Below are positions 1 to 64,000 of a DNA stretch of 64,000 nt, piece after piece. The notes beneath the pieces are model-generated. The model was not told the DNA's origin. It worked only from the letters and a program-made list of their open reading frames with translations, and did not search any database. Position 1 is the stretch's first letter. The number at the start of each line of letters is the position of its first letter. This DNA comes from a virus, in IMG/VR virus record IMGVR_UViG_3300028835_001449, positions 1 to 64,000 of that record, one strand, 5' to 3'. Position numbers and translations under genes: made by a program.

Positions 1-79
1 GATCAGCCCCAAATAATAACCAGGGCTTAGCTCGTTCAACTTTAGCCTCACAGCAAATACTCCTTAATTCTTTGCTCAT
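1..79 (-). CDS. Partial hypothetical protein, N-terminus only
   Basis: An ATG at 79 is preceded by an AGGAGGT ribosome binding site that lies inside the last codons of the gene before it. The frame is open to the window edge and gives about 26 residues beginning MSKELRSICCEAKVERA. The CC pair could belong to a metal site, but too little is visible to assign a family. Confidence 0.6.
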   Translation of the reverse strand, partial: MSKELRSICCEAKVERAKPWLLFGAD

Positions 80-81
80 TT

Positions 82-237
82 TTACCTCCTTTTTTTTAGC
101 GGTGTCCTTGCTGGCTTGGGAGCCGGCTTGGAATAGATGGATGAGGTTATTGCATCACATACATGACACTTCTTTTGAGGATATATTCCCCTGAGAAATT
201 TTCTTCCACATTCGCAGATTTCAAGTACGCCACTCAT
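82..237 (-). CDS. Small zinc-ribbon-like protein (51 aa)
   Basis: A Cys-rich peptide with a CxC pair near the N-terminus (ICECGRKF) and a CxxC pair (KKCHVC), a spacing typical of small phage zinc ribbons, followed by a basic Pro/Lys/Arg tail. The start at 237 has a perfect AAGGAGG six bases upstream. An in-frame ATG at 312 with a weaker site would add 25 residues. Its last codons (Arg-Arg-stop) form the ribosome binding site of the next gene. Function unknown; nucleic-acid or protein binding is an inference. Confidence 0.6.
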   Translation of the reverse strand: MSGVLEICECGRKFLRGIYPQKKCHVCDAITSSIYSKPAPKPARTPLKKRR

Positions 238-320
238 TTTTTCCTCCTTGTCTAATAACAATGCTACCAATGACCAATATTTTAAACTTCCTTTGATTAT
301 CTTAGTTGACATAAATCTTC

Positions 321-737
321 TTATGCGACACGCACTCCTGCCTTGACTTCGAGCCATGCAGATAATCCTGCCGTAGCTTCTATAAAGTTTGGATGTTTTC
401 TGATTGCCGATACAATATTTTCGACTTCTGCCATGCTCACCCTTGACTCCTTCTGTATCATCTCTTTTATTTGCTGGTAGGCTTGTTCATCCTTACTCCC
501 ACCCAACACATAAGGTGCGGCGTCATATAAATCTTTAAACCATTTCAAAAGTTCCCTTTCCTTCAATTTGCTCATTTGGCTTCCTTTGTTTAATCTTTCA
601 ATTTTTTCAAGCGCTGCTTTTTTCCCTTCATCTCCAACTCCTACACATTCTCTATAACCAGCCTCATTTTTAATCAGCCAATAGCCATTGTCAGCCAAAT
701 CAAGCCAATAGGTTCCTTTTTTATGGGTTTTTTTCAC
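321..737 (-). CDS. Hypothetical protein (138 aa)
   Basis: GTG start overlapping the stop of the preceding gene as GTGA. The first 54 residues (aromatic, WLDLADNGYWLIKN) are followed by an internal in-frame ATG (MSKLKERELLKW) that has its own AAAGGAAG site, so a shorter 84 aa product could also be made. The C-terminal half is helical and charged. No family recognised. It belongs to the early run of small overlapping genes. Confidence 0.6.
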   Translation of the reverse strand: MKKTHKKGTYWLDLADNGYWLIKNEAGYRECVGVGDEGKKAALEKIERLNKGSQMSKLKERELLKWFKDLYDAAPYVLGGSKDEQAYQQIKEMIQKESRVSMAEVENIVSAIRKHPNFIEATAGLSAWLEVKAGVRVA

Positions 738-1126
738 TCACTCCTCCTCGGTACTCCCTTATATGGGAATTTTAACTCCAAGCAAAATTGCCTATTGTAA
801 ATTACTAATTTTTTTATAATATATGAAAAAATTCTTACCAAATACCTATAATAGAATTTCGTAAACCCAAATGTCGTGAGCTTAAAATATTTAGGATGAA
901 TCTCAATGACAGAATAATCTAATTTTCCGTGCCCGCAACAGCTGCTTACCGTCTTTATTTCATGGTCATTCAGCATCTGAACTAGAGGCGCTATGCATGA
1001 ATCAATAAGCTCTCCCTTTTCTGACAAGCCCAGTTTTCTTGCCCTCAATTTATTCTGTTCTCTGTTGAGGTTCCTTAAATCGAGTTCACATAATTCGACT
1101 TTAGCGTATGTTCCCCATTTACACAT
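734..1126 (-). CDS. Conserved phage protein with a CCGHG motif (130 aa)
   Basis: The N-terminus (MCKWGTY) and the central segment IDSCIAPLVQMLNDHEIKT, followed by a SSCCGHG motif, are characteristic of a phage protein family of unknown function. The clustered Cys and His suggest metal binding. Start chosen at 1126 because GGAGG is 4 nt upstream; a GTG at 1129 is too close to it. The C-terminal 40 residues are unusually aromatic and hydrophobic. Overlaps the next gene by 4 bp. Confidence 0.65.
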   Translation of the reverse strand: MCKWGTYAKVELCELDLRNLNREQNKLRARKLGLSEKGELIDSCIAPLVQMLNDHEIKTVSSCCGHGKLDYSVIEIHPKYFKLTTFGFTKFYYRYLVRIFSYIIKKLVIYNRQFCLELKFPYKGVPRRSE

Positions 1127-1139
1127 CACTCCTCCCTGG

Positions 1140-1268
1140 TTAAATTAACTGCTTAAAGTAATAGCCCGTTCCAGCATTAAGTTGCTTTGTCGCCAAACAA
1201 AATTTCTTAAAATCTTCATTCCAACAAAGCCAATAAATACTTAAGGGTATTCTGAATAAAATTTTCAT
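1140..1268 (-). CDS. Small hypothetical protein (42 aa)
   Basis: A short ORF starting MKILFRIPLSIYWLCW, with the ATG directly after the TGA of the 183 aa gene and a strong AAGGAGG site. The N-terminal 16 residues are hydrophobic and aromatic, then a soluble Lys-rich part follows. The tight packing and ribosome binding site argue that it is translated. Function unknown. Confidence 0.5.
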   Translation of the reverse strand: MKILFRIPLSIYWLCWNEDFKKFCLATKQLNAGTGYYFKQLI

Positions 1269-1820
1269 TCACTCCTCCTTTGATTTGGCACTGCTCTCAT
1301 AATTCAGAAGAATTTCCTTCTTTCTCTTACTCGAAGCGAGCTTCTTTTCTTTTTGCAGGCAATCACTACAGATTTTTCTCGACTTCGAACTAACTACTTT
1401 ATTTTTTCCGCACTTAACGCATAATTCCCACTTTATTATCTTATCTTCGTGCTCTTTTTTGGCTGCTTCGATCGCATTGTTACCTCTTTTCATAAGATCT
1501 TCTTCTTTCTCGGGTTCTTCTTCTTTATGCTCTAATTCTGGTTCGGGTTCAGATTCGGGTTCGGATCCTTCTTGATCCAATTTCTCTGATTCGGCTTTCT
1601 CTTTTCTCGGTCTGCCTCGTTTTTGAGGTTCTGGCTTGTTAATTTCATCGAGTTTTAATATCCAGTTGAGTTTAAATTCTCTCCCCGCTTTGATTATTTT
1701 ATCGATTTCTATCTCATCCTTTTTCTTCTCGATGAACTTAATTAGCTCCTCTTTGGATTTGAATTCTTGATAAAGTTTCTTTTGATCGGCGAGAGAATAT
1801 CGGTAAAGCAGATAGAACAT
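1269..1820 (-). CDS. AT-hook-like and zinc-ribbon hypothetical protein (183 aa)
   Basis: Three parts are visible: an N-terminal charged helical region, a KRGRPRK sequence (about residues 67-73) matching an AT-hook minor-groove binding core and followed by a very acidic Glu/Pro linker, and a C-terminal CxxC...CxxC zinc ribbon (CVKCGKN ... CSDC, about residues 133-155) with a Lys-rich tail. This suggests a DNA-associated phage protein. The start overlaps the stop of the XRE gene as TAATG, so translation is probably coupled to the regulator. Confidence 0.65.
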   Translation of the reverse strand: MFYLLYRYSLADQKKLYQEFKSKEELIKFIEKKKDEIEIDKIIKAGREFKLNWILKLDEINKPEPQKRGRPRKEKAESEKLDQEGSEPESEPEPELEHKEEEPEKEEDLMKRGNNAIEAAKKEHEDKIIKWELCVKCGKNKVVSSKSRKICSDCLQKEKKLASSKRKKEILLNYESSAKSKEE

Positions 1821-2131
1821 TATTTCTTTTTCACCAAAATGCTTTTGATTTCATTGATTATTCTTTCCACGCTCCGGATGTTCTGCTTTGAGAACACAAG
1901 CTTTATGAACTTCGTCTCGGGGTCCGCCATAAAAAGCTCCTCCATACTGACATCTAGTTCCCGGCAGATCGAGATTAGATGTTTCGAGCCGATGTTCTCT
2001 TGTTTTTCTGATTCAATCTTGGAAATTGTGTCGCTGGTCAGGCCTACTTTTCTCGCCAGCTCTTTCTGTGTCAATCCTTTGGCCTGTCTAAGGCTCTTAA
2101 TGTTTTTTCCTAGAATTGCTCTTTCGCTCAT
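1820..2131 (-). CDS. XRE/Cro-family helix-turn-helix regulator (103 aa)
   Basis: Residues 10-65 form a classic HTH_3 domain (KSLRQAKGLTQKELARKVGL, then TSDTISKIESEK). The remaining 35 residues could be a small dimerisation segment. Members of this family bind palindromic operators. A nested inverted repeat lies at 2557-2601, upstream of this small operon, and is the obvious candidate operator, which would make the gene autoregulated. The start at 2131 is ATGA-coupled to the preceding gene and has GAGGAGGG upstream; the frame's extra N-terminal residues are rejected. Confidence 0.85.
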   Translation of the reverse strand: MSERAILGKNIKSLRQAKGLTQKELARKVGLTSDTISKIESEKQENIGSKHLISICRELDVSMEELFMADPETKFIKLVFSKQNIRSVERIINEIKSILVKKK

Positions 2132-2505
2132 TTTCCCTCCTCCTCGAACACGGCTAATACGGCTTTCAGGCAGGCTTCGAGTCGAGTCATGGCACACGTG
2201 AAAAAAGCTATTTTGGTTTTGTGTCTATAGCAATTCACATGAAATGGATTAACCTTATATCCAGTATCATCAGTTTTGACTCGATAACCTTTTTCCCTCA
2301 AAAACTCCAAGCAGTCGGATATAGTCCAGAGGGGAATAAAAGCATCCATTAAAGAATAGCAAGCCTCTTGGATTTCTTTAGGTTGTTCTGTTATGAGCCG
2401 AGGCTTATTATTCCCATATAAAATCCAGTCCCCATACTTAACCTCCTTCTTATGCTTCTCCGCCACCTGCTTGCACAGGCTTTTTTCTTCTTTGGTGAAT
2501 TTCAT
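2128..2505 (-). CDS. Conserved phage hypothetical protein (125 aa)
   Basis: First gene of the XRE operon. Start at 2505 behind AAGGAGGATGAC. It has a conserved look, with a central PLWTISDCLEFLREKGY segment and a C-terminal helix (TRLEACLKAVLAVFEEEG) of the kind seen in small alpha/beta phage proteins, but I cannot assign a function. It overlaps the XRE gene by 4 bp, so both are probably controlled by the same inverted-repeat region. Confidence 0.65.
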   Translation of the reverse strand: MKFTKEEKSLCKQVAEKHKKEVKYGDWILYGNNKPRLITEQPKEIQEACYSLMDAFIPLWTISDCLEFLREKGYRVKTDDTGYKVNPFHVNCYRHKTKIAFFTCAMTRLEACLKAVLAVFEEEGK

Positions 2506-2556
2506 GTCATCCTCCTTAAACCACCGGTTCACGCGCTCTCGAGTGGTTGCCTCCTC

Positions 2557-2601
2557 GCTATTAGTCTTCGTATTACCTAAAGGTAATACTCTTCTAATAG
2601 C
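2557..2601. promoter_or_regulatory. Nested inverted-repeat operator candidate
   Basis: An inner perfect palindrome of two 9-bp arms around AA (GTATTACCTAAAGGTAATAC, 2570-2589) is flanked by a second perfect 8-bp inverted repeat, GCTATTAG and CTAATAGC (2557-2564 and 2594-2601), with TCTTC/TCTT spacers. It sits upstream of the operon that contains the XRE regulator. Two nested dyads in the only real intergenic gap of this region fit an operator or multi-site control element better than a simple terminator, as no T-tract follows. Confidence 0.55.
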
Positions 2602-2674
2602 TCGGACCTAAGATTTTAAATACGTTAACACTCTTTTTTATACTAAGATTTAGAATTGTTATTGTCTTCACGGC

Positions 2675-2695
2675 CTCTATTACGTAGTAATAGAG
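2675..2695. repeat. Perfect inverted repeat, second operator-like site
   Basis: CTCTATTAC and GTAATAGAG flank a GTA centre, giving 9-bp perfect arms. The TATTAC/GTAATA half-sites are the same as in the palindrome at 2570-2589 but with a 3-nt instead of 6-nt spacing. It lies 32 bp beyond the end of the 138 aa gene. It may be a weak terminator hairpin for that gene or a second binding site for the same regulator. The rest of the 2533-2726 gap is AT-rich with no ORF. Confidence 0.45.
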
Positions 2696-2726
2696 TCCTT
2701 GAAGGCAGAGCTTCCGGAAATTTTCT

Positions 2727-3143
2727 TTAATACGGGTCATTCAAATTCGCTATCATAACACCGCTCTTTTCATTCCATCTCAGCAGATAATGTTTGCCGT
2801 CTAACGCAATGTTCCAGATTCGTGCTAAGGTCTTAAACGCTACAGATACATGACGCTTATAAAGCCCTGATGTAGTCAGCTTATAGGTCAGGGGGGGTTT
2901 GATATGAGTTCTCTCGGGTTTGAACGCAATCTGACGCTTCGATGTGAAGAACGCTATGCTTATAGCTTTCTTATCTCCTGTGGTCAGTCTTGCTGATGCA
3001 GGGACGTTGAAGATTATATACCCGTTCTTAGCTATAGTCATGGCCGGTGGTTTGGGATGGAAACCTGACCTATACTTCCCCGAGTACCTGCTAACCGGTT
3101 TGAACCCGGATGGAAACTGAGATTTGATTATTTCTTCTTTCAT
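2727..3143 (-). CDS. Hypothetical protein (138 aa)
   Basis: A basic protein rich in short beta-prone segments. Central blocks (MTIAKNGYIIFNVPASARL, then KKAISIAFFTSKRQIAFK) look like an alpha/beta nucleic-acid-binding fold, and the C-terminus (KHYLLRWNEKSGVMIANL) is strand-rich. No catalytic motif. Last gene before the operator region. Confidence 0.6.
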   Translation of the reverse strand: MKEEIIKSQFPSGFKPVSRYSGKYRSGFHPKPPAMTIAKNGYIIFNVPASARLTTGDKKAISIAFFTSKRQIAFKPERTHIKPPLTYKLTTSGLYKRHVSVAFKTLARIWNIALDGKHYLLRWNEKSGVMIANLNDPY

Positions 3144-3154
3144 TTTTCACTTCC

Positions 3155-3262
3155 TTACTTAAATAATTTCTTCATGGCCAGTATCCAAAAAACGCATACC
3201 GTAACTACAGCTATCAATAATCCTCCTGCGGCTACCAAAGCTCCTGCGTCGATGTCTATCAT
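3155..3262 (-). CDS. Single-span membrane peptide (35 aa)
   Basis: Starts ATGA-overlapped with the gene before it behind AGGAGGAGAAAA. Residues 7-30 form one continuous hydrophobic helix (AGALVAAGGLLIAVVTVCVF) with a short acidic N-terminus and a KKLFK tail, an N-out/C-in or holin-like topology. Too short for family assignment. Confidence 0.5.
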   Translation of the reverse strand: MIDIDAGALVAAGGLLIAVVTVCVFWILAMKKLFK

Positions 3263-3648
3263 TTTTCTCCTCCTGATGGACTCCAACCCTTAAGCAAATC
3301 AGTAATCAGGTTCACAAACTTTTGCTTGCCGGCTGGTCCTCCAAAGTCAAACGCTTTTACCATCTCACGAGACCTCATACCTGCATTTGCAAGTTCAATT
3401 CGTGCGGATTGCAAGAGTTCTCCCATGACTTTCGCATCGGCCCAAGGATTGTCTAAGGGGTTTGAGTCTCTTAACATTTCAGCCAATTCTTTCTGCTCAA
3501 ACATTGTCTCGAGCACACGCCTCATACCCTCGTATAAACCCCAGTAATACAGACCATCGGGAAGTGTGAATACCATCTCTGCAAATGACCTTGAAATCAG
3601 GGACTCTACTGTCCGACTGATTACGTCCTGTTTTAACAGCTTTTTCAT
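3259..3648 (-). CDS. Hypothetical protein (129 aa)
   Basis: A mainly helical soluble protein beginning MKKLLKQDVISRTVESLISR, with an aromatic central stretch (LPDGLYYWGLYEGMRRVLETMF). No recognised domain. ATGA overlap with the two-span membrane peptide upstream. Confidence 0.6.
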   Translation of the reverse strand: MKKLLKQDVISRTVESLISRSFAEMVFTLPDGLYYWGLYEGMRRVLETMFEQKELAEMLRDSNPLDNPWADAKVMGELLQSARIELANAGMRSREMVKAFDFGGPAGKQKFVNLITDLLKGWSPSGGEK

Positions 3649-3797
3649 CCTATTCTCCTCTTTTTGAAATAATCCATAAGTAACATTGCAGCGCTGATTC
3701 CAAGGATGGCCAGTAGCTCAAGTTCAACTTCCTTCTCTGCAATTTCATAAAAAATACCCATTAATACCATAAGAATTAGCCACAAAGTCCATCTCAT
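3645..3797 (-). CDS. Small membrane protein with two predicted spans (50 aa)
   Basis: An ATG at 3797 follows GAGGAGGG at six bases. Two hydrophobic segments (WTLWLILMVLMGIFY and LLAILGISAAMLLMDY) are separated by an acidic turn, with a basic KKRRIG C-terminus, a layout seen in small holin-like or host-membrane-targeting phage proteins. It overlaps the next gene as ATGA. Function not determinable. Confidence 0.5.
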   Translation of the reverse strand: MRWTLWLILMVLMGIFYEIAEKEVELELLAILGISAAMLLMDYFKKRRIG

Positions 3798-3845
3798 TTT
3801 AAGCCCTCCTCGTCTTTATTGTCACAAGTAGTTTCGTGTCACACA

Positions 3846-3995
3846 TCATTCCTTGAACCATCTCCATAGATAAAGAGTTAAGACGCCTAGCACGGTATGT
3901 TCAAATCCAATAAGCCTATAAGACAACCCGATCATAACCAATGCGACACCTGCTAATCCTACGTTCGTTATTCCTGATTTAATTCGTGTATCCAT
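3846..3995 (-). CDS. Small membrane protein (49 aa)
   Basis: The ATG at 3995 lies just after the stop of the HMG-like gene and uses the GAGG in that gene's last codons. Hydrophobic segments 12-24 and 30-44 suggest one or two membrane spans, ending in WRWFKE. With the 35 and 50 aa peptides it forms a group of three tiny membrane proteins between 3.1 and 4.0 kb. Confidence 0.45.
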   Translation of the reverse strand: MDTRIKSGITNVGLAGVALVMIGLSYRLIGFEHTVLGVLTLYLWRWFKE

Positions 3996-3996
3996 T

Positions 3997-4260
3997 CTAT
4001 ATACCTCGCTCTTTTTTCTTTGCCCAATCTCGAGATGCTTCTTTTATTGTCTTACCCTGTCTCAGATATGAAGACATGAAGATATTCCACGCTGACGGCT
4101 TTCTTCTGGGCTTAATCGCTTTCTGAGCGATCTTGCTCAGTAATATCAGAGTGTGTCTTTGGGCTGCGGTACGGGCTGCGTCACCGCCATACCCTTCTCT
4201 CGTACTTTGGGCTTCCATCTTTTCCAATTTTTTAATTACTTCATCTAATTTTAATCTCAT
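3997..4260 (-). CDS. HMG-box-like DNA-binding protein (87 aa)
   Basis: The C-terminal 35 residues (KPSAWNIFMSSYLRQGKT, then IKEASRDWAKKK) match the core of virus and phage HMG-box-like proteins: P-S-A-W/Y-N-x-F, a K-G-K turn, then a helix with A...W. The N-terminus is a short coiled coil. HMG-box proteins bend DNA, so a role in replication or nucleoid organisation is inferred. It overlaps the next gene at a shared base (TAATG). Confidence 0.6.
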   Translation of the reverse strand: MRLKLDEVIKKLEKMEAQSTREGYGGDAARTAAQRHTLILLSKIAQKAIKPRRKPSAWNIFMSSYLRQGKTIKEASRDWAKKKERGI

Positions 4261-4460
4261 TACTCCCTCCAGTTAAAAATTCCGAGAAACCTCCCCTGCT
4301 TATCAAATGCAAAGCCTATGGCTACTGAGGGGAAACAAATATCCGTACGCCCATACTTATCCACTTCAATGTCGGGCTCTAATTTATCCCAACACTCATC
4401 AAGAACGGCTTTCTTACTCTGTCTTTTTACTAACTCCAATACCAATTCTTTGGCTGTCAT
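4260..4460 (-). CDS. Hypothetical protein (66 aa)
   Basis: Start set at 4460 because GGAGG is 8 nt upstream and the ATG overlaps the preceding stop as ATGA. The N-terminal helix (AKELVLELVKRQSKKAVLDE) is followed by a strand-rich part ending FAFDKQGRFLGIFNWRE. No family recognised. Confidence 0.55.
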   Translation of the reverse strand: MTAKELVLELVKRQSKKAVLDECWDKLEPDIEVDKYGRTDICFPSVAIGFAFDKQGRFLGIFNWRE

Positions 4461-4654
4461 TTTGGTTTCCTCCATCCCTTACAAACAAATTGAAGCGGTC
4501 CTGCCTTACTCCGCTTATTCCATGCTGGACCGTCGGGTCTGAGACAATATGCATCTTTGACTGCGGGAGTAGATTTATCAAACAATCCACATGTACCACA
4601 ACTCCTAACGATTTTTCTGAACCGTTTACAGGGTTTAAGTGGCGGACCTATCAT
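4457..4654 (-). CDS. Small Cys-rich zinc-binding-type protein (65 aa)
   Basis: The order C-x2-C-x2-F ... Y-C ... V-C-x-x-W (SCGTCGLFD, YCLRPDG, VCKGWRKPK) is typical of a widespread class of small phage and prophage proteins predicted to bind zinc. Start at 4654 is ATGA-coupled with GGAAG upstream. A protein of the same layout occurs at 43142-43339 inside the glycan island. Confidence 0.6.
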   Translation of the reverse strand: MIGPPLKPCKRFRKIVRSCGTCGLFDKSTPAVKDAYCLRPDGPAWNKRSKAGPLQFVCKGWRKPK

Positions 4655-4863
4655 CGTTTCTTCCATCCCGCTATGGTCGCTTTATTCACTTCTGATGCCG
4701 CTTCTTTTGCTACTTTAAACTCCTCATTAGACATTAACAATACTTCAATTCGGAAGTTTGAATTTAACTTAGCTTCACTCAATTTACTCATACACTCCAC
4801 ACGAGTCAATATACTTACAAAAGCAGCATACTTTGTTATTTCATATACCTTATAGACTATCAT
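4651..4863 (-). CDS. Hypothetical protein (70 aa)
   Basis: Begins MIVYKVYEITKYAAFV, within the last codons of the HTH gene. The ribosome binding site is weak (GGATTAGA), and a TTG at 4920 would lengthen the product but would overlap most of that gene's end. Alpha/beta composition ending in a helix (NEEFKVAKEAASEVNKA). Function unknown. Confidence 0.5.
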   Translation of the reverse strand: MIVYKVYEITKYAAFVSILTRVECMSKLSEAKLNSNFRIEVLLMSNEEFKVAKEAASEVNKATIAGWKKR

Positions 4864-5026
4864 TTCTAATCCGTTTGGCTTTGGCGTATAAAGCTCGGAC
4901 TTGCTCCGTAGCCATACCAAGCCTTTCCCCTATCTCTGGGAACTTTACGCCCAGACGGTCGACGAGATCAATAATATGCTGAGCTCTATCGGCTTTTAGC
5001 TCATGAGATAACTGTTTTCCTGTCAT
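4850..5026 (-). CDS. Small HTH protein, sigma region 4-like (58 aa)
   Basis: The product has an N-terminal helix and a clear helix-turn-helix (LGVKFPEIGERLGMATEQV, then RALYAKAKRI) resembling sigma region 4 or terminase-type HTH units. The ATG at 5026 overlaps the helicase stop (GTATGA), with GGAGCAAG upstream. It is a probable small DNA-binding protein co-translated with the helicase. Confidence 0.6.
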   Translation of the reverse strand: MTGKQLSHELKADRAQHIIDLVDRLGVKFPEIGERLGMATEQVRALYAKAKRIRNDSL

Positions 5027-6438
5027 ACTCTTGCTCCAAACTTTATTGTCGTTGGAATTACATCGAATCCTTCTTTGCGATACAATTGAAGTCGATATGT
5101 ACTGTGCCCAGACAGGTATTTATCGCCTTGGTCTTCAAAATCGTAAACAGTTACTACATTGTCTCCTGTCGGATTCTTTCTCATAACCCGTCCAACCCTT
5201 TGTAACAGGCGTAAATGTGAAGCTCCTGCACCTCCTAATACCATTGCCCTTACTATCGGGACGTCAACTCCCTCATCGAAAATTGGAGTCGCTATAATGC
5301 AAGGAACTTCTCCTTGTTTAAACTTATTTAATATTTCATCTCGATAATCCAAGTCAAGGATTCCGTGCAAGAATATTGTTCCCTCGGGAGCACGTTTCAA
5401 TATTTCTTTTCCATGCTTTATTGTATTTATCAAAACTAGAATGGGTTCACCCCGTCCTTTATGAATTCTAATTAACCCTGCTATAGTCTTATTCCTATCA
5501 TTGTTCTCCTCGATTCCAAACCTATATGAGAGCCTATAATTTGACTGCTGAACAAACTTCATCGACCAATTCTTTATCCGCACAATCCTCGGACGGGCAG
5601 AAATTCCTCTACGTATTAAATCTATATTCCTTACTGTCTTTATCTCATCACCCGTCAATCCGACGAGCCAGAGATTCTGTATTTCTTCTCTCATCAACGG
5701 AGTTGCGCTCAGCCCAATTCTATAATATGCATTACACTTCTTTGCCACGTTTTTCCACGATCCTGCTGATTGATGATGGCATTCATCAATCATGAGCACA
5801 TCAACATCATGACTGAGCCAATTACCAAAGAACTTTCTAACATCCATCTTTTTGCTCCGAAGCCTGTGATAAATAGTCTGAACCATACCCACCGTGACTC
5901 GCTTGGTATCGAATGTATCCCTGTGAATAACACCTATATCTTCGTCCAACCGTTCTGCCAGTCTATCCCGTGTTTGATACATGAGATTTCCTCGATGAGT
6001 TAACCATAGCACTTTTAACGGCCGCAGTACTTTCATTATCGACGCACCGCATTCTGTCTTCCCCGCATTTGTCGGAGCGGTCAGAATACAACGTTCTTTG
6101 GCCACTGCATCTTGAATTGCCTTTACCTGATAATCCCTGAGTTCTATTCCGATGAGTGTCGGATCTTCAAACTTCGCTTTTGGTTTTTTCCTGGCATCCA
6201 CTATGAGAAGTAAGCGTTGCAATTTCTCTGGCAGAATCGGAATTAACCCTGTCGGAAACTTCTTTGAATACGCATTATAGAATGAATACCTGCCGTCCCA
6301 TACCCTATTCCTATATGATTTCATGAACCAAAAATTCGGCACTTGAAACGTTAAACTTGCTTTGAGTGCTCTTTCTTCTATGTCTTCATCGAAATGCTCG
6401 ACCTTTGTGAAGACATTGTCTTTTATGACTTTTATCAT
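5023..6438 (-). CDS. Superfamily 2 DNA helicase, UvsW-like (471 aa)
   Basis: Contains the SF2 motifs in order: motif I Walker A (APTNAGKTE, about residues 140-148), motif II DECHH (about 218), motif III SATP (about 245), and motif VI QRVGRVMR near residue 420. The N-terminal region (FWFMKSYRNRVWDGRYSFY) matches the DNA-binding part of T4 UvsW-type helicases, which unwind branched DNA and act in recombination and the change from origin- to recombination-dependent replication. ATP is the substrate. It overlaps the neighbouring genes by 4 bp. Confidence 0.9.
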   Translation of the reverse strand: MIKVIKDNVFTKVEHFDEDIEERALKASLTFQVPNFWFMKSYRNRVWDGRYSFYNAYSKKFPTGLIPILPEKLQRLLLIVDARKKPKAKFEDPTLIGIELRDYQVKAIQDAVAKERCILTAPTNAGKTECGASIMKVLRPLKVLWLTHRGNLMYQTRDRLAERLDEDIGVIHRDTFDTKRVTVGMVQTIYHRLRSKKMDVRKFFGNWLSHDVDVLMIDECHHQSAGSWKNVAKKCNAYYRIGLSATPLMREEIQNLWLVGLTGDEIKTVRNIDLIRRGISARPRIVRIKNWSMKFVQQSNYRLSYRFGIEENNDRNKTIAGLIRIHKGRGEPILVLINTIKHGKEILKRAPEGTIFLHGILDLDYRDEILNKFKQGEVPCIIATPIFDEGVDVPIVRAMVLGGAGASHLRLLQRVGRVMRKNPTGDNVVTVYDFEDQGDKYLSGHSTYRLQLYRKEGFDVIPTTIKFGARV

Positions 6439-6755
6439 TTGACAGCGAGCTCTGCCTCCCGATACTTTTGCATATATTCAACTAACGCTGACATATCCTC
6501 TTTCGGCACGACTCTCATGCTCATAAACGTTGGCATCCCGTTAACACCTCGAGGTCCTGCTTTATCATAGTACTCGTATATCAGACCGACCTGATCTGAC
6601 CACTTCTTATCCCCGTCTAAGAACAGCAACGGCATGAACACTGTCAGTATTAGACGAGGGGGTTGAACCTCCCTATCCGTAAAGACCAGACCCTTGTTCA
6701 TATCACAAGCAAGCTGTTTCAAGTCTTCCTTTTTCATTCTCTTCGGCATCTTCAT
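6435..6755 (-). CDS. Hypothetical protein (106 aa)
   Basis: Starts at 6755 behind GGAGGTAAAA and overlaps the helicase by 4 bp, so it may act with it. Contains PPRLILTVFMPLLFLDGDKK and a C-terminal helical stretch. No domain recognised. The conserved coupling to the helicase is the only functional clue. Confidence 0.6.
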   Translation of the reverse strand: MKMPKRMKKEDLKQLACDMNKGLVFTDREVQPPRLILTVFMPLLFLDGDKKWSDQVGLIYEYYDKAGPRGVNGMPTFMSMRVVPKEDMSALVEYMQKYREAELAVK

Positions 6756-6757
6756 TT

Positions 6758-7018
6758 TTACCTCCTTTCAAACAAGTGCCAAACGAACGGGCCTTGCTGT
6801 GTAGTGCCTATGAACTTGAGGCTCCAGGAGTCATCGATAGGGTGGCCAGTTCCGACGAGAACGAATTGTCTCTCCGCTTCCGGCACGTCTTCATTGATGA
6901 GTGCCCAAATGAAGGGCGTTCCGTTCTGCATCTGAAAAGACAGCACTGTCGCTCCCTGGGGCATGCGGATGCTTGAGACGTCTCCCATGGGCACTTCGTA
7001 CTTGTAAATCGTTTTCAT
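6758..7018 (-). CDS. DUF7352-like conserved phage protein (86 aa)
   Basis: Begins IYKYEVPMGDVSSIRMP and contains WALINEDVPEAERQFVLVGTG followed by HPID. This pattern (Y-x-Y-x2-P, a M-P-x-G-A block, and V-G-T-G-x-x-I/L) is that of a very common small beta-rich phage and bacterial protein of unknown function, which I recall as DUF7352. Complete at the usual length of about 85 residues. Confidence 0.7.
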   Translation of the reverse strand: MKTIYKYEVPMGDVSSIRMPQGATVLSFQMQNGTPFIWALINEDVPEAERQFVLVGTGHPIDDSWSLKFIGTTQQGPFVWHLFERR

Positions 7019-7064
7019 TTTTTCCTCCTATTCTTTCCTCTATATTGTCATTGGCCCGATTCTT

Positions 7065-7859
7065 TCACGTGAAGTCCATCTCTCCTTTTTCTCTGCGTCT
7101 GCCCTCCTTCATATACGTACCATAATCAGAAGCTTGCGGACGCTTCACATACGTTGGAACAAACGGATGCAACCGCTTCTGAACAGCCAAAGCCTCTGTC
7201 ATTGCATCTCTATCGAACGCTATTACAACCTTTTCGGGTTTCAAAGCCATAACTGCTCGAAGCTGGATTGCTGATGGGATTTTACCGTAAACGCAGATAC
7301 CATTCGTGACGATAGCATCAAATATACCCTCTGTAATCCACACGACTTTCTCTTCCTGTTCCTCTACCGATTCCAAGCCCCATAAGCACTGGCTCTTAGT
7401 AAGAATCGTATCACCTCTTCGGGGGAATAACCACGACGGACTCTTCATAATAACTGCACGTCCTGACCAGAAATAATTGACACCGGTTGGATGAGGGAAA
7501 ATTGCACGATTGGAGAGTTCATAACACAAATGCACGTCTGCTTCCTTGATTTCCTCCTCTGTCATTCCCCTATTCATTAAATATGTCCAAGCTTTCTGAG
7601 CCAGAATTGATTTTGCATAAATTAGCTTTATAAACGTCCGTGTTCTACCGGGTTGTTCTGTTCGAGGAAAAGTTTCGGCAAACCCTATTCTAACTGATAG
7701 CTCTGGGAACCTGCCTAATAAATACGAAACTCTACCTGAATGTCCGCAAAGCCAACACTGAAACACCCCTTTCTCTGCGTTTACATATAAATGATTGTGC
7801 CCCTTGTTTCTATCATCGCAGTTCGGGAATGGACATGTGAGAATAATCTCTCCCGTCAT
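7065..7859 (-). CDS. DNA primase with zinc finger and TOPRIM domain (264 aa)
   Basis: The N-terminus carries a CHC2-like zinc-binding unit (CPFPNCDDRNKGHNH ... FQCWLCGHSG) and the second half a TOPRIM domain: a conserved glutamate in VVWITEGIFDAI (about 190) and a DxD pair in VVIAFDRDAM (about 222). DnaG-family primases use these to bind template and polymerise RNA primers. At 264 residues it is short and lacks a helicase-binding domain, as in many phage primases. Start taken at ATG 7859 in a TAATG overlap; a TTG at 7874 is rejected. Confidence 0.85.
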   Translation of the reverse strand: MTGEIILTCPFPNCDDRNKGHNHLYVNAEKGVFQCWLCGHSGRVSYLLGRFPELSVRIGFAETFPRTEQPGRTRTFIKLIYAKSILAQKAWTYLMNRGMTEEEIKEADVHLCYELSNRAIFPHPTGVNYFWSGRAVIMKSPSWLFPRRGDTILTKSQCLWGLESVEEQEEKVVWITEGIFDAIVTNGICVYGKIPSAIQLRAVMALKPEKVVIAFDRDAMTEALAVQKRLHPFVPTYVKRPQASDYGTYMKEGRRREKGEMDFT

Positions 7860-8125
7860 TAAAAAGCATCCCAACTAACCTTGTAGCAGGATGGGCGTCT
7901 TTTTCTCCGACCGATAGCTTCGACGACAATGTCCTTTCCCATATCCATTACTTTCTTTGCTTCTCGCTGACCTGCCCCGACTTTTCTTAATACGTTAAAG
8001 ACGTTGAGTGTTGACTGAAGTATGACTGTTGCCAACTCATCCTTTTCTTTTCCATTTAAAATAAGTGGCGGATGAATGAAAGACTGATTCAGAGCATCCA
8101 TTACCTCATTTTTGACAGGATTCAT
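7859..8125 (-). CDS. Hypothetical protein (88 aa)
   Basis: All-helical protein (NEVMDALNQSFIHPPLIL ... VLRKVGAGQREAKKVMDMGK) located between the sigma-like gene and the primase and overlapping both. No recognised domain. Position suggests an early or replication-associated accessory role, which is inference. Confidence 0.55.
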   Translation of the reverse strand: MNPVKNEVMDALNQSFIHPPLILNGKEKDELATVILQSTLNVFNVLRKVGAGQREAKKVMDMGKDIVVEAIGRRKRRPSCYKVSWDAF

Positions 8126-8678
8126 ATTTCCCTCCTAATTCTTTTTCCCATGTTTTTCGAATCTGTTCAGGAGCTGCGTATACTCTCCGCTTAATGTTCT
8201 TAATCTTAAGCAGCCGAAGCTCTAACCAAACAGCTTTGAGTGTTTCCCCCCTGAGTAACCCTTGCTGAACCCGACGTTCAACTCGACTCAATTGCTTATA
8301 TACCCTTTCGGCTATCATTTTCAAATCTTTATGAACTTCCTCATCCTTCCAGTTTCTCTGAATGGGGATTAACTCCTCCTTTAATTCTAGTCCAATTCCA
8401 CCACCACGCTTCTGTTTATAACCCCACCAATATGCTGAGTTCATGGGAACGTGCAACGGACTTGTATTCTTACACTTATACTGCAGGAGTCTGCGTTTAG
8501 CGATTGTAAAAATCGTTGCCTCAGTCATCCTTGTTTTAGCTTTTTGCATGGCTTCCATAACCCCAAGATAGGCTTCATTTATAAGTTCATCCCTAAACTG
8601 TTGTGAGATAGGGTCATACATTTGTTTTGAGGCCACGATTTGAATAATGATCATGATACGCTTTTTTGGAATGCTCAT
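8106..8678 (-). CDS. Sigma-70-like RNA polymerase sigma factor (190 aa)
   Basis: Residues 28-80 (RDELINEAYLGVMEAMQKA ... ATIFTIAKRRLLQY) resemble sigma region 2, where sigma binds the core enzyme and the -10 element. The C-terminal third (LSRVERRVQQGLLRGETLKA ... IKNIKRRVYAAPEQIRKTW) has the two-helix layout of region 4, which reads the -35 box. Length matches small phage and ECF-type sigma factors. It would redirect host polymerase to phage promoters. The gene has its own sigma70-type promoter and may drive the repeated late element described separately. Confidence 0.65.
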   Translation of the reverse strand: MSIPKKRIMIIIQIVASKQMYDPISQQFRDELINEAYLGVMEAMQKAKTRMTEATIFTIAKRRLLQYKCKNTSPLHVPMNSAYWWGYKQKRGGGIGLELKEELIPIQRNWKDEEVHKDLKMIAERVYKQLSRVERRVQQGLLRGETLKAVWLELRLLKIKNIKRRVYAAPEQIRKTWEKELGGKYESCQK

Positions 8679-8723
8679 CTTGTTAACCTCCCAATGAGGA
8701 CTTAAATTTTTCTTCCTATCTAT

Positions 8724-8750
8724 ATTTTATTTTTTTTACAGTTTTGTCAA
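8724..8750 (-). promoter_or_regulatory. Sigma70-type promoter of the sigma-like gene
   Basis: TTGACA (8745-8750) and TAAAAT (8724-8729) are separated by 15 bp, with an alternative TATAGA at 8719-8724; the spacer is A-rich. The -35 box overlaps the TGA stop of the upstream gene. The predicted transcript starts about 35 bases before the sigma-like gene, whose site is GGGAGG. Confidence 0.5.
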
Positions 8751-9031
8751 GTTTTATTTTTAAATTTTTTTTTACGACAGCCTACTCGAGTAGGATAACG
8801 AGTAAATGACCCTGTCTTCGGGTTAAGACTCCATATCACACGCTTCCTCGTCGCCGTACAATTTAAGTATTCATTCAAGCGTCTTACCATCTCCCTATCC
8901 GCTTTTTCCGAAAACTCCATAGCCTTCTTATACATCCGAGCGGGAATACCGACCTCCAAATGGAGTGCGGTCAATCCCGCAAGGATTATCCTACACATTT
9001 CGCTATAACCGTTCTCGGTTATTGTTACCAT
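8747..9031 (-). CDS. Hypothetical protein (94 aa)
   Basis: Begins MVTITENGYSEMCRIILAG, directly after the TAA of the 53 aa zinc-finger gene (TAAATG). Helical N-terminal half, basic strand-rich C-terminus with an RxGCRKKKFKNKT tail that suggests nucleic-acid contact. No family recognised. Confidence 0.55.
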   Translation of the reverse strand: MVTITENGYSEMCRIILAGLTALHLEVGIPARMYKKAMEFSEKADREMVRRLNEYLNCTATRKRVIWSLNPKTGSFTRYPTRVGCRKKKFKNKT

Positions 9032-9193
9032 TTAAAATGACTTCCTTTGGCAATGTGTTTTACAGTTAAATGTTCTTAACACGGCTCCGGTTTTACCATC
9101 CCGTTCGATTCCGGAATACTGAGACAAGCACCCGATACAATGCTTATACGTCGCTTTCTTGGCTGGCAGTCGTCCCCTACGCTTCTTTGCCAT
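9032..9193 (-). CDS. Small zinc-finger-like basic protein (53 aa)
   Basis: The product starts MAKKRRGRLPAKKA (a basic, AT-hook-like leader) and carries HC-x2-C ... C-x2-H-C (HCIGCL, NCKTHC), a possible zinc finger. The ATG at 9193 uses GGGAAGG upstream. Similar tiny Cys/His proteins recur in phage early regions. Confidence 0.55.
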   Translation of the reverse strand: MAKKRRGRLPAKKATYKHCIGCLSQYSGIERDGKTGAVLRTFNCKTHCQRKSF

Positions 9194-9230
9194 CGACCTT
9201 CCCACACTCTTTGCATTTCATTTGTCTCAT
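9177..9230 (-). CDS. Possible 17-residue leader peptide
   Basis: An ATGA overlap with the preceding stop and AAGGAG upstream give a 17-codon ORF (MRQMKCKECGKVDGKEA). It contains a CxxC pair and ends inside the start of the 53 aa gene. It could be a coupling peptide that delivers ribosomes to the next gene. A chance ORF is possible. Confidence 0.3.
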   Translation of the reverse strand: MRQMKCKECGKVDGKEA

Positions 9231-9544
9231 CTCAATATCTCCTTCATATTTTTATTCAGAGTAAGCAGTATGCTGGGCATCACTTTCATAGCTCTATGCT
9301 TCACATACTTGATGAATCCATCTGGTTTAAATCTTCCCTTTCCATCCAGTCTACAAAGAGCATTCCACTTCTGATTCAACTCTCGCAATATGCTTACTAC
9401 TGCTCCTTCTGTGGTAGCATGTCTTACCACGATCATGTCTTTGATCTCACCAATGAACATATTTACCAAATTTGTTGTTGCTTGCATATCTCCAACCTCT
9501 TGAAAATCTTTCTCGAACTTTTCTAAATATTCTTCGGCTTTCAT
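9227..9544 (-). CDS. Hypothetical helical protein (105 aa)
   Basis: Starts MKAEEYLEKFEKDFQEVGDM; the sequence is almost entirely amphipathic helix, with a Trp-containing segment (LNQKWNALCRL) in the middle. No motif. Part of the tightly overlapped early run. Confidence 0.55.
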   Translation of the reverse strand: MKAEEYLEKFEKDFQEVGDMQATTNLVNMFIGEIKDMIVVRHATTEGAVVSILRELNQKWNALCRLDGKGRFKPDGFIKYVKHRAMKVMPSILLTLNKNMKEILR

Positions 9545-9554
9545 TCTTGCCTCC

Positions 9555-10001
9555 TTAACTGATTTTGTATGTGACTCTTTGAAGTCCTAACTGCCTTATC
9601 GTTTGGCGAGCTTTCTTATCAGCTTCGAGTTTCGTATCTACATCCACACCGAACTCTGCCACTTTGTGACCGATAGAAGAAGTAACGACGACATTGAACT
9701 TGATTCTTCTGCCCACATTCGTTTTTGGCTTGCTCGGCCTCAGAAGCGATTTTATGCAGTTGCTCGGAAGCTTTTCCGCAGGTTTGATTTCCTCAATACG
9801 ATCAGGCGGGTAGAAATCATGGCCAACTGCCTTGATTAATCGCTCGTGCAATATATCTTCAATCCAGAGAATCTCCCTTGCGTCGGTAACCGGGATATCA
9901 TTTGCATCCAGCGTTTCGCCCCTTTCCAATATACGGCAATACCGTATGTTCAATTCCTCGGTCGAGAGTAATTTAATTTCCTTTTTTAATAATTTGTTCA
10001 T
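9555..10001 (-). CDS. Hypothetical protein (148 aa)
   Basis: The first 60 residues are helical (LLSTEELNIRYCRILERGE) and the last 50 form an alternating strand/helix block (IKFNVVVTSSIGHKVAEF, then DTKLEADKKARQTIRQLG) reminiscent of a small RNA- or protein-binding alpha/beta domain. It shares the TALEL/TEEL plus REILWIED/REASNIAKEL style with the next 70 aa protein, so the two N-termini may be related. Function unknown. Confidence 0.55.
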   Translation of the reverse strand: MNKLLKKEIKLLSTEELNIRYCRILERGETLDANDIPVTDAREILWIEDILHERLIKAVGHDFYPPDRIEEIKPAEKLPSNCIKSLLRPSKPKTNVGRRIKFNVVVTSSIGHKVAEFGVDVDTKLEADKKARQTIRQLGLQRVTYKIS

Positions 10002-10210
10002 TTGCTTTCTCCTGCGTAAAAAATACCGAGCCTTCCTAGCCTGTGTCGTAGTTCCTTAGCTATGTTCGAAGCTTCCCGAATATCAGCCATAGGCACACCT
10101 GCATCCTGTGGCCTACGTGCGCTCTCTGCATGCAGGCAATTCATTCTAAAGACCAACTCCAGCGCGGTAGCTTTACGTATTTGTTTTTTTGTTAAAATTT
10201 TTCTTTTCAT
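9998..10210 (-). CDS. Hypothetical protein (70 aa)
   Basis: A basic helical protein (KILTKKQIRKATALELVFR ... IREASNIAKELRHRLGRLG). Overlaps the 148 aa gene by 4 bp. The block with D-A-G-V-P-M-A-D-I-R-E-A resembles D-A-N-D-I-P-V-T-D-A-R-E in that neighbour, suggesting a shared fold. Confidence 0.5.
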   Translation of the reverse strand: MKRKILTKKQIRKATALELVFRMNCLHAESARRPQDAGVPMADIREASNIAKELRHRLGRLGIFYAGESK

Positions 10211-10220
10211 ATTCGTCTCC

Positions 10221-10358
10221 TTATTTAAAGTATTGCTTTCGCCTTTTTTTCTCTTGGCGACGCCTGACCTTAGTGCGCTCTTTCAGCCCCAGCTTCAACA
10301 ACTGGAGCTCCTGAGGGGTAATGGTAACCATCATTGTTTCATCTTTTTCTTTTTTCAT
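10221..10358 (-). CDS. Small basic hypothetical protein (45 aa)
   Basis: An ATG at 10358 gives MKKEKDETMMVTITPQELQL followed by a strongly basic helix (RTKVRRRQEKKRRKQYFK). The upstream site GGTGGCAAC is weak. The basic tail suggests nucleic-acid binding. Confidence 0.4.
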   Translation of the reverse strand: MKKEKDETMMVTITPQELQLLKLGLKERTKVRRRQEKKRRKQYFK

Positions 10359-10369
10359 GTTGCCACCTT

Positions 10370-10969
10370 TTAGTGAATTATAAACACTGGCCGGGATCCT
10401 GTTACACAGTAATTACAATCCTGGCCGCAAGTTACATCCTTTCCCTTGGTTGCCGGGCATGGGAAAGCTTTGTTATTCTTAACTAATTTCTTACAATAAT
10501 CAGTTGGTCCATAGTTTAGATATCCATCAATAAAAGATTCTATTAGATTGAAGTTTTTAAGCTTGTTTATTTTATTAAAGTTTAGAATATTGTTTACCTT
10601 GGTATAGGCATAAAACTTTTTATCCGGGAAAAGAAGTATTATCCTTTCCCATAGATCAATATACTCTTGACTAAAGAAATCCCCGCTGCTGTGGATTCTG
10701 ATTATATTCTTTTTAGTGCCCTTCAATTGTAGGACTAACAAATCAAATAAATACTCTGGATCATTCCGGGCAATGCTAAGGTTATAATCCCAGGATATCT
10801 TTACATTAGGATATTGCCTATAAGCTTTCCTCGCGTAACAAGTCTTGTAGCATTCTTTACAATTTAAGCAAGATTTACCGGGCGGCAAATTAAAGATTAA
10901 TATATCTCTTGAGAGTTTTTTGTTCCCGGCTTGTAATGGTTTCATTTTATTTTTAAAATCCACTTCCAA
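10370..10969 (-). CDS. Gene product 88 (GP88) family protein (199 aa)
   Basis: Matches the phage GP88 family, first described in mycobacteriophages: LPPGKSCLNCKECYKTCYAR near the N-terminus, then IIRIHSSGDFFSQEYIDLW and FYAYTK, and a C-terminal Cys cluster (PCPATKG, CGQDCNYC). The Cys spacing suggests metal or Fe-S binding; the biochemical role is unknown. Length is close to the family's usual size. Its start overlaps the 64 aa gene by 28 bp. Confidence 0.75.
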   Translation of the reverse strand: MEVDFKNKMKPLQAGNKKLSRDILIFNLPPGKSCLNCKECYKTCYARKAYRQYPNVKISWDYNLSIARNDPEYLFDLLVLQLKGTKKNIIRIHSSGDFFSQEYIDLWERIILLFPDKKFYAYTKVNNILNFNKINKLKNFNLIESFIDGYLNYGPTDYCKKLVKNNKAFPCPATKGKDVTCGQDCNYCVTGSRPVFIIH

Positions 10970-11136
10970 ATAACCTTATTTGTTCCCCTTATTAAATCTT
11001 TTCCCGTATCTACATTATAGATTGCTCTCTGTAATCCAGGGCCAGGAACAAATAAATCAATATTTCCAAATTCTTTCTTTAATTTATCCTCATGCCTGTC
11101 CCAAGTTTCAAAAAGGTCTTTTGTTTGTATTCTCAT
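10942..11136 (-). CDS. Hypothetical protein (64 aa)
   Basis: First gene after the late operon ends. Contains FETWDRHEDKLKKEFGNIDL and a C-terminal WKWILKIK. It has no ribosome binding site, and a promoter-like pair ends only about 10 bp before its ATG, so the mRNA may be leaderless. Probably paired with the GP88-family gene. Confidence 0.5.
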   Translation of the reverse strand: MRIQTKDLFETWDRHEDKLKKEFGNIDLFVPGPGLQRAIYNVDTGKDLIRGTNKVIWKWILKIK

Positions 11137-11145
11137 TGCACTATT

Positions 11146-11174
11146 AATATACTGCCTGACACCCCTGTAAACAA
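11146..11174 (-). promoter_or_regulatory. Promoter candidate for the early block
   Basis: TTGTTT (11169-11174) and TATATT (11146-11151) are separated by exactly 17 bp. Transcription would begin at about 11139, 2-4 nt before the ATG at 11136, which would give a leaderless or near-leaderless mRNA. Confidence 0.35.
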
Positions 11175-11215
11175 TAGCCTTTGGGGGGGAAATTTCTCTA
11201 GTCCCAAAAGGCTAT
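11174..11215 (-). terminator. Hairpin at the end of the late operon
   Basis: ATAGCCTTTGGGG (11174-11186) and CCCAAAAGGCTAT (11203-11215) pair with a single imperfect position across a 16-nt loop. On the minus strand the stem is followed by TTGTTTAC, a weak U-rich stretch. It lies in the 180-bp gap between the endolysin and the GP88 block and is the likely end of the tail/lysis transcript. The rest of that gap holds C-rich sequence and no ORF. Confidence 0.45.
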
Positions 11216-11316
11216 GCGTACTAACCCCCCTCTCACCCTTTCACTCTTCCTGATGGTCCCACTTTACCCCTAATTTTAAAATAAGGTTATTTTAGAGTTA
11301 AGGCGATTGGCAGTTA

Positions 11317-11874
11317 TTACACGCCTAAATACGTGAGGATTCCGTTGCCCACAGCTTGCGTCAGGACAGCCTGATGAGGAAGCAAGGCCAGCCACTTCGC
11401 TTCTTCGTAGTCAGAGATAAACCCCATCTCGACCAAGATTGCAGGCATGTTCGTGTTTCTAAGAACATAATACTTACCCTGTTTAATACCTCGATCCCAT
11501 ACGACTATTTCGCGACCAACATCCTTAAGCAACGAGTACTGAACGGCATGGGCGAGCCTCTCACCTTTCCTTGAAGTATGATAGTGATATGTCTCAATCT
11601 CAATGCCGTACTTGCCACGCATCTCACGAGCATTGCAGTGAAGGCTGACGAAGTAATCTGCCGGCCAGTCGTTTGCAACCTTGCATCTGTCTTTGAGAGA
11701 GACAGCTATGTCCTTCGTCCGGGTCAACTGAATGTTCTGATTACGAGCCTTCAGATATCGACCCAAGCACAGACCGATAGTGAGGACGACGTCCTTCTCT
11801 TTCAAATTGACCCGAAGATTGACAGCGCCGGCCGCCGTGCCACCGTGGCCGGGATCGAGGATTATTCTCGACAT
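11317..11874 (-). CDS. N-acetylmuramoyl-L-alanine amidase, endolysin (185 aa)
   Basis: A complete Amidase_3 catalytic domain: IILDPGHGG carries the first zinc His, the Glu of NLKEKDV and the His of VSLHCNA complete the zinc site, and VEMGFIS near residue 150 holds the catalytic Glu. It cleaves the amide bond between MurNAc and L-Ala in peptidoglycan. No cell-wall-binding domain or signal peptide is present, so release needs a holin. It is the last gene of the late transcript, next to tail genes and separated from the membrane-protein cluster at 51.6-52.9 kb. Confidence 0.92.
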   Translation of the reverse strand: MSRIILDPGHGGTAAGAVNLRVNLKEKDVVLTIGLCLGRYLKARNQNIQLTRTKDIAVSLKDRCKVANDWPADYFVSLHCNAREMRGKYGIEIETYHYHTSRKGERLAHAVQYSLLKDVGREIVVWDRGIKQGKYYVLRNTNMPAILVEMGFISDYEEAKWLALLPHQAVLTQAVGNGILTYLGV

Positions 11875-11876
11875 TG

Positions 11877-12251
11877 TTAAGGAGTGTCGTATAGATAACC
11901 GAAAACATCGATTGTCGCAGTTCTGGCTTCGCCTTCATCCGTCTCAACATCGATTTTGAATATTTCGGCTCCAACTCCTCTAACAGCATCGTCATTTGCT
12001 GGAATGACAATATAATTCTCTGTGGCAGTTAAAGCATATATTTGTGGAGTGCCAATAACATCGAGTGCAAGAGCATCAAACCCAAAAGTCAGTTCTGCTG
12101 TAGCAACCGCTCCATCGGGTTCTCGCATCACAACCCTTGTTATAATACAATTCTTTCCCGCGGGAACAACAAACAAATTTGATACGGCTGGAACTTCCAA
12201 ATCAACAACGACCGAAGCCAATAGGGTTTCTGTTTTTGTTCTTAAGTCCAA
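11877..12251 (-). CDS. Probable virion protein, beta-rich (124 aa)
   Basis: TTG start six bases after AGGAGG. Strand-rich sequence (LFVVPAGKNCIITRVVMRE ... NYIVIPANDDAVRGVG) of the type seen in small phage fibre or decoration proteins. It lies between the tail-tip gene and the endolysin, hence a tail-tip accessory role is inferred. Confidence 0.5.
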   Translation of the reverse strand: MDLRTKTETLLASVVVDLEVPAVSNLFVVPAGKNCIITRVVMREPDGAVATAELTFGFDALALDVIGTPQIYALTATENYIVIPANDDAVRGVGAEIFKIDVETDEGEARTATIDVFGYLYDTP

Positions 12252-12260
12252 TTTTTCCTC

Positions 12261-12545
12261 CTATACTACAGACATGGTTACGGGTTCATTGTCAAAACAC
12301 ACTATTTCATTGTCCATGCAAACCATAACCTCCGCCTGCAAAATTTCAAAGAATACCGTGGAACCTCCTACCGATACAGCGTGATAACGCCTATTATCCT
12401 GAGAGTCCGAAAGAACCATACCCGGAACGGCACCAGATACTGCAACTTTCGGACCGGCCTGACGGAATGCATTTTTCACTCGATTAAACTGAGGAAACGG
12501 AACGTAAGTTCCAGATACGAGATCATCACCCTGTTCTAATGTCAT
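12261..12545 (-). CDS. Hypothetical tail-region protein (94 aa)
   Basis: Starts MTLEQGDDLVSGTYVPFPQF with GGAGGTAAC upstream. Mixed composition, with two CxD/N pairs near the end (VCMDNE, VCFDNE) that are a short internal duplication. Probably a minor tail component by position. Confidence 0.5.
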   Translation of the reverse strand: MTLEQGDDLVSGTYVPFPQFNRVKNAFRQAGPKVAVSGAVPGMVLSDSQDNRRYHAVSVGGSTVFFEILQAEVMVCMDNEIVCFDNEPVTMSVV

Positions 12546-12566
12546 TGTTACCTCCTATTCTCCAAA

Positions 12567-15299
12567 TTACTCGGGACCTGCAATCTTCCCGTCCTCACCA
12601 TCTGCGAATTTGCTGGTGGCTTCATCACAGGCATAAGCAAACATGCGATCGGATTCGGTTGCGACAGACCAATTAGTAGCAATGCCGTCCTCCTCATCAC
12701 CAGCAATGATATACTGCCGGAGCATGTACTGCAAGTCAACAGCCACAACTTTAATCCTGCCGTTAGAAAAATTATATGATAGCGACTCAATGTAATAATA
12801 TCGCGCTCTTTCTCCCGTTTTTGACGTGCTTATTCCCCACGGGTCCTGAAACTTGAAAGTTGTGTGCAGATCAAGCATGGGAATCCATTGTAACGGAAGA
12901 TCGAACTCTATCTTCTTATTTCCGTAAGCACGCCTGTAAAGCTCCTCTTGAACCCTTCGATCTACGAGACTCTCCGATGTCGTCCATGAAAAGACCCACC
13001 TCTGTCTCGGCTCAAGTCTCGCTCCCAAGTCATCAATACTGCGCTGGTGTTTTACTTCCTTTGCTCCCAATGACCATCGTGCAGTTGGAAAATAATCCCA
13101 TTCAACTCTGGCAAAGTTCACAGCTTGAGGAAGATTCATGGATCGAATTGCAGGACCAGCCAGATCGATTTGAGAAAAAACGACCAGATTGGAGGCATAG
13201 TTGGTGATGTCCATCCTCTCACCCCTAATCCGCCCGTCCAAAGCAGGAAACGTCTTCGTACCGAATGAAAAAGGCAACCCCTGCATGGCAGCATCAACGT
13301 CCATCTCGTCCTCCAGAATGAACTTTCCTGCCGTCTCTTCTCCCATGTCCTCAAAAAGGGTTGCTAAATCCTCAAACGTCTTCAAATTCATGCGTTCGAG
13401 AGGAACCTCGGCGATGAATGCTAGAAAGTAAGCTAAGATATACGCGGGATTCTGGATGTAGCCGTTCGATGAATTCCAACCCGGCTGCATATATCCCTCG
13501 GCGTTGAATGTGATTTTATTCTCTAACTGATTGCTGACAAAATCGATGAACGTGTGACCGTTGTCATACGCTATCACCCAGTCAGTACCTTTCGTTTTCA
13601 GGACACCGTCCGAGTAGACATGAGTAATATCGTGCAAAATCCCTCGAGAGGCAAGATACTTATAACTGCCTGTATCCACATAGACAGCCTCAATCGCCCC
13701 TTTCATTTCGCCCGTTGTGTTCGTACACAGCCCAAGTATCTCGGGCATCGGTTTTCCAATCGCTGACTCGTGTATGTGTTCAAACTCCTCTTCCGTACAG
13801 ATGTCTTTCGGCACCTTCGACGAGAAGAATTTCTGAGTGACGTCCTTCAATGAAACCTCAATTTTAGGTCCTTTCAGCGTGTAGTCATGGATATACAGCT
13901 TTGCCAGAGACATCTTCCACCCTTCCGGTCGACCGGGGAAGGCAAGATGAACTTCCACCGGCTGATTCCTCCAGATGGGATAATCAGCAAGAATCTTCGA
14001 GAACCCCATATCGCTGTTGTCGAGCGTAAGAGTTAAATCGGAGACAGAGAACATGCCCGTAAAGTCGTCTATAGCCCTTGTCAGTCCTCCCATCTGAGTA
14101 ATCAGCCCCTCATAGAAAGCACTCGGTGCTCTTATATCGACGACAGAAAAGTGCTTCGTTAACTCATTTCCCAGCTTATCTGCGAACGTCCAAATGCTCA
14201 GTGGAAGAGGTTGTTCCTCGGCCCTGAAGTCGGCTGCCTCGACATACGGACCTATATAGAACGTGAACTGTTTTGCCTCATAGCATCTGCCCTCATCATC
14301 ACAACGGAAATCACCTGCGTAAGATGTTGCACTGTAGGCGGCAGCGCCTTTTCTAAGTCTGATCTTGTACGAACCGGGAGTGAGCCCAAGAGCCGCCAGT
14401 TTTGCCTTCGGAATCGTAATTTTTGTATCACTGTTAATTATAAAATCATTCGCAGGGGCCGCCTCAGTTAGCGTGAAAGTGCCCTGCCCCATCAGACCAA
14501 TGAAGTCGATATACCAGACCCATGATTTCCAGTTATCCGAACTCCATCCTTGATCATTTATCTCGGCATTGCTTTGGTTAAAGCCCAATCCGTATAGAAT
14601 AAGTTCAACTCCGTCAACATCACACCACCAAGTTGACATATCGGAGACAACAGCGTTGAAATACTGAACCCTTATAGACGTGGGCGTCATTCCATAATAA
14701 ATCTTCTCACCTACCTCGAGCCCTGGGTCCATATTCTCCACAGCAAAATAAAACCCATTCTTAAAAAGACTGTCCTGATAGACCGGGACCAATTTTCCCG
14801 CTTCATTCTCAACCCCAAAAACAGAGGTCATGCTCAATGGAAGGAGAGCGTGAGTAATCTCATCTATGTTCGAGGAGTGTGCCGAGTTCGGAGGGTGCGT
14901 ATCCCATTGATTCACCCCATCATAGAATCTCCCACTCGCCTTGTCCTTGTCCCACACCTTTGACGGGTCGGCTGGATCGTCAAGTATCCAAGGATACAGG
15001 TCGGAGTGGTCTATCGGGGGGTCCGCAACCTCCGCAATCCTAAATATAGTAACATCTGTCTCTGCCCTACAAGCTTGGTCCATACTCGTCATGAGTTTGA
15101 ACTTATCATCCAATCGTCCTCTAAATATCGCATGGTGTTTTATCTTTCGCTCGGGCGTCTGTCTAATGTAATCCCATCCCACCCTGCAAGTGTACCAATG
15201 CGTGGTTGTCCACTTGGAAGGAGCGTTGTACGGCTGTGCTCCATCAGCTTCGAGCGTAGCCTGATAAAATCTGTTCCACTCACGAAAAGGTAGAGTCAT
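12567..15299 (-). CDS. Large tail-tip / baseplate-like protein (910 aa)
   Basis: The largest protein after the tape measure, located where siphoviruses encode the tail tip. Residues about 210-350 are beta-rich with an IPT/TIG-like stretch (VELILYGLGFNQSNAEI) and a Cys pair (CDDEGRCYE). Residues 380-500 (LTLTLDNSDMGFSKIL ... WRNQPVEVHLAFPG) resemble the hub-type domain of tail proteins. The C-terminal part ends IKVVAVDLQYMLRQY plus an acidic tail. It probably connects the tube end to receptor-binding proteins. No hydrolase motif seen. Confidence 0.6.
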   Translation of the reverse strand: MTLPFREWNRFYQATLEADGAQPYNAPSKWTTTHWYTCRVGWDYIRQTPERKIKHHAIFRGRLDDKFKLMTSMDQACRAETDVTIFRIAEVADPPIDHSDLYPWILDDPADPSKVWDKDKASGRFYDGVNQWDTHPPNSAHSSNIDEITHALLPLSMTSVFGVENEAGKLVPVYQDSLFKNGFYFAVENMDPGLEVGEKIYYGMTPTSIRVQYFNAVVSDMSTWWCDVDGVELILYGLGFNQSNAEINDQGWSSDNWKSWVWYIDFIGLMGQGTFTLTEAAPANDFIINSDTKITIPKAKLAALGLTPGSYKIRLRKGAAAYSATSYAGDFRCDDEGRCYEAKQFTFYIGPYVEAADFRAEEQPLPLSIWTFADKLGNELTKHFSVVDIRAPSAFYEGLITQMGGLTRAIDDFTGMFSVSDLTLTLDNSDMGFSKILADYPIWRNQPVEVHLAFPGRPEGWKMSLAKLYIHDYTLKGPKIEVSLKDVTQKFFSSKVPKDICTEEEFEHIHESAIGKPMPEILGLCTNTTGEMKGAIEAVYVDTGSYKYLASRGILHDITHVYSDGVLKTKGTDWVIAYDNGHTFIDFVSNQLENKITFNAEGYMQPGWNSSNGYIQNPAYILAYFLAFIAEVPLERMNLKTFEDLATLFEDMGEETAGKFILEDEMDVDAAMQGLPFSFGTKTFPALDGRIRGERMDITNYASNLVVFSQIDLAGPAIRSMNLPQAVNFARVEWDYFPTARWSLGAKEVKHQRSIDDLGARLEPRQRWVFSWTTSESLVDRRVQEELYRRAYGNKKIEFDLPLQWIPMLDLHTTFKFQDPWGISTSKTGERARYYYIESLSYNFSNGRIKVVAVDLQYMLRQYIIAGDEEDGIATNWSVATESDRMFAYACDEATSKFADGEDGKIAGPE

Positions 15300-15323
15300 G
15301 CGATACTCCTAAAGTTGATAACA

Positions 15324-15587
15324 TTATGTTCCATCATACAGCTCTATCCAAACGCCTGCGACTTTCGTATACACTTTAATCTTCCCCCACGCCCCGGCAC
15401 TTTTGTACCACACAGTATGAATATCTCCCCAACTGTCAGCCACCTTCGTGTGAATTTGCTGCTCTGGTGGAGGAGCAGCCACGCCTCCGATATGAGCAAA
15501 ATACCCATACTCACAGTCAGCAGGATTATTCTCGCCCTCATGCCAGAAACTTCCGTATTCGCAATCACCTGGACTTTGTCCTGCCAT
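15324..15587 (-). CDS. Small tail protein with Trp repeats (87 aa)
   Basis: The N-terminus has two copies of a D-C-E-Y-G-x-F/S-x-x-H/A unit (GDCEYGSFWH and ADCEYGYFAH). The C-terminal half has three short W-x2-I/V repeats (SWGDIHTVWY, AWGKIKVYTK, VWIELYDG), a pattern common in phage tail fibres and carbohydrate-contacting loops. Probably an adhesion accessory. Confidence 0.55.
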   Translation of the reverse strand: MAGQSPGDCEYGSFWHEGENNPADCEYGYFAHIGGVAAPPPEQQIHTKVADSWGDIHTVWYKSAGAWGKIKVYTKVAGVWIELYDGT

Positions 15588-15593
15588 TTTCCC

Positions 15594-16031
15594 TCACTCG
15601 ATTGAATCAAAGTAGCACCACCCTTTTTCTCCATCACCGAGCCCAGTCCCGATAATTGGAATTGGATTCGCCACAACGATTTTGTATATCTTCTTCTCGG
15701 CTACGAAAACCAACTGAAGAGCCTCCCAATCCCCAACGCCAGCCGGTGTGTCTGAAGCCTTAACGCAATTTCCCAGATCAACGACATAGAAGATTGGGTT
15801 CGAGCCTGCGAGCGGATATACAAACGCATCAATCGTGGTCTCCTCTGCTAGAGCGGCGTAGAATATCTCCTTGAACCCTCCCGGACCGACACATAGGCTG
15901 TGCGAGCCAGCTTGAACGTAGTCAGTTGAGAGCCATACATTGCTCGACTTCACAATCCCCTTCGGCCCCTCTCCGGCAATCTGCTGAAGGTCGAAGACAT
16001 CAGACAAATCGTACCCGGAATAATCAGCCAT
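15594..16031 (-). CDS. Probable tail/adhesion protein (145 aa)
   Basis: Beta-sandwich-like sequence (NVWLSTDYVQAGSHSLCVG ... ALAEETTIDAFVYPLAG) resembling carbohydrate-binding modules appended to phage tails. It is immediately before the 260 and 272 aa paralogues, so it probably belongs to the same receptor-binding complex. Identity of ligand unknown. Confidence 0.5.
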   Translation of the reverse strand: MADYSGYDLSDVFDLQQIAGEGPKGIVKSSNVWLSTDYVQAGSHSLCVGPGGFKEIFYAALAEETTIDAFVYPLAGSNPIFYVVDLGNCVKASDTPAGVGDWEALQLVFVAEKKIYKIVVANPIPIIGTGLGDGEKGWCYFDSIE

Positions 16032-16814
16032 TTACTGCAACCTCAAAGCTGACCAATACTTTGTCGAATACGTGCCCCCGAGTATAAGCCAATCGGCGTC
16101 TTCACACGTGATGACCTCGCCGTTTTTGAATCCCTGAGAAAGCGTGTAAAGATGACAAACCCCATCAAGATACCCCTGGCATACTTTGTTGGTATAGTCA
16201 TAAACAACAGTGTCTTCAAAAACATATGTCCCTCTACACGTGCGCGCAAACTTGTATGTAGAAGAGTATCCCCAGGGGTCAATACGCGCATTGACATTCC
16301 CAAGATGATCCCATAGAGTTCGCCAGGGAGCACTCGAAGTGGTGTCGAAGAACCCAAGAGGGTTATAGAAACTTGACGTGTTATCGCCCCCGCCAATATA
16401 GAAAGGCATATTCTTTGTCGTATCAAACCGGATCGGTTGGCCGATGTAGTATCCCATAGCATTCCACGAACATCCGAGCAACACTCTATGGTCTGATACA
16501 CACACATGAACGCCATTAACTGAATGAATTCTGAATTTGTCCGCAGTGCCTCCTATGCTGTCCCCCACTCCCGCATGTCCAACTTCATCCCAGTCTTCCC
16601 AAATCTCTAAGATTGAAAAGTCGGCTTGATTGTCATTAACATACACATAAAAATCGACATTGTTCGGGATGTCGTTGCATCTGTATGTCTTTGCGTTTGC
16701 GCCAGCGGCGGCGTCAAAAACACTCCACTTCGCATTGCTGACGACAATGCCGTCCCACAAATCAGCCAGTCTGTCTCCGGCCGCCAACCCGATTCTCGCA
16801 AATTCATATGCCAT
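16032..16814 (-). CDS. Putative receptor-binding tail protein, paralogue A (260 aa)
   Basis: Shares an N-terminal half with the next gene: W-S-V-x-D-A ... A-N-x-K-x-Y-R-C, then D-F-Y-x-x-V-x-D-N-Q-A-D-F/Y, then W-x-x-W-D-x-V-G-H. A later shared block reads Y-N-P-L-G-F/W. Trp- and Tyr-rich, strand-rich, no enzyme motif. Duplicated and diverged genes next to the tail tip usually encode host-recognition proteins; that function is inferred. Confidence 0.55.
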   Translation of the reverse strand: MAYEFARIGLAAGDRLADLWDGIVVSNAKWSVFDAAAGANAKTYRCNDIPNNVDFYVYVNDNQADFSILEIWEDWDEVGHAGVGDSIGGTADKFRIHSVNGVHVCVSDHRVLLGCSWNAMGYYIGQPIRFDTTKNMPFYIGGGDNTSSFYNPLGFFDTTSSAPWRTLWDHLGNVNARIDPWGYSSTYKFARTCRGTYVFEDTVVYDYTNKVCQGYLDGVCHLYTLSQGFKNGEVITCEDADWLILGGTYSTKYWSALRLQ

Positions 16815-16823
16815 TACAGCCTC

Positions 16824-17642
16824 CTATTCCTGCTTGATGAGGCATGAGTATCTGGTCCCATCAGTTCCCTCGACATAACGCCAGACATCACCGCCAATCG
16901 TTACAGTATCATCATTATTAAATGGCGCATTCGAGTACCCACTCACAACGTTTCTCAACCTCCCAAGAAGCAAAAGAACATCAGCATCGTATATCCAAGT
17001 CGGGCGCAAATGAACTCCGCCGTCAGCACACGGCCAATACTTGTATGTTGTAGCATGTCCCCACTGCCGTATGGGACACATTCCATTCCCTCTTACCCCC
17101 ATCATCGCCCTTCCAACAACAATCGTCGTAGAATTAGGTATCCAACCGAGCGGGTTGTATCCCAAGCCGTAAGCTGTTGAACTCACAATCATGACTGGGT
17201 GCTGAATCCTTGGTCTCTGAAAAGCACTCGGATATTCAAGCATCCCAACATAGTTTGCTTCCCATTCGATCTTATCAATGTAAATGAATCTATGATCGTG
17301 ACTGCTGAAATAATAATCACCCTGCTTAGAAATGTATGGGACATTTGCGCCTCCAGCTCCGTAAATAACTTTGCAACCCGTGTCGTACGCATATGAATGC
17401 CCGACATTATCCCAGCTGTCATACATTAAAACTTTAGCATAATCGGCTTGGTTGTCTTGGACATGCAGATAAAAATCAACAACAGGGTCAGCAGTCGGAT
17501 CGTAACATCGGTAAACTTTTTCGTTTGCGGGCATCCCAGCATCATACACGCTCCACGTTCCGTGCACTGCCACAAGAAGAGTATCAAGCACGTCGATAAA
17601 CTTCCCCGCTGAAGCGTCGTGGGTATCACTTGTCCAAGCCAT
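16824..17642 (-). CDS. Putative receptor-binding tail protein, paralogue B (272 aa)
   Basis: Paralogue of the 260 aa protein: WSVYDAGMPANEKVYRC, DFYLHVQDNQADYAKV and SWDNVGH align with it in order, while the central 100 residues have diverged strongly. The conservation of the first third and divergence of the rest suggests a shared virion-attachment or core domain with different ligand surfaces. ATG at 17642 follows GAGGTAAAA. Confidence 0.55.
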   Translation of the reverse strand: MAWTSDTHDASAGKFIDVLDTLLVAVHGTWSVYDAGMPANEKVYRCYDPTADPVVDFYLHVQDNQADYAKVLMYDSWDNVGHSYAYDTGCKVIYGAGGANVPYISKQGDYYFSSHDHRFIYIDKIEWEANYVGMLEYPSAFQRPRIQHPVMIVSSTAYGLGYNPLGWIPNSTTIVVGRAMMGVRGNGMCPIRQWGHATTYKYWPCADGGVHLRPTWIYDADVLLLLGRLRNVVSGYSNAPFNNDDTVTIGGDVWRYVEGTDGTRYSCLIKQE

Positions 17643-17651
17643 TTTTACCTC

Positions 17652-18215
17652 TTAATACTCAAACCACAAATCACCATTGTTTCCATCTCCGCCAACCGGG
17701 GCAACGTCCGACACATACAACGCAGGCCCGAACTCTATACCCGCATCCGCTGCCTTTACTTTTAGCACCTTGCCGGCTTTTCCAGTGAGGGCATCAACGT
17801 TATCCAAATCCTCAATGTCTGCTCCAAACTCTATACCAGCACCCGCCGCCTTTACTTTCGGTAACTTCCCACCCTGACCGACAAGTGTATCAACATTCTC
17901 CAAATTCTCAATGTCTGCCCCAAACTCAAGGGCATCAGGAGTGGCGTTTACTTTAACTATTTTGTTCCCCGACCCCGCATAATCTGCAGGCGTATCGGTC
18001 AAACCGAGAAATGCTATAACTGCCGCCAGAAACTCAAGAGCGTTCTCTGCATCGTTCACTGTGGCGACTTTACCCTTTTCGCCGACATATGATCCCGGAG
18101 TATCGGGCAAATCAAGAAATAATGGAATACCGGCGATGCGACGGATGTGGGTCAATCGTCGATTGATGTTGCCAAGTTGTTTTTCGATCTTCTTTAGATC
18201 GTCTGCTACACTCAT
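17652..18215 (-). CDS. Tail-fibre-like protein with four tandem repeats (187 aa)
   Basis: After an N-terminal coiled coil (VADDLKKIEKQLGNINRRL) come four repeats of about 32 residues with the pattern L-x-D/N-T/V-P/D-x-x-Y/L-x-G-x-x-G-K-x-x-x-V-x-x-x-x-x-A/G-L/I-E-F. This repeat is characteristic of phage tail fibres and collars. The C-terminus ends in GGDGNNGDLWFEY, a common fibre end. Trimeric fibre is likely. Confidence 0.7.
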   Translation of the reverse strand: MSVADDLKKIEKQLGNINRRLTHIRRIAGIPLFLDLPDTPGSYVGEKGKVATVNDAENALEFLAAVIAFLGLTDTPADYAGSGNKIVKVNATPDALEFGADIENLENVDTLVGQGGKLPKVKAAGAGIEFGADIEDLDNVDALTGKAGKVLKVKAADAGIEFGPALYVSDVAPVGGDGNNGDLWFEY

Positions 18216-19051
18216 AAGAGTGTTATCCCCCTTGCTTCCTCTTCAAGCTCCAATGTGAAGGAGTTTATGTCAAGAAAATTCCTTTTCGCGTCCAGATCAT
18301 TCAGGCAGAGCACATACCAGCAGTCATCTAGAGCGGCATCTGGAATAAAAACGAACGGATATTCACCGCCAAGAGCCTCAAAGAAGTCCTCCACCTCTCC
18401 AATAATATCGGCATCAACGACGTTATTGAATGTCAGCATGAAGTATTTCTGCTTTGCCAATTTCTTCCGATGCCTCTGGCCGTAGAGTGTCCTGCTCTCT
18501 GCCTTGATATATCTCAACGCTTCGGTGTATCCCCAATCGTAGTTTCGTGTGAAACTGCCATGCACAGCATGAACCAGCTCCCCAAATTCGTAATTATAGG
18601 GATTGTCCGGGTCGGTAATATCGAGCCTCCAATATTGAAATGTTTCCGTTGTGCCAAGAGCATTAAGTGAAAGCCAGATGTTTCGCGTAAGCGTATCTCC
18701 TTCTCCTAATACGTCTATTGGACCGTAAGCTGGATCACCCCAATTCGGCCCATTATCCCCGCTCAGAGTCAGCACAAACGGCGCAGCCACACTCGTTCCG
18801 ACCAGATTATGATTCAACAACGCCAGCATGGTTGCCGGAGTCGTTTCATTCTGCAAGTCCCACATAACCCACTGAGCATCCCCAAGAGCCGCATTAGCAC
18901 ATCGATACGGCAAAGACTGACTCTTGTTATACAAATACTCGAGCTGATAAAGCGAGTCCTCCGAGCTACAGTACCCTCCAACAACCGGGTCGGCATCTAC
19001 AGGCATAGTCACTGAAGTGATTAGATTTCCTGTTGCGTATCGTATGGTCAT
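18212..19051 (-). CDS. Minor tail protein, distal-tail-like position (279 aa)
   Basis: Directly follows the tape measure gene in transcription order, where distal tail proteins are encoded. Strand-rich with Trp/Tyr-rich blocks (AQWVMWDLQNETTPATMLAL ... TFQYWRLDITDPDNPYNYEF). A C-terminal part ends FTLELEEEARGITLL. I do not recognise a named domain; the assignment rests on gene order. Confidence 0.5.
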   Translation of the reverse strand: MTIRYATGNLITSVTMPVDADPVVGGYCSSEDSLYQLEYLYNKSQSLPYRCANAALGDAQWVMWDLQNETTPATMLALLNHNLVGTSVAAPFVLTLSGDNGPNWGDPAYGPIDVLGEGDTLTRNIWLSLNALGTTETFQYWRLDITDPDNPYNYEFGELVHAVHGSFTRNYDWGYTEALRYIKAESRTLYGQRHRKKLAKQKYFMLTFNNVVDADIIGEVEDFFEALGGEYPFVFIPDAALDDCWYVLCLNDLDAKRNFLDINSFTLELEEEARGITLL

Positions 19052-19052
19052 T

Positions 19053-22000
19053 TTAGTCCACCCTTATACTTTGTCTCATTTCCGTCCGTTTGCCGCCTTT
19101 ATTTGTTTCAAGAATGCTAATGAACTTTGGGAATACTTCATTAGTGACAAGCTCTTCCATGCCCTCAGCATCAACAGCGCTCAGTTGCGGAGCAAAGATG
19201 ATTTGAGGCTGTGCCGCCTCCGGCGCCCTCTCAGCTCCCTCGGGTCTGCGAACCATTGCTCCCACCTCCGTCGGTACTGTAGCTGGAACCCCCGGAGCGG
19301 GTGCTGGAGTTGCTGGTCGACGAGCTGTCATCGCTTCGATCATAGCCTTGATTCTCGTCTCACCGAAAGCTTTGGCCATTTCACCCTCCGGAGTTGCAAT
19401 GCCCACGGGAATTGTTAAATCTTTAGCCTCGGCAAGAGCTTTGGCCATCTCTTCCTTTGGAATTGCTAATTCTGGAGCTTCGATCTTCTCGAGCATGGAT
19501 TGAGCCATGCTCGCTCCCTCTTCGATTGCCCCAAAAGTTTTCTCTGCTTGCGCTTGAGTTTTCGCCATCACCCCTGTCAAGCTATGCGGACCGAACTCCT
19601 TCCCTACATCTCTAACACCACGCTTTCCTCTACGACCGAAGTTATCGAATCCGCCTCCCAGTCTTTCAAGTCCTCGAGCAATTCTATCGAGACCTGATAT
19701 CAACTTCTCTTGCCAGGTTGCTTCTTCTGCAGAGAGAACTCCCGCAGCTTCAGCTTGGTCAAGAAGTGCTTGCGTTGGCTTGTCGAGCTCCAACCCATGT
19801 TCTCGAGCCAGGTATGCTAGACGTTGCAGGGTCGGAGCCATCTGCATGAGAGCTTCATTTCCCGATAGTCCGGCTGTCTTGAGTTGCTCAAAGTAAGAAC
19901 CCGCCTGTTGAGCGGCATCCGTCAAAACCTCCTGATTCAAGGCTCCCACATTGGCCAGGGCATTAAGCACGTCAAGATTCCCGGTTACCGCACTGAACAG
20001 ATCCTCATTGGCCGTAACAATGTCTTTCATTCGGAGAAGTTGGGAAATAGCGGCTCCTCCCGTTTGCCCCATTTCAGTATGTTTCTCGGCTATCGTCTCC
20101 AACGCAGGACCGAGAGCCGTCATCGCTTCTGCGTATGTTGCCCCGCTCTTAATCATCGCATTGAATGTGGCGAGCGTCTGTTTCTCAACACGTTCGAGCT
20201 GGAACCGAGCATCGCCCATACCGACGGTGATAGCGTCTGCCATCGCTTTAAGCCCTTGTGCAGCGCCTCCCCCCGTCTCCTCGACAATCCCTAACTGAGC
20301 ATTGATATAATCTGTAACTTCTTTAACCTCGACTCCAGACTTCTGGACCTTCTTAATGAATTTGATCATGGCTTTGGAGCCTTCCTCTCCGAACAGCCGT
20401 GCACCTTCAACAAGCTTGGTGAACGACTCTCCGAGTCCTCGAGCGGCGTCTGTAGCCGAGATTTGCCCCCTCCGGTACGCCCCAAGTGTGGTCAGCGCAC
20501 CCTGCCAGAGTTCGTTTATGTTTCTCTGACTTATTCCAACGTCGTCTATAATCTTAGAGAAAAGCTTTGCTTTAGCCGCCGTCGTTCCGATATCCTTTGC
20601 TAACGTGGCGATTTCCTCGGCAAGGGAGCGTGAGACTTTCCCATACGTGCGTAAGCTACTCACAGTGCTGTCGATCGTACTCTGCCACTCTTTCTCCGCC
20701 TTCTCGGCCGCTTCCTTCTCCTTCTGAGCCTTAGACTTTATTCCAAAGAGCTTCCCAAGACCCGATAGAGCAGACGAAACGATACCTCCAACAATTCCAC
20801 CAATGGGTCCTGCTATCGCACCGAACGATTTCAAAGCACTCTTAGCCAAATTTCCAATCGTAGAACCAACACCTGCCGAAAGAATATTAAAAGAATTCTC
20901 AATCAAATCTCCAAAAGTTGTCGTGCCGGCAATCATCTCAGCAATACCTTTCGTCCAGTAATTTGTTATGTCATCTGTGACCGCCTGCCAATCCATAGAG
21001 AGTCCCCAGAACTCATTCGAAACCTTTCTGCGGCTATCGGCTTCAGCCTGTTCTATTTTAGGATACATACCCTCAAGTTCACTGACTCTTGGGTTGATAT
21101 ACTTTTCTTTGTAAACTTCCAAAGCAGCCTCGGCTACCTTCTTATGAGAGGCAATTTCCGTAACCCCCGACTTTCTCACCTCGGTCATACGCTTTCTGGC
21201 ACCGCTTTGAATCTCATTAAGCTCCTCAATAGTGGTTGCCTTTTGAGCCTCTCGCTTCATCCTTTCAATCTCAATTATTACGTCAAGCTCATTCATTCGA
21301 ATAGCTGTAGCCAGATTAAACCTTCTCAACTCGTCAGCATAATATTCCTCAATTGTTTCCTTCTTCTTTTTATACATATCAGTATAGGACTTAATTTCGT
21401 CAGCAATCCGTCTCCTTACCATTTCCCAACGGCGAGCATCAGCTTCCAAAGCCCTATCCAATGCGTTCCTTGCCGAACCTTTATCATAAACATCAGCGAC
21501 GGATTTATCTATTTCATACAAAACATCAGCGGTTCCACGCGCCATAGCCTCAAAACTCTCATCAAATCCCCTAAACAGCTTTTTATTCCAATCCCCGTAT
21601 GTATTCGCCATCTCGTCAATTTTCTCAACTGCGGCAACGACGGCCTCAGTAGTTTTATTCACCCTTTCCCGTAGCAGATTCATTCCTTCAGTGGACTTCA
21701 AGGAGGTTTCGTACATTTTCAAAAGTCCCTCTGGCATCTCGTCTCCGAAAACCTTTTTGGCTAACTTTGCCGCCTCATATAATTCGACTATCTTATCGTT
21801 CAAAAGTAATATAACTTCATCGACGTTACCACCTTTCTCCTCTACTTTCTTTAACACCTCTTGCAAAGCATTAAACTGTGTCTGAACCCCCTCCACAGTT
21901 GGAATGGCTGTCGTATAGCCCTTGACCATTGCCTTCCAGGCCTCTTCCTTTTCCCTCAAAGCCCTCGCCGTATCTGCTATTACCTTACGCTCAGCTTTCA

Positions 22001-23849
22001 GCTTTGTAAGAATATCAGTAAGAAATTTAGGAACAACCCGCTCCGCTTTTTCATATTCTTTAATATAAAATTGGATGCTCTCTATCATAGCATCGACTTT
22101 GTACTTCCCTTCTTTGTATAATTTTAACTGCGCTTCCATAGCCTGCTGAACTTCGGGAGCCATTTCCTTTAACTCGCCTTTGAGTATTTTTATCGTCCTT
22201 ATATATGCTTCTTGTAATTCGACAGATTCCTTGCCCTGTTTTAAAGCTCTGAACATCTGTGAATAATTCCCTTTATATGCCCTTGTCATTGCCATCATTT
22301 CCCGAGTTGTCAGCCCTGCTTCTTTGGCTACCAGAGACCACCGCACAGCTTGAGTTTGAGCCTGCTCATTCACTCGTTTTTCGGACTCAATAACCTCGTT
22401 CTGGGCATCTCTAACTTTTTTAGTCCAATGAAGCGTAAGTAGAAGAGCGCCTACCAAAATACCCAAACCTACAGTCGTAACTGCACTTGCAGCCTTCAAT
22501 CCCTTTACTGCTTTAGTTAAAAACGTAACAAACTTCGATGCAACTTGGAACTTCTTAAACTGACCAACAGCCCAAAGCACCTTGGCTGACATCATCAAAG
22601 CGGGTCCGAGAATAGCAAGGAACGCACCGAGTCCAATGACTACGGCTTTTATCGGTCCGGGAGCGTCTGCGAACTTCTCTATTAGCTTTATTACATTCAA
22701 AAGCACTGGCTTGAGAGCCACAATGAGTTTTCCAAGAGCTGGAGCCAGAGCATCGCCCAGCGTTCGCATAAGAACAGCTCCCATTGACTTCAACTGCTGG
22801 AAGCTAAACCCGGTCTCCCAAACGCCTTTCTCTATCTCTTTAAACGCCTTATCCAAAGCTCCCAATCTTTCCTCCATTGCGCCCAATTTCTTGGCAAAGA
22901 TGTCAGCCTGACTACCTGTCAAAGCGAACCATCCGATTAACGCTTCTGCTCGAGGCAGGAGTTTTGCCACGGATTCTGCTGTGCCGTCAGTTTTCCCCTC
23001 TAATGCTTTCATGGCTCCAACAAGACCTAACTCTTTTACCATCGCCGCAGAAGTCGCAAACCCCAACTTCCCTATTAATTCCGTCATCGTGTCTGTGGGT
23101 TTCATCATGCCTCGAAGGATTCCTGCAAACTGTGTACTTACCTCCGCCGCTCCCCCTGTAACACCTGTTAATGTTGCAAAAATGGCAAACATCTCTTCCT
23201 GCTTAACATTTAACTTGGCGGAAATGGGTACAACTCGACCAATGCTTTTAGCCAATTCAGGAAAGGTTGTTTGTCCCAGTTTTACAGTTATGAAAGCCAA
23301 GTCTGCAGCTTTTTGAATTGCCTCGGCTGTCGTGTCGTTATAGCCTTTGGTAACCGCAGAAGTAAGATTGATGGCATCGGTTGTTGTGGCCATACCGGCA
23401 GCGGCCGCCTTAACATTGATTTCTAATATCTTTGAAGTCTCTGCCGTGTCTCCAAATGCCGAAATGACCTGATAGGCTCCATCGGCGATGTCCTTGGCAC
23501 TCGTACCAAATGCCATAGACATTTCATTGATATCGGTCTTTAACTCTTTAACTCGTTTGATATTGCCTGGAATCAGGGTGCCGATATTTGCCATGGACTT
23601 ATTAAAGTCCATAGACATTTTGAGGGCGGCAACACCGATTCCCACTAACGGCAGAGTTAGTCCGACAGTCAGACCTCTACCTGCTTTTTTGAGTTTCTTT
23701 GAGATTGCGTCGAGGTTTCGACCGGACTTCTTGACAGATTTGTCAAGGGTTTTGAACGCTTGTGTCCCTTTGGTAGAGAACTGCTGGATTACACGCGTTC
23801 CCTTATCATCAACACGCAGTACGAGGACAATATCCTGACCACCGGGCAT
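19053..23849 (-). CDS. Tail tape measure protein (1598 aa)
   Basis: The N-terminal 300 residues contain a TP901-type PhageMin_Tail domain (DFNKSMANIGTLIPGNIKRV, GTSAKDIADGAYQVISAFGD, then TKGYNDTTAEAIQKAADLAF). Long coiled-coil regions, a hydrophobic stretch near 385-470 with several apolar helices, and a second apolar segment near 1000 (GAIAGPIGGIVGGIVSSALS) follow. Tape measure proteins set tail length and occupy the tube lumen; 1598 residues would fit a tail of roughly 230-250 nm by the usual 1.5 Angstrom per residue rule. No peptidase or lysozyme motif seen. Confidence 0.95.
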   Translation of the reverse strand: MPGGQDIVLVLRVDDKGTRVIQQFSTKGTQAFKTLDKSVKKSGRNLDAISKKLKKAGRGLTVGLTLPLVGIGVAALKMSMDFNKSMANIGTLIPGNIKRVKELKTDINEMSMAFGTSAKDIADGAYQVISAFGDTAETSKILEINVKAAAAGMATTTDAINLTSAVTKGYNDTTAEAIQKAADLAFITVKLGQTTFPELAKSIGRVVPISAKLNVKQEEMFAIFATLTGVTGGAAEVSTQFAGILRGMMKPTDTMTELIGKLGFATSAAMVKELGLVGAMKALEGKTDGTAESVAKLLPRAEALIGWFALTGSQADIFAKKLGAMEERLGALDKAFKEIEKGVWETGFSFQQLKSMGAVLMRTLGDALAPALGKLIVALKPVLLNVIKLIEKFADAPGPIKAVVIGLGAFLAILGPALMMSAKVLWAVGQFKKFQVASKFVTFLTKAVKGLKAASAVTTVGLGILVGALLLTLHWTKKVRDAQNEVIESEKRVNEQAQTQAVRWSLVAKEAGLTTREMMAMTRAYKGNYSQMFRALKQGKESVELQEAYIRTIKILKGELKEMAPEVQQAMEAQLKLYKEGKYKVDAMIESIQFYIKEYEKAERVVPKFLTDILTKLKAERKVIADTARALREKEEAWKAMVKGYTTAIPTVEGVQTQFNALQEVLKKVEEKGGNVDEVILLLNDKIVELYEAAKLAKKVFGDEMPEGLLKMYETSLKSTEGMNLLRERVNKTTEAVVAAVEKIDEMANTYGDWNKKLFRGFDESFEAMARGTADVLYEIDKSVADVYDKGSARNALDRALEADARRWEMVRRRIADEIKSYTDMYKKKKETIEEYYADELRRFNLATAIRMNELDVIIEIERMKREAQKATTIEELNEIQSGARKRMTEVRKSGVTEIASHKKVAEAALEVYKEKYINPRVSELEGMYPKIEQAEADSRRKVSNEFWGLSMDWQAVTDDITNYWTKGIAEMIAGTTTFGDLIENSFNILSAGVGSTIGNLAKSALKSFGAIAGPIGGIVGGIVSSALSGLGKLFGIKSKAQKEKEAAEKAEKEWQSTIDSTVSSLRTYGKVSRSLAEEIATLAKDIGTTAAKAKLFSKIIDDVGISQRNINELWQGALTTLGAYRRGQISATDAARGLGESFTKLVEGARLFGEEGSKAMIKFIKKVQKSGVEVKEVTDYINAQLGIVEETGGGAAQGLKAMADAITVGMGDARFQLERVEKQTLATFNAMIKSGATYAEAMTALGPALETIAEKHTEMGQTGGAAISQLLRMKDIVTANEDLFSAVTGNLDVLNALANVGALNQEVLTDAAQQAGSYFEQLKTAGLSGNEALMQMAPTLQRLAYLAREHGLELDKPTQALLDQAEAAGVLSAEEATWQEKLISGLDRIARGLERLGGGFDNFGRRGKRGVRDVGKEFGPHSLTGVMAKTQAQAEKTFGAIEEGASMAQSMLEKIEAPELAIPKEEMAKALAEAKDLTIPVGIATPEGEMAKAFGETRIKAMIEAMTARRPATPAPAPGVPATVPTEVGAMVRRPEGAERAPEAAQPQIIFAPQLSAVDAEGMEELVTNEVFPKFISILETNKGGKRTEMRQSIRVD

Positions 23850-23870
23850 TTTATCCTCTAGTAGCGTATG

Positions 23871-24299
23871 CTATCTTCTAATTCTCGCACGTGACCTACC
23901 TCGCGCTTCTTCAACCTTCCGTTTCGCTTCGTCCTCTTTCCGTGCCTTCTCAAATTTGGCAAGGCGAAGAGGGTTGGCGACTCCTATCATAAATAGGATT
24001 TTACCGGCCAGCGAACGCTGGTCTATTCCACCGACCTCATATAGGTCACATAGGTCACGGACTAGCCGTCCGTCGTATTTCAACAATCCCGTATTGGGGT
24101 CAACTGCCTGCGTGAGCAGAACGTTGTAAACGTCCCAAACGTCGATGTTAGCCGGGCAGAGAATGGGCACGCCCTTCGGGCAAAAGCCGAGCTCGTCAAC
24201 GTTATCGCACTTCGGTCTGTGTTTCTCCTCTACCTCTTTGAAAAGCTTCTTGCAGTTCTCACAGTTAAGAGCTGTGGGGTCTTCTGCCCACGCTACTGC
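23871..24299 (-). CDS. C-terminal extension of tail assembly chaperone (-1 frameshift)
   Basis: Between the tape measure and the chaperone gene the -1 frame is open from about 24335 to 23871 with protein-like sequence, although the only good start (GTG 24170) has no proper ribosome binding site. Ribosomes slipping -1 at the GGAAAAG heptamer (24299-24305), two codons before the short protein's stop, would add 142 residues to the 155 aa protein, giving about 296 aa. The extension has two Cys pairs in its first part (NCENCKK, then C...C...C) and a basic helical C-terminus. Long/short chaperone pairs made this way are standard in siphoviruses. Confidence 0.65.
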   Translation of the reverse strand, partial: AVAWAEDPTALNCENCKKLFKEVEEKHRPKCDNVDELGFCPKGVPILCPANIDVWDVYNVLLTQAVDPNTGLLKYDGRLVRDLCDLYEVGGIDQRSLAGKILFMIGVANPLRLAKFEKARKEDEAKRKVEEARGRSRARIRR

Positions 24300-24760
24300 T
24301 TTTCCAACTGTTCTACCTCTTTCTCCTTCTCCTCCTTAAACTTAACGAAGTACTCAGGAGAAGTGGCTACAGCCAAGCACCAATTCTCAAACTCTGCGGA
24401 TTCCCAGATAATTGTTACCCTGTTCTTGTATTCTGGCGGGACCTCGTTCTTCCGATCCTTCTCTGTAACTTCGATGGGGAAAAGTTTCTGAAACCCCTCG
24501 AGGGTCAGTCCTTTCCAACTGAGCAGAACCTTCTCTGCCCAGTGATGAGCAACCTTCCCTCTGTCGAGATCGTCCTTGAACTTCCGCTCTTCCTTGTCGT
24601 AGATGTGCTTGGTGCACGACTCGACAATCTTAATCATGTGCTGTTTCGAGACATATGCAATCTCGACCATGAATCCCGGAATGGCATCGTACTCAACCCA
24701 TACCGATACACCCTTCATCATAGTGCTGTCTATCAGCTTTTGTAAATTAACCGGACTCAT
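24293..24760 (-). CDS. Tail assembly chaperone, short form (155 aa)
   Basis: Located immediately upstream of the tape measure, as gpG is in lambda. Soluble helical protein (LQKLIDSTMMKGVSVWVEYD ... HHWAEKVLLSWKGLTLEGF) with a Lys/Glu-rich end that carries the slippery GGAAAAG two codons before TAG. It is predicted to bind tape measure protein during tail assembly. Start at 24760 after CAGGAGGCACGGT. Confidence 0.65.
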   Translation of the reverse strand: MSPVNLQKLIDSTMMKGVSVWVEYDAIPGFMVEIAYVSKQHMIKIVESCTKHIYDKEERKFKDDLDRGKVAHHWAEKVLLSWKGLTLEGFQKLFPIEVTEKDRKNEVPPEYKNRVTIIWESAEFENWCLAVATSPEYFVKFKEEKEKEVEQLEKQ

Positions 24761-24815
24761 ACCGTGCCTCCTGAAAAAAATCTATTCGACTGCGCCGGGC
24801 ACTATCCCGAACCGC

Positions 24816-26003
24816 TTAATCGAATGCAATTCTAAGTTCGTCGTCGCCTGCCGCTGATCCAACCGCATCAAAAGGCAGCTCGATCATCACTTCCTCGTCG
24901 CCCGAAAGAACCGGAGCTTTGTACTCTATCTGCGGGCAAAAGACTCTCATTCTGTTGCCTGACACATCTCCCGCAGGAACGATAAGAGCATCCTTCTCCC
25001 GTTTATCCGCCTTGTAGAAATACCTCGATCCTGCTGGGGCGTAGTACATGGTCAGAGTGCCGTTGACATCCCTGAATGTGGGCGCACCGTATGCTGTTGC
25101 GTAGGCCAGGCCGTTCTTCTCGTCAATATAGTACTTGATGTTATTTGTGAGTGTAATGGTAGCTGTGAGGACGACACATTGACTCGTGTCGATGGTAACG
25201 ACTCCCATCTTCCCGCAAATGGGTTTCTTCGTGTCAACTGCTCCGCTAGTCGGATACCAACCTTTAACTGTCGCTCCGCTTGTTTCCTCTTCCGCAAGTC
25301 CCGGGGAAATTGTGATGATGTCAGTTTCGTAGTCAATGGATGTGATCAGATACCCGGTTGCCGGTGTGTTATCACCGACTGAAATTCTGATGTTTGAATC
25401 CGAGAAACGTTTTGAGTGAGTGACGTGAAGTGTTGTGGCGTCTTTGGCTTCCGTCTGTGAGAGCGTTGACTCACCTGCCAAGAATTGCCGCATGAAACTC
25501 CCGCTCCAAGCCAGCGATGCTATCGCGTCTCCAGCGATGCTTATCTCGAGCGTTTCAACCGTGCATCCCATCATGGCAAAAACCGTGGTTCCGACCTTTC
25601 TCCACAAGCTGAAGCTGGGGATGGTCAATGAGCTGTCAAGCACGTACAGGACACCTTGACTCCAGTTGGCACAAGCGGCAGGAGAGTTTGTTAGACATTT
25701 CCGTCCCAACGCGGCTTCTAACAGAACATCAACTTCGGGCTTTGTTCCCACAACTCCGGATGGCTTGACGTACGTGGTAAAGCTCCACTCTCCGGGATTG
25801 ACCCAACAACTGAGCGGACTCATTCTCGACCGCTGGCCTCTGATCTGTTCATCTTCCAGCAACTCACGTTCTTGACCCGTAGTTGCCACTCCGACGGCAA
25901 GTACTCTGTCAGTAACGTCGGGTCTGACCATCACTCCTTCTTGCCCGACGGCTTCCTTCTTGACGAAGAGCTGTTCCTCGTTTGCCTTTGCGTATGTTCT
26001 CAT
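24816..26003 (-). CDS. Major tail (tube) protein (395 aa)
   Basis: Gene order (between the connector/terminator genes and the chaperone pair) and size fit a tail tube protein with extra domains. The N-terminal part (NPGEWSFTTYVKPSGVVGTK plus FSLWRKVGTTVFAMMGCTVE) has the strand pattern of tube proteins. The central region (LHVTHSKRFSDSNIRISVGD) looks like an inserted Ig-like or surface domain, which explains the length above the usual 150-250. Probably the most abundant tail protein. Confidence 0.7.
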   Translation of the reverse strand: MRTYAKANEEQLFVKKEAVGQEGVMVRPDVTDRVLAVGVATTGQERELLEDEQIRGQRSRMSPLSCWVNPGEWSFTTYVKPSGVVGTKPEVDVLLEAALGRKCLTNSPAACANWSQGVLYVLDSSLTIPSFSLWRKVGTTVFAMMGCTVETLEISIAGDAIASLAWSGSFMRQFLAGESTLSQTEAKDATTLHVTHSKRFSDSNIRISVGDNTPATGYLITSIDYETDIITISPGLAEEETSGATVKGWYPTSGAVDTKKPICGKMGVVTIDTSQCVVLTATITLTNNIKYYIDEKNGLAYATAYGAPTFRDVNGTLTMYYAPAGSRYFYKADKREKDALIVPAGDVSGNRMRVFCPQIEYKAPVLSGDEEVMIELPFDAVGSAAGDDELRIAFD

Positions 26004-26022
26004 GTTATAACTCCTCCATCAA

Positions 26023-26295
26023 TTATTCACTTCTAACCTTCCAACCGACATCGATACCGTTTTTCTTACCTTCACTTATGGCAATTACGTAGCCGTCATA
26101 GACTCTTTTGGGTACCTCAACCCAAACACCCTTCGGACATGTGGCAACGCCCGGTATTGCTCTGGGCGCATTCGTAGACATTAAGAAGAATCGGGATGGG
26201 GGAGAGGGTGGGGGAGTGGGTGGTTTTGGTTTTTTTGGATAATACTTTTGATAAGAAACTGACTTTATTGGCTTCTGCTTCCTTGCTCTAGGCAT
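26023..26295 (-). CDS. Small tail-region protein with Pro-rich linker (90 aa)
   Basis: A basic N-terminus is followed by a Pro-rich run (KKPKPPTPPPSPPS, about residues 20-35) and a compact C-terminal part (GVWVEVPKRVYDGYVIAISE). The Pro run makes the + strand strikingly G-rich around 26195-26240. Function unknown. It overlaps the next gene by 8 bp. Confidence 0.5.
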   Translation of the reverse strand: MPRARKQKPIKSVSYQKYYPKKPKPPTPPPSPPSRFFLMSTNAPRAIPGVATCPKGVWVEVPKRVYDGYVIAISEGKKNGIDVGWKVRSE

Positions 26296-26701
26296 TGGCT
26301 ATCTCCTTCTCATACAAAATTTCCAAGCTGAGAATAACCTCCCATAATGGAAACTCACCGCCATACCGCACGCTCCTTACGTGACAACAGGTACACGTTC
26401 CGTTCAGAGTTATATCACCACCGATTGCATCTTTCAACTCTTTTGTCAATGTTTCTTTCTGTGTGTCCGAGTCCGGCTCATCTATATAATAGCAAGTCAA
26501 ATCAACGAAAAACGAGTACATATCGAAGCCACCAACCTCGCCTCTCGTTGTCTCCTCGACCGCTATAATCTCATTCAATGGAACTTCAGCTAATGTTCGC
26601 ACGGTCATATCAAGCTTTGCATTGGCATTAACGACAGTATTAACACTGGCTGTGTTTACCTGATTTGCTAACGCCGCTAATATCAATTGTGCTTGTGACA
26701 T
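26288..26701 (-). CDS. Putative tail completion/terminator protein (137 aa)
   Basis: Start at 26701 in a TAATG overlap; a longer N-terminus is rejected. The alpha/beta pattern (NEIIAVEETTRGEVGGFDMYSF ... FPLWEVILSLEILYEKEI, given here in parts) fits small tail terminator proteins located just before the tube gene. No sequence signature is decisive. Confidence 0.5.
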   Translation of the reverse strand: MSQAQLILAALANQVNTASVNTVVNANAKLDMTVRTLAEVPLNEIIAVEETTRGEVGGFDMYSFFVDLTCYYIDEPDSDTQKETLTKELKDAIGGDITLNGTCTCCHVRSVRYGGEFPLWEVILSLEILYEKEIANA

Positions 26702-27123
26702 TATACCCTGCTCAAATAACTTACCTCGAGTGTTAGGATGCCAACACAATGAGGCTCTAAGAATCCCTCATCCGTGACGACCCGAACTACCTTAGTATTA
26801 TAGACCTTAGTACCCCGAGTCACATCATCGAGTATTTTATCGACTGTGGCACGAATGAGAGCATCTAACTTCGTACCCAAATCTCCCTCCTCACTATAAT
26901 CAAAGACTACGACAACTATCGTATGAGTGACCTTGATAACATCCTGCAAGAACCTCATCCTGTCCCGTCGCACATCGTTCAGGAAGCTTGATGGATACTC
27001 ATAATTCTCATAGTCCTCCTGATGATGACGTTCGCAGTCCTTCATTGTCCTGCCGTTTACGCTAACCGTCTTTATATCTGCAACGAGGTCAAGCAGAACA
27101 TCTTCGGCGGTCGTATATCTCAT
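26701..27123 (-). CDS. Putative tail terminator-like protein (140 aa)
   Basis: Sits between the HK97 gp10-like gene and the tail tube genes. Contains THTIVVVVFDYSEEGDLG and GILTLEVSYLSRV, alternating strands as in gpU/HK97 gp11-type terminators that cap the tube. Its C-terminal half resembles the next gene's (both end in LEVSYL/LEILYE), so the two may be paralogues. ATGA-coupled. Confidence 0.55.
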   Translation of the reverse strand: MRYTTAEDVLLDLVADIKTVSVNGRTMKDCERHHQEDYENYEYPSSFLNDVRRDRMRFLQDVIKVTHTIVVVVFDYSEEGDLGTKLDALIRATVDKILDDVTRGTKVYNTKVVRVVTDEGFLEPHCVGILTLEVSYLSRV

Positions 27124-27611
27124 GACATTTTCCCCCGTTCAACCGCTTCCCGTGTCCTGCGTGCGACCTCGGATTTAAACAACTCAATCTTCCGTTCGAG
27201 ATTTGCTCTCGTCTGACTGACGAATAGATAGGGTCGAGTCCCCGGATGATGAACAATCGTTGTGAAAATTGTCTGCCCGTTAATTTCAAACACAAGCAAT
27301 GGGTTGCCCATGATGATGTGTGGTGATGTCCCGTGCTCGAGATACCACAGAAGCTCTGGATGATCCGATGCCGTGCCGATGATAATCTCATCAATCCATC
27401 CGTGCATATCCTTCTTCGCCATTCTCGTATACATATCGGCAAGATGGGTTCCGGGTTTATCTGAGCGTGGCGTTGTCCGCTTCAACTGCTCCATTGCCTC
27501 ACCTGTGAGAGACCATAATCCCGCTCCTGTATGTCGCTTGAACGACATGAGATTATTGGCAATCTTCTTAAAATGGCTTAGGTCTGGCTTCAGAGTTATT
27601 GCTTGTTCCAT
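27120..27611 (-). CDS. HK97 gp10-like head-tail joining protein (163 aa)
   Basis: The central segment (LLWYLEHGTSPHIIMGNPLL, then FEINGQTIF and VHHPGTRPYLF) matches the HK97 gp10 family, where H-G-T/S...G and HPGT-P are hallmarks. Such proteins join the neck to the tail. Length fits the family. A weak ribosome binding site precedes 27611. Confidence 0.8.
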   Translation of the reverse strand: MEQAITLKPDLSHFKKIANNLMSFKRHTGAGLWSLTGEAMEQLKRTTPRSDKPGTHLADMYTRMAKKDMHGWIDEIIIGTASDHPELLWYLEHGTSPHIIMGNPLLVFEINGQTIFTTIVHHPGTRPYLFVSQTRANLERKIELFKSEVARRTREAVERGKMS

Positions 27612-27618
27612 CTTACGC

Positions 27619-28314
27619 TTACGCCCAAAACGTCGGAGCCTTCTTCGACTCCACTGTCATGGCATCATAAAACTTCTTCTCCAATGTCCGAGCATCCTTC
27701 AGCTCTGGGTCTGACAGCGTCCACGGAAACTGTCCTCCCGTATGGGAAATTGCACTCAACCGTTTCTGTCTCCTCGCCCTCACTTTTAACGCCTGAGATA
27801 TGGCGTACCACACGATAAACTTCTCGAACCTATCCTTACACAATGCCAAAGTCCAAGCCTTAATATAAATGTAATATACCCTATCGCCTGTTGTTGATGG
27901 CGGAGGAAGCAACCATAATTTTTCCGTTGCCTCGTTCCAATCCCAATCGGCTCGATCTGCTATCTGCTGAGCCTTCAACGCATCGACATACTGCGTTACC
28001 TGATCGAGCATAACATCATAACCCTCGGCTGGAAACTCAACGTCAAACTCACCGCCGAAAATGTCTGCCATTGTGGCTCGTCCACCTGCCCAACCGACAA
28101 ATACCACCTCTATTGCATCTTCGTGGACAGAATAGTCCGGCTGATCACCTACTGTTTCTATATACGACGTCGCCCAGTTTGGAATGTACCTATCGAACTC
28201 TTCTAAAGCTTCGGCGATCCAATTCTCGATATTAGCGTCTGGAACAATATCAACTGGCGGCTTTCCCGCTTCTAGCCTTATCCTTGTTACTAGTGCGCTT
28301 GCGTCCAGTCCCAC
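27619..28314 (-). CDS. Head-tail connector / adaptor protein (231 aa)
   Basis: The N-terminus (ALVTRIRLEAGKPPVDIVPD, then ANIENWIAEALEEFDRYIP) has the typical pattern of phage adaptor proteins that bind below the portal: a helix, an acidic turn, then IxxWIxEAxxEFxxY. GTG start seven bases after AAGGAGG, 65 bp inside the preceding gene. Conserved gene order with the gp10-like protein supports the call. Confidence 0.65.
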   Translation of the reverse strand: MGLDASALVTRIRLEAGKPPVDIVPDANIENWIAEALEEFDRYIPNWATSYIETVGDQPDYSVHEDAIEVVFVGWAGGRATMADIFGGEFDVEFPAEGYDVMLDQVTQYVDALKAQQIADRADWDWNEATEKLWLLPPPSTTGDRVYYIYIKAWTLALCKDRFEKFIVWYAISQALKVRARRQKRLSAISHTGGQFPWTLSDPELKDARTLEKKFYDAMTVESKKAPTFWA

Positions 28315-28501
28315 GGCGTGACCTCCTTAACTTCGGATTCGGATTTTCGGCCAACCTAATGCGAATAATTTCACCGACTTTACCGGGCAAAATATGTACT
28401 GGATTGCCCATGGCATCATAAAAGACTTGCTCCACCTTTGTTTTGTTTTTATACTTCTCTTTATAATACTCATAACCTTCTCGAGCAACTTGCTTTGCCA
28501 C
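28250..28501 (-). CDS. Small virion-region protein with shared QVxYD/PG module (83 aa)
   Basis: GTG start six bases after GGAGG. Residues about 18-46 carry the recurring module: Y-K-N ... EQVFYDAMGNPV ... L-P-G-K. It also occurs at the N-termini of two glycosyltransferases (43275-46067, 46076-47044) and in the genes at 51322 and 52956. The rest is a strongly basic tail (RRSRRGTGRKRTSNKDKA). Preceded by a conserved promoter-like element. Attachment or docking role inferred. Confidence 0.6.
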   Translation of the reverse strand: MAKQVAREGYEYYKEKYKNKTKVEQVFYDAMGNPVHILPGKVGEIIRIRLAENPNPKLRRSRRGTGRKRTSNKDKARSGKAAS

Positions 28502-28536
28502 CTGACACCTCCTTCAAAAATAATATCACACAAAGG

Positions 28537-28552
28537 ATTGCAGTTTGCAACC
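28537..28552 (-). promoter_or_regulatory. Repeated late-promoter-like element, copy 1
   Basis: Reads GGTTGCAAACTGCAAT on the minus strand, 35 nt before the GTG start of the 83 aa module gene. It matches three other copies in the window at 12-14 of 16 positions. A TATTAT lies 19 nt beyond the TTG. Confidence 0.5.
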
Positions 28553-28560
28553 CTAGCGTC

Positions 28561-29646
28561 CTAAATATAATTGAGACTCATGCCGTCTTTATTAATACAT
28601 TTTTCAACTAATTCATTGACAATACACACTTCACACCTCGGACATGCCCTCGGAACGATTCTAGTTAAAAGCTCACGATGACTCTTCGAACCCCACCGCT
28701 TTAAAAATGCTTCAAATGGATACCACTTGCCTAACGAGAACTCCTCGTCTCCACGCCGATCAGGACATGGATGGAACTTGCCATCGGCGCCCAGCACGCC
28801 AATTAACGGCGTTGCATAACATTTCCTGAACCGAATCGCCCTATTCCATTCCCGCTCTACTTTATGTACTATGCCGTAAATATGAAAAGTCTCATCCTCT
28901 AATTCTTTCCGGGCTTCTCTGAGATAATACTCGGACTGCTTTCTCATTCCCTGTGAAAACCTATAACGTGAAAGGTATATCGGACGAATAAGAGCTATGT
29001 CTGCGCCCATTGTCTTCGCCAAATCACAGAATCCAAACTGTTCATTGAAAGTAGTATGATGAATAAGAAAACACATTGTTATTTTGGGACGGCCATCATC
29101 TCCCCTGTTCTGAGCCAGCCAACGAATATTAGTCATTACCTTGTCAAAATAATCGAGTCCTGCCTTCTTAACTCTCAAATACGTTGTTGAAGTTGCGGCA
29201 TCAACCGAAAACTCGACCCATTCAACATACTTCAGCACGGCCTTTCTAATACCATCCTTTTCCAAACACAAGCCATTTGTCTTTATTCCGACACGTATAC
29301 TGTTCTTATCTAGCTCCTTCAAAAAATCTACAATCCGAGGGTGAAACAATGGTTCACCACCAGAGAGTACAACATTCTTCACTCCCCACTCTTTTAAAAA
29401 TACTGGAATTTCGAGCAACCGAACATCGGAGATTGACGTCAGATTTGACGACCTGTAATCCTTATACTCGCACCATGAACAATGAACATTGCAGAGATTT
29501 GTAGGGTCAATTGTTAACGTGACTGGCGGTTGAAGGTTCTCTTCTGCGCCATTTACCCACCTAACCGCGGCTTCGATCCGCTCTCTATGTGCCAAAGCCT
29601 TCATACTATTATAAGGATTATAAACATTTATCATTTCTTTCCACAT
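28561..29646 (-). CDS. Radical SAM protein with SPASM-like C-terminus (361 aa)
   Basis: C-x3-C-x2-C Fe-S motif at about residue 52 (CNVHCSWC), followed by the SAM-binding GGEP block (VLSGGEPLFHP), a GIKTNG strand and a C-terminal Cys cluster (CYATPLIG, HPCPD, CPRCEVC) like SPASM/twitch domains that hold extra Fe-S clusters. Radical SAM enzymes generate a 5-deoxyadenosyl radical; in glycan loci they modify sugars or peptides. It is the last gene of the glycan island and is separated from the next gene by 98 bp containing an isolated TATAAT on the minus strand. Confidence 0.85.
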   Translation of the reverse strand: MWKEMINVYNPYNSMKALAHRERIEAAVRWVNGAEENLQPPVTLTIDPTNLCNVHCSWCEYKDYRSSNLTSISDVRLLEIPVFLKEWGVKNVVLSGGEPLFHPRIVDFLKELDKNSIRVGIKTNGLCLEKDGIRKAVLKYVEWVEFSVDAATSTTYLRVKKAGLDYFDKVMTNIRWLAQNRGDDGRPKITMCFLIHHTTFNEQFGFCDLAKTMGADIALIRPIYLSRYRFSQGMRKQSEYYLREARKELEDETFHIYGIVHKVEREWNRAIRFRKCYATPLIGVLGADGKFHPCPDRRGDEEFSLGKWYPFEAFLKRWGSKSHRELLTRIVPRACPRCEVCIVNELVEKCINKDGMSLNYI

Positions 29647-29744
29647 TGCCTATACCTCCAATATTCGTCAAACCCGTAAACTCAGGGTCAATTATATGAC
29701 TATCGTTCGCCTATGCTCCTCTCCTGCCCAAATTCACGCTATTT

Positions 29745-30695
29745 TTACCACCTCTCGATGGCTGGAGCATAGTTTTCCTTGAACCATCGAATAGTCCACG
29801 AAAGTCCTTCTTCCAATGCTGTGTCCGGAGTCCAGTGAAGGACGTCTTTCATCCTGGTAATATCAAAAACCTTCGCCTTCGCACCTTCGGGCTTTGACGT
29901 ATCCCACTTGACCTCACCTTCATACTCTACTAGCTTTTTTATATAATACACAAGCAGCTTGATTGCTGTGCCGATGCCTGTTCCTATATTTAATGGTATT
30001 GGTTCATCATACTTTTCTGTTGCTCGAAGAATACCTTCTGCAGCGTCATCAACAAACAAGAACTCACGAACAGGATTTCCAGTTCCCCAAACTGGCACAG
30101 TTAATGAGTTATTCTTTTGGGCTTCAACGAACTTTCGAATAAGCGCTGCTACGACGTGTGACCGCTCTGTATTATATGAATCCCATGGACCATAAAGATT
30201 TGCTAACATAACATGAATTCCATTGAACCCGAACTGTTGCCTGTAAGCATTGCATTGAATAACCATCATCTTCTTCACTGCTCCGTAGCACGCAACTGAA
30301 CCGTGACACGGACCCTTCCATAAATCCTTCTCCTGCATTGAGCCTGAAACCTCGCCTGGATATGAGCAAGCTGTTCCTACGCCTACGAACTTCTTTACAT
30401 TAGCCTTCGCACATGCATCAATAACATTTGTCTGCATTGACATATTCGTAAAATAAATATCTGCTGGTATCTTCATATTAATCTCGATTCCTCCATAAAG
30501 TGCGGCTGAATGGATGACAATCTCGGGATGAAAAACTTCAATCATTTCCTCTGCTCTATTCTTATCCATCAAATCATAATCGGCGCTCCTTGGAATAGCT
30601 ACGTGTGCACCCCTATCCTCCAATTTCTTGACAATAACCCTGCCTAAAAAGCCAGAGCCACCTGTTACCAAAACCTTTTTGTCTTTTAATTTCAT
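29745..30695 (-). CDS. NAD(P)-dependent sugar epimerase/reductase, GDP-fucose synthase-like (316 aa)
   Basis: Short-chain dehydrogenase fold with TGGSGFLGR cofactor motif at the N-terminus, a G-T-A-C-S-Y-P segment and the catalytic YGAVK (Y-x3-K), then NLYGPWD and VPVWGTGNPVREF as in GDP-L-fucose synthase (WcaG/Fcl), which makes GDP-fucose by epimerisation and reduction. Start at 30695 (MKLKDKK), ATGA-coupled to the small membrane protein. It may make a deoxyhexose for the island's glycan. Confidence 0.8.
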   Translation of the reverse strand: MKLKDKKVLVTGGSGFLGRVIVKKLEDRGAHVAIPRSADYDLMDKNRAEEMIEVFHPEIVIHSAALYGGIEINMKIPADIYFTNMSMQTNVIDACAKANVKKFVGVGTACSYPGEVSGSMQEKDLWKGPCHGSVACYGAVKKMMVIQCNAYRQQFGFNGIHVMLANLYGPWDSYNTERSHVVAALIRKFVEAQKNNSLTVPVWGTGNPVREFLFVDDAAEGILRATEKYDEPIPLNIGTGIGTAIKLLVYYIKKLVEYEGEVKWDTSKPEGAKAKVFDITRMKDVLHWTPDTALEEGLSWTIRWFKENYAPAIERW

Positions 30696-30832
30696 GTCTG
30701 CCTCACAAAGCTCCATACCCCGAGCACTACAAGCACAAGTAATATCCATCGTGCGGTGTCGGGATAGAGCATTCCAAAGAATCCGCACAGCACTAAAATA
30801 ACTATGCTTACCTCATTTTCGGTTATCTTCAT
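30692..30832 (-). CDS. Small two-span membrane protein (46 aa)
   Basis: ATG at 30832 behind CGAGG; product MKITENEVSIVILVLCGFFG then a second apolar helix (ARWILLVLVVLGVWSF), ending VRQT. It overlaps the epimerase start as ATGA. Membrane topology suggests it could tether or assist the island's enzymes at the membrane; this is inference. Confidence 0.5.
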   Translation of the reverse strand: MKITENEVSIVILVLCGFFGMLYPDTARWILLVLVVLGVWSFVRQT

Positions 30833-30842
30833 ACTGCCTCGG

Positions 30843-31028
30843 CTATTCACAGTTGATGATGCGGACATCCGAACACTTCTCTTTCAAGCCCGGGAACTGC
30901 TTGTAGAACGCCTTGTACAAATTCTTCAGCTTCCTGTCATCCGCTTCCGATGCCGGCATCCGCCTCACCGGCTTGGCGGGCACCCTCGTTGTTATCATTA
31001 CCTTAATGTTCGATGTTGTTGTTGTCAT
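30843..31028 (-). CDS. Hypothetical protein (61 aa)
   Basis: Starts at 31028 behind AGGAGG. Thr-rich N-terminus (MTTTTSNIKVMITTRVPAK) then a helical Lys-rich part and a CSDVRIINCE end. No similarity recognised. Lies between two epimerase genes. Confidence 0.5.
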   Translation of the reverse strand: MTTTTSNIKVMITTRVPAKPVRRMPASEADDRKLKNLYKAFYKQFPGLKEKCSDVRIINCE

Positions 31029-31036
31029 TCTTCCTC

Positions 31037-31963
31037 CTACACATTTGAATATTGAGGCTTTGGTTCGAAAGACTGAAACAGATCGATAAGCTGTGAAACT
31101 CCCGTTTCCAAACTCACAGTCGTTTCGAATCCCAGAGCTTCTATTTTCTCGGAGCTGACTTCGTAGTCCCGTTGATCTTCGTCCCTTCCAAAGTCGGCGT
31201 AGTGCAAATAATACTTCACTTTCTTCTTGATAAACTCCGCCACCTGACGCTTCGTTAAATTCAGGTCTACCGAGCCGATGTTAAAAACCTCACCTTGCAT
31301 TTTTTCAATGTTCTGAATCGCAAAAAGGATCGCCCTGGCCATGTCCAGCACGTGCACAAACGCTCGTCGATAATCCGCCTCGTAGACAACCAGATTCTTC
31401 TCTTTCACAGCCTTGTAGCAGAAGTCATTCACCATCAAATCAAGCCTCATCCTCGGAGACACTCCGTATCCAGTAGCAAATCTAAGGACAATAGAGTTCT
31501 CTCTCTCCCTGACCGCCTCCTCAGCTAAAACTTTTGTATCACCATAGACAGTGAGAGGATCTAACGGCAAAGCTTCTACACAAACCTCTGTTTTCTTCCC
31601 ATAGCACGAGTCCGTCGAAGCCAGTATGATTGGAGCTTCCTTATTCGCCGTACCACACACAGTCCGTGTGCCACCAACATTGACTTCGAGAGCTTCCCGT
31701 TCGAACTTCTTACAAATCGGGAACCCAACGAGAGCCGCTAAATGCACAATGATAGCGCAATCCTCAACACGTTTCTCAAGGGCGCCGGAATCTCTGACAT
31801 CCCCCTTCACAAACTCAAAGTTTTTATGCAGGAAGCACGCTAAAAGCCCGTCAACTCCCCACATCAGACTGTCGTACACTCGCACTTTGTGTCCTGCTTG
31901 CAGAAGCATAGGCACAAGCACGGAGCCGACAAACCCCGCTCCACCAGTTACTAAAATTCTCAT
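31037..31963 (-). CDS. NAD-dependent nucleotide-sugar epimerase/dehydratase (308 aa)
   Basis: TGGAGFVGS cofactor motif, a V-H-L-A-A-L-V-G block, STDSCYG and the Y-x3-K pair (VYGDTKVLAE) identify an extended SDR. The sequence most resembles UDP-glucose-4-epimerase or dTDP-glucose-4,6-dehydratase-like proteins but I cannot fix the substrate. Start at 31963 where the preceding stop overlaps as ATGA. Likely makes an activated sugar for the island. Confidence 0.8.
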   Translation of the reverse strand: MRILVTGGAGFVGSVLVPMLLQAGHKVRVYDSLMWGVDGLLACFLHKNFEFVKGDVRDSGALEKRVEDCAIIVHLAALVGFPICKKFEREALEVNVGGTRTVCGTANKEAPIILASTDSCYGKKTEVCVEALPLDPLTVYGDTKVLAEEAVRERENSIVLRFATGYGVSPRMRLDLMVNDFCYKAVKEKNLVVYEADYRRAFVHVLDMARAILFAIQNIEKMQGEVFNIGSVDLNLTKRQVAEFIKKKVKYYLHYADFGRDEDQRDYEVSSEKIEALGFETTVSLETGVSQLIDLFQSFEPKPQYSNV

Positions 31964-32880
31964 TTGCTTCTCTCCCATTCAATGATTTTATCTAAAGCAT
32001 TTTCAAGACGCCCAAACCCAAACCTCATTAACTTAAACAATTCACTCAAGTTCGCCACCCGACCACGCACATCTTCAAACCCTTCAGGGTACACCTGATC
32101 ATATGGCACAAGCACAATGTCCGACTTGCTCTTTGCCCCCGCCTTGATCAGCTCAGCCAGCTCCAAAATGGAGATGCCACAGTTGCTTCCAACATCGAGG
32201 GTCTTGCCTTTGCTCTCAGGAATGGATCCAAGGCGATCGAGCACCCGCACAGTATCTTCCACCGGGCAGAAGCTTCGTGTCTGCCGCCCATCTCCGTAAA
32301 CTGTTATCGGTTCACCCATCGTTGCCTGTCGTACAAACCTCGGCACTACCATCCCGTATGACCCTGCCTGTCTGGTACCGATCGTATTAAAAATTCTGAC
32401 AATGCTCACATCGAGACCATACTTCTTAGCATAGGACAAAGTCAAAGCTTCTGCTGTCAGCTTACTGAGAGCGTAGTTCCAACGGGTGAAGTTGAACGGC
32501 CTCCCTGCCTCCAAACTGTAGACCTCCGAGCTTGAAGCTATTACCACCTTTTGATGGGGAGCCAAATTCTCCAAAACGTAGCCCGTCCCGAATACATTTA
32601 CTTTCATAACTTGATAGGGGTCTTCCATGACCTTCAGCATCCCCACAACGGCGGCCAAATGGTAGATACGATCCGCCCATTTCACAAGGTCTTCCAACTC
32701 TGGGGAGAAGATGTCTTCCTCAATGAATTTAAAATTGTGATGGTTCATAGCTTGCAGTAAATTAGCTTTTGTGCCCGTGCTCAGATCATCAATAACGGAC
32801 ACAACATCGCCTTTAGCCAGATGATAATCCGTCAGATGTGATCCAATGAATCCAGCACCGCCAGTTATCAGAACTTTCAT
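31960..32880 (-). CDS. NAD-dependent sugar epimerase/decarboxylase-like (306 aa)
   Basis: Extended SDR: TGGAGFIGSHL, YHLAAVVG, ASSSEVY, and YALSKLTAEAL with the catalytic Y-x3-K. ITVYGDGRQTRSFCPVEDTV is typical of UDP-glucuronate decarboxylase and related dehydratases. Product would be a UDP-sugar. Start taken at the second ATG (32880) because of spacing from GGAGGAGG; ATG 32883 is also possible. Together with its two SDR neighbours it could supply two or three different sugars. Confidence 0.8.
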   Translation of the reverse strand: MKVLITGGAGFIGSHLTDYHLAKGDVVSVIDDLSTGTKANLLQAMNHHNFKFIEEDIFSPELEDLVKWADRIYHLAAVVGMLKVMEDPYQVMKVNVFGTGYVLENLAPHQKVVIASSSEVYSLEAGRPFNFTRWNYALSKLTAEALTLSYAKKYGLDVSIVRIFNTIGTRQAGSYGMVVPRFVRQATMGEPITVYGDGRQTRSFCPVEDTVRVLDRLGSIPESKGKTLDVGSNCGISILELAELIKAGAKSKSDIVLVPYDQVYPEGFEDVRGRVANLSELFKLMRFGFGRLENALDKIIEWERSK

Positions 32881-33626
32881 CATCCCTCCTCCGAATATCC
32901 CATGAACGACATTATCTCCCCCGCCCATGACCAGAACTTTTTATTCATGGCCGGTGAGAACTCATCCTTCCAGCCACCAGACAAGCCTCTCAATCCGAGT
33001 TTGCGAGGATCAACTCCTTCTGAAGCACGACGCTTCAACAATCGGCTATACCTTGTCCTCTCCACAGCCTGCTTAATAATTCGCAAACTCGTTTTTAATT
33101 TTGTAAACTTAACAACCTTCCTCGTTATAGCAAGGGGGTCTGCCAACAAGTCCTCGTACTTTACCATTAATGATTCAACACCTATCCATCCTCGAAGCCA
33201 AAAAGTAACGTGCACTTTCCACGACCCAAAAGGCATCATCCCGGGGATGAACTTATCAATGAGAAATTGCTTGAAGGACATTGACGAATGAACCGTACCC
33301 TGCCATAAGCCAAAATGATAACATGAGAGAGCAACATCCCTCCCATCCCTATAGCTATAGACTGCGTTTGGATATTTGAGGTAATACGATATCATATCGA
33401 AATGACATTTCACAAAGACGGGGTTGTACGAGTACGACTGGGCCACAATATCAGACCAACCCCGCTGATGAGCATCTGGTATAAACTTATCAATATCAAG
33501 ATACCCACAGTCGACTTCCGGGTGCTGAATGTTTGCGAGGAGAAGTCTCAGCCACGTGTTCCCCGAGCGGGGATAAGACACCAGCCAAATGAACTTCTCC
33601 ACTACTTTCTCCTTATGAGTATCCAC
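32880..33626 (-). CDS. PAPS-dependent sulfotransferase (248 aa)
   Basis: Contains the 5'-phosphosulfate loop (WLVSYPRSGNTWLR, residues 14-27), the 3'-phosphate site (YRDGRDVALS, about 92) and the C-terminal RGLSGGWKDEFSP block that resembles R-x-G-x2-G-x-W-K in cytosolic sulfotransferases. It transfers sulfate from PAPS to a hydroxyl of an acceptor. Full family length. Overlaps the epimerase stop at one base and the methyltransferase by 25 bp. Acceptor unknown; the island's glycan is the likely candidate. Confidence 0.88.
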   Translation of the reverse strand: MDTHKEKVVEKFIWLVSYPRSGNTWLRLLLANIQHPEVDCGYLDIDKFIPDAHQRGWSDIVAQSYSYNPVFVKCHFDMISYYLKYPNAVYSYRDGRDVALSCYHFGLWQGTVHSSMSFKQFLIDKFIPGMMPFGSWKVHVTFWLRGWIGVESLMVKYEDLLADPLAITRKVVKFTKLKTSLRIIKQAVERTRYSRLLKRRASEGVDPRKLGLRGLSGGWKDEFSPAMNKKFWSWAGEIMSFMGYSEEG

Positions 33627-34210
33627 GTCTGTCTGCCCGGATGATAAACAGGCAAAATTCTCATGGTCAAGTTATGTTTTTCAATGATTGCCCTCATAGT
33701 GACAGGCCGATAAAATGCCCCCGACTGATTCCATTCCTTCCCTCCATAATCTACCTTACCCTCAGAATAAGTCGCAAGAAAAATCGTTTCTGGCTTCATA
33801 GCTTTGTACGCAGACTCCAAAGATTTGTCAATTTGCTGTTTCGGCATATGTGCAAACACAGATTGAGCCATGATGTAGTCGAAATTTCTTTTAAAGATAA
33901 ACATATCGCAGGCATCCGAAATTTCTAAGTAAGGTGTCTTCTCTCTAACGAGTTCTGTCAAACAGTTATGCTTTATTCCCTCAGTCACAAGGTCACGTTT
34001 TGGTTCTATCCCATAGTAGTTGCCACGATCAAGATACTGAATCGCAAAGCGTCCGAATCTCAAACTTCCACACCCGAAATCCAATAGACTGTGATAATGT
34101 CTCATTCCCAACGTGAAAAGATGAAAGAACTGCAACGCTCCCTGAGTGTCGTACCATTCTATCGGTCCAACGTATCTCCTCCAATCGATCACTACTTTCT
34201 CCTTGCTCAT
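33602..34210 (-). CDS. Class I SAM-dependent methyltransferase (202 aa)
   Basis: The glycine-rich SAM-binding motif LLDFGCGSLRFGR (about residue 42) is followed by YYGIEPKRD and a FDYIMAQSVFAHM catalytic segment. N-terminal extension of about 35 residues. Typical small tailoring methyltransferase of sugar clusters. Substrate not predictable. ATGA-coupled. Confidence 0.82.
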   Translation of the reverse strand: MSKEKVVIDWRRYVGPIEWYDTQGALQFFHLFTLGMRHYHSLLDFGCGSLRFGRFAIQYLDRGNYYGIEPKRDLVTEGIKHNCLTELVREKTPYLEISDACDMFIFKRNFDYIMAQSVFAHMPKQQIDKSLESAYKAMKPETIFLATYSEGKVDYGGKEWNQSGAFYRPVTMRAIIEKHNLTMRILPVYHPGRQTWILIRRK

Positions 34211-34740
34211 TTCTTCACCACCGCCCCTATTCCCATGTATGATGGCTTGAATGAGAATACCACCTTCATATATCTCCCCTCGTCTCTCATTATCTCACCG
34301 AATAGGATTCTGACCTCGTGATTCGCCTCGTGATGCATTACGTCGTGAAAGGCAACGATGTGTTCGGTCAGTGGTTCGTACATCTCATAGTCTCTCTTAA
34401 CTGATTGATAGTGATGATCCGCGTCTATGAAAAGAAGATTGATCAGCCTGCCTCCCAACTTCCTCTTCAATTTATTTAATGTTTCCTCGCTATGCGTATC
34501 GCCATGTATGTCTGGATTGTACTTGAGAGCATTGTCAATTCCAATGTGCTCTGCTCCCAAGAACTCCTCATAAAACTTTTTCTGACAATTATTTGCCACG
34601 CCCAACTCCACCACGATCGGATGTTCAACGCCTCTATTCTTAAAATAAGCTTCCGCAAACTCAAGAAAGCTCTGCCACTCCTCCGGCTGTTGCCAAAGTT
34701 TTGCTTTGCTCACTGAAATTTTAAGTCGTTCGATGTTCAT
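34207..34740 (-). CDS. Class I methyltransferase, CmcI-like (177 aa)
   Basis: VVELGVANNCQKKFYEEFLG, IGID, and LLFIDADHHYQSVKRDYEMY with the H-D-V motif match the CmcI/Methyltransf_24 group, in which the H-x-D and D-H motifs bind SAM and metal. The related N-terminal domain of the next gene suggests duplication. Start at 34740; the ribosome binding site is weak. Confidence 0.72.
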   Translation of the reverse strand: MNIERLKISVSKAKLWQQPEEWQSFLEFAEAYFKNRGVEHPIVVELGVANNCQKKFYEEFLGAEHIGIDNALKYNPDIHGDTHSEETLNKLKRKLGGRLINLLFIDADHHYQSVKRDYEMYEPLTEHIVAFHDVMHHEANHEVRILFGEIMRDEGRYMKVVFSFKPSYMGIGAVVKK

Positions 34741-34750
34741 TCTACCAATC

Positions 34751-36031
34751 TCAAAATAGCTGTGGATCACAAAGATGTTTCTCGCACTCCCTCCTTATCT
34801 CCTCCTCCGTAATAAAATGATGCTGAACAGTCAGCTTCCGCTCAAGATTGTAGCGACTCTGCCGCTCCCTCCGCCCCTTGATACGCCTTTTTATAGCCAT
34901 ATCCACATCAGCCATCGCCCAGTGAGCTCCCAAAAACTTCTCTGCGGAAACTACAACCCTTTCATTTGGCTTATACGAATGGCAACCCGGAGACCACTCT
35001 ATCCCGACTTCCGGCCGAACTATAATCGGCTTGGTGTACATCTTATTTATACCCGCCGTCACGTTCGGATCCCCGTGACGTCTCTGAAGCACCGCAGGTT
35101 TGGATGAATCCAAATCTTTATCAGTTTCATGCCTATACACCTGCCACATCTGAGCGTGCAGCAAATTGGCTTTCTCCCTCATGAGGACGGGCATTGCATG
35201 TCCCTTAGCAGGAAATATGAACTCGTCCGCGTCTACAGCAAATACCCAATCACCCTTCATTTTGCAAACGACTTCGTTCACCTTTCGAACCTTCAGATCA
35301 TCGTTCATCATGTCGGGAAACGTAAAATCCTCAATCTCAACGTTTGCATACTGCCCGCATACCGCTCTCGTATTATCGCTCGAATCTGTGTCCAATAACA
35401 AATGAACTCTATCAACCCATCCGTAATGGTTAAGAAAAAGTGGGGCCAAGAAAGCTTCGTTGTACCACATAGTCACCACCCCAAACTCCATCCGTTTCTC
35501 TACCCATGCCAATAGATAGTGACTGCCATCTGGTTGAAGAAGCAACTCATCTACAGCCTTTCGCACACCGGGATGCGCCATTCCCACCTTACCTACCGAC
35601 ACCGGTGAATGATAATCATGGAACACCATCAATCCTCCTCTCTTCAACTTGGGCCAAGAAAGAAGAATATCGCGTTTCACACTTTCATAGTCATGCGCCC
35701 CATCAATGAACACAAGATCGCAGTTAACTTTTAACCCCGGCAAGACATCCTCGGACTTTCCGACGTGATACACGATATTAGGCCAGCCTTTAATATTGCC
35801 TTCAAAAGCATTTAATGTGGTGAATTCCAGAGCTTGAATTTCGCTGCCTTTCGTGCCCTTAAACGTATCGACCGCATATACCTTTTTTGCCACCTCGGCC
35901 ATTGCTAGAGTCGACCTCCCATGATAGCTGCCTATTTCGAGGCAAACTTTATCCTTGCCCAATTCCTGTAATTTCAAACACTCAGGAGTATAGACATACC
36001 CATGCACACCTCGAAATGGTTTTCTACTCAT
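34751..36031 (-). CDS. Methyltransferase-glycosyltransferase fusion protein (426 aa)
   Basis: Residues 1-180 are a Methyltransf_24-like domain (VCLEIGSYHGRSTLAMAE, VFIDGAHDYESVKRDI, VFHDYH). Residues 185-420 are a GT-A glycosyltransferase related to Glyco_tranf_2-type enzymes (FGVVTMWYNEAFLAPLFLNH, LLDTDSSDNT, and the D-x-D ADEF of VFAVDADEFIFP). It could methylate and extend the same glycan. The first domain is homologous to the 177 aa neighbour. Confidence 0.75.
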   Translation of the reverse strand: MSRKPFRGVHGYVYTPECLKLQELGKDKVCLEIGSYHGRSTLAMAEVAKKVYAVDTFKGTKGSEIQALEFTTLNAFEGNIKGWPNIVYHVGKSEDVLPGLKVNCDLVFIDGAHDYESVKRDILLSWPKLKRGGLMVFHDYHSPVSVGKVGMAHPGVRKAVDELLLQPDGSHYLLAWVEKRMEFGVVTMWYNEAFLAPLFLNHYGWVDRVHLLLDTDSSDNTRAVCGQYANVEIEDFTFPDMMNDDLKVRKVNEVVCKMKGDWVFAVDADEFIFPAKGHAMPVLMREKANLLHAQMWQVYRHETDKDLDSSKPAVLQRRHGDPNVTAGINKMYTKPIIVRPEVGIEWSPGCHSYKPNERVVVSAEKFLGAHWAMADVDMAIKRRIKGRRERQSRYNLERKLTVQHHFITEEEIRRECEKHLCDPQLF

Positions 36032-36903
36032 TTGGGTTGTTTCCTCCTATAACCCTCCTTTCGATCCTCTCTAATGTCTCCTCGATAATTCCCCGGGTCC
36101 CACGTCGACTTTGTCGCCTCCATCTCTTCGATGGTCAACTTGCGCCCGAACAGAATAACGTCATTGTCAGACAATTTCGGCAACTTATGCGCCTTGAACA
36201 AAGCAAGGTTCCCGGGCGAGAACTTCTCCTTCTTCGTCTTGATGTACTCTCGCTCGAGCGGAATAGCCATGCCACAATGTTTACAATACCTATCAACTTG
36301 GTCTTGAAATTCAGGGGGCGTTTTCTTCCACCAACCTGGGTCGATCGGATATCCTCCTGCCCCGTCAAGAATTGAGTCAATAGCATAAGCCACTTCACAG
36401 AAGAAAGCGCCTTTTGGACCAATAGACGGACACCACGTTTTCTGCACCCAACACTCGTCTATCAGTTTTTTTCTGTACTCCTCATCACCCACGACATCCT
36501 GAATTGCAATGGTCAAAGGTTGATGCTTGCACGTTTTCTCCTGATGTGGAGTGTGCTCATTATATGCAACCATCCCAAAGGTCTCATTAATCAGGGTTCG
36601 ATACTTCTCATATCTGGGACCTCCCGAAGTCCACAGCCCATACTTCTCCTTCTTGTGCTTCTTTTGCAACAGATAACAAGCTTCCTCGAACTGTGGATGC
36701 ACAACTGGTTCACCTCCTATTATTCCTATTCTGCCTTCGAAGCCATCAAGTGATTGAACCGCTCTATCAAGAGTCTCCAAGTCCATAAAGAATCTCTGGT
36801 CTTCTCGGATGTGTCGGTTGAACCGGGAGCAGTACAGACAATCCCGCCAGCAGACATTGGTGAACTCGATCTGGCAAAACCACGCTTGTGAAATAGGCTT
36901 CAT
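36028..36903 (-). CDS. Radical SAM protein (291 aa)
   Basis: The C-x3-C-x2-C motif CWRDCLYC (about residue 18) is followed by IGIIGGEPVVHP (GGEP) and a C-terminal Cys set (CWVQKTWC, FFCEV, YCKHC). Divergent from the 361 aa protein: the two are not recent duplicates. A sugar-tailoring or peptide-modifying role is inferred. ATGA-coupled to neighbours. Confidence 0.82.
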   Translation of the reverse strand: MKPISQAWFCQIEFTNVCWRDCLYCSRFNRHIREDQRFFMDLETLDRAVQSLDGFEGRIGIIGGEPVVHPQFEEACYLLQKKHKKEKYGLWTSGGPRYEKYRTLINETFGMVAYNEHTPHQEKTCKHQPLTIAIQDVVGDEEYRKKLIDECWVQKTWCPSIGPKGAFFCEVAYAIDSILDGAGGYPIDPGWWKKTPPEFQDQVDRYCKHCGMAIPLEREYIKTKKEKFSPGNLALFKAHKLPKLSDNDVILFGRKLTIEEMEATKSTWDPGNYRGDIREDRKEGYRRKQPK

Positions 36904-37562
36904 TTTTTCTCTCCCAGAAGCTCGAAGCTCTCACCCCAATACAGACCCTTCCCTCGTCTGCGGCGATACATCGGCCTATCGTGCTTCTTTGCTAACCGTG
37001 ACAATTCCGTCGTGCGCCCTTTCTGGGCGAATACATGCTCCACTACGGCGCCTGTGGCAAAATGAAACCGGTCGATCTTTTTGGCAAACTTCCCCAACTC
37101 AGAATCACCGCCAAAGTGAAGATACTCAGGACAAAAGACTTGTCTATCCGGGAATCTGTTAATGAACTTTCTTCCCATCAACCCAAACGCTGTCGGAGGA
37201 CCCCCGCTGTTTAACCCTATCACCCCATCACCATCCGGGAAATGCTTCTTCAGAGCAATCACTGCCTCAGAGATACAACTGGGAGCAAACGTAAGGTCGT
37301 CCGATCCATAGAGGACTGCATCCACGTCACCCATCTCCAAAAGTGCCCGGTTCATAGAGAAAACATAGTCCATCCTTTTCTCATTAAAAAGCATAGTCAC
37401 AGGCTCCGCAAGGAGCTTGTTAAAAAGTCTCCTATTTCCATCGACCACCACGAAGATAGAAACGTCCTTGTAATCACACTCCACGATAGACTTGATGCAC
37501 CTCCTCAATGACTCCAGTCTATCGTAGGTTGAGATTAACACCTCTACGTGCATCTTATCCAT
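36900..37562 (-). CDS. Family 2-like glycosyltransferase (220 aa)
   Basis: GT-A fold: MHVEVLISTYDRLESLRRCI, FVVVDGN, and the D-D pair in VLYGSDDLTF that binds nucleotide sugar/metal. The C-terminus is basic (RPMYRRRRGKGLYWGESF). Small for a GT2, consistent with a compact single-domain enzyme. Start kept at 37562 because AGGA sits at a usable distance. Overlaps its neighbour by 8 bp. Confidence 0.75.
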   Translation of the reverse strand: MDKMHVEVLISTYDRLESLRRCIKSIVECDYKDVSIFVVVDGNRRLFNKLLAEPVTMLFNEKRMDYVFSMNRALLEMGDVDAVLYGSDDLTFAPSCISEAVIALKKHFPDGDGVIGLNSGGPPTAFGLMGRKFINRFPDRQVFCPEYLHFGGDSELGKFAKKIDRFHFATGAVVEHVFAQKGRTTELSRLAKKHDRPMYRRRRGKGLYWGESFELLGEKK

Positions 37563-37956
37563 CCCTTATCCTGCTTTTAATATCGGACGAGCTGTGCTTC
37601 GGATAATACGGGAACACTATCACTCGGATTCCCATGTCTCTTATAAACTTCACATATTTGTCGTCAACGTGTTCGTGATCCCCACTCTCTACCAAGATGT
37701 CTGGCTGAATATGTGCTATGTTTTTCATCGGATCATACTCATCCTGTGCCACTACAACATCGACCATTTCCAGGGACCGAACCAAATCAAACCTCTCGTC
37801 GAAACTTATCGCGGGCTTTTTCTTTTTCTCCATCACTGCACCATCAGTCAGGACACCGACAACCAGCTTATCGCCCAACGCCTTCGCATTCTTCAAATGC
37901 TCAATATGACCTTTGTGCAGAATGTCACCGCAAACGTAGGCATAAACTACAATCAT
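37555..37956 (-). CDS. Cytidylyltransferase-like nucleotidyltransferase (133 aa)
   Basis: The N-terminal signature GDILHKGHIEHLKNAKALGD contains the HxGH active site, and the C-terminus has the SSSDIKSRI motif (I-S-S-T-x-I-K-x-R-I type). Family members such as glycerol-3-phosphate cytidylyltransferase or the AMP-forming half of HldE activate alcohols or sugar phosphates with CTP or ATP. With GT9 (heptosyl-type) enzymes nearby, ADP-heptose or CDP-glycerol formation are both possible. Confidence 0.85.
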   Translation of the reverse strand: MIVVYAYVCGDILHKGHIEHLKNAKALGDKLVVGVLTDGAVMEKKKKPAISFDERFDLVRSLEMVDVVVAQDEYDPMKNIAHIQPDILVESGDHEHVDDKYVKFIRDMGIRVIVFPYYPKHSSSDIKSRIRDG

Positions 37957-38351
37957 CGCTTCCCCCGCTTCATCCTATCCCAAACAAACTCATTGAAGAC
38001 GTAACATACGTGCTTGATCCCGATATAGGTCAGAGTGATAGCGGTCATCTGCTTCCAGCTTCCAGTGACAAGATAAGAAATCGTCCCAAGAATCACGTTC
38101 CCGCAAAGCGTCTCGTAAGTGAGCATCTTGAGAATCGATCGGGTCGTTAGATTCTGGATCCTTTTAACTTTCAGCCACAGCCTTTCGTGAAAATAGAAGA
38201 CGACAAGGAACACCCCGTGGTGAATGACTGTTATAAGTCCAGTTTGGATCCACTTCCTCGTGTAGGCGTAAGTCACAATCGCCAAAATCACGACACCCAT
38301 GATACGCCAAATCACACTCTTCGATGCTGATCTAGCTCGAGTCTCCATCAT
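37953..38351 (-). CDS. DUF2061-type membrane protein (132 aa)
   Basis: Contains the DUF2061 signature: KSVIWRIMGVVILAIVTYAY, then FYFHERLW, in two related halves (second half: RSILKMLTYETLCGNVILG ... VCYVFNEFVWDR). Four hydrophobic segments. DUF2061 proteins of bacteria often lie next to sulfate-assimilation or nucleotidyltransferase genes, so association with the sulfotransferases is notable. Start at 38351 (MMETRAR) or 38348. Confidence 0.78.
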   Translation of the reverse strand: MMETRARSASKSVIWRIMGVVILAIVTYAYTRKWIQTGLITVIHHGVFLVVFYFHERLWLKVKRIQNLTTRSILKMLTYETLCGNVILGTISYLVTGSWKQMTAITLTYIGIKHVCYVFNEFVWDRMKRGKR

Positions 38352-39082
38352 CTCCTTTGCGCCTCCCTCCAATCGAATCGTTTATAAATGCTCACATCGT
38401 TGCCCACGTTGTGAAACCAGCACCGAAAGACTCTTACATCGATAGTCTTGAACCCCAAACGTTTTGCGACCATCAATCGGTGAGTACCCTGATGCATGTG
38501 CCTGCAGTTTTTACACCACCAGATGGGCCACCACTTCCAAATCTTGAACTCACGTATCAACCGCTCAACTGTCGGCTCTGTCATACGTCCCTTCTTCTCC
38601 ACTTTGGGAAAGAATCGATTTACGAAGAGCGGAAAGTCGAGAGGGAGCTCAACGATCGTGTGTTCGTCATAATCGTGAGGTTGACGCTTTCCGTCCCACA
38701 CAACTCTTGGCATTCGTCTCGCCACAATTATTTCCTTCGAACCCCCACCACGAGAAGTGCTCTCAATAGTGTACGTCAGATCGTTAAGTGCACGTTCGGC
38801 TTTCAATGGTGTCTGAGTGGTTAAACCCCCGATCACAGACGGCTTCGGTCCGTAGGTGAAAAAGTAGTGTCGATACGTCCAGTCAAAATTCAGTTTTATT
38901 ATTAACTTATCCCTGCTCAAAAATGCGAGCTTTCGCACCAGATCACTGGCTGCCTTCGGGTGGATACGTGGAAGGCGATCCAAACATTGCACAGTATCGT
39001 ACGTTTTCTCATCCTCTTTCTTCGGATCGAGCCTCATCAACGGATCGACCCGTCTTGCGTCAAAAACCTTCTCAGATGTCAT
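38348..39082 (-). CDS. ParB/Srx-like protein with methyltransferase-like remnant (244 aa)
   Basis: The C-terminal third has the ParB/sulfiredoxin-superfamily pattern H-Q-G-T-H-R-L-M-V-A-K-R-L-G followed by DVRVF; in this superfamily the G-x-H-R/x-R segment binds ATP or metal, as in sulfiredoxin, ParB CTPase and the serine kinase SerK. The first 65 residues (DARRVDPLMRLD ... ASDLVRKLAFLSRDKLIIKLN) look like the second half of a class I methyltransferase without its SAM motif. C-x2-C-x2-H in the middle (WWCKNCRHMH). Role uncertain. Confidence 0.55.
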   Translation of the reverse strand: MTSEKVFDARRVDPLMRLDPKKEDEKTYDTVQCLDRLPRIHPKAASDLVRKLAFLSRDKLIIKLNFDWTYRHYFFTYGPKPSVIGGLTTQTPLKAERALNDLTYTIESTSRGGGSKEIIVARRMPRVVWDGKRQPHDYDEHTIVELPLDFPLFVNRFFPKVEKKGRMTEPTVERLIREFKIWKWWPIWWCKNCRHMHQGTHRLMVAKRLGFKTIDVRVFRCWFHNVGNDVSIYKRFDWREAQRR

Positions 39083-40295
39083 CGTACTGTTCCTTCAACC
39101 TTGTAAGATAGCCGCGTTCCAAGTCTTCATCGTGGATTTGAGTGCCAGGTGTTTCGTCTCTACTTTGAGAAAAGTCATACAGCTCGGTTGATACTCTCCC
39201 TCGAACATCTCTATTGTACAGAAACTTGTAATCCCTATGCCTGAGCCCTCGAATGAAGACGTTGAGGGAGGGTAGCTTCTTCCAATACTCCTCTTTTTTA
39301 TCGAGAACCCGCCACTGACGAGTGAACTCAAAGAAGGCCGTTCTGTCTTTATCTCTTGAGAATAGGTTGATACCATCTCCGTCTCGTTGCTCATTCAAAA
39401 TCGTCGGTGCAATGTCAACTACGGGCGAAACTAAATCGTCGATTTCCTCTAACCCGGAGGGCCGGCCAGGCCAATAAACAAAGAAAGGTATGGACATAAT
39501 CTCCTCGTAACAGTTTATCGCGTGCCCGCACCAGTTATGTTCCCAAAGAGCTTCACCATGATCACTCAAAAAGAAGATCGCCGTATCCTCATGCAGTTTC
39601 TCATCCACAAACCATTTGAGAAAGTGTTTTAGCTTCTTATCATACTGCTTTAACTGCGCTCTGCAAAGTTTGAAAAGTTTTTCTTGAGGATACTGATCCC
39701 GGTGAAGATGGACGTACTTCAAAAAAGACATCCTTCCGCCTCCCGGAATCCGCTGACGCCACTCCCTTGAAATTCTTCCATCACGGGGCCACACACCGTA
39801 AGGCTCGTGACCGCTGTCAAAATCCCAAGTGAAATAGCAGAACGGTTTTTCCAGCGGTTCAGTCCGCAACACGTCTAACTGAAAAAAGTTAGACTCATCC
39901 CAGAAAATCGATTTGTCAAAGAGATGATATGCAGACTTTGCAAGATACCTCCAGACATACTCCCCGCCGAAAAACTTATTCACGTATCCCTTCTTTTTAA
40001 GCTTCGTTATCAAAAAATCATCATCCGAGCACTTGACCGCCCGCAAAGACTCGTGTTCTTTCAGCAAACGATGGAGATGTTTAACATAAGTGATGTCGTA
40101 CAGCCCGTTATGATAGGGCAGCAACCCCGTATAGAGAGACATCTGAACGGGAAGCGTCCACGTAGCAACCGAGTAAGCGTTCATAAATTTCATTCCACCG
40201 TACTTAGACAAAAACCGATGAAAGCAGGGCATCAAAGTCGGATCGTTAGCGAGGTCAGCCCTGAGAGCATCGGTCGTCACTATGATATAGTTCAT
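39072..40295 (-). CDS. Sulfatase-superfamily protein, Thr nucleophile (407 aa)
   Basis: Alkaline-phosphatase-like fold: N-terminal VTTDALRADL metal motif, FMNAYSVATWTLPVQMSLYTGLLP, and C-terminal LSDHGEALWEHNWCGH. The position of the sulfatase nucleophile (Cys/Ser-x-Pro-x-Arg, converted to formylglycine) is occupied by Thr in TWTLP, so it cannot form formylglycine. Thr is the nucleophile in phosphoethanolamine and phosphoglycerol transferases of this superfamily. No membrane spans, so it probably acts in the cytoplasm. Start at 40295 in an ATGA overlap. Confidence 0.78.
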   Translation of the reverse strand: MNYIIVTTDALRADLANDPTLMPCFHRFLSKYGGMKFMNAYSVATWTLPVQMSLYTGLLPYHNGLYDITYVKHLHRLLKEHESLRAVKCSDDDFLITKLKKKGYVNKFFGGEYVWRYLAKSAYHLFDKSIFWDESNFFQLDVLRTEPLEKPFCYFTWDFDSGHEPYGVWPRDGRISREWRQRIPGGGRMSFLKYVHLHRDQYPQEKLFKLCRAQLKQYDKKLKHFLKWFVDEKLHEDTAIFFLSDHGEALWEHNWCGHAINCYEEIMSIPFFVYWPGRPSGLEEIDDLVSPVVDIAPTILNEQRDGDGINLFSRDKDRTAFFEFTRQWRVLDKKEEYWKKLPSLNVFIRGLRHRDYKFLYNRDVRGRVSTELYDFSQSRDETPGTQIHDEDLERGYLTRLKEQYDDI

Positions 40296-41137
40296 TTTTT
40301 CTTCCAAGCTTCTATCCACGGGGCTAGGTCTTCCATCGTTGGATGTGGAGGCAAAGATACGCTCAGTCTCTCCAACTCCTGACTCACCTCCCCTTCCCCT
40401 TTTAACCAGAGCGGGTGTTTATCCTTCTTGAATCTCTCCCACTCATAAGGTTTGTACCCACGCCCCGCCGCTTGGCTCCCTCCTCTTTCGACCATACACT
40501 TCGCCTTGAAAAGCCTCCGCTCGTACGGCGCAAAATCGTGGAAGTGATAAAAGAACACGTCACTAAGAACAGTCCGCTCGGGGCTGGGTGACGTCTTCCA
40601 GTTTGACTTCCCCGGAATGCCAACTGAGGACTTTCTTATCACTGCAATTCCGGGGACAAGTCTGAACGCACGACAATTGAGAGGCCCGCCTGAAACGCGC
40701 GTCCCCTTTAAACACCTATAAAAAGTAACTCCGTGATAACTAAAAGACATAATGCGATGATCGGCATTGTTGTTCCTGATGTGTTCGAGCAACCGTCGCA
40801 GATATTTGGAGTCAAAAATCTCATCTGAGTCATGCAAAATGCACCAGTTATCAAAACTCTTCTCCATCTTGTCAATACAAGCTTGCCTGTGGTCCCTTTC
40901 ACCGTATGCTATGTACATACTTCCGTCAGGTCTTCCGATAGGCCGTGGGTAGGCTCCCTTGAACAACTTCACCTTCTCCCCCACAGCCGTAGCGATCTCA
41001 GCAGTTCTGTCAGTGGACGGACCGTGAGCAGAGCCGTCAACCACTATGATCTCGTCTACAAGGTCATAGACGCTTTTCAGACAGGCTCCAATCAAACATT
41101 CCTCGTTGTACGTAGTCGTCTCGACATAGATTTTCAT
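40292..41137 (-). CDS. Family 2 glycosyltransferase (281 aa)
   Basis: GT2 motifs are complete: TTTYNEECLIGACLKSVYD, IIVVDGSAHG, and the catalytic D-x-D-type HDSDEIF (about residue 105). The C-terminal basic region (FKAKCMVERGGSQAAGRGYK) may bind the acceptor. It lies between the two sulfatase-like genes and overlaps both. Adds a sugar to the island's glycan; donor not predictable. Confidence 0.85.
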   Translation of the reverse strand: MKIYVETTTYNEECLIGACLKSVYDLVDEIIVVDGSAHGPSTDRTAEIATAVGEKVKLFKGAYPRPIGRPDGSMYIAYGERDHRQACIDKMEKSFDNWCILHDSDEIFDSKYLRRLLEHIRNNNADHRIMSFSYHGVTFYRCLKGTRVSGGPLNCRAFRLVPGIAVIRKSSVGIPGKSNWKTSPSPERTVLSDVFFYHFHDFAPYERRLFKAKCMVERGGSQAAGRGYKPYEWERFKKDKHPLWLKGEGEVSQELERLSVSLPPHPTMEDLAPWIEAWKKK

Positions 41138-42345
41138 TAGAACTCTCCAAATGTTTCCTTTAGCATGGCTAGATACTTTGTTTCGTAAACCTTATTATGA
41201 AGACGGGATCTATCATCCTCCACATGGGTGTTAGACAGATCGTAAAGCTCCGTCGTTGCCTCGTCTTTGATTGTCTTCTTAAAAATGAACTTGAAATTCT
41301 GATGCCTGACTCCCCGCACGCATCTCGTCCTCGGATACCGGGGATCGGCAAGGGCTTTCGCCTTGTTACCAGCTGGATCCTTCACCCTGGTAAATTCAAA
41401 AAACACAGCTCTGTCCTTCTGCCGGTTAAAAAGATTAACACCATCGCCAAACCTGTCCTGCCCCAATATCGTTGGAGCAATGTCCACGATGGATACAATA
41501 TCAGTAACAGTGTGAAGGCCCTTCACTTCAGGAGTGCAAACTACCAGAGGCACCCGCACAATCTCCTCGTAGACATTCTGTACGTGTCCGACCCAATTAT
41601 GATCCCACAAACAGGTCCCATGATCGCTCGTAAGGATAACTGTCGTGTTCTCATGAAGCTTTACTGCTACCAACCAGTTAAGGAACGTCCCCAGTTTCTC
41701 GTCATACTGCTTCACCTGCTCACAGCAACATTCATAAAGTCTCTCCTTACTCCATTCTGCTCGGTTCCTCCACAAATGAAGGTAAGTGATGGGCTGATGG
41801 GTTTCCTTCCACCTCATCCATGAGCTGAGCGTTGTACGGGGATACCTGCCAAAAGGATCGTGCCCTCCATCATGATCGTAAATATGATAGAAAAAGGGTG
41901 ACGGGTGAGGCTCTTTCAAAAACTTTGACGGCTGAAAATATCGGAAGTCCCAACGAACATACCTGGCAAAATGATGGTTTGCAGTATTAGCTAACGATTT
42001 GGATACTTGGTCAACTGAGAAAAGCACGGTGCGATAGCCAGACATTTTAAGTCTCCAAGGAAGAAAATCAGCATCCTGACACTTGCTTGCCCTCCAGTAC
42101 CTCGGGTCCTTTTTCATCGCCTGCTCGGGTGTTGAATAAGTAATGTCATCAACACCATTATTTGATGGCAATCTCCCTGTGTAAAGAGACATTAAAGCAG
42201 CAAGCGTCCACGTCGTCGTAGTATAGGCATTCGTGAACTCCATTCCCCCAAACTGATTAAGAAATTTATAGACATTGGGCATTAATAATGGGTCGAGAGC
42301 AAAGTCTGCCCTCATCCCATCCGTCATGATAACTATGTAATTCAT
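41137..42345 (-). CDS. Second sulfatase-superfamily protein, Thr nucleophile (402 aa)
   Basis: Paralogue of the 407 aa protein (MTDGMRADF, FTNAYTTTTWTLAALMSLYTG, TSDHGTCLWDHNWVGH; both C-termini have F-E-F-T-R, V-R-G-x-R-H-x-x-F/Y-K-F and a T-E-L-Y-D block). It also has Thr instead of Cys/Ser-x-Pro-x-Arg, and lacks even the Pro. Paralogy and position suggest two different acceptors or sequential steps. ATGA-coupled to the sulfotransferase. It is one of the larger island genes. Confidence 0.78.
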   Translation of the reverse strand: MNYIVIMTDGMRADFALDPLLMPNVYKFLNQFGGMEFTNAYTTTTWTLAALMSLYTGRLPSNNGVDDITYSTPEQAMKKDPRYWRASKCQDADFLPWRLKMSGYRTVLFSVDQVSKSLANTANHHFARYVRWDFRYFQPSKFLKEPHPSPFFYHIYDHDGGHDPFGRYPRTTLSSWMRWKETHQPITYLHLWRNRAEWSKERLYECCCEQVKQYDEKLGTFLNWLVAVKLHENTTVILTSDHGTCLWDHNWVGHVQNVYEEIVRVPLVVCTPEVKGLHTVTDIVSIVDIAPTILGQDRFGDGVNLFNRQKDRAVFFEFTRVKDPAGNKAKALADPRYPRTRCVRGVRHQNFKFIFKKTIKDEATTELYDLSNTHVEDDRSRLHNKVYETKYLAMLKETFGEF

Positions 42346-43160
42346 TTCGTCTTGTACCCCAATTCCTTGCAAAACCCACTCATCTCTGCCTTGATCACCA
42401 CCCTCTTCTCCTCCTCAAGTGCGGAAAACCTGTTAACAGGTGTCACAATTTTCGTACTCGTAATCTTCCGGCCCATAGCTGGAAGCTTGCCTTTTGCCGC
42501 CCGGAAAAGAATATGGTTAATGGCAGTTAAAGATGCAGTAGCTTTGAAATGTGCGAGGATAAGACCAAGAGTGTCCATTGGCCGAAGCAAAAACTCCTCG
42601 AATTTCACCTTCACCGATCTACCGTCAGGGAGTGCTTGAAGCAGTTCCTTCCGATGATACCGTTTTATCATATCACACAGTTGAGGTATCTCACCCGGGA
42701 AAATGTGCTTAGCCTGATCCCACGGATCATTATCTATGTGATGAAGAACTGAAGCTGTTAAATCGTAAGGATGGCGAAGCAAGATAATGAACTTGGCATC
42801 GGGAAACATTTCGGCAAGACGGTGATAATAAGGAGACAGAGATGGATGCTTCAGTACAGCCATTTTCTTGCCAAATCTCCCTGCCAATTCACGATAGAAA
42901 TGCTTAATAAAGAAAGCGGTTGATCTATCATACAAAGCTTTGATTTCCGCTTTTGGAATTTTAAGCGTCTCCTCATAATGCCTTTCGTAACGTGCTGTCT
43001 TAGCGATCAAGCGATAAAGATGATCAGGCTCCTCAAACCCGGTTTCGATTTCTTCGTGTCCTCGAAGAAGGGAGAGGAGCAATGTTGTGCCACTCCGGTT
43101 GAACCCAAGAATGAAGTGAACCGGGAACTCCCAGATTCTCTTCAACTCGTCTTCGGCCAT
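42342..43160 (-). CDS. PAPS-dependent sulfotransferase, Sulfotransfer_3-like (272 aa)
   Basis: 5'-PSB loop ILGFNRSGTTLLLSLL (about residue 17) and 3'-PB block FIILLRHPYDLTASV (about 130) identify a sulfotransferase of a different subfamily from the 248 aa enzyme. Uses PAPS made by the host. Start at 43160 with GGAGAGG upstream; a GTG at 43193 lacks a site. Two sulfotransferases with two Thr-type sulfatase-superfamily proteins in one phage is unusual. Confidence 0.85.
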   Translation of the reverse strand: MAEDELKRIWEFPVHFILGFNRSGTTLLLSLLRGHEEIETGFEEPDHLYRLIAKTARYERHYEETLKIPKAEIKALYDRSTAFFIKHFYRELAGRFGKKMAVLKHPSLSPYYHRLAEMFPDAKFIILLRHPYDLTASVLHHIDNDPWDQAKHIFPGEIPQLCDMIKRYHRKELLQALPDGRSVKVKFEEFLLRPMDTLGLILAHFKATASLTAINHILFRAAKGKLPAMGRKITSTKIVTPVNRFSALEEEKRVVIKAEMSGFCKELGYKTK

Positions 43161-43339
43161 AATGTTTTCCTCTCCCGCTTCCAATGTCGGCACGCCGACA
43201 TTGTTGGTCTTACCTTCTTCCGTCTCACCTTATGGTTCGTACAATACCACTCGCCGAACTCAGCTCGCATCTTTTCAAGGCAAGTTGGAAGAACTAAGAA
43301 CCAATGACAATTTTCGCACTTCTTTAAGCACTTCTTCAA
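43142..43339 (-). CDS. Small Cys-rich protein (65 aa)
   Basis: TTG start seven bases after AGAGG, 65 bp inside the end of the large glycosyltransferase gene. Layout C-x2-C-x2-F ... W-Y-C ... A-C-x2-W (CENCHWF, EWYCTNH, SACRHWKRE) is the same as in the 65 aa protein at 4457-4654 and in many phage orphan zinc proteins. An alternative is that the overlap is chance and the start is internal at 43270. Confidence 0.5.
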   Translation of the reverse strand: MKKCLKKCENCHWFLVLPTCLEKMRAEFGEWYCTNHKVRRKKVRPTMSACRHWKRERKTLWPKTS

Positions 43340-46067
43340 CTGATAACCTCTTTAAACAATCTGCATAATCAATATTCTCCTTCTCCCGATGAGGAGCATC
43401 GCCAAAACACAATGTCGAAAAATCACAAAAATCTTCCTCCAATGTTTGACAATGACCCTGAATCGGAATCATCGAAGGAAACATCTTAATAAATACCCTG
43501 CCATCACGATTACTGAATATTGTTAAGACCGGCTTGTCCAAAGCCCCTGCTACGTTTGATATACCTGTGTCGGGGGCGATAACAAAATCACACTCGGAAA
43601 TGAGTGCCGAAGCATGCCGGAATGAATAAGGATAAGCCCCAGACATTAACTTCTTTTTCTCATCAAGCACAATAATAGATAGACTCTCATCCTTCAATGC
43701 CCTAACTAACTCTTTCATATATGGCCATGTCTTCAGCTTGTTGCTTGCGGTCTGAGTAATACAAACTTTCTGACCCTTCGGCAGAGTCTTCCACATATCT
43801 CTCGCCCACTGTGCTTCATGCGGAAGGACAAAATAATCTGGCTTTAGTCCATCCTTGACACCCAACATATCGAGATAAATCTGCGTCCTCGGCCGCTGAA
43901 TATGCCCAAAATTTTGCATCTCCTGAAGCTCTACCCTGAATTCTAAATCTGTCAAATCTATTGAATAGTCGCCAACTTGTCTCGAAATACTATCACTCAC
44001 CTCATCAATATATGGATAAGATTGAAGAAGGGTCACGAACTCAGTTGGCACTACGTAAATAACTGTGACTGCCTGTCCGAACTGCTTCTTTAACGCCCTT
44101 GCCACAACTGTTATGAAAATGATGTCGCCATAGCCGCCCATTGCGCGCCTGACAATTACACGACACTTCTTCTCCCTCTCGATTATCTGATTTATCTCTT
44201 CGATAACGGTCATCCCTTTCACCCGAGTCTGCCATTCAATGCCCAAATTTCCAAGCCTCTGCTCTTCGTGAGGAAGAAATCCCCACTTCTCCTTATACCG
44301 CTTAATATTCCGTGCCCAGGTGACATCCTTGGTTCTCTTCGCCTCCACATTCATTGATTCGACGGCGCCGAGAGCATGATAAAACAAAGCCTGACTTGAA
44401 TGTAGAAACTTCTGACCAGCAAGTCGAATTCGAAGTGTGTAATCATTATCCTCGATGTATCTTGGGGTGAAGCTCTCATCAAACTTACCCACTTTTTCAA
44501 GACACTCCCTTGACAAGAGCGTTGCTGAATACGAACCCGCAGGAATATCTACAATTTCCTTCGTCTCCCAATCCGCATCTGATACGCCTTCATCAACTGC
44601 CCAAGGAGGAACATTTTTAATGGGACTAGACATACATCCAAAACACCCAGTCTTATCTGCTACGTTAATCAAGACATCCAATGTATCATAGCGAAGAACG
44701 AGGTCATTATTTAACAAAATCATATACTTGTAATTGCCCTTCAAACACTCATCAATACCGATATTCTGAGCGCTTGCGACACTCGACTGCTTGGACACAA
44801 ACTTAATGCCCTTCTCTTTCAACCATTCCTGAGTGCCGTCCGTTGACACATTATCCACAACAAACAGATCATAGTCATGCCAACACCGAATTGATGCTAT
44901 TGCCTTCTTCGTAAAAGATAAGAGATTGAAAGTTAACATTACGAGCAGTACACGCCGTGTATCTGTCTTCACCCGTTCAATCTCCGCTAACACAGTACTT
45001 GGATCGAGTGCCTCTAAACACTTCGAATACCCACCATCTTCTTTTTCTTTTGTTGACCTGCCTGGAATGCAGTCGAGTTTATGCCAGCAGGGTTGCTTCT
45101 TTAATTTAACTGTGCATGGTGCCTGAATAACCGATGCCTTCTCATAATCCTCACAGAAAATGTGACCATCTGTCGGGCCGTAAATGCCAATAATCTTTTT
45201 GTCCAGTGCTCCTGCCAAGTGTGAGTGAAGCGAATCATTAGTGACGACAATATCACACTGTTCTATTAACGCTGCCAGTTCTCTAATCGTATATTTAAAA
45301 GTAAAATCTTTTTCCCCCGTTTCATCAAGAATAATCACACCATAATCCCGTGTGCTAAGTTCCATAGCCACGTCAGCCATGAATGGATATGTCTTTGACC
45401 GAACGGATGCTCTCGTCTGAATTCCGACTAACGGGCGACGCAGCTTTCCAACAAACTTTTTTGCCCATTTTCGCTCGGCTGAAGACACGATGTATACCGG
45501 GCGTTTATCTATTGGATATAAGCCTAGCTGTGCTAAATAAATTGCCGTCCTGTTCTTTCTATGCCGTTTCTTTTCCCAATCCTTCGGTTCGCACTTCAAC
45601 TTGACATTATCTGTGTTAAGCAGGACATCATAACCCTTTGGTGTTTTCCCCTCTTCGATAATATAGATGTCACGAACGTATGGATTGAACTTCCAAAACG
45701 GCAGATATAACCTTGGAATCCGAATATCAACTATAGCTCGATCACCTAAAACATCCTTATATGCCTTTGGAATTGCTGTCGCAAGTACATGATCTCCTCT
45801 ATTCCCCACTGTCCGTTCAAGCAGAACAGTAACTTTGCCTTTCCTATCAAGCATCGCTTCTGCGTCCTTCTGGGCATTCCATAATTCGGGGCTGACAAAG
45901 TAAGCTGGAATATCCATCTTCTCCACGGTGTCCTTGAACTTTGTCTCACCGGGCATGACTGTTATCGGATCGCGATTAGAGTCATAGTAAACCTGTGGAG
46001 CTTTGCTCGTATTTGCATATAATAACCGCTTATACGACCGATAAAAACCTGTACCTTTTGCTCCCAA
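43275..46067 (-). CDS. Three-domain GT9-GT2-GT9 glycosyltransferase with N-terminal module (930 aa)
   Basis: Order of domains: the shared module (about residues 15-42, with APQVYYDSNRDPITVMPGE); a GT9 heptosyltransferase-like domain to about 340 (LLERTVGNRGDHVLATAIPK; VVTNDSLHSHLAGALDKK); a GT2 domain about 345-590 (LLVMLTFNLLSFTKKAIAS; VVDNVSTDGTQEW; LLNNDLVL; EDNDY); then a second GT9 from about 620 (VIVRRAMGGYGDIIFITV; IAPDTGISNVAGALDKP). TTG start at 46067 chosen because AGGA lies 6 nt upstream and the upstream gene stops at 46076; an ATG at 46124 would add 19 residues. It may build a three-sugar unit. The N-terminal module suggests docking. Confidence 0.82.
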   Translation of the reverse strand: MGAKGTGFYRSYKRLLYANTSKAPQVYYDSNRDPITVMPGETKFKDTVEKMDIPAYFVSPELWNAQKDAEAMLDRKGKVTVLLERTVGNRGDHVLATAIPKAYKDVLGDRAIVDIRIPRLYLPFWKFNPYVRDIYIIEEGKTPKGYDVLLNTDNVKLKCEPKDWEKKRHRKNRTAIYLAQLGLYPIDKRPVYIVSSAERKWAKKFVGKLRRPLVGIQTRASVRSKTYPFMADVAMELSTRDYGVIILDETGEKDFTFKYTIRELAALIEQCDIVVTNDSLHSHLAGALDKKIIGIYGPTDGHIFCEDYEKASVIQAPCTVKLKKQPCWHKLDCIPGRSTKEKEDGGYSKCLEALDPSTVLAEIERVKTDTRRVLLVMLTFNLLSFTKKAIASIRCWHDYDLFVVDNVSTDGTQEWLKEKGIKFVSKQSSVASAQNIGIDECLKGNYKYMILLNNDLVLRYDTLDVLINVADKTGCFGCMSSPIKNVPPWAVDEGVSDADWETKEIVDIPAGSYSATLLSRECLEKVGKFDESFTPRYIEDNDYTLRIRLAGQKFLHSSQALFYHALGAVESMNVEAKRTKDVTWARNIKRYKEKWGFLPHEEQRLGNLGIEWQTRVKGMTVIEEINQIIEREKKCRVIVRRAMGGYGDIIFITVVARALKKQFGQAVTVIYVVPTEFVTLLQSYPYIDEVSDSISRQVGDYSIDLTDLEFRVELQEMQNFGHIQRPRTQIYLDMLGVKDGLKPDYFVLPHEAQWARDMWKTLPKGQKVCITQTASNKLKTWPYMKELVRALKDESLSIIVLDEKKKLMSGAYPYSFRHASALISECDFVIAPDTGISNVAGALDKPVLTIFSNRDGRVFIKMFPSMIPIQGHCQTLEEDFCDFSTLCFGDAPHREKENIDYADCLKRLSVEEVLKEVRKLSLVLSSSNLP

Positions 46068-46075
46068 TTCCGTTC

Positions 46076-47044
46076 CTAACTTTTCCACATTACTTTCTCC
46101 AATGCTGAATTTACTGCTTCCCAAACCTTTGCCTTCGGCACTCTCATGCAGTCGATATTCATATGACAGGTATCAGCCTTTTCAAAACATGGAGTGCATC
46201 CCACCATTTCACTCATTGACACTTCAGATACCCCGTCGGGGAAGAGCGGATGATAACACAGCCGTTCCTTCCCACGGGTCGGACCTGACAGGAAAACAAC
46301 GGGGGTACGATAGAAATGTGCAATCCAAAGCGGCGCCGTGTCCATAGTTATAACTGCTCGTGCCTGCCTAATCTTATCCAATAACTCTTGCTCTGGAATA
46401 TGTTGATTATGATTGATATGACAAACCTTGTTAAACCGTGAAACCAGTTTTTTCTCAATGTATGATGCTGTTTCATCTTCCAAAGCTTTCTTACGTGTAT
46501 TGCCCGCAGAACAGAAGACCACACCATGCTTACCCGGTGAAATTTCTTCCTCGTTCCACACGGGCAACTCCCCCGATTTAAGTCCAAGAAATTCCCGATA
46601 GATGTCAACCCTGTGCTTTACTGAGTATTTTGGGTCTTGATGGTCCCGTTCTAAAATGTCATTGAGTATAATCCCCACATCATAGTGCTTGGGGTTTGTG
46701 TAAATCCTGTAGGAAATGGCATTAAAGACATCTCCTGATAGCTCTCTTAGAATAATGCTCGTCATGAAACGCCCACTTGTGACTAATACTACCTTTGACC
46801 CCGAGTATTTATCCTTGAACTCCCGCATAACAGGAATGAGCATAAGGATATCCCCCAAAGCATAGCTTCGAACAATTACATACGTTAAATTTGGTTTTAA
46901 ATAGGGCGTTATCTTATCAATACGATGAACATTTGGAATTGATGGCGGTGACGGCTGGATATCTACAATAAAATGTGGCGGAACCTCAATGGGTTCTCTG
47001 TTCTCATTATAAAACACCTGCAGACCGTTACCGTTGTAAATCAC
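46076..47044 (-). CDS. GT9 heptosyltransferase-like protein with N-terminal module (322 aa)
   Basis: GT9 core: VIVRSYALGDILMLIPVMRE, VVFCSAGNTRKKALEDETAS and AVITMDTAPLWIAHFYRTPV, the nucleotide-sugar-binding D-T/S-A/G motif of ADP-heptose:LPS transferases. The first 25 residues (YNGNGLQVFYNENREPIEV) carry the recurring module in a shortened form. GTG start at 47044 chosen with GAGG 5 nt upstream. First gene of the island, immediately after the capsid terminator hairpin. A C-x-x-C pair (VGCTPCF) near the end is odd. Confidence 0.82.
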   Translation of the reverse strand: MIYNGNGLQVFYNENREPIEVPPHFIVDIQPSPPSIPNVHRIDKITPYLKPNLTYVIVRSYALGDILMLIPVMREFKDKYSGSKVVLVTSGRFMTSIILRELSGDVFNAISYRIYTNPKHYDVGIILNDILERDHQDPKYSVKHRVDIYREFLGLKSGELPVWNEEEISPGKHGVVFCSAGNTRKKALEDETASYIEKKLVSRFNKVCHINHNQHIPEQELLDKIRQARAVITMDTAPLWIAHFYRTPVVFLSGPTRGKERLCYHPLFPDGVSEVSMSEMVGCTPCFEKADTCHMNIDCMRVPKAKVWEAVNSALEKVMWKS

Positions 47045-47065
47045 CAGCACCTCGGTTAAATAGCA

Positions 47066-47095
47066 GAGAGGACTCCCTGCGAAAGAAGTCCTCTC
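47066..47095 (-). terminator. Hairpin after the major capsid gene
   Basis: GAGAGGACT and AGTCCTCTC form a perfect 9-bp stem around a 12-nt loop, 39 nt beyond the capsid stop. On the minus strand TGCTATTTAA follows, a short U-rich run. It could attenuate transcription into the glycan island, and it lies 15 nt before the first island start region. Confidence 0.55.
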
Positions 47096-47133
47096 GCTTA
47101 TTTTTAAAAGCCTGAACTCAAACTCGGTTAAAC

Positions 47134-48351
47134 TTACGAGCTGGATATGTTGATAGTTGCCAAGCCGTCTTTGATAAGAGTTCCGTATGCAAATCGACTC
47201 ATCAATCCCTTGCGGGGGATGAAGTCATTAGGGTCAACAATCTTCGGGGTCATATAGAGTGGAATGTACGGAGAGAAGAATCCAACTGCATCTGTCCAAG
47301 TCGAACCTTTATAACCCATCAGCATAGTTCCTGGATTAGCCCAATACGGATCTTTGTAAACGTTGAACCTGTTATTGAGTGTTCCTTCTAAAACTCTGCC
47401 AATCGAACCTGTGGTTGTGTCTGGTGATTCGGTGTATTTGAACTCTTCGAGCTTTTCGAGCCTGACAATGTCATCGGGATGACCGATGATCCAAGTTCCT
47501 GGTCTGTAGCGTTTCTTGAAAATGAGATTTGAGCAGTCACACACTGCTTCATACAGAGTTTTCTTATAGGCTGTTCGATCAATGGTTTTGACATCCTGAG
47601 TGAGCCATCCACTTGGGTTCCAGGTAACGGTTCCGGCACCTGTACCACTTCCACTTCCAGTTCCACCTGCACCTGCTAAGAGAGCGGCAATAACAAGACC
47701 ATCGATTTCTCGAATGATCTGATCCTGCAGAGCTTTCATAAGTTCTGTTTCTGCACTGAGCCTGTGATATGCCATTAAGTCTTGCTCTAACTCAATGGTC
47801 CATTTCGCTTTCAGAGCCTTTTCAATTGCACTGATGGTTTCGTCGGTTATCTCCAGATCGAGTTCTTTTACGGCAGCTCCGGCTTTGGTTTCGACTCTGG
47901 TGGCATAGTCTTTGTCACGAACATCGGCAACGGAATCCGCAGCACTTCCACCTGATGGTGCTGTGGTATACGTGAAGTCGAGATAGAAAATTTTAGCATC
48001 GGGTTGAGAAATGGGCTGAATTGACACTAAATCCATGGCAATCAGCTTGGCAAAGATTTTTCTGACAAGGGGCATAGCAATGGTAACGAACGAAGAGATG
48101 TCACCCGTCCATGTGGTTGCTTCGTCGATCATGGCATTGGCTTGGTTTTCCAAGCACCGAGCTAGAACATAATCCTTGCTATCGAGGTCTTTCTCCCTGA
48201 TAGCATTCTGATCGAGGTCTTCTGTCAACGCTTCATAACTGTCACCGAAGAATTTTACGGGGTCCTCCTTGAGCAATGCGAGTTCGGGGTTCTCATCCAT
48301 CTGAGATTCATACCGGGCTTTGAATCTGTCTGTGGCTGTTGATCGCTTCAT
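47134..48351 (-). CDS. Major capsid protein, T4 gp23-like (405 aa)
   Basis: The segment FVTIAMPLVRKIFAKLIAMD, followed by LVSIQPISQPDAKIFYLDF, is the hallmark of gp23-type HK97-fold capsid proteins. The C-terminal part (LMGYKGSTWTDAVGFFSPYI) matches the A-domain end. A Gly/Ser/Thr-rich loop (GAGGTGSGSGTGAGT, about residues 228-242) lies where gp23 proteins have an inserted domain. The N-terminal 60 residues are probably removed by the protease next door. Start overlaps the protease-scaffold stop as TAATG behind GGAGG. Confidence 0.9.
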   Translation of the reverse strand: MKRSTATDRFKARYESQMDENPELALLKEDPVKFFGDSYEALTEDLDQNAIREKDLDSKDYVLARCLENQANAMIDEATTWTGDISSFVTIAMPLVRKIFAKLIAMDLVSIQPISQPDAKIFYLDFTYTTAPSGGSAADSVADVRDKDYATRVETKAGAAVKELDLEITDETISAIEKALKAKWTIELEQDLMAYHRLSAETELMKALQDQIIREIDGLVIAALLAGAGGTGSGSGTGAGTVTWNPSGWLTQDVKTIDRTAYKKTLYEAVCDCSNLIFKKRYRPGTWIIGHPDDIVRLEKLEEFKYTESPDTTTGSIGRVLEGTLNNRFNVYKDPYWANPGTMLMGYKGSTWTDAVGFFSPYIPLYMTPKIVDPNDFIPRKGLMSRFAYGTLIKDGLATINISSS

Positions 48352-49070
48352 TATTTTTCCTCCTTCTTCTTGGATTTGATACCGGCGCGAGCTTTAACCC
48401 GCTCCTTAATGCCATCACCTTCGGCTACTTCCTCTTCGGTTTCATGTTCACCTTTACCTTTACCCTTTGGTTCACCATTCTCCTTCTCAAGAGCTGTGAT
48501 GAGTTCGGTATAAGTTTTGAGACCCTCATCGACGTCCTCAATGGTTTTGCAGTCCTTCAACTTATCCCTCAACACATCCTTGAGAGGATGCTTCTCGGTT
48601 TTCACTAACAAATGAGCCTGGGCTTCATCCTTTGCCTTTTCTTTTTCGAGTTCGGCGAGTTTGTCTTCCTTTGTTTTTAAGGCCGCCTTGTTTGCTTCAG
48701 CCTCCCGCTCGAGTTCTACTACCTTCAATTTTGCAGCTGCGAGGATTTCATCTTCTGTCTCACCTTCAGATTCTGCTTTAAGATATTCTCCGCTTCGAAG
48801 CAAGTCAACAATGGATTCAATGGTTGCAAGATGACGCTCTATTTCGGCATCCTTTTCTGTCACTTCGGCTTCAAGGTCAGTAATACGAGTTTCGCATGCT
48901 GTCTTTTCTCCTTCGAGCTTGGTTATCGCTTTCTGCTCATCAGTCGACTCTGCCTCTTTTTCAACCTCTTTCTTGATGGTTTTGCGCTCTTCTTCGATGA
49001 TTTCCTTTAAGGCATCGGGATTTTCCTTCCTCAGCTCATCGGCAGTTAAATCTTTTAATTCTTTCTTCAT
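48351..49070 (-). CDS. Nested in-frame scaffold protein (239 aa)
   Basis: Predicted internal translation product of the protease-scaffold gene, starting at ATG 49070 six bases after CGGAGGAG. Consists entirely of the charged coiled-coil scaffold region plus a basic tail (KARAGIKSKKKEEK). The arrangement mirrors the lambda C/Nu3 nested pair. Confidence 0.55.
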   Translation of the reverse strand: MKKELKDLTADELRKENPDALKEIIEEERKTIKKEVEKEAESTDEQKAITKLEGEKTACETRITDLEAEVTEKDAEIERHLATIESIVDLLRSGEYLKAESEGETEDEILAAAKLKVVELEREAEANKAALKTKEDKLAELEKEKAKDEAQAHLLVKTEKHPLKDVLRDKLKDCKTIEDVDEGLKTYTELITALEKENGEPKGKGKGEHETEEEVAEGDGIKERVKARAGIKSKKKEEK

Positions 49071-49652
49071 TGGAGTCTCCTCCGTATCTAAATTTTGTTC
49101 CAGTGCCTGCTCAATGACCTTTGTTACACGGGCATTTCGCACACTAGGATCGATTACAAAATCGATCGAATCAAACCTATACCCTAGTTGTATTACCGAA
49201 ACATCACCTACACCTTTTATCTTAGTTGATTTTGACTGTCCTTTACCTCTAGACGAGAAGCCTGGCCTTCCGCCAGCTCTCAATATTTCCTGAATAATTT
49301 CACCCTGTGGGGTGTTAAAAACGAGCATTTCCCCCATCAACTTGTTTGACTCTGCATCCTTCCACCACAATTTCCTGAGAAGATGGGATGAATCACCTAA
49401 CTTTCCTCTCCATTCTGGATGATCTACCTCGCCAAATACACGACCACTTGCCATCTTCTGCTTTGCCGCTCTCATAGCTTCGGCGAGAACGGCTTTTGGA
49501 TACTTTCGCTTATTTTGATTTACAATCTCAGCTTCTTGAACAACCCCCTGTACACGCATACGTTTTTCGCCTGACTCTTCATCTTCCTCCTCGTCGAACG
49601 TCAAGTCAGACCAATAAATATCACGTATCTCTATAATCTTCTCACCGTCCAT
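48351..49652 (-). CDS. Prohead protease fused to scaffold, gp21-like (433 aa)
   Basis: Residues 1-190 are a gp21-type serine protease: GRVFGEVDHPEW holds the catalytic His (about 77), and PGFSSRGKG the Ser (about 131). Residues 200-433 are a Glu/Lys-rich coiled coil that fits a scaffold. An internal ATG at 49070 (MKKELKDLTADE) has its own GGAGGAG site at six bases, so a 239 aa scaffold-only protein is probably made in frame. It directs capsid assembly and maturation cleavage. Confidence 0.88.
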   Translation of the reverse strand: MDGEKIIEIRDIYWSDLTFDEEEDEESGEKRMRVQGVVQEAEIVNQNKRKYPKAVLAEAMRAAKQKMASGRVFGEVDHPEWRGKLGDSSHLLRKLWWKDAESNKLMGEMLVFNTPQGEIIQEILRAGGRPGFSSRGKGQSKSTKIKGVGDVSVIQLGYRFDSIDFVIDPSVRNARVTKVIEQALEQNLDTEETPMKKELKDLTADELRKENPDALKEIIEEERKTIKKEVEKEAESTDEQKAITKLEGEKTACETRITDLEAEVTEKDAEIERHLATIESIVDLLRSGEYLKAESEGETEDEILAAAKLKVVELEREAEANKAALKTKEDKLAELEKEKAKDEAQAHLLVKTEKHPLKDVLRDKLKDCKTIEDVDEGLKTYTELITALEKENGEPKGKGKGEHETEEEVAEGDGIKERVKARAGIKSKKKEEK

Positions 49653-49687
49653 GCGTGAGCCTCCTTTCTGTTAGATTTCCAGAACAC

Positions 49688-49703
49688 ATTGCAGTTGTCA
49701 ACC
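49688..49703 (-). promoter_or_regulatory. Repeated late-promoter-like element, copy 2
   Basis: GGTTGACAACTGCAAT on the minus strand, 35 nt before the ATG of the protease-scaffold gene. It contains a consensus TTGACA, but no TATAAT-like -10 follows at 16-18 nt (AAATCT is there), pointing to a phage-specific or activator-dependent promoter. Confidence 0.55.
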
Positions 49704-49737
49704 TTTTCCTAAATAAACCGTCAACCTCCTACCTTAC

Positions 49738-49800
49738 GGTATCTCCAAAGTCGGCGTTATAGAAAGCCCCTTCGGCGGGGTTGTGTGGACCGCAGCTACA
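49738..49800 (-). pseudogene. Remnant of a duplicated virion-protein C-terminus
   Basis: In the gap before the protease gene a minus-strand frame reads AAVHTTPPKGLSITPTLEIP and stops. The gene at 50328-50774 ends VAVHTTPPKGLTVSAIFI. Nine residues are identical but the DNA differs at third positions. The frame has no start codon; an ATG after a perfect AAGGAGG is followed at once by TAG in another frame. It is the decayed end of an old duplicate or a frameshifted gene. Confidence 0.45.
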
Positions 49801-49813
49801 TTTTAGCCTCCTT

Positions 49814-50323
49814 TTAAATAATCATCATGACTGGACCCTTGTATGTTTTGGGATCGGGAACTTCGAGTTCCATCAAGGTTATCCTAATCTCCTCGCCTGC
49901 TCCAATTATGTTGTACGCAAAATGAACCTCAAGTGCGGAATAATCTGTAATCAACTCAGCCTCCTCTCCTCCCAATACGGATCTGATGTCAAACGAGTAG
50001 TCTATCCTAGGCATCGCCTTCTTACTGTATAACTGCTTAATCAATGTTTCTCCTTGATACAGCCATCCATCAAGACTTTCACCTTTTCCTGAACCGATCG
50101 CCCTCGCCCACATTGTAAATATATGGTCAGGACTAGATCTTACACGTGGCTCTTCGACCTCGCTTAGACCAAGTTTTATCAAACCATTTCCTTCAACACA
50201 TTTAATATACGAAGCATCGTCGTCTCTGATTTCATCGTCCACGGCTTCGTGGTGAGTAGGCGCACCGATCACTGCCCACCCAGCACTGTCTATCGTACTG
50301 TTAGGTCGTGCTATTTGACTCAT
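49814..50323 (-). CDS. Probable virion accessory protein (169 aa)
   Basis: Strand-rich protein (SAGWAVIGAPTHHEAVDDEI ... LEVHFAYNIIGAGEEIRITL) ahead of the protease-scaffold gene. Composition suits a capsid decoration or head-fibre protein. Stop lies 110 bp from the promoter element. No family recognised. Confidence 0.5.
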   Translation of the reverse strand: MSQIARPNSTIDSAGWAVIGAPTHHEAVDDEIRDDDASYIKCVEGNGLIKLGLSEVEEPRVRSSPDHIFTMWARAIGSGKGESLDGWLYQGETLIKQLYSKKAMPRIDYSFDIRSVLGGEEAELITDYSALEVHFAYNIIGAGEEIRITLMELEVPDPKTYKGPVMMII

Positions 50324-50327
50324 CTTA

Positions 50328-50774
50328 CTATATGAAAATCGCAGATACGGTCAGCCCTTTGGGCGGTGTCGTATGCACAGCAACAACGTCGGCACGGATT
50401 GTATCTCCTGTCAGGATTTCAGACTGGGCCGGGTCTATCTCACAGTTATCTGCCCACCATACGTCGCCTATCTGTATGTTCGTTATGAACATGTAATAAT
50501 TACTCCCTTCCCTTCTCTTTGCCAGTCGAACATCTGTAGAGCCAGTTATCCCTTTGCTGTTGCCCACTGATGCTATAGCGGCAACCAGATTCATGCCGTT
50601 CATGGCGGTGGGGACGACAAACATCGTCGGCCCGGGATTGGCCATATTTACGGATACATCCCTCTCAAATAAACAGATACCGAATCCTCTGTCACTTCCA
50701 ATTCCTACGTGGCTATGTAAGTCTGTTAATCCTCCACCAACCAAATCGGCATGTCCAAAAAGGACCTTGCCCAT
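50328..50774 (-). CDS. Probable capsid decoration protein (148 aa)
   Basis: Gly-rich start (MGKVLFGHADLVGGGLTDLHS) and a beta-rich body; the C-terminus TTPPKGLTVSAIFI has a nearly identical relic at 49738-49800. Location between the head accessory genes suggests a head surface protein. Function inferred from position. Confidence 0.5.
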   Translation of the reverse strand: MGKVLFGHADLVGGGLTDLHSHVGIGSDRGFGICLFERDVSVNMANPGPTMFVVPTAMNGMNLVAAIASVGNSKGITGSTDVRLAKRREGSNYYMFITNIQIGDVWWADNCEIDPAQSEILTGDTIRADVVAVHTTPPKGLTVSAIFI

Positions 50775-50789
50775 CGAGCCTCACTAAAA

Positions 50790-51287
50790 TTAAGACTCAG
50801 GTGTGTCTTCGTAGTCTGCTTCCATCTTGCCATCTGCTTTTCGAACGATGTAATTGACTCTGTGTTCACCTACGACCGGCTCGGACTTGACTAACTTCAA
50901 GTCAACTGGACTCAGTGCAGCTTCACGAGTGATCGGAACGGCGGCGGTATTGATCTGCCCCACTACCTCATCGTCAGTCGGGCTTACTTCTGCGCCCTCT
51001 TCGATTCCAGTCAACTTGGTATCTTTGGTGTCGGTAAAAGCGTTTGGCTCTGCTTCATAAGCTGTTTTGATCTCTGCTCCACTCTGATCTACTTGCGCGC
51101 CATCCTCGATACCATCAAGCTTGGTCTCTTTTACCGTTGTGATCTTCTGGAAGTCGGCGCTCTCTTTAAGTGCGGGGTCTTCAATCGCATCCACACGGGT
51201 AATAGGAACGGCGGCGGTGTTAACCTTTCCAACGATCTCATCATCCGTATAAGACTGCGCATTTGGGTCTAGTGTCATTTTACCCAT
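50790..51287 (-). CDS. Head-fibre-like repeat protein (165 aa)
   Basis: Contains two long duplications: TDDEIVGKVNTAAVPITR / TDDEVVGQINTAAVPITR and KETKLDGIEDGAQVDQ / KDTKLTGIEEGAEVSP. The K-L-x-G-I-E-x-G-A repeat is the trimeric fibre repeat known from head fibres and tail fibres. The C-terminus ends YEDTPES. Probably a fibre on the capsid or neck. Confidence 0.65.
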   Translation of the reverse strand: MGKMTLDPNAQSYTDDEIVGKVNTAAVPITRVDAIEDPALKESADFQKITTVKETKLDGIEDGAQVDQSGAEIKTAYEAEPNAFTDTKDTKLTGIEEGAEVSPTDDEVVGQINTAAVPITREAALSPVDLKLVKSEPVVGEHRVNYIVRKADGKMEADYEDTPES

Positions 51288-51321
51288 TTTAAAGCCTCCT
51301 TATAAAATTTTGTCAACCAAC

Positions 51322-51561
51322 CTACACCGGCGTATCGTCAAATACCACCTCAAACCGCCTCGTCTCTGGATTCCAATAGAAATTTTTTACCGCTTGCATA
51401 CCGATCGGGGGATAGGACTTCACTGTGGGAGCCCCATTGGGAGGAACTTCGTCCTCCATGCTCAGCCATTTTGTCTCGCCCGGTTGCAACGTATGTGGAT
51501 TCATCCACTGATCATAATAGACCTGTGGACTCAGCGTATCGTTATTATACTCTTTTAGCAG
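51322..51561 (-). CDS. Small protein with shared QVxYD/PG module, CTG start (79 aa)
   Basis: The conserved module (Y-N-N, SPQVYYDQWMNP, PGETK) lies upstream of the first ATG in this frame, so translation must start earlier; a CTG at 51561 is exactly 6 nt after GGAGG and no ATG/GTG/TTG exists in the open part of the frame. The C-terminal half (VKNFYWNPETRRFEVVFD) is a small beta unit. A minimal virion module protein. Confidence 0.5.
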   Translation of the reverse strand: MLKEYNNDTLSPQVYYDQWMNPHTLQPGETKWLSMEDEVPPNGAPTVKSYPPIGMQAVKNFYWNPETRRFEVVFDDTPV

Positions 51562-51581
51562 TTTTAACCTCCAAGCGTCTG

Positions 51582-52292
51582 CTAATCTAAAAGTGACTTC
51601 ACAGCAATTGCCACCACAACGAGCAAAACGCCTCCACCTGCTCCCTTAAATAAAGAGGCTGTCCGGGCACGCTTGCTCGCTTTCAACGCAATCGCACAAT
51701 TCGTCTGCACAATCTCACTATCCGTCAACCTTTTTGCCCAGGCCGCATTATTCTCGTCCCAAGACTTCTTAACACTTATCTTGAATTCCTCCATCTCCTG
51801 CCTCAACCCGGCTGTTGTTTCCAACTCCGTCTCGTACAGAGCCTTGTACTTACCCCTATCCTTGAACACGGCCAGCGTCAGCTCTGCGCCCTTCCGGGTC
51901 GATAAAAAGAAGCCCGAGTTTGTCAGCGTGAACTCATTGCCGACAACCTTGTTCAGCTCAAACACGACCTCATCATCGCCCGCTTCGGCAATCGCTTCTA
52001 AGGACTCCTCATACTTTTCTTCGATTGCCTCTTTTTCGGCATTTGCTTTTGCCACAATCTCATCTGCTACACGAGTAACGCCTTCGAGCTTTTCATTGAA
52101 CTTGGTATTGATATCTGCTTTCTCCTTCTTCCACGCCCCCTTATCGGTATCATACTTCTCCTGAAGAGCCTTAGCCCTGCCCTCCATCACGTACGCTTTG
52201 GTGCTGATGTTGTTCAGAATGAAATAGCCAATGATGAGTATGATCACAACGACAGCAATTTCAAAGATCGTACGTTTGATATTCTTTGTCAT
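51582..52292 (-). CDS. Membrane-anchored coiled-coil protein, spanin-like (236 aa)
   Basis: An N-terminal transmembrane helix (IFEIAVVVIILIIGYFIL, residues 8-26), a long charged coiled coil (residues 40-115), a central globular part and a C-terminal hydrophobic helix (GGGVLLVVVAIAV). Located with two other small membrane proteins; the set could be a lysis cassette. The endolysin is at the far end of the same operon. Start at 52292 with GGAGG upstream. Confidence 0.5.
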   Translation of the reverse strand: MTKNIKRTIFEIAVVVIILIIGYFILNNISTKAYVMEGRAKALQEKYDTDKGAWKKEKADINTKFNEKLEGVTRVADEIVAKANAEKEAIEEKYEESLEAIAEAGDDEVVFELNKVVGNEFTLTNSGFFLSTRKGAELTLAVFKDRGKYKALYETELETTAGLRQEMEEFKISVKKSWDENNAAWAKRLTDSEIVQTNCAIALKASKRARTASLFKGAGGGVLLVVVAIAVKSLLD

Positions 52293-52304
52293 TGCCTTCA
52301 CCTC

Positions 52305-52676
52305 CTATTTGGATTTCCTCTTACTTTCAATCTTACCAAACCTCTTCTCACATTTGAGCACTTGGTCGGCATACTTCTGAGGAATTTCTGCTAGCTTGTC
52401 TGTCACTTCCTTTAACTCTTTCCGCTGTGTTTCCTTGTTCGCAACAAAAAAGTCCACCTGCGTCTTCACGATGCCCAGATCAACCTTGCACTGCCCCATA
52501 TCAGTACTCACGCCATCAAGTTTCTCCTCAATTCTCTTCAGTGGGTCATCAGCTTCCGACCCCGGATTCTTCCTCATCCTGTTCAATATCCAACGAACGA
52601 AATTAAACACCTCTTTCAGAATCAACAACGCTATTCCTGTTCCGATTACTGCGGCTACCGTCCTGCTAATTTCCAT
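52305..52676 (-). CDS. Membrane-anchored coiled-coil protein (123 aa)
   Basis: An N-terminal hydrophobic segment (TVAAVIGTGIALLILKEVF) followed by a soluble helical region (LKRIEEKLDGVSTDMGQCKV ...). The layout is that of small phage membrane proteins near holin genes, including pinholin partners and Rz-like proteins. Overlaps the preceding gene at one base (TAATG). Confidence 0.5.
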   Translation of the reverse strand: MEISRTVAAVIGTGIALLILKEVFNFVRWILNRMRKNPGSEADDPLKRIEEKLDGVSTDMGQCKVDLGIVKTQVDFFVANKETQRKELKEVTDKLAEIPQKYADQVLKCEKRFGKIESKRKSK

Positions 52677-52873
52677 TACTTCTTCCCCAAGACATCAGTA
52701 AATGTCAGGCAACCATCTATAATGCCAACCAACCCAACGCATAGTATCGAGAACTTGAACCAATCTCCCGATGTGTCGTTTGTAATTTTTGCAAGTGCAT
52801 ACGCAATTATCGTGAGCACTAACGCCAGAACCCCCATCTTAATCCTTCGGTTTCTCTCTTCATTGTTTTTCAT
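52676..52873 (-). CDS. Small two-span membrane protein, holin candidate (65 aa)
   Basis: Basic N-terminus (MKNNEERNRRIKM), then hydrophobic helices 15-35 (VLALVLTIIAYALAKI) and 41-58 (FSILCVGLVGIIDGCL), ending in KK. Two spans with positive ends fit a class II holin. Start at 52873 with AAAGGAGGAAAG. Function inferred from size and the adjacent membrane genes. Confidence 0.5.
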   Translation of the reverse strand: MKNNEERNRRIKMGVLALVLTIIAYALAKITNDTSGDWFKFSILCVGLVGIIDGCLTFTDVLGKK

Positions 52874-52890
52874 CTTTCCTCCTTTGGAAA

Positions 52891-52983
52891 TCATTCTCTA
52901 TCAATGAGCTCATGCCAAATCATGCACAGAGCCGCAACCGCTCTGCCCTCCTCGATTATTCCATATCTGTCATCTCCTTCCAT
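52891..52983 (-). CDS. Possible short overlapping ORF (30 aa)
   Basis: The -1 frame over the end of the 226 aa gene gives MEGDDRYGIIEEGRAVAALC followed by MIWHELIDRE and a stop. Its composition is protein-like, but the ribosome binding site is distant. Fills the otherwise empty gap before the holin-like gene. Confidence 0.3.
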   Translation of the reverse strand: MEGDDRYGIIEEGRAVAALCMIWHELIDRE

Positions 52984-53636
52984 TTCAATCTGAGACTCCC
53001 CTCATTGTTATCGGCATAAGACATCGCCCTCACCAAATACTTCGTATTCTGCTTTAGAACAACCCCGACGCGCTGAGACTCATCTGCCGCTTTTGCCGCT
53101 ACTTCAGTTGCTATACAACACGCAGCGTCGGCCTTGTCCACTGTGGCTCCCTTCGTGATAGTAAGCCCTGATTCGCCACTGCTCAAATTTCTATTTCTAT
53201 TTACGGGCACTACGGCAACTCCTCCCGACACATCAAACTTAGAAGGATCGCCTCCATCTTCAAACAATTCCCAATACGCAGGAGTATTCGCGTCACAAAA
53301 GATACTTAGGTGAGCCCATTTGAGAGTGTCTGGCACTATGATGTAAAATGTTAATGGAGCGTCCATATCAAATTCATCGAGGGCGGTTCTCTGACTTACC
53401 ATAAACGCATTTCCTTCGTGTACCGCATTTTGCATGATACTCGCTGTAATCAAAGCAAAAGAGGATGCAGCGAGTCTCGGATATTGATACGTCGCCCCTG
53501 TATACCCACGAGGGGCTCCGCCTCCTGGATCTGTCTCATATGTTATAGTCTCACCCGGTTCCGCCATATGTGGAATGCCATACTGATCATATCTGACCTG
53601 CCGAATACTCGTATTATTCCTGTAAGAAACTGTCAT
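52956..53636 (-). CDS. Virion structural protein with shared module (226 aa)
   Basis: The first 31 residues hold the recurring module (SYRNNTS, RQVRYDQYGIPH, EPGET). The remainder (VHEGNAFMVSQRTALDEFDM, FYIIVPDTLKWAHLSIFCDA, then VPVNRNRNLSS and LKQNTKYLVRAMSY) resembles a conserved, beta-rich phage virion protein. It is preceded by the repeated promoter element at 34 nt. The module here is most likely its attachment or oligomerisation part. Confidence 0.6.
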   Translation of the reverse strand: MTVSYRNNTSIRQVRYDQYGIPHMAEPGETITYETDPGGGAPRGYTGATYQYPRLAASSFALITASIMQNAVHEGNAFMVSQRTALDEFDMDAPLTFYIIVPDTLKWAHLSIFCDANTPAYWELFEDGGDPSKFDVSGGVAVVPVNRNRNLSSGESGLTITKGATVDKADAACCIATEVAAKAADESQRVGVVLKQNTKYLVRAMSYADNNEGSLRLKWKEMTDME

Positions 53637-53670
53637 CTAACACCTCCTTTACTAAATAGTGTCCTAAAAC

Positions 53671-53686
53671 ATTGCAGTTGCCAAGC
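53671..53686 (-). promoter_or_regulatory. Repeated late-promoter-like element, copy 3
   Basis: GCTTGGCAACTGCAAT on the minus strand, 34 nt before the ATG of the 226 aa virion gene. Downstream sequence at 17 nt is CACTAT. Sits in the only gap of this stretch. Confidence 0.5.
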
Positions 53687-53690
53687 ACCG

Positions 53691-53942
53691 TTATTTTAAC
53701 GCCACCTTCATGGCTGCTTCGGGTTCTCCCATTATTACCGACTCCCCTGGCGTTCTGAACACAGTTCCATCCGCTCGTTCAATATAAATTCCACTGTCGG
53801 GGACAATACTTTGAACCGTTCCCACTGTAAGTCGTTTGCCCTCAATTAACCATACCTCCATACCGACTCTCACGCAGGGACCCATTGCCCTATACTGCTG
53901 GATGTATTCTGGCGGCACCCTTACTTCTCTTAGAATGGGCAT
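53691..53942 (-). CDS. Small head-region protein (83 aa)
   Basis: Start at 53942 (MPILREVRVPPEYIQ) with AGGA at eight bases. A small beta-barrel-like sequence (PCVRVGMEVWLIEGKRLTVG). Overlaps the Mu F-like gene by 13 bp. No family recognised. Confidence 0.5.
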   Translation of the reverse strand: MPILREVRVPPEYIQQYRAMGPCVRVGMEVWLIEGKRLTVGTVQSIVPDSGIYIERADGTVFRTPGESVIMGEPEAAMKVALK

Positions 53943-55024
53943 AACCATATTCCTTTTACTAAGTCTAATCCCTTTGCCTTCAGGCTCTCGGCTATCTTTA
54001 TAACTTCTTTAACGCTGTACCGAGGAATGACCCGCACGTTATATGACTTGGCCAACTTTATTAACTCGGCATTGACTAACTTTCTCTGAGCTATGAATAT
54101 TGCCTGTTCCTCTCCCGCTGACAACGCTACCTTCGCTCTTAGCGTATACATCTGGGCATACAAATCGTCGAACATTTTATGAACACCGCCGGACACAGCC
54201 TGTCCCGTCCGAGTCTGAACGAGGCATGCCGAAGCCTCTAACCCTGTTCTCGAAATCCCAGGTCCTGTTGCTCCTAACCCATCGAACCCACCTGGAGCTT
54301 CTACACCTCTTCCAGGTTTTACTGATACTAACGTACAATAACAATTATGCCTGCACGCAGTATCTCCCGCACGAGGAACTGTGGGAAGTGTCTTTGACGT
54401 ATATGGAGACCTCGCTGCTATATCTTCACAGTCTCCACAATGAGGACCGAAAGGCATACCCATTTCCCAATGGATGAGAAACGCTGTGCCCGTGCCTACT
54501 GTAAAGCCATTCCAGTACTGGGCATCGAGAGATTTAGCGTAATTGCCCGCTCGGACACTTGGTGCTAACCTGCTCTTCTTCGCGCTAAGCTGGTCAAGAA
54601 ACCTGCTGAAGTACCGTTCTTCAGTCTGTCTTGCCATCAACCCGAACTTCCGATCTACGGCGGTTAACCCTATATCCTTGTAAAATGGATTGCCCGCTCG
54701 CATTGCTCCAAGCCTAAACGCACCTCTATATGTCTCGGTCGCTATGGTTCGGAATTGAGCTATGGTTGCAGAACGTGATAATCTGCCTGCATCGAAGTTT
54801 GCAATGAGGGATTTAAGTTGTTTCTCGAATCCCGTCCGCATCTTTGCATACGAGCTAATTGATTTACGATATGCTCCTAAATCAAACCCTCCGACTGAAG
54901 CGTATGCTTGGGTGAATATGTCTCGCTCGATATCAGTTACCATCCCCGCGCCCATTACTGACTTACGAGACTCAAGCCAGATTTCTCTATCTAACTGGCT
55001 TTCGGATATTGTCTGAGTATCCAC
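53930..55024 (-). CDS. Minor head protein, Mu gpF-like (364 aa)
   Basis: The central signature WNGFTVGTGTAFLIHWEM then G-P-H-C-G-D-C ... TACRHNCYCTL matches the Mu F / SPP1 gp7 minor head protein family, whose Cys pairs bind metal. These proteins are packed with the portal and are injected or act in DNA exit. GTG start at 55024 seven bases after GGAGA, overlapping the neighbour by 34 bp. Confidence 0.85.
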   Translation of the reverse strand: MDTQTISESQLDREIWLESRKSVMGAGMVTDIERDIFTQAYASVGGFDLGAYRKSISSYAKMRTGFEKQLKSLIANFDAGRLSRSATIAQFRTIATETYRGAFRLGAMRAGNPFYKDIGLTAVDRKFGLMARQTEERYFSRFLDQLSAKKSRLAPSVRAGNYAKSLDAQYWNGFTVGTGTAFLIHWEMGMPFGPHCGDCEDIAARSPYTSKTLPTVPRAGDTACRHNCYCTLVSVKPGRGVEAPGGFDGLGATGPGISRTGLEASACLVQTRTGQAVSGGVHKMFDDLYAQMYTLRAKVALSAGEEQAIFIAQRKLVNAELIKLAKSYNVRVIPRYSVKEVIKIAESLKAKGLDLVKGIWLCPF

Positions 55025-55731
55025 CTGCCACTCTCCGATTTCATGTATTTTGACTCAAACTTATACCAAGCCCACACTCTCGGATCGGGCTTGTCTTCTT
55101 TCAACGCTTGAAGATAAAACTCCCGCCATTCTAAAGCGAGCGAAAGTCTGTAATTAAATGTACGTCGCATAACAACACTGAGCTTATGAAGATGCATCCA
55201 GTTCTCCGGCATGACAATGAACTTGTGTGCCTTAATCCACACTCGGATCTTCGGTACGGTCCACTTCGTTTTAAGAAAGAGCAACGCCTGAACCTGCATC
55301 TTCTTGAGCTTCCGATGGAATCCATAGACAACTTGAATTCCCAATGTGACCTTTCCAAACGGTTGCTGTCTGAACCTCTGAAACTGACCCGGCGACTTCT
55401 GCCTCACACGGTAATACTTGGCTGTCTTGGATCCGGGGTCAATCCCGGGCTCTGCTAACATTGATTCCTTACCGGGTCCAGGTCGTGCCTTCCGTCTCAT
55501 CGTTCCACCACATTTCTCGCACTTAATCGTATTGCAATGCTCACTTGTTTTTGTTGTCCACCCGCACTCGATACACTCGCAGGTATAGACCACTTCTTTC
55601 TTTGTCATTATCTCCCTCCCTTTGGCTCGATACCCTGCGTACGCTTTTTCTGCTGATGCCTTTGATTTATACATACAGGGACCCGAGCCGATACGATACT
55701 TGCCATTTGAACAAAGATAAACCGGGCTCAT
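54991..55731 (-). CDS. Zinc-ribbon and conserved phage domain protein (246 aa)
   Basis: Residues 1-41 (KYRIGSGPCMYKSKASAEK) form a small domain seen in other phage head genes; residues 50-80 hold C-x-C-x2-C ... C-x2-C (CECIECGW, KCEKCGG); the rest contains Y-Y-R-V-R ... F-G-K-V-T-L-G and WTVPKIRVWIKAHK, a conserved phage pattern near portal genes. An internal ATG (MTKKEVVYTC) has a GGGAGGGAG site, so two forms may be made. Likely bound to the packaging or head machinery. Confidence 0.55.
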   Translation of the reverse strand: MSPVYLCSNGKYRIGSGPCMYKSKASAEKAYAGYRAKGREIMTKKEVVYTCECIECGWTTKTSEHCNTIKCEKCGGTMRRKARPGPGKESMLAEPGIDPGSKTAKYYRVRQKSPGQFQRFRQQPFGKVTLGIQVVYGFHRKLKKMQVQALLFLKTKWTVPKIRVWIKAHKFIVMPENWMHLHKLSVVMRRTFNYRLSLALEWREFYLQALKEDKPDPRVWAWYKFESKYMKSESGRWILRQYPKAS

Positions 55732-55741
55732 GATACCCTCC

Positions 55742-57382
55742 TTAATAAACCTCGTATCTCCGCGTGCCGACGTTACTTTTAATTGCAGTCTCTGCTGCCT
55801 TGATAATAGCTCGAAGATGCGTGTCGGCTTGAACCTTCACGAGTATGGCCTCGAGTTCACTATCGGAAATCTCACCTATGAATTCACTTTCTCCGGGCTT
55901 CTTCGTCTGCTTGTCCTTATCTGTTGCTTTATCCTTATCTGGATGAAGGGATGGAGACTTTGGTTTTTCGGGTGGTGGTTTATCCTTTGAAATTGGTTTG
56001 ACGGGTGGTGTGGTTGTTGGTTCTCCGCCTTCAACTCCTAACAAAGCGATTAGCTCATCTGCTTCTACCGTAGTTAGATCGAGCATCTTTCTAACTATCC
56101 ACTCTACCGGCAGTTGCAATCCTATCTCACCGTAAATCTTAGTTGTCTCTGCTCGGAGCTTTGCTATAGTCCACTTAGCTTCCTCGTCTGCCTCACCCAA
56201 TGCCGGAAACCGAATCTGCATGTCAAGAGCCTCCGGATCAATCCCATTGCATATGAACTCTACCCGATAAATCTTTTTTAATCCGCGAGCTAAAGCAAAT
56301 CTCTGACGCTTAATTGCTCGGGTAAAAGCTATGTTCTGCTGGACAAGTGTCGCTTTTGCGTTGACATCTCTTTCATATCCGAGAAACGCTTTCGGCACTT
56401 TTGTTGCGGCAAAAAGCTTGTTATGAAAATGTTCGATGTCTTTTATATCCCCGAGATGACGCTCGCCTCCAATCTTCTCGAACTTATCACCACTGCCTTT
56501 CCTTACTGGAATATAGAGATCTTCATTCTCTGCCAGGGGATTGAACTTCGTCTTGAGCTTGCCTTCTGTGTCGAAATACCGCTTCCTTCTATTTATTAAC
56601 TTAACACGCCGTAAATATCTCGTTGCTTCCCGCTCTGTCATCCCTGAACAATCAACATAGTAAACGCCCTGCTGATTTGCCCTTGTCATTCGGGTTATAA
56701 CCATTGAATCTTCAAGCATCTTCTGTACCCTGAACGTGCGTCTGAGCTTTGAAAAGATAGAGTAATTGACTCCGTAGTCTTCCTCGCCTATTTTAAAATG
56801 AACGATTTCCCACGGTGCAAACTGAGCTATTTGTTTATCTGTGCTTGATTCTTTCTGATAATATGGAATATCTCTATCTATCTTGCCAGCTTCATCATAG
56901 TTAATGAACATCTCCTTGCAGGGAAGATGTATGAGCTTAATTATCATCAACTTTGATGCCACGAGTTCATAAAACGCATCTCCGTACTTACCCGTGTTCC
57001 GAGCGATAAACCAAACCCGTTCCTTTAATTCGAGCCGGTTATCCAATGCCTTGACAATTTTACGTTCTCGTTCTTTACCTCCGCCTGGCAGTTCAAGCAT
57101 GAAGACTTCACCTGCTTCCGACCCGCTTTGCGTTACCCAATCAGCGTACAGATCAACTGCGGACGACAGCTCTACCATCTCCATATCCATACGATCATAA
57201 TCGGAATATTTAGACAGACGAGCACGGCCAAGGTCGAAGATTTCGGCATCTGCTATACGGAAGGTTTGTCGTTCTGTTGTTAAAAGATTAGCGAGCCATT
57301 CAGGCGTTGCCTTCTTGAACATGCCGGTGATTTTGTCAATGAGTCCCCGTTTTGCTGTGTCTGAACCTTGAGCTCCGCGCAT
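55742..57382 (-). CDS. Portal protein, T4 gp20-like (546 aa)
   Basis: Position after the terminase and before the Mu F-like gene; sequence contains YDRMDMEMVELSSAVDLYAD, ENEDLYIPVRKGSG and DIKDIEHFHNKLFAATKVPK, the last of which matches gp20-type portals (IxxFxxKLYxALxVPxSRL). C-terminal 70 residues are Pro/Lys-rich and disordered (KPISKDKPPPEKPKSP). Forms the dodecameric DNA gate. GGAGGTATAA precedes 57382. Confidence 0.88.
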   Translation of the reverse strand: MRGAQGSDTAKRGLIDKITGMFKKATPEWLANLLTTERQTFRIADAEIFDLGRARLSKYSDYDRMDMEMVELSSAVDLYADWVTQSGSEAGEVFMLELPGGGKERERKIVKALDNRLELKERVWFIARNTGKYGDAFYELVASKLMIIKLIHLPCKEMFINYDEAGKIDRDIPYYQKESSTDKQIAQFAPWEIVHFKIGEEDYGVNYSIFSKLRRTFRVQKMLEDSMVITRMTRANQQGVYYVDCSGMTEREATRYLRRVKLINRRKRYFDTEGKLKTKFNPLAENEDLYIPVRKGSGDKFEKIGGERHLGDIKDIEHFHNKLFAATKVPKAFLGYERDVNAKATLVQQNIAFTRAIKRQRFALARGLKKIYRVEFICNGIDPEALDMQIRFPALGEADEEAKWTIAKLRAETTKIYGEIGLQLPVEWIVRKMLDLTTVEADELIALLGVEGGEPTTTPPVKPISKDKPPPEKPKSPSLHPDKDKATDKDKQTKKPGESEFIGEISDSELEAILVKVQADTHLRAIIKAAETAIKSNVGTRRYEVY

Positions 57383-57458
57383 TTATACCTCCTACAACGC
57401 TTCCATATGACACCTGCACCCTCGCTCTATAAACTTTGAGATAACCATACTTTGAGTA

Positions 57459-57474
57459 ATTGCGGTTGTCAACC
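57459..57474 (-). promoter_or_regulatory. Repeated late-promoter-like element, copy 4
   Basis: GGTTGACAACCGCAAT on the minus strand, 76 nt before the portal start, with TATGGT at a 17-nt spacing from TTGACA. The TGA stop of the QueD-like gene is inside the TTGACA. This copy looks most like a sigma70 promoter. Confidence 0.5.
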
Positions 57475-57906
57475 TGTGCAGGGCTTTTTCGCCGGCTTTA
57501 CTGATAACCTTTTTCGACTCATGGCAGACGCCCAATACGTTGCCGTCAGATTATCACCTGTGCTAACACTAACACGAGCGACTTCCAATCCTTTTGGAGC
57601 TCCACACTTGAGGGCTGTTTGAATCCACTCAAAAAAATATCGAGCGAGTTGCTCTGGTGTTGGATTTATCTCATCAAATGGCTCTAAATCATTTATCGTC
57701 TTGTATGCAAAATCAGAATAAGCGCTGCCCACAACCTTATTCAAATCTCTGGACAGTCCAACTACGCCATCATCTCCAAGATTCTTTCGCTGGAACACAA
57801 CCACAATCTCAAACGTATGTCCATGCATACTTGACTCTGGAGAGGTCCTCCCCTTGTGATAATAATGGGCTGCTGAAAACCGTTTCGTTACCGTAACCTC
57901 ATACAT
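57469..57906 (-). CDS. QueD/6-pyruvoyl-tetrahydropterin synthase-like protein (145 aa)
   Basis: Has the three zinc histidines (FSAAHYY; MHGHTFEI) of the tunnelling fold and the LSRDLNKVVG ... NPTPEQLARYFFE blocks. The catalytic Cys that normally lies a few residues before HGH is absent (PESSMHGH), and the C-terminal E-T pair reads VSTGDN. It may be a non-catalytic or altered member. In phages, QueD is part of the preQ0/archaeosine route to modified guanine, but no queC, queE or folE is in this window. Start 57906 with GGAGG. Confidence 0.75.
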   Translation of the reverse strand: MYEVTVTKRFSAAHYYHKGRTSPESSMHGHTFEIVVVFQRKNLGDDGVVGLSRDLNKVVGSAYSDFAYKTINDLEPFDEINPTPEQLARYFFEWIQTALKCGAPKGLEVARVSVSTGDNLTATYWASAMSRKRLSVKPAKKPCTG

Positions 57907-58106
57907 TCTTTCCTCCTTGGTATATCCCTTAACCGTCGACAACCAAACTGTCGCCGTAGGGCATTGAGTCGACTCTGACTCATACCAAGACGACTAGCCA
58001 GGTTATACATATAAATTCCTGGGTCTTTATCTAATATCTCCTCACTCCTCATAGCGAGTCGCCGAAGCTCTTTATTACTCCGGCTCACTCTTACTTCCTT
58101 CGTCAT
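57888..58106 (-). CDS. Small HTH protein (72 aa)
   Basis: A basic protein with an HTH-like centre (MYNLASRLGMSQSRLNALRR). Overlaps the QueD-like start and the next HTH gene. In this packaging region, small HTH proteins could help terminase recognise DNA or regulate late genes. Confidence 0.55.
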   Translation of the reverse strand: MTKEVRVSRSNKELRRLAMRSEEILDKDPGIYMYNLASRLGMSQSRLNALRRQFGCRRLRDIPRRKECMRLR

Positions 58107-58257
58107 GCTTAACGGCTTTAACCCACTGCTTCACTGTGTTGAACGCTACATGCTTCCGCTTGGCCACAGCCGCCATAGTCATACCATGATTTTCCATCAA
58201 CCGCATACAATCCTTGCCTTCGAAGATTTGCTCATCCTTCGTTCGTGGACGGCTCAT
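58075..58257 (-). CDS. Small HTH protein (60 aa)
   Basis: MSRPRTKDEQIFEGKDC then a typical HTH (MTMAAVAKRKHVAFNTVKQW). Resembles terminase small-subunit-like or transposon HTH units. Start at 58257, nine bases after AAGGAGG. Overlaps both neighbours. Confidence 0.55.
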   Translation of the reverse strand: MSRPRTKDEQIFEGKDCMRLMENHGMTMAAVAKRKHVAFNTVKQWVKAVKHDEGSKSEPE

Positions 58258-58408
58258 CGGATGGTACCTCCTTGAATACACGTGGTTTGTTAAGCTGCTT
58301 CTTTACCAAAGCATTCGCCTCATCGGCTGTCTTACAAAACCGTTCCATACCACCGACCGTTACTATAAATCCGCCCTCGATAGGTTTAATATTGATGTCG
58401 TCTGCCAT
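58232..58408 (-). CDS. Hypothetical protein (58 aa)
   Basis: Starts MADDINIKPIEGGFIVTVG, with AAAGGAGG upstream. A small beta-hairpin and helix protein ending EVPSDEPSTNEG. No family recognised; conserved-looking phage small protein. Confidence 0.5.
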   Translation of the reverse strand: MADDINIKPIEGGFIVTVGGMERFCKTADEANALVKKQLNKPRVFKEVPSDEPSTNEG

Positions 58409-58602
58409 AATGCCTCCTTTGCCTTCCAAATAAGCTTACGACCATGAATACCACCACCCTCGGCACTTTTTACCATGCCTGCCCGTTCGAGAGCCCTTAA
58501 CTCTTTTCTCGTCAGTCCTTCACCCGAATAAATGGTCTCCTCTGCCTTAAAAACTGCAAGGGCCCTGTTCATTAATTCATCGGTTATTTTAAACTTTGAC
58601 AT
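58363..58602 (-). CDS. Winged-HTH-like small protein (79 aa)
   Basis: Contains YSGEGLTRKELRALERAGMV then IHGRKLIWKAKE, a helix-turn-helix with a wing. Shares its first base with the terminase stop. A DNA-binding or regulatory role is inferred. Confidence 0.55.
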   Translation of the reverse strand: MSKFKITDELMNRALAVFKAEETIYSGEGLTRKELRALERAGMVKSAEGGGIHGRKLIWKAKEALWQTTSILNLSRADL

Positions 58603-60662
58603 TAATCTTCCTCATCCTCTACTATTATAGTCTGCTCAAAGTCGTCATCCTCTTCATCTTCCTTTCTTGCGGGTTTATCTCTCAACCATTCCAATGCATC
58701 CTTTGCGACCTTCTCTTCAGTTGACAACCCTTCATCTACCATACCCTTAGTTGGAGCCGTACGTATGTCGAGCGGTGCGTTTGTAATTGCATTCCATACG
58801 GCGCCTGCGAGACCATCAGCTACATCCTTCGACCCGCTCGGAATATGATCTACCTTTGATGTCCGTGGGTCATACTGCAATTGTCGCAGTTCTCTGAACA
58901 TGGGCTTATACCCGTATGAGTGAAGCCTTTCCTCATTGATAACTTCCTTTAATACATTATACTGATCCGCCGTCCTGTCAACCGACAAATGACCCACTAC
59001 GTCCTCGCCGAACCTCTGCATGAGTGTCTGCTGTGATTGTTTGGACTGAAACTGATCATAAGTTATCTTTGCCATCGAAAACCCTGCTTTGTCCACGAGC
59101 TTGAATACAAGTTCCTGTACCTCGGATATTTGAATCTCTCCCGTTATCGGCGGAATGATTCTCAATACCAAATCAACATAAATAACTGGTGCTTGAACTG
59201 CTTCTACATATATGCCGTCAACATCCTCGAACCTGCGATGCACGGGCTTTCTCCCTCCAATATGAACGACGGCGAGCCCTGTTGGGGCTGATACCAAGCC
59301 TAAATCGATATGCATATACCTAACTACACCCGGATGAAGAAAATGTCTCTTCTGAGTTAATCGTCTGCCTGCTTTCTCCTCTGCTGCCGTCGGTGGTAAA
59401 AAGAACTTATGCCATAATAATGCTTTTGAAATCTCGTGAGATGGTACACCCTCTGAATACTCTGGCAGAAACGGCATTGGAATTGTCGCGTCTACCATCT
59501 TTTCAAGCTTCTCATCCGACGGAAAGAAGCGGGATACTGACCTTACATTCACACCTATTATATCTCTCACCGCTCCCTCCAAATCACGCTCGAAGTCAGA
59601 CTTATACTCTGCTGGCACTTCTTTCACAACACCGATTCTCCCCCACTGCTCTTTTTCCTCATCTGTCTTGCACAGCTTCGGAGCATGATCATTATCGCCC
59701 ACAAATACATATACTTTCTGCCCCGTAAACCTTGATGCTGGCTTTGTCTCCCATGTTGCATGCTCTATAACCATTGTGTTCGGATCATTCTCTTTTGCTA
59801 TCTTTTCTAAGAAATCATCGGGATACTCTGGCGATGAATTCAATATAAGCATACCCGGAATTTTACCCCATCTCAAATACCGTGATTCCATACGCCTCCA
59901 TACCGCATCATGTAACTTCTTCGCTTGATCCCACTCCCGATCCGCGAGGTTCCTGATCCTGACGCTCGTTGTTGATACCTGCATACAGTTCGCTTCTTCG
60001 ATTATACCGCCAAATAGATGTTCACCCAACGGTCCTAACTCTGATGACGACCCTGGTATTAATGATACCTGTCGCTGTGGCCATACTAAATAGCTCGACA
60101 AATCGAAATCCCTTCTCGACTTCGTGAGGAACCACTGACTTGAATCTATCATATCACGCAGGGTTGTGAAGAATATCCGCTTTGCATGTGTTGCCGACGT
60201 AGCTAAGTTCATAAATGAGATATGTGTCGCTGGACTCAGTCCATAAAACGTCTGCGGATTACGTAAACATAGAAGCTCATATAACTCTCTGGCTGTGAGC
60301 AATGCTGATAGATATGTCTTACCCCATCCGATCGATCCCTTTAATACAACCCTGATTGGTCTGGGACGTGCCTCCATGACTCGCAGGAAATCTTGCCTGA
60401 CTACATCCCATAGTGTGTCTGAGAGATGCCCCATGTATGCATAGTCGCTCAGCCATTTAACGCACGACACCGGTTCAAATGCGTATTTATCCCTGATGTA
60501 TAATGATGGATTTCTATACTTTGAATTGCCTGTTCTGACCGATGCAGAGATAAGCAACCGCATTATCTCCTGCGGGGACAAGTTCAGCTCTCTGGATGCA
60601 GCTTGAACCATGTCCAACTCGTCAAATGTCTGCATTTTCATTGGTGATTTTGATGCCGTCAA
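58602..60662 (-). CDS. Terminase large subunit (686 aa)
   Basis: ATPase: Walker A KGSIGWGKTYLS (about residue 110) and Walker B GGIIEEANCM (about 215), plus the coupling motif LILNSSPEYPDD. Nuclease: acidic residues in MHIDLGLVSAPTG, TYDQFQSKQSQQ and GSKDVADGLAGAVWN of an RNase H-like fold. It packages DNA into the prohead through the portal and cuts it. Acidic C-terminal tail. Larger than the average 500-600 residues. Confidence 0.92.
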   Translation of the reverse strand: MTASKSPMKMQTFDELDMVQAASRELNLSPQEIMRLLISASVRTGNSKYRNPSLYIRDKYAFEPVSCVKWLSDYAYMGHLSDTLWDVVRQDFLRVMEARPRPIRVVLKGSIGWGKTYLSALLTARELYELLCLRNPQTFYGLSPATHISFMNLATSATHAKRIFFTTLRDMIDSSQWFLTKSRRDFDLSSYLVWPQRQVSLIPGSSSELGPLGEHLFGGIIEEANCMQVSTTSVRIRNLADREWDQAKKLHDAVWRRMESRYLRWGKIPGMLILNSSPEYPDDFLEKIAKENDPNTMVIEHATWETKPASRFTGQKVYVFVGDNDHAPKLCKTDEEKEQWGRIGVVKEVPAEYKSDFERDLEGAVRDIIGVNVRSVSRFFPSDEKLEKMVDATIPMPFLPEYSEGVPSHEISKALLWHKFFLPPTAAEEKAGRRLTQKRHFLHPGVVRYMHIDLGLVSAPTGLAVVHIGGRKPVHRRFEDVDGIYVEAVQAPVIYVDLVLRIIPPITGEIQISEVQELVFKLVDKAGFSMAKITYDQFQSKQSQQTLMQRFGEDVVGHLSVDRTADQYNVLKEVINEERLHSYGYKPMFRELRQLQYDPRTSKVDHIPSGSKDVADGLAGAVWNAITNAPLDIRTAPTKGMVDEGLSTEEKVAKDALEWLRDKPARKEDEEDDDFEQTIIVEDEED

Positions 60663-61075
60663 TTATCCTTGCCTTTGCCTCTTACTGGGAGTATAAACAC
60701 ACCCGGTTTTCGAGTTAGTCCGTGAATGATTATCGGTGCTATTACATCCATCATTGACTTCACCTCTTTGTCGAAATCCTCTTTCTTTCTCATCGCTCTA
60801 TATTCCTTCTTCATTATTTCGGGAACACCCATGCACGTTGAAAGGATTGCATCTACCGTCTTTATCTGAAGATCAAGCACATACGATTCCTTTTGCTGAA
60901 GCCTCCCTGCTTTCTTTAATTGATTACGAGATTCTTCCATCACATCTCTATATAATACTGTTCTAAACCCTATCGAACCCAATAGCTCTTGTAACTCACT
61001 AAAGGCATCCGCTTTCTTCTTCATCTGAGCTTTCCTTGCCTGCATCGGCATCCCTGTCTGCTTGTTCTTGCTCAC
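60659..61075 (-). CDS. Hypothetical protein in the packaging operon (138 aa)
   Basis: GTG start behind AAGGAGG; helical protein (GSIGFRTVLYRDVMEESRNQ ... KEEYRAMRKKEDFDKEVKSM, given in parts). ATGA-coupled to the terminase. May be a small terminase partner. No domain recognised. Confidence 0.55.
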   Translation of the reverse strand: MSKNKQTGMPMQARKAQMKKKADAFSELQELLGSIGFRTVLYRDVMEESRNQLKKAGRLQQKESYVLDLQIKTVDAILSTCMGVPEIMKKEYRAMRKKEDFDKEVKSMMDVIAPIIIHGLTRKPGVFILPVRGKGKDN

Positions 61076-61256
61076 GTTTTTCCTCCTTGGTCAATGCCAT
61101 ATCATCCATCCTATCTTCTAACGCCATCTTCGCCACTAACCTATCGTCATCGAGCTCTTCATCGGGTGTTAATAATAGTTTCTTTGCGCCCTTGCCGATT
61201 CTATGACGAATCTTAGTGACTTTTCTGGCGAATCCTTTAGGCCGTTCTTTTATTAT
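60999..61256 (-). CDS. Basic-acidic protein with non-AUG start (85 aa)
   Basis: Between the terminase small-subunit-like gene and the 138 aa gene a frame is open for 85 codons with no ATG, GTG or TTG until codon 45. Its sequence is protein-like: a basic N-terminus (KERPKGFARKVTKIRHRIGK) and an acidic C-terminus (EQEQADRDADAGKESSDEEE). A pair of AUA codons lies just after AAGGAGAAGG, so an unusual AUA start is plausible; a shorter version starting at GTG/ATG is the alternative. Confidence 0.4.
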   Translation of the reverse strand: MIKERPKGFARKVTKIRHRIGKGAKKLLLTPDEELDDDRLVAKMALEDRMDDMALTKEEKREQEQADRDADAGKESSDEEESGCL

Positions 61257-61980
61257 CCTTCTCCTTCGCTAGTTCACCTGGTTCTTTTGAATGTCGGCGG
61301 AAGAATTCCATAACATCATCGATTTTCTTAGCATCTATTTCATCTAATCGCATCCTGTCCGGTGTCTGAATCTCTGGGAGCTGATCAAGATGCTTGCCCA
61401 ACGCTTGATCAAGCTCTATTATTTCCTTCGCTTCTTTGAAGTTCTTTATCTCCACGCCTTTTGCTTCAACCTCGGTTTTGAGCTGTTGCATTTGAATTAG
61501 TAAATTCTCTTTGATTTGCTCATTTGTAGTGGCGGAATACTCCTCTTCAAGCTTGATGATTCGATTAATCAAACGTGTTGATGCCGATACCTTACGACCA
61601 AATGCTGACAACCCCTGTTGTAACATGCCCCGATAATAAACTAAATTCTTCTGCGACCTGATTATTCTGTCCCTCATATCCTCTTCTCGAGCCTGACGTT
61701 CTGTTATTTCTTTCCGTTTTACCCACTCTTTCCATCCTTCTTTCGTAGCCCACCTTTTGATCTTCGTGTAAAAAGATTCAAATTTTTTGGGGTAATCTGT
61801 ACTATCTACAGGACAGTCGGGAACTAAATACGGGAATCTTTGGATAGCTGTTTCGCGTAAAGTTCTGCCCTCACCCAGATAATAATAGGTTTCAAACGAC
61901 TCTACGTGGAATGGATATTGACTTAAGTCTGCCTCTGATACTTCGGGAGATTCTCCCGTGGTTGAAGAGGACTCTACCAT
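61237..61980 (-). CDS. Terminase small subunit-like protein (247 aa)
   Basis: N-terminal HTH (YYYLGEGRTLRETAIQRFPY then FYTKIKRWATKEGWKEWVK), a central coiled coil (LINRIIKLEEEYSATTNEQI) and a charged C-terminus, as in small subunits that bind the pac/cos site. First gene of the packaging operon, just behind a strong promoter. Start at 61980 with AAGGAG. Confidence 0.65.
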   Translation of the reverse strand: MVESSSTTGESPEVSEADLSQYPFHVESFETYYYLGEGRTLRETAIQRFPYLVPDCPVDSTDYPKKFESFYTKIKRWATKEGWKEWVKRKEITERQAREEDMRDRIIRSQKNLVYYRGMLQQGLSAFGRKVSASTRLINRIIKLEEEYSATTNEQIKENLLIQMQQLKTEVEAKGVEIKNFKEAKEIIELDQALGKHLDQLPEIQTPDRMRLDEIDAKKIDDVMEFFRRHSKEPGELAKEKDNKRTA

Positions 61981-62010
61981 TCGTCAGTCTCCTTTATCGG
62001 TCTGAGTCCG

Positions 62011-62040
62011 ATTCTAAGTGACGAGCTTAACGTGTGTCAA
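62011..62040 (-). promoter_or_regulatory. Sigma70-type promoter of the packaging operon
   Basis: TTGACA (62035-62040), 18-bp spacer, TAGAAT (62011-62016): one mismatch to consensus in total. It starts the terminase-to-portal genes. Confidence 0.65.
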
Positions 62041-62178
62041 GCGCTTTTTGTTACTTTTGACAGGAATTTACTATCTTTTGATATAAATGGGAACAAATTC
62101 TACCCTGAAAAAGTAGAATTACGAATGCAGTTGGATTGGGAAGAAATAAAAATTGATGAAAAAGTAACAAAAAGATAA

Positions 62179-62248
62179 GGGTGCCGCCGATTATGGGCGT
62201 TACTCGTTCCGGCGACGATTCAAGAACTTTCACACGCCGACGGCACCC
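62179..62248 (-). terminator. Rho-independent terminator
   Basis: On the minus strand a GC-rich 8-bp stem (GGGTGCCG / CGGCACCC) with an internal GGCGT/ACGCC pairing closes a 70-nt structure and is followed at once by TTATCTTTTTGTTACTTTTT. It separates the small-membrane-protein operon from the packaging promoter. The stretch 62041-62178 is otherwise AT-rich without a convincing gene. Confidence 0.65.
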
Positions 62249-62280
62249 AGAGGACAAATCACCGTCTCATTGACAGTTGA

Positions 62281-62709
62281 TTACTTTGGTTTCTTCTTTT
62301 GAAGCTTCCTCGTCGCTTCTAAAATGGGCAGATTCGCTTCTGTCGGGACATATATGATTTCACTTGACCCGTCATGAAGCCCCTGAATCCAGAGATACCG
62401 TAAGTACGCTTCATTCTTTTTCAAACTCTCGCCGATAATTTTGTTGGCCTCGGCTACGCCCTTTGCCCTCTCTACTTCCGCTACCGCCAACAACGTTGCT
62501 GACTCTTTCTTGGCTTCCGCTTCCTGGATCGCAATTTGACGATTCCACTCTGCCTGCTTCAGCTGAGCCTTCCCTTTAAGCTCTTTCTGCCAGACATTGT
62601 ACGTGGGACATCCCCACATACCGAGAGTAATTGTTATTATCAGAGCAACAATTCCTACAATTACCCATCGTGTGACGCTAGACTTTTTTTGTTGTTCATT
62701 GCCTAACAT
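62281..62709 (-). CDS. Membrane protein with SPFH/prohibitin-like coiled coil (142 aa)
   Basis: N-terminal transmembrane helix (WVIVGIVALIITITLGMW, residues 15-33) with a following Cys (WGCPTYN), then a coiled coil (QAEWNRQIAIQEAEAKKESA ... AEANKIIGESLKK) and the ending IIYVPTEANLPILEA that is typical of truncated Band-7/SPFH phage proteins. It may assemble on the host membrane. Start at 62709 after AAGGAGGTGAAGG; a structured RNA lies just upstream. Confidence 0.65.
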   Translation of the reverse strand: MLGNEQQKKSSVTRWVIVGIVALIITITLGMWGCPTYNVWQKELKGKAQLKQAEWNRQIAIQEAEAKKESATLLAVAEVERAKGVAEANKIIGESLKKNEAYLRYLWIQGLHDGSSEIIYVPTEANLPILEATRKLQKKKPK

Positions 62710-62738
62710 ACCTTCACCTCCTTGTCTTTATTATCGCC

Positions 62739-62905
62739 GGAGCCCACCTAGAGATTTGAACCCAAACATAGCAACCCGGGCAGGCTCCAACATTATTATC
62801 AAGACGCCGCCCAAGCAATCCGTGTTCGGCCTCGGACGTCGGTAAAACGACGCTTTGGACGGCGCCTAATGTGACGGGAGACAGGTTTGTGTATGGGCAC
62901 AAACC
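62739..62905 (-). ncRNA. Candidate structured RNA or leader
   Basis: Three elements on the minus strand: an 8-bp hairpin GGTTTGTG-CACAAACC (62884-62905); a 12-bp stem (62803-62814 with 62855-62866) that closes a three-way junction with two hairpins (CGTCG-CGACG at 62837-62852 and TCCG-CGGA at 62819-62836); and a 10-bp stem GGAGCCTGCC-GGTGGGCTCC (62739-62748 with 62779-62788). All four imperfect pairs in the two long stems are G-U in minus-strand RNA but would be A-C on the other strand. It ends about 24 nt before the ribosome binding site of the SPFH-like gene, so it is either an independent small RNA or a cis-acting leader. Confidence 0.5.
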
Positions 62906-62989
62906 TTCTTACCTGTGCGTTTACACAAGCGTTAATCAATCTTAAGGGGGAAGTTATGACCAAGACGATCTTCGCCTCCTCGTCACATT

Positions 62990-63289
62990 TCATTTCTTTT
63001 CATTATCTTCTGGCTCTACCTTTTCTCTGCTATCTCCAACACCGTACTGATGAGATTGTGTGTCTGGCGGGGTCATTGCCTGCTCATACCTATTAACAAT
63101 CGGCATTATCTTATCCAGTTTTTCACTTATGGGCATAAGTTCATTCTTTATAACTATGCAGATTTGATTCATATAGTGTGTGAGCGTGAAGACATTTACT
63201 ATTAATGTGATTGTCGTAACTGTGAGTATGAAAACCCAGATAAGGACTATAGGCAAGATGACGGACTTTTTGACCTCTCTTTTTGCCAT
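62990..63289 (-). CDS. Single-span membrane protein (99 aa)
   Basis: Start at 63289 because AAGGAGGG is 5 nt upstream; an ATGA-overlapping ATG at 63337 would add 16 basic residues. One transmembrane helix (VILPIVLIWVFILTVTTITL, about residues 9-30) and a soluble, partly disordered C-terminus (TPPDTQSHQYGVGDSREK). Function unknown. Confidence 0.55.
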   Translation of the reverse strand: MAKREVKKSVILPIVLIWVFILTVTTITLIVNVFTLTHYMNQICIVIKNELMPISEKLDKIMPIVNRYEQAMTPPDTQSHQYGVGDSREKVEPEDNEKK

Positions 63290-63333
63290 TTTCACCCTCC
63301 TTTTGAATCGAAGTTTAAATACGCGCCATTTAC

Positions 63334-63546
63334 TCATCGGCTAAACATACCTAATACTTTACCGATCCAGAAAACCGAAAAGGCATAACCTATAAACATT
63401 ATCGATAAAATAAACCGCCCTGTTGGCTCCCACTCTGGTCTAAACATTACTATTGGTGTCCATGCCACGACCAACATGATGGCACAAGACGCCATAATTG
63501 TCCACATAAGTAGCCGAGTCAAAGTACGAGTTGTCTTATCTTTCAT
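63334..63546 (-). CDS. Two-span membrane protein (70 aa)
   Basis: ATGA-coupled to the gene before it. Hydrophobic helices at about 11-31 (LLMWTIMASCAIMLVVAW) and 45-65 (FILSIMFIGYAFSVFWIG). Another holin-like candidate by size, but there is no nearby endolysin. Function unknown. Confidence 0.55.
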   Translation of the reverse strand: MKDKTTRTLTRLLMWTIMASCAIMLVVAWTPIVMFRPEWEPTGRFILSIMFIGYAFSVFWIGKVLGMFSR

Positions 63547-63746
63547 GGCTTCTTCCTCTTATACGTATTCGCTTTGGCTATTACTTCTATCGGAACCTGC
63601 ATCAATGTGATTGTCGCCTCGGCTTCGTCCTGCTTCATGCCCATCCGCCATTCAATGCCTATGACATGCTCTAACATCTCACCTGTTTCTACATTGATGA
63701 CCTTCGTGTTCATCGCCTTACCGTCACTTACTATTTTTACTTTCAT
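63543..63746 (-). CDS. Conserved small phage protein (67 aa)
   Basis: MKVKIVSDGKAMNTKVINVE followed by TGEMLEHVIGIEWRM, then alternating strands ending VIAKANTYKRKKP. The pattern (G-x2-x-N-T-x-V-x-x-x-x-T-G-E) is common in phage small proteins of unknown function. AAGGAGG precedes the start. Confidence 0.6.
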   Translation of the reverse strand: MKVKIVSDGKAMNTKVINVETGEMLEHVIGIEWRMGMKQDEAEATITLMQVPIEVIAKANTYKRKKP

Positions 63747-63760
63747 AAACCTTCGCCTCC

Positions 63761-63961
63761 TTACTTACTCGGACTAATAGGAGAAAAGACCAGACACTTT
63801 CCACGCACTTCGGGATCGTCCCTGTCTATGCCCTTCTCACAAATTCCCGACCCACTAGCGCAATCAAATTCACAATTAACACACTGCACAAGAGCATCTT
63901 CCTCGCCTCCAACGTCCTCTGTTTCTTCCACTGGAAATTCATCGTCTGGACGTTCGGCCAT
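63761..63961 (-). CDS. Small Cys-rich acidic protein (66 aa)
   Basis: Begins MAERPDDEFPVEE, very acidic, then C-V-N-C-E-F-D-C ... C-E-K ... K-C-L-V-F, a five-Cys set that could bind zinc. A TTG at 63997 would add 12 residues, and the gene may extend beyond this start. First visible gene of the operon. Confidence 0.5.
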   Translation of the reverse strand: MAERPDDEFPVEETEDVGGEEDALVQCVNCEFDCASGSGICEKGIDRDDPEVRGKCLVFSPISPSK

Positions 63962-64000
63962 GTCTCTTTGAATATGCTTCCCAAGTCCTCCAAACAACCT

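Follow-up and report, generated by a model that had tools for sequence, protein, structure and literature searches.

Few cases of phage virion glycosylation are known. As cited in PMC11256854, the mycobacteriophages Che8 and Rita encode glycosyltransferases and their major capsid protein bears glycans, and in Maravista, a related phage, the glycosyltransferase genes are located towards the 3' end of the genome. The literature searched on virion glycosylation is silent on how such enzymes find the particle, and our search, in which subscription journals were mostly outside coverage, returned no report of a GT9 gene beside a phage capsid gene. The closest solved enzyme by fold to the one described below is TibC, a protein O-heptosyltransferase of the BAHT (TibC/AAH) family, whose hallmarks are heptosylation of protein and a dodecameric assembly. 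The N-terminal beta barrel of TibC packs on the catalytic domain and takes part in dimer contacts (PMC4358343).

We analysed a stretch of 64,000 nucleotides (hereafter the window) from the viral record IMGVR_UViG_3300028835_001449, which comprises 70,858 bases. Five proteins of this phage have in common a homologous module of about 32 residues. The first-pass annotation had placed it in glycan enzymes and virion-region proteins without giving the strand; all five segments are present where it had located them, all on the minus strand. The relevant features are the following, each module being supported by a regular expression, a leave-one-out test and a profile.

27120-27611: gene after the putative first connector gene (phrog_5, tail completion/Neck1)
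27619..28314, minus strand: putative first connector gene, following immediately on that of the 83-aa protein (assigned by position; no PHROG match)
28250..28501, minus strand: module protein of 83 aa whose tail is basic, the final gene ahead of the putative first connector gene (from its position and its start, GTG 28501 with a plausible ribosome site)
28364..28456, minus strand: module of the 83-aa protein
28561..43193, minus strand: remaining glycan cassette (GT2 enzymes, two sulfotransferases, two sulfatase-superfamily proteins, three epimerase/dehydratases, methyltransferases, a cytidylyltransferase and two radical SAM proteins)
43275..46067, minus strand: GT9-GT2-GT9 enzyme, 930 aa from TTG 46067, which has a plausible ribosome site, or 949 aa read from 46124 (Pfam)
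45930..46022, minus strand: module near the N terminus of GT9-GT2-GT9
46076..47050, minus strand: GT9-like glycosyltransferase of 322-324 aa, encoded immediately after the major capsid gene (fold and profile match)
46955..47050, minus strand: module at the GT9 N terminus, residues 1-31, with four predicted beta strands (also supported by the structural model)
47134..48351, minus strand: major capsid protein (phrog_138, 1.5e-57), directly upstream of GT9
51322..51561, minus strand: 79-aa module protein with a probable CTG start and a GGAGG site (regular expression, start inspection)
51463..51555, minus strand: module of the 79-aa protein
52956..53636, minus strand: 226-aa decoration-like protein (relatives share its body, residues 31/43-226)
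53535..53630, minus strand: module at the N terminus of the 226-aa protein

A six-frame scan with a regular expression recovered exactly the five copies reported earlier, and a profile run against all 70,858 bases of the record found the same number, with no sixth copy. In a leave-one-out profile test run over 1,447 six-frame segments, four members were clearly recovered, namely the 930/949-aa enzyme (1.5e-9), the 79-aa protein (2.7e-9), the 83-aa protein (1.6e-6) and the 226-aa protein (1e-4). The 322-aa GT9 was weak when taken alone (0.06 versus 0.11 for the next best frame); it is counted as a member because of its relatives, since the GT9 of contig L004, 48% identical to it, carries FYNGGGLQVFYDWKRDPVEVP, and a profile built from 15 divergent phage GT9 modules matches both the 930-aa enzyme (6.6e-5) and the 83-aa protein (5e-4) of the window. 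In cross-class searches, profiles of one module class retrieved the others (1e-9 to 5e-4; hhalign 94.5-97.6%). The five segments are thus, as judged from their sequences, one homologous domain. Their DNA identity is 39-56%, and they are therefore not recent duplications.

This domain is described by no Pfam, NCBIfam or PHROGs family, none giving a convincing match over the module; the best weak match was phrog_4408 at 0.055, for contig L028 only. Among 395 cellular genomes of one bacterial phylum, nothing matched beyond the seed phage contig that defined the sample, and searches with tblastn against 50,697 phage records returned no relative of the GT9, while matches to the module or to the 226-aa protein were at chance level only. 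In the viral contigs, the strict pattern V[YF]YD....P....PGE was met, at the DNA level, in one contig, which is a second assembly of the window phage. A looser pattern was met in 29 stretches, of which those in L031, L032 and L028 are real or probable; most of the stretches were rejected as chance matches, many of them resembling tail-sheath proteins. Across the material searched (viral contigs and the 395 cellular genomes), the module is found in phage contigs only, and significant matches, far from being scattered over unrelated proteins, are confined to the phage capsid-to-connector region. Two genome contigs labelled Bacteroidetes and Methylomirabilis were rejected as host evidence and regarded as phage sequences that had been binned into cellular genomes, because their match and locus lengths equal those of viral L072 and L073.

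The two module enzymes are assigned with different ease. The architecture GT9-GT2-GT9 proposed at first reading was borne out by Pfam (PF01075 at 2.3e-26, 93.1 bits against a gathering score of 22, and PF00535 at 3.3e-8). The 322-324-aa enzyme, also called GT9 at that stage, has no Pfam match of its own; its relatives L011 and L012 exceed the PF01075 gathering score with 33.1 and 37.1 bits, it matches GT9 chains of the PDB by profile, and its predicted fold is GT9-like. Indeed, a confident AlphaFold model (pLDDT 89.8, pTM 0.90) shows a GT-B fold like that of solved GT9 enzymes, preceded by a four-stranded beta mini-domain that corresponds to the module. Foldseek matched this model to TibC, 3tov, WaaC and WaaF, TibC being the closest (E 5e-10, query TM 0.58-0.63). 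The fold of the module was assessed in the GT9 model alone, the model of the 226-aa protein being too poor (pLDDT 41). The module is, as first described, N-terminal in both enzymes.

Among the non-enzymatic members, the 79-aa protein has no ATG, GTG or TTG start that takes in the module, and a CTG at 51561 sits 6 bases past a GGAGG. Relatives of the 226-aa protein keep the body and lack the module, as expected if the module were a swappable anchor; on both the 79-aa and the 226-aa proteins, it was seen only in the window phage and its second assembly.

The association of the module with glycan enzymes and virion-region genes is conserved in other, uncultured phages. With the GT9 alone as query, we retrieved 18 distinct contigs with the order capsid - GT9 - connector, in which the GT9 gene comes right after the major capsid gene or is separated from it by one short GT9-like gene, and the N-terminal module recurs among phage relatives of the enzyme. 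The GT9 gene stays between capsid and connector genes even where the cassette is reduced to two or three genes. A small module protein, counterpart of the 83-aa protein, lies just ahead of the putative first connector gene in six of the seven relatives in which this region is readable, one of them having been a held-out prediction.

Considering both the module and its surroundings, the explanation that we favour, with slightly less than even confidence, is that of a head-operon glycosylation cassette modifying virion proteins, in which the 32-residue module would be a small beta-sheet anchor domain. The binding partner might be a component of the head or neck, or another copy of the module; the enzymes would thereby come upon virion proteins while the particle assembles and attach sugars to these proteins, and the small proteins could occupy that binding site as anchors, spacers or adaptors. 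In favour of this explanation are the cross-class homology of the module and its restriction to phages, the gene order in the 18 contigs, the small module protein before the putative first connector gene in seven of eight phages (window included), the confident four-stranded model and a protein O-heptosyltransferase as closest fold. Against it, the phages L063-L073 conserve the GT9 module with no small module protein seen, so that the module may serve the enzyme itself, the resemblance between module classes inside a single phage does not exceed expectation (p = 0.63), which gives no hint that the copies co-evolve for a common binding site, and the 79-aa and 226-aa cases come from one phage and its second assembly. 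The data suggest that the shared mini-domain may recruit the enzymes to the particle as it assembles. Docking, as the first-pass annotation had proposed from a premise that stands, is what we infer as the leading mechanism, because of the position between capsid and connector genes, because the module is N-terminal in the enzymes and the 226-aa protein, because relatives of the latter occur without it, and because the GT9 fold matches a protein glycosyltransferase.

The module could instead be an integral element of the enzyme, a beta cap or oligomerisation piece comparable to the TibC barrel, the small proteins being offshoots that bind or regulate the enzymes and the virion perhaps still being the substrate. 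We regard this as somewhat unlikely: the contacts of the TibC barrel (PMC4358343) and the GT9s that retain the module where no small module protein is seen speak for it, but the module is also present on the enzyme-free 226-aa and small proteins, always in the structural region, and the barrel has 97 residues versus about 31. Alternatively, the target of glycosylation could be phage DNA or host surface glycans, with capsid adjacency arising only since both are late genes. Phage glycosyltransferases do act on DNA and host surface polymers, as discussed in PMC12619734, and many genes of the cassette (GT2, epimerase, sulfotransferase) are of kinds typical of surface glycans; however, the place of the GT9 gene even in small cassettes and a best fold match to a protein-modifying enzyme make this improbable. 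That the module is a building block which evolution has copied from gene to neighbouring gene, with common ancestry and no common partner or function, seems to us quite improbable, since position and class, also those of the small protein ahead of the connector gene, are kept among widely diverged phages, although its sequence is variable, its copies do not co-evolve within a phage and the extra copies are limited to one phage. It is very improbable that the module itself is the acceptor, glycosylated at N-x-[ST] by the enzymes, including on themselves: this motif occurs in four of the window's five copies and at the N terminus of many GT9s, but not in the L004 copies or the window GT9 (N-G-N, N-G-G, N-K-G), and the nearly invariant Asn fits a structural role. 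GT9 enzymes are not known to be sequon-dependent N-glycosyltransferases. Finally, a short beta-hairpin pattern that arose by chance or by convergence, conceivable for so short a segment when the DNA pattern also had chance matches in tail-sheath proteins, has a negligible probability and is contradicted by the outcome of the leave-one-out and cross-class tests, by the held-out find in the phage of L062 and by the absence of background in the 395 cellular genomes.

Targeting of virion proteins by the cassette, if true, would explain why the enzymes stay in the structural operon rather than among accessory genes. A shared mini-domain, together with a capsid-adjacent enzyme gene in distant phages, provides a concrete targeting hypothesis, and the module is a short peptide open to direct testing. 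As a tentative and on balance unlikely extension, widespread undescribed phages might carry a protein-glycosylation machine in the head-assembly operon, in which TibC-like GT9s would dock by the mini-domain onto the growing head or neck, small module proteins would be adaptors or competitors, and the particle would be coated with complex, possibly sulfated glycans.

Compared with known systems, the window phage resembles Che8 and Rita in encoding glycosyltransferases, virion glycans being reported there; it differs from Maravista, where these genes do not lie beside the capsid gene. The 152-aa protein of the 7.5-kb contig L028, in which no glycosyltransferase was recognised, has a IYDHNQQPITLVPGET segment (E 4e-5 and 7e-5) and a gene flanked on one side by a capsid-like reading frame and on the other by connector-like genes (positional assignments), but the segment is near the C terminus and the first half of the module is unmatched. 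WaaF and WaaC match the phage enzyme in sequence and fold in the C-terminal lobe and by the DSG motif; their matched stretches have no counterpart of the N-terminal module, and the phage enzyme is far below the NCBIfam cut-offs. From TibC, it differs by an identity of only 13-15% over the structural alignment, by a shorter N-terminal domain and by retaining the DSG motif of LPS heptosyltransferases. Four cysteines in the C-terminal region are invariant in 20 of 20 phage GT9s, with a spacing (C-x2-C-x6-C-x5-C in the window enzyme) much shorter than that of the TibC iron finger (Cys339, 342, 358, 370). Of the TibC sugar-binding residues (Thr226, Lys230, Arg286, Trp305), the position of Arg286 is not conserved and that of Thr226 is variable. 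We weighed membership of the phage enzymes in the BAHT family and decided against it. They have in common with TibC and AAH an all-beta N-terminal domain ahead of the GT-B core and, with TibC, four conserved cysteines near the C terminus and conserved residues aligned with Lys230 and Trp305.

Consistent with the first-pass annotation, which had proposed that one short module is shared by two glycosyltransferases and three non-enzymatic virion-region proteins and is N-terminal in the enzymes, minus-strand translation of each of the five segments carries the claimed residue pattern. Pattern and profile scans detected no sixth copy in the window or in the 70,858-base virus record that holds it. 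Against 1,447 six-frame segments, leave-one-out profiles set the members apart, least strongly the 322-aa GT9 (glycosyltransferase family 9). Since the copies are only 39-56% identical in DNA, recent duplication is excluded. The 79-aa protein has an apparent CTG start (window 51559-51561), 6 bases 3' of a GGAGG site; initiation from the first ATG would truncate its module.

Homology between enzyme and small-protein copies was assessed by running single-class profiles on eleven loci translated in six frames. The GT9-GT2-GT9 module profile retrieved four small proteins (1e-8 to 1e-7), and the small-protein profile, which included the 79-aa copy, retrieved the enzyme of the related contig L056 (1e-9), the window enzyme (7.5e-8) and the 226-aa protein (5.5e-7). 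The divergent GT9 module profile reached the window 930-aa enzyme (6.6e-5) and the 83-aa protein (5e-4), with one opposite-strand frame at 0.003 as noise level. Profile-profile probabilities between module classes were 94.5-97.6%. Hits were not scattered over unrelated proteins: in 395 cellular genomes, all of one phylum, the sole match of this 32-position model was the set-defining phage contig.

The N-terminal position extends to relatives, whose GT9s retain a recognisable form of the module (e.g. MLYYNNTKCTQLIYSTGTVYPTAIYPKMIVD). Outside its building set, the module profile A11 matched the GT9 modules of contigs L064, L072 and L073 (2.8e-8 to 8.6e-10; L073 is close to L071, a building sequence) and missed those of L061, L063 and L065. 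Searching with a profile of five GT9s yielded 32 loci, and in 18 distinct contigs the gene for the enzyme comes after that for the capsid protein, directly or with one short GT9-like gene in between (L077-L083 were left out of this survey):

Directly after the capsid gene: window, L004, L011, L031/L057, L056, L059, L060, L061, L062, L065
One short GT9-like gene between: L063, L064, L066, L067, L070, L071, L072, L073

Exceptions are L068, with a 162-aa protein between the two genes, and L012, whose contig runs out upstream of the enzyme within an unrelated reading frame; in L076 no gene could be recognised as capsid. As these loci were retrieved with GT9 alone, the capsid linkage is no artefact of the search. 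Gene calls in the relatives simply took the longest reading frame, which leaves their starts approximate. No published account of the capsid-GT9 arrangement was found in the literature searched. L004, the first relative, orders capsid, GT9 and GT9-GT2-GT9 as in the window, with the module on both enzymes and no match elsewhere in a contig that stops shortly beyond them. L031, obtained by a DNA pattern search, has the module on the two enzymes and on a 108-aa protein preceding the first connector gene.

Such a small module protein also stands ahead of this gene in L059, L060, L065 and L074, and in L062, where the copy, left out of A11 building, was matched at 3e-5 and ends 1 base before the connector gene. 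The corresponding site in L061 has only 99 bases, without module match, and in the smallest-cassette phages (L063-L073) a longer protein takes this place. Small-cassette phages also encode, ahead of the GT9, short GT9-like proteins that start with another tiny domain, VKYTG...RN.W..VP....LLK:

L012:2442-3218 and L063-L073 (e.g. L064:6364-7155, a methyltransferase by Pfam): protein between GT9 and connector gene
L012:852-1412, L063:9297-9815, L066:9815-10387, L070:2102-2620: short GT9-like proteins with VKYTG-type N terminus

The 162-aa protein (L068:9401-9889) ends in a similar stretch, which may be a second shared mini-domain; it had no match among phage records. A further glycosyltransferase-like protein (L059:11010-11972) has an N terminus, LYTLNEDFIPEIYYDRRTCEPI, resembling a degenerate copy of the module, though not significantly so (E 0.39).

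PHROGs matches in the window phage comprise terminase, portal, head protease, major capsid protein, tail completion/Neck1, tail terminator and tape measure. Between capsid and connector genes lies a cassette of about 18 kb, whose enzyme set is sufficient for a complex modified glycan:

Glycosyltransferases: the two module enzymes and further GT2 enzymes
Window 32880-33626, 42342-43193, 39072-40319, 41137-42372: two sulfotransferases and two sulfatase/phosphodiesterase-superfamily proteins
Others: three epimerase/dehydratases, methyltransferases, a cytidylyltransferase, two radical SAM proteins

The sulfotransferases and sulfatase/phosphodiesterase-superfamily proteins, unusual in a phage, hint that the glycan may carry sulfate or other charged groups. 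One radical SAM protein (28561-29646) has a QueE-like PHROG match, and the FSAAH motif of the 57469-57942 protein is reminiscent of QueD-type enzymes; a DNA modification of the 7-deazaguanine type is conceivable.

The 83-aa protein gene is the last ahead of the putative first connector gene (27619-28314), named by position without a PHROGs match, the next gene matching phrog_5. The 79-aa and 226-aa protein genes lie between portal and protease, close to a tail-fibre-like gene. Upstream of the protease, the window phage, L004, L056 and L057 encode a protein (window 51582-52301; L004:6602-7357) that is hydrophobic over an N-terminal stretch and weakly matches ATP-synthase-B-like proteins. Relatives of the 226-aa protein (L006-L010) are 45-55% identical in the body and have unrelated, shorter N-termini, a pattern that would be expected from a virion anchor. 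In L006 the gene is near capsid-type genes (phrog_10) and adjoins a glycosyltransferase gene; this region (L006:1715-20549) belongs to a different phage, kin in the 226-aa body only, with capsid-type genes, glycosyltransferases and a radical SAM protein around it.

We tentatively favour, as most economical, a reading in which the module would belong to head or neck assembly as a docking domain, borne by the enzymes as a means to reach virion proteins. The glycosylated target is probably the virion, and less likely DNA or the host surface. The main rival, in which the module would serve the enzyme's own structure or oligomerisation, is only somewhat less probable than docking. No sign of co-evolution was found among the module copies inside one phage. 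The AlphaFold model of the GT9 (20 sequences; pLDDT 89.8, pTM 0.90) folds module residues 1-31 into four strands (block means 84-92).

Foldseek with this model placed the protein O-heptosyltransferase TibC on top (E 5e-10, query TM 0.58-0.63), then 3tov, WaaC and WaaF; the top viral match is annotated Aah/TibC. TibC, which heptosylates autotransporter proteins, combines an N-terminal beta barrel with a four-Cys iron finger (PMC4358343). The phage enzymes have four invariant cysteines at shorter spacing and conserve two of the four TibC sugar-binding residues. They may act as TibC does; we did not assign them to the BAHT (TibC/AAH) family.
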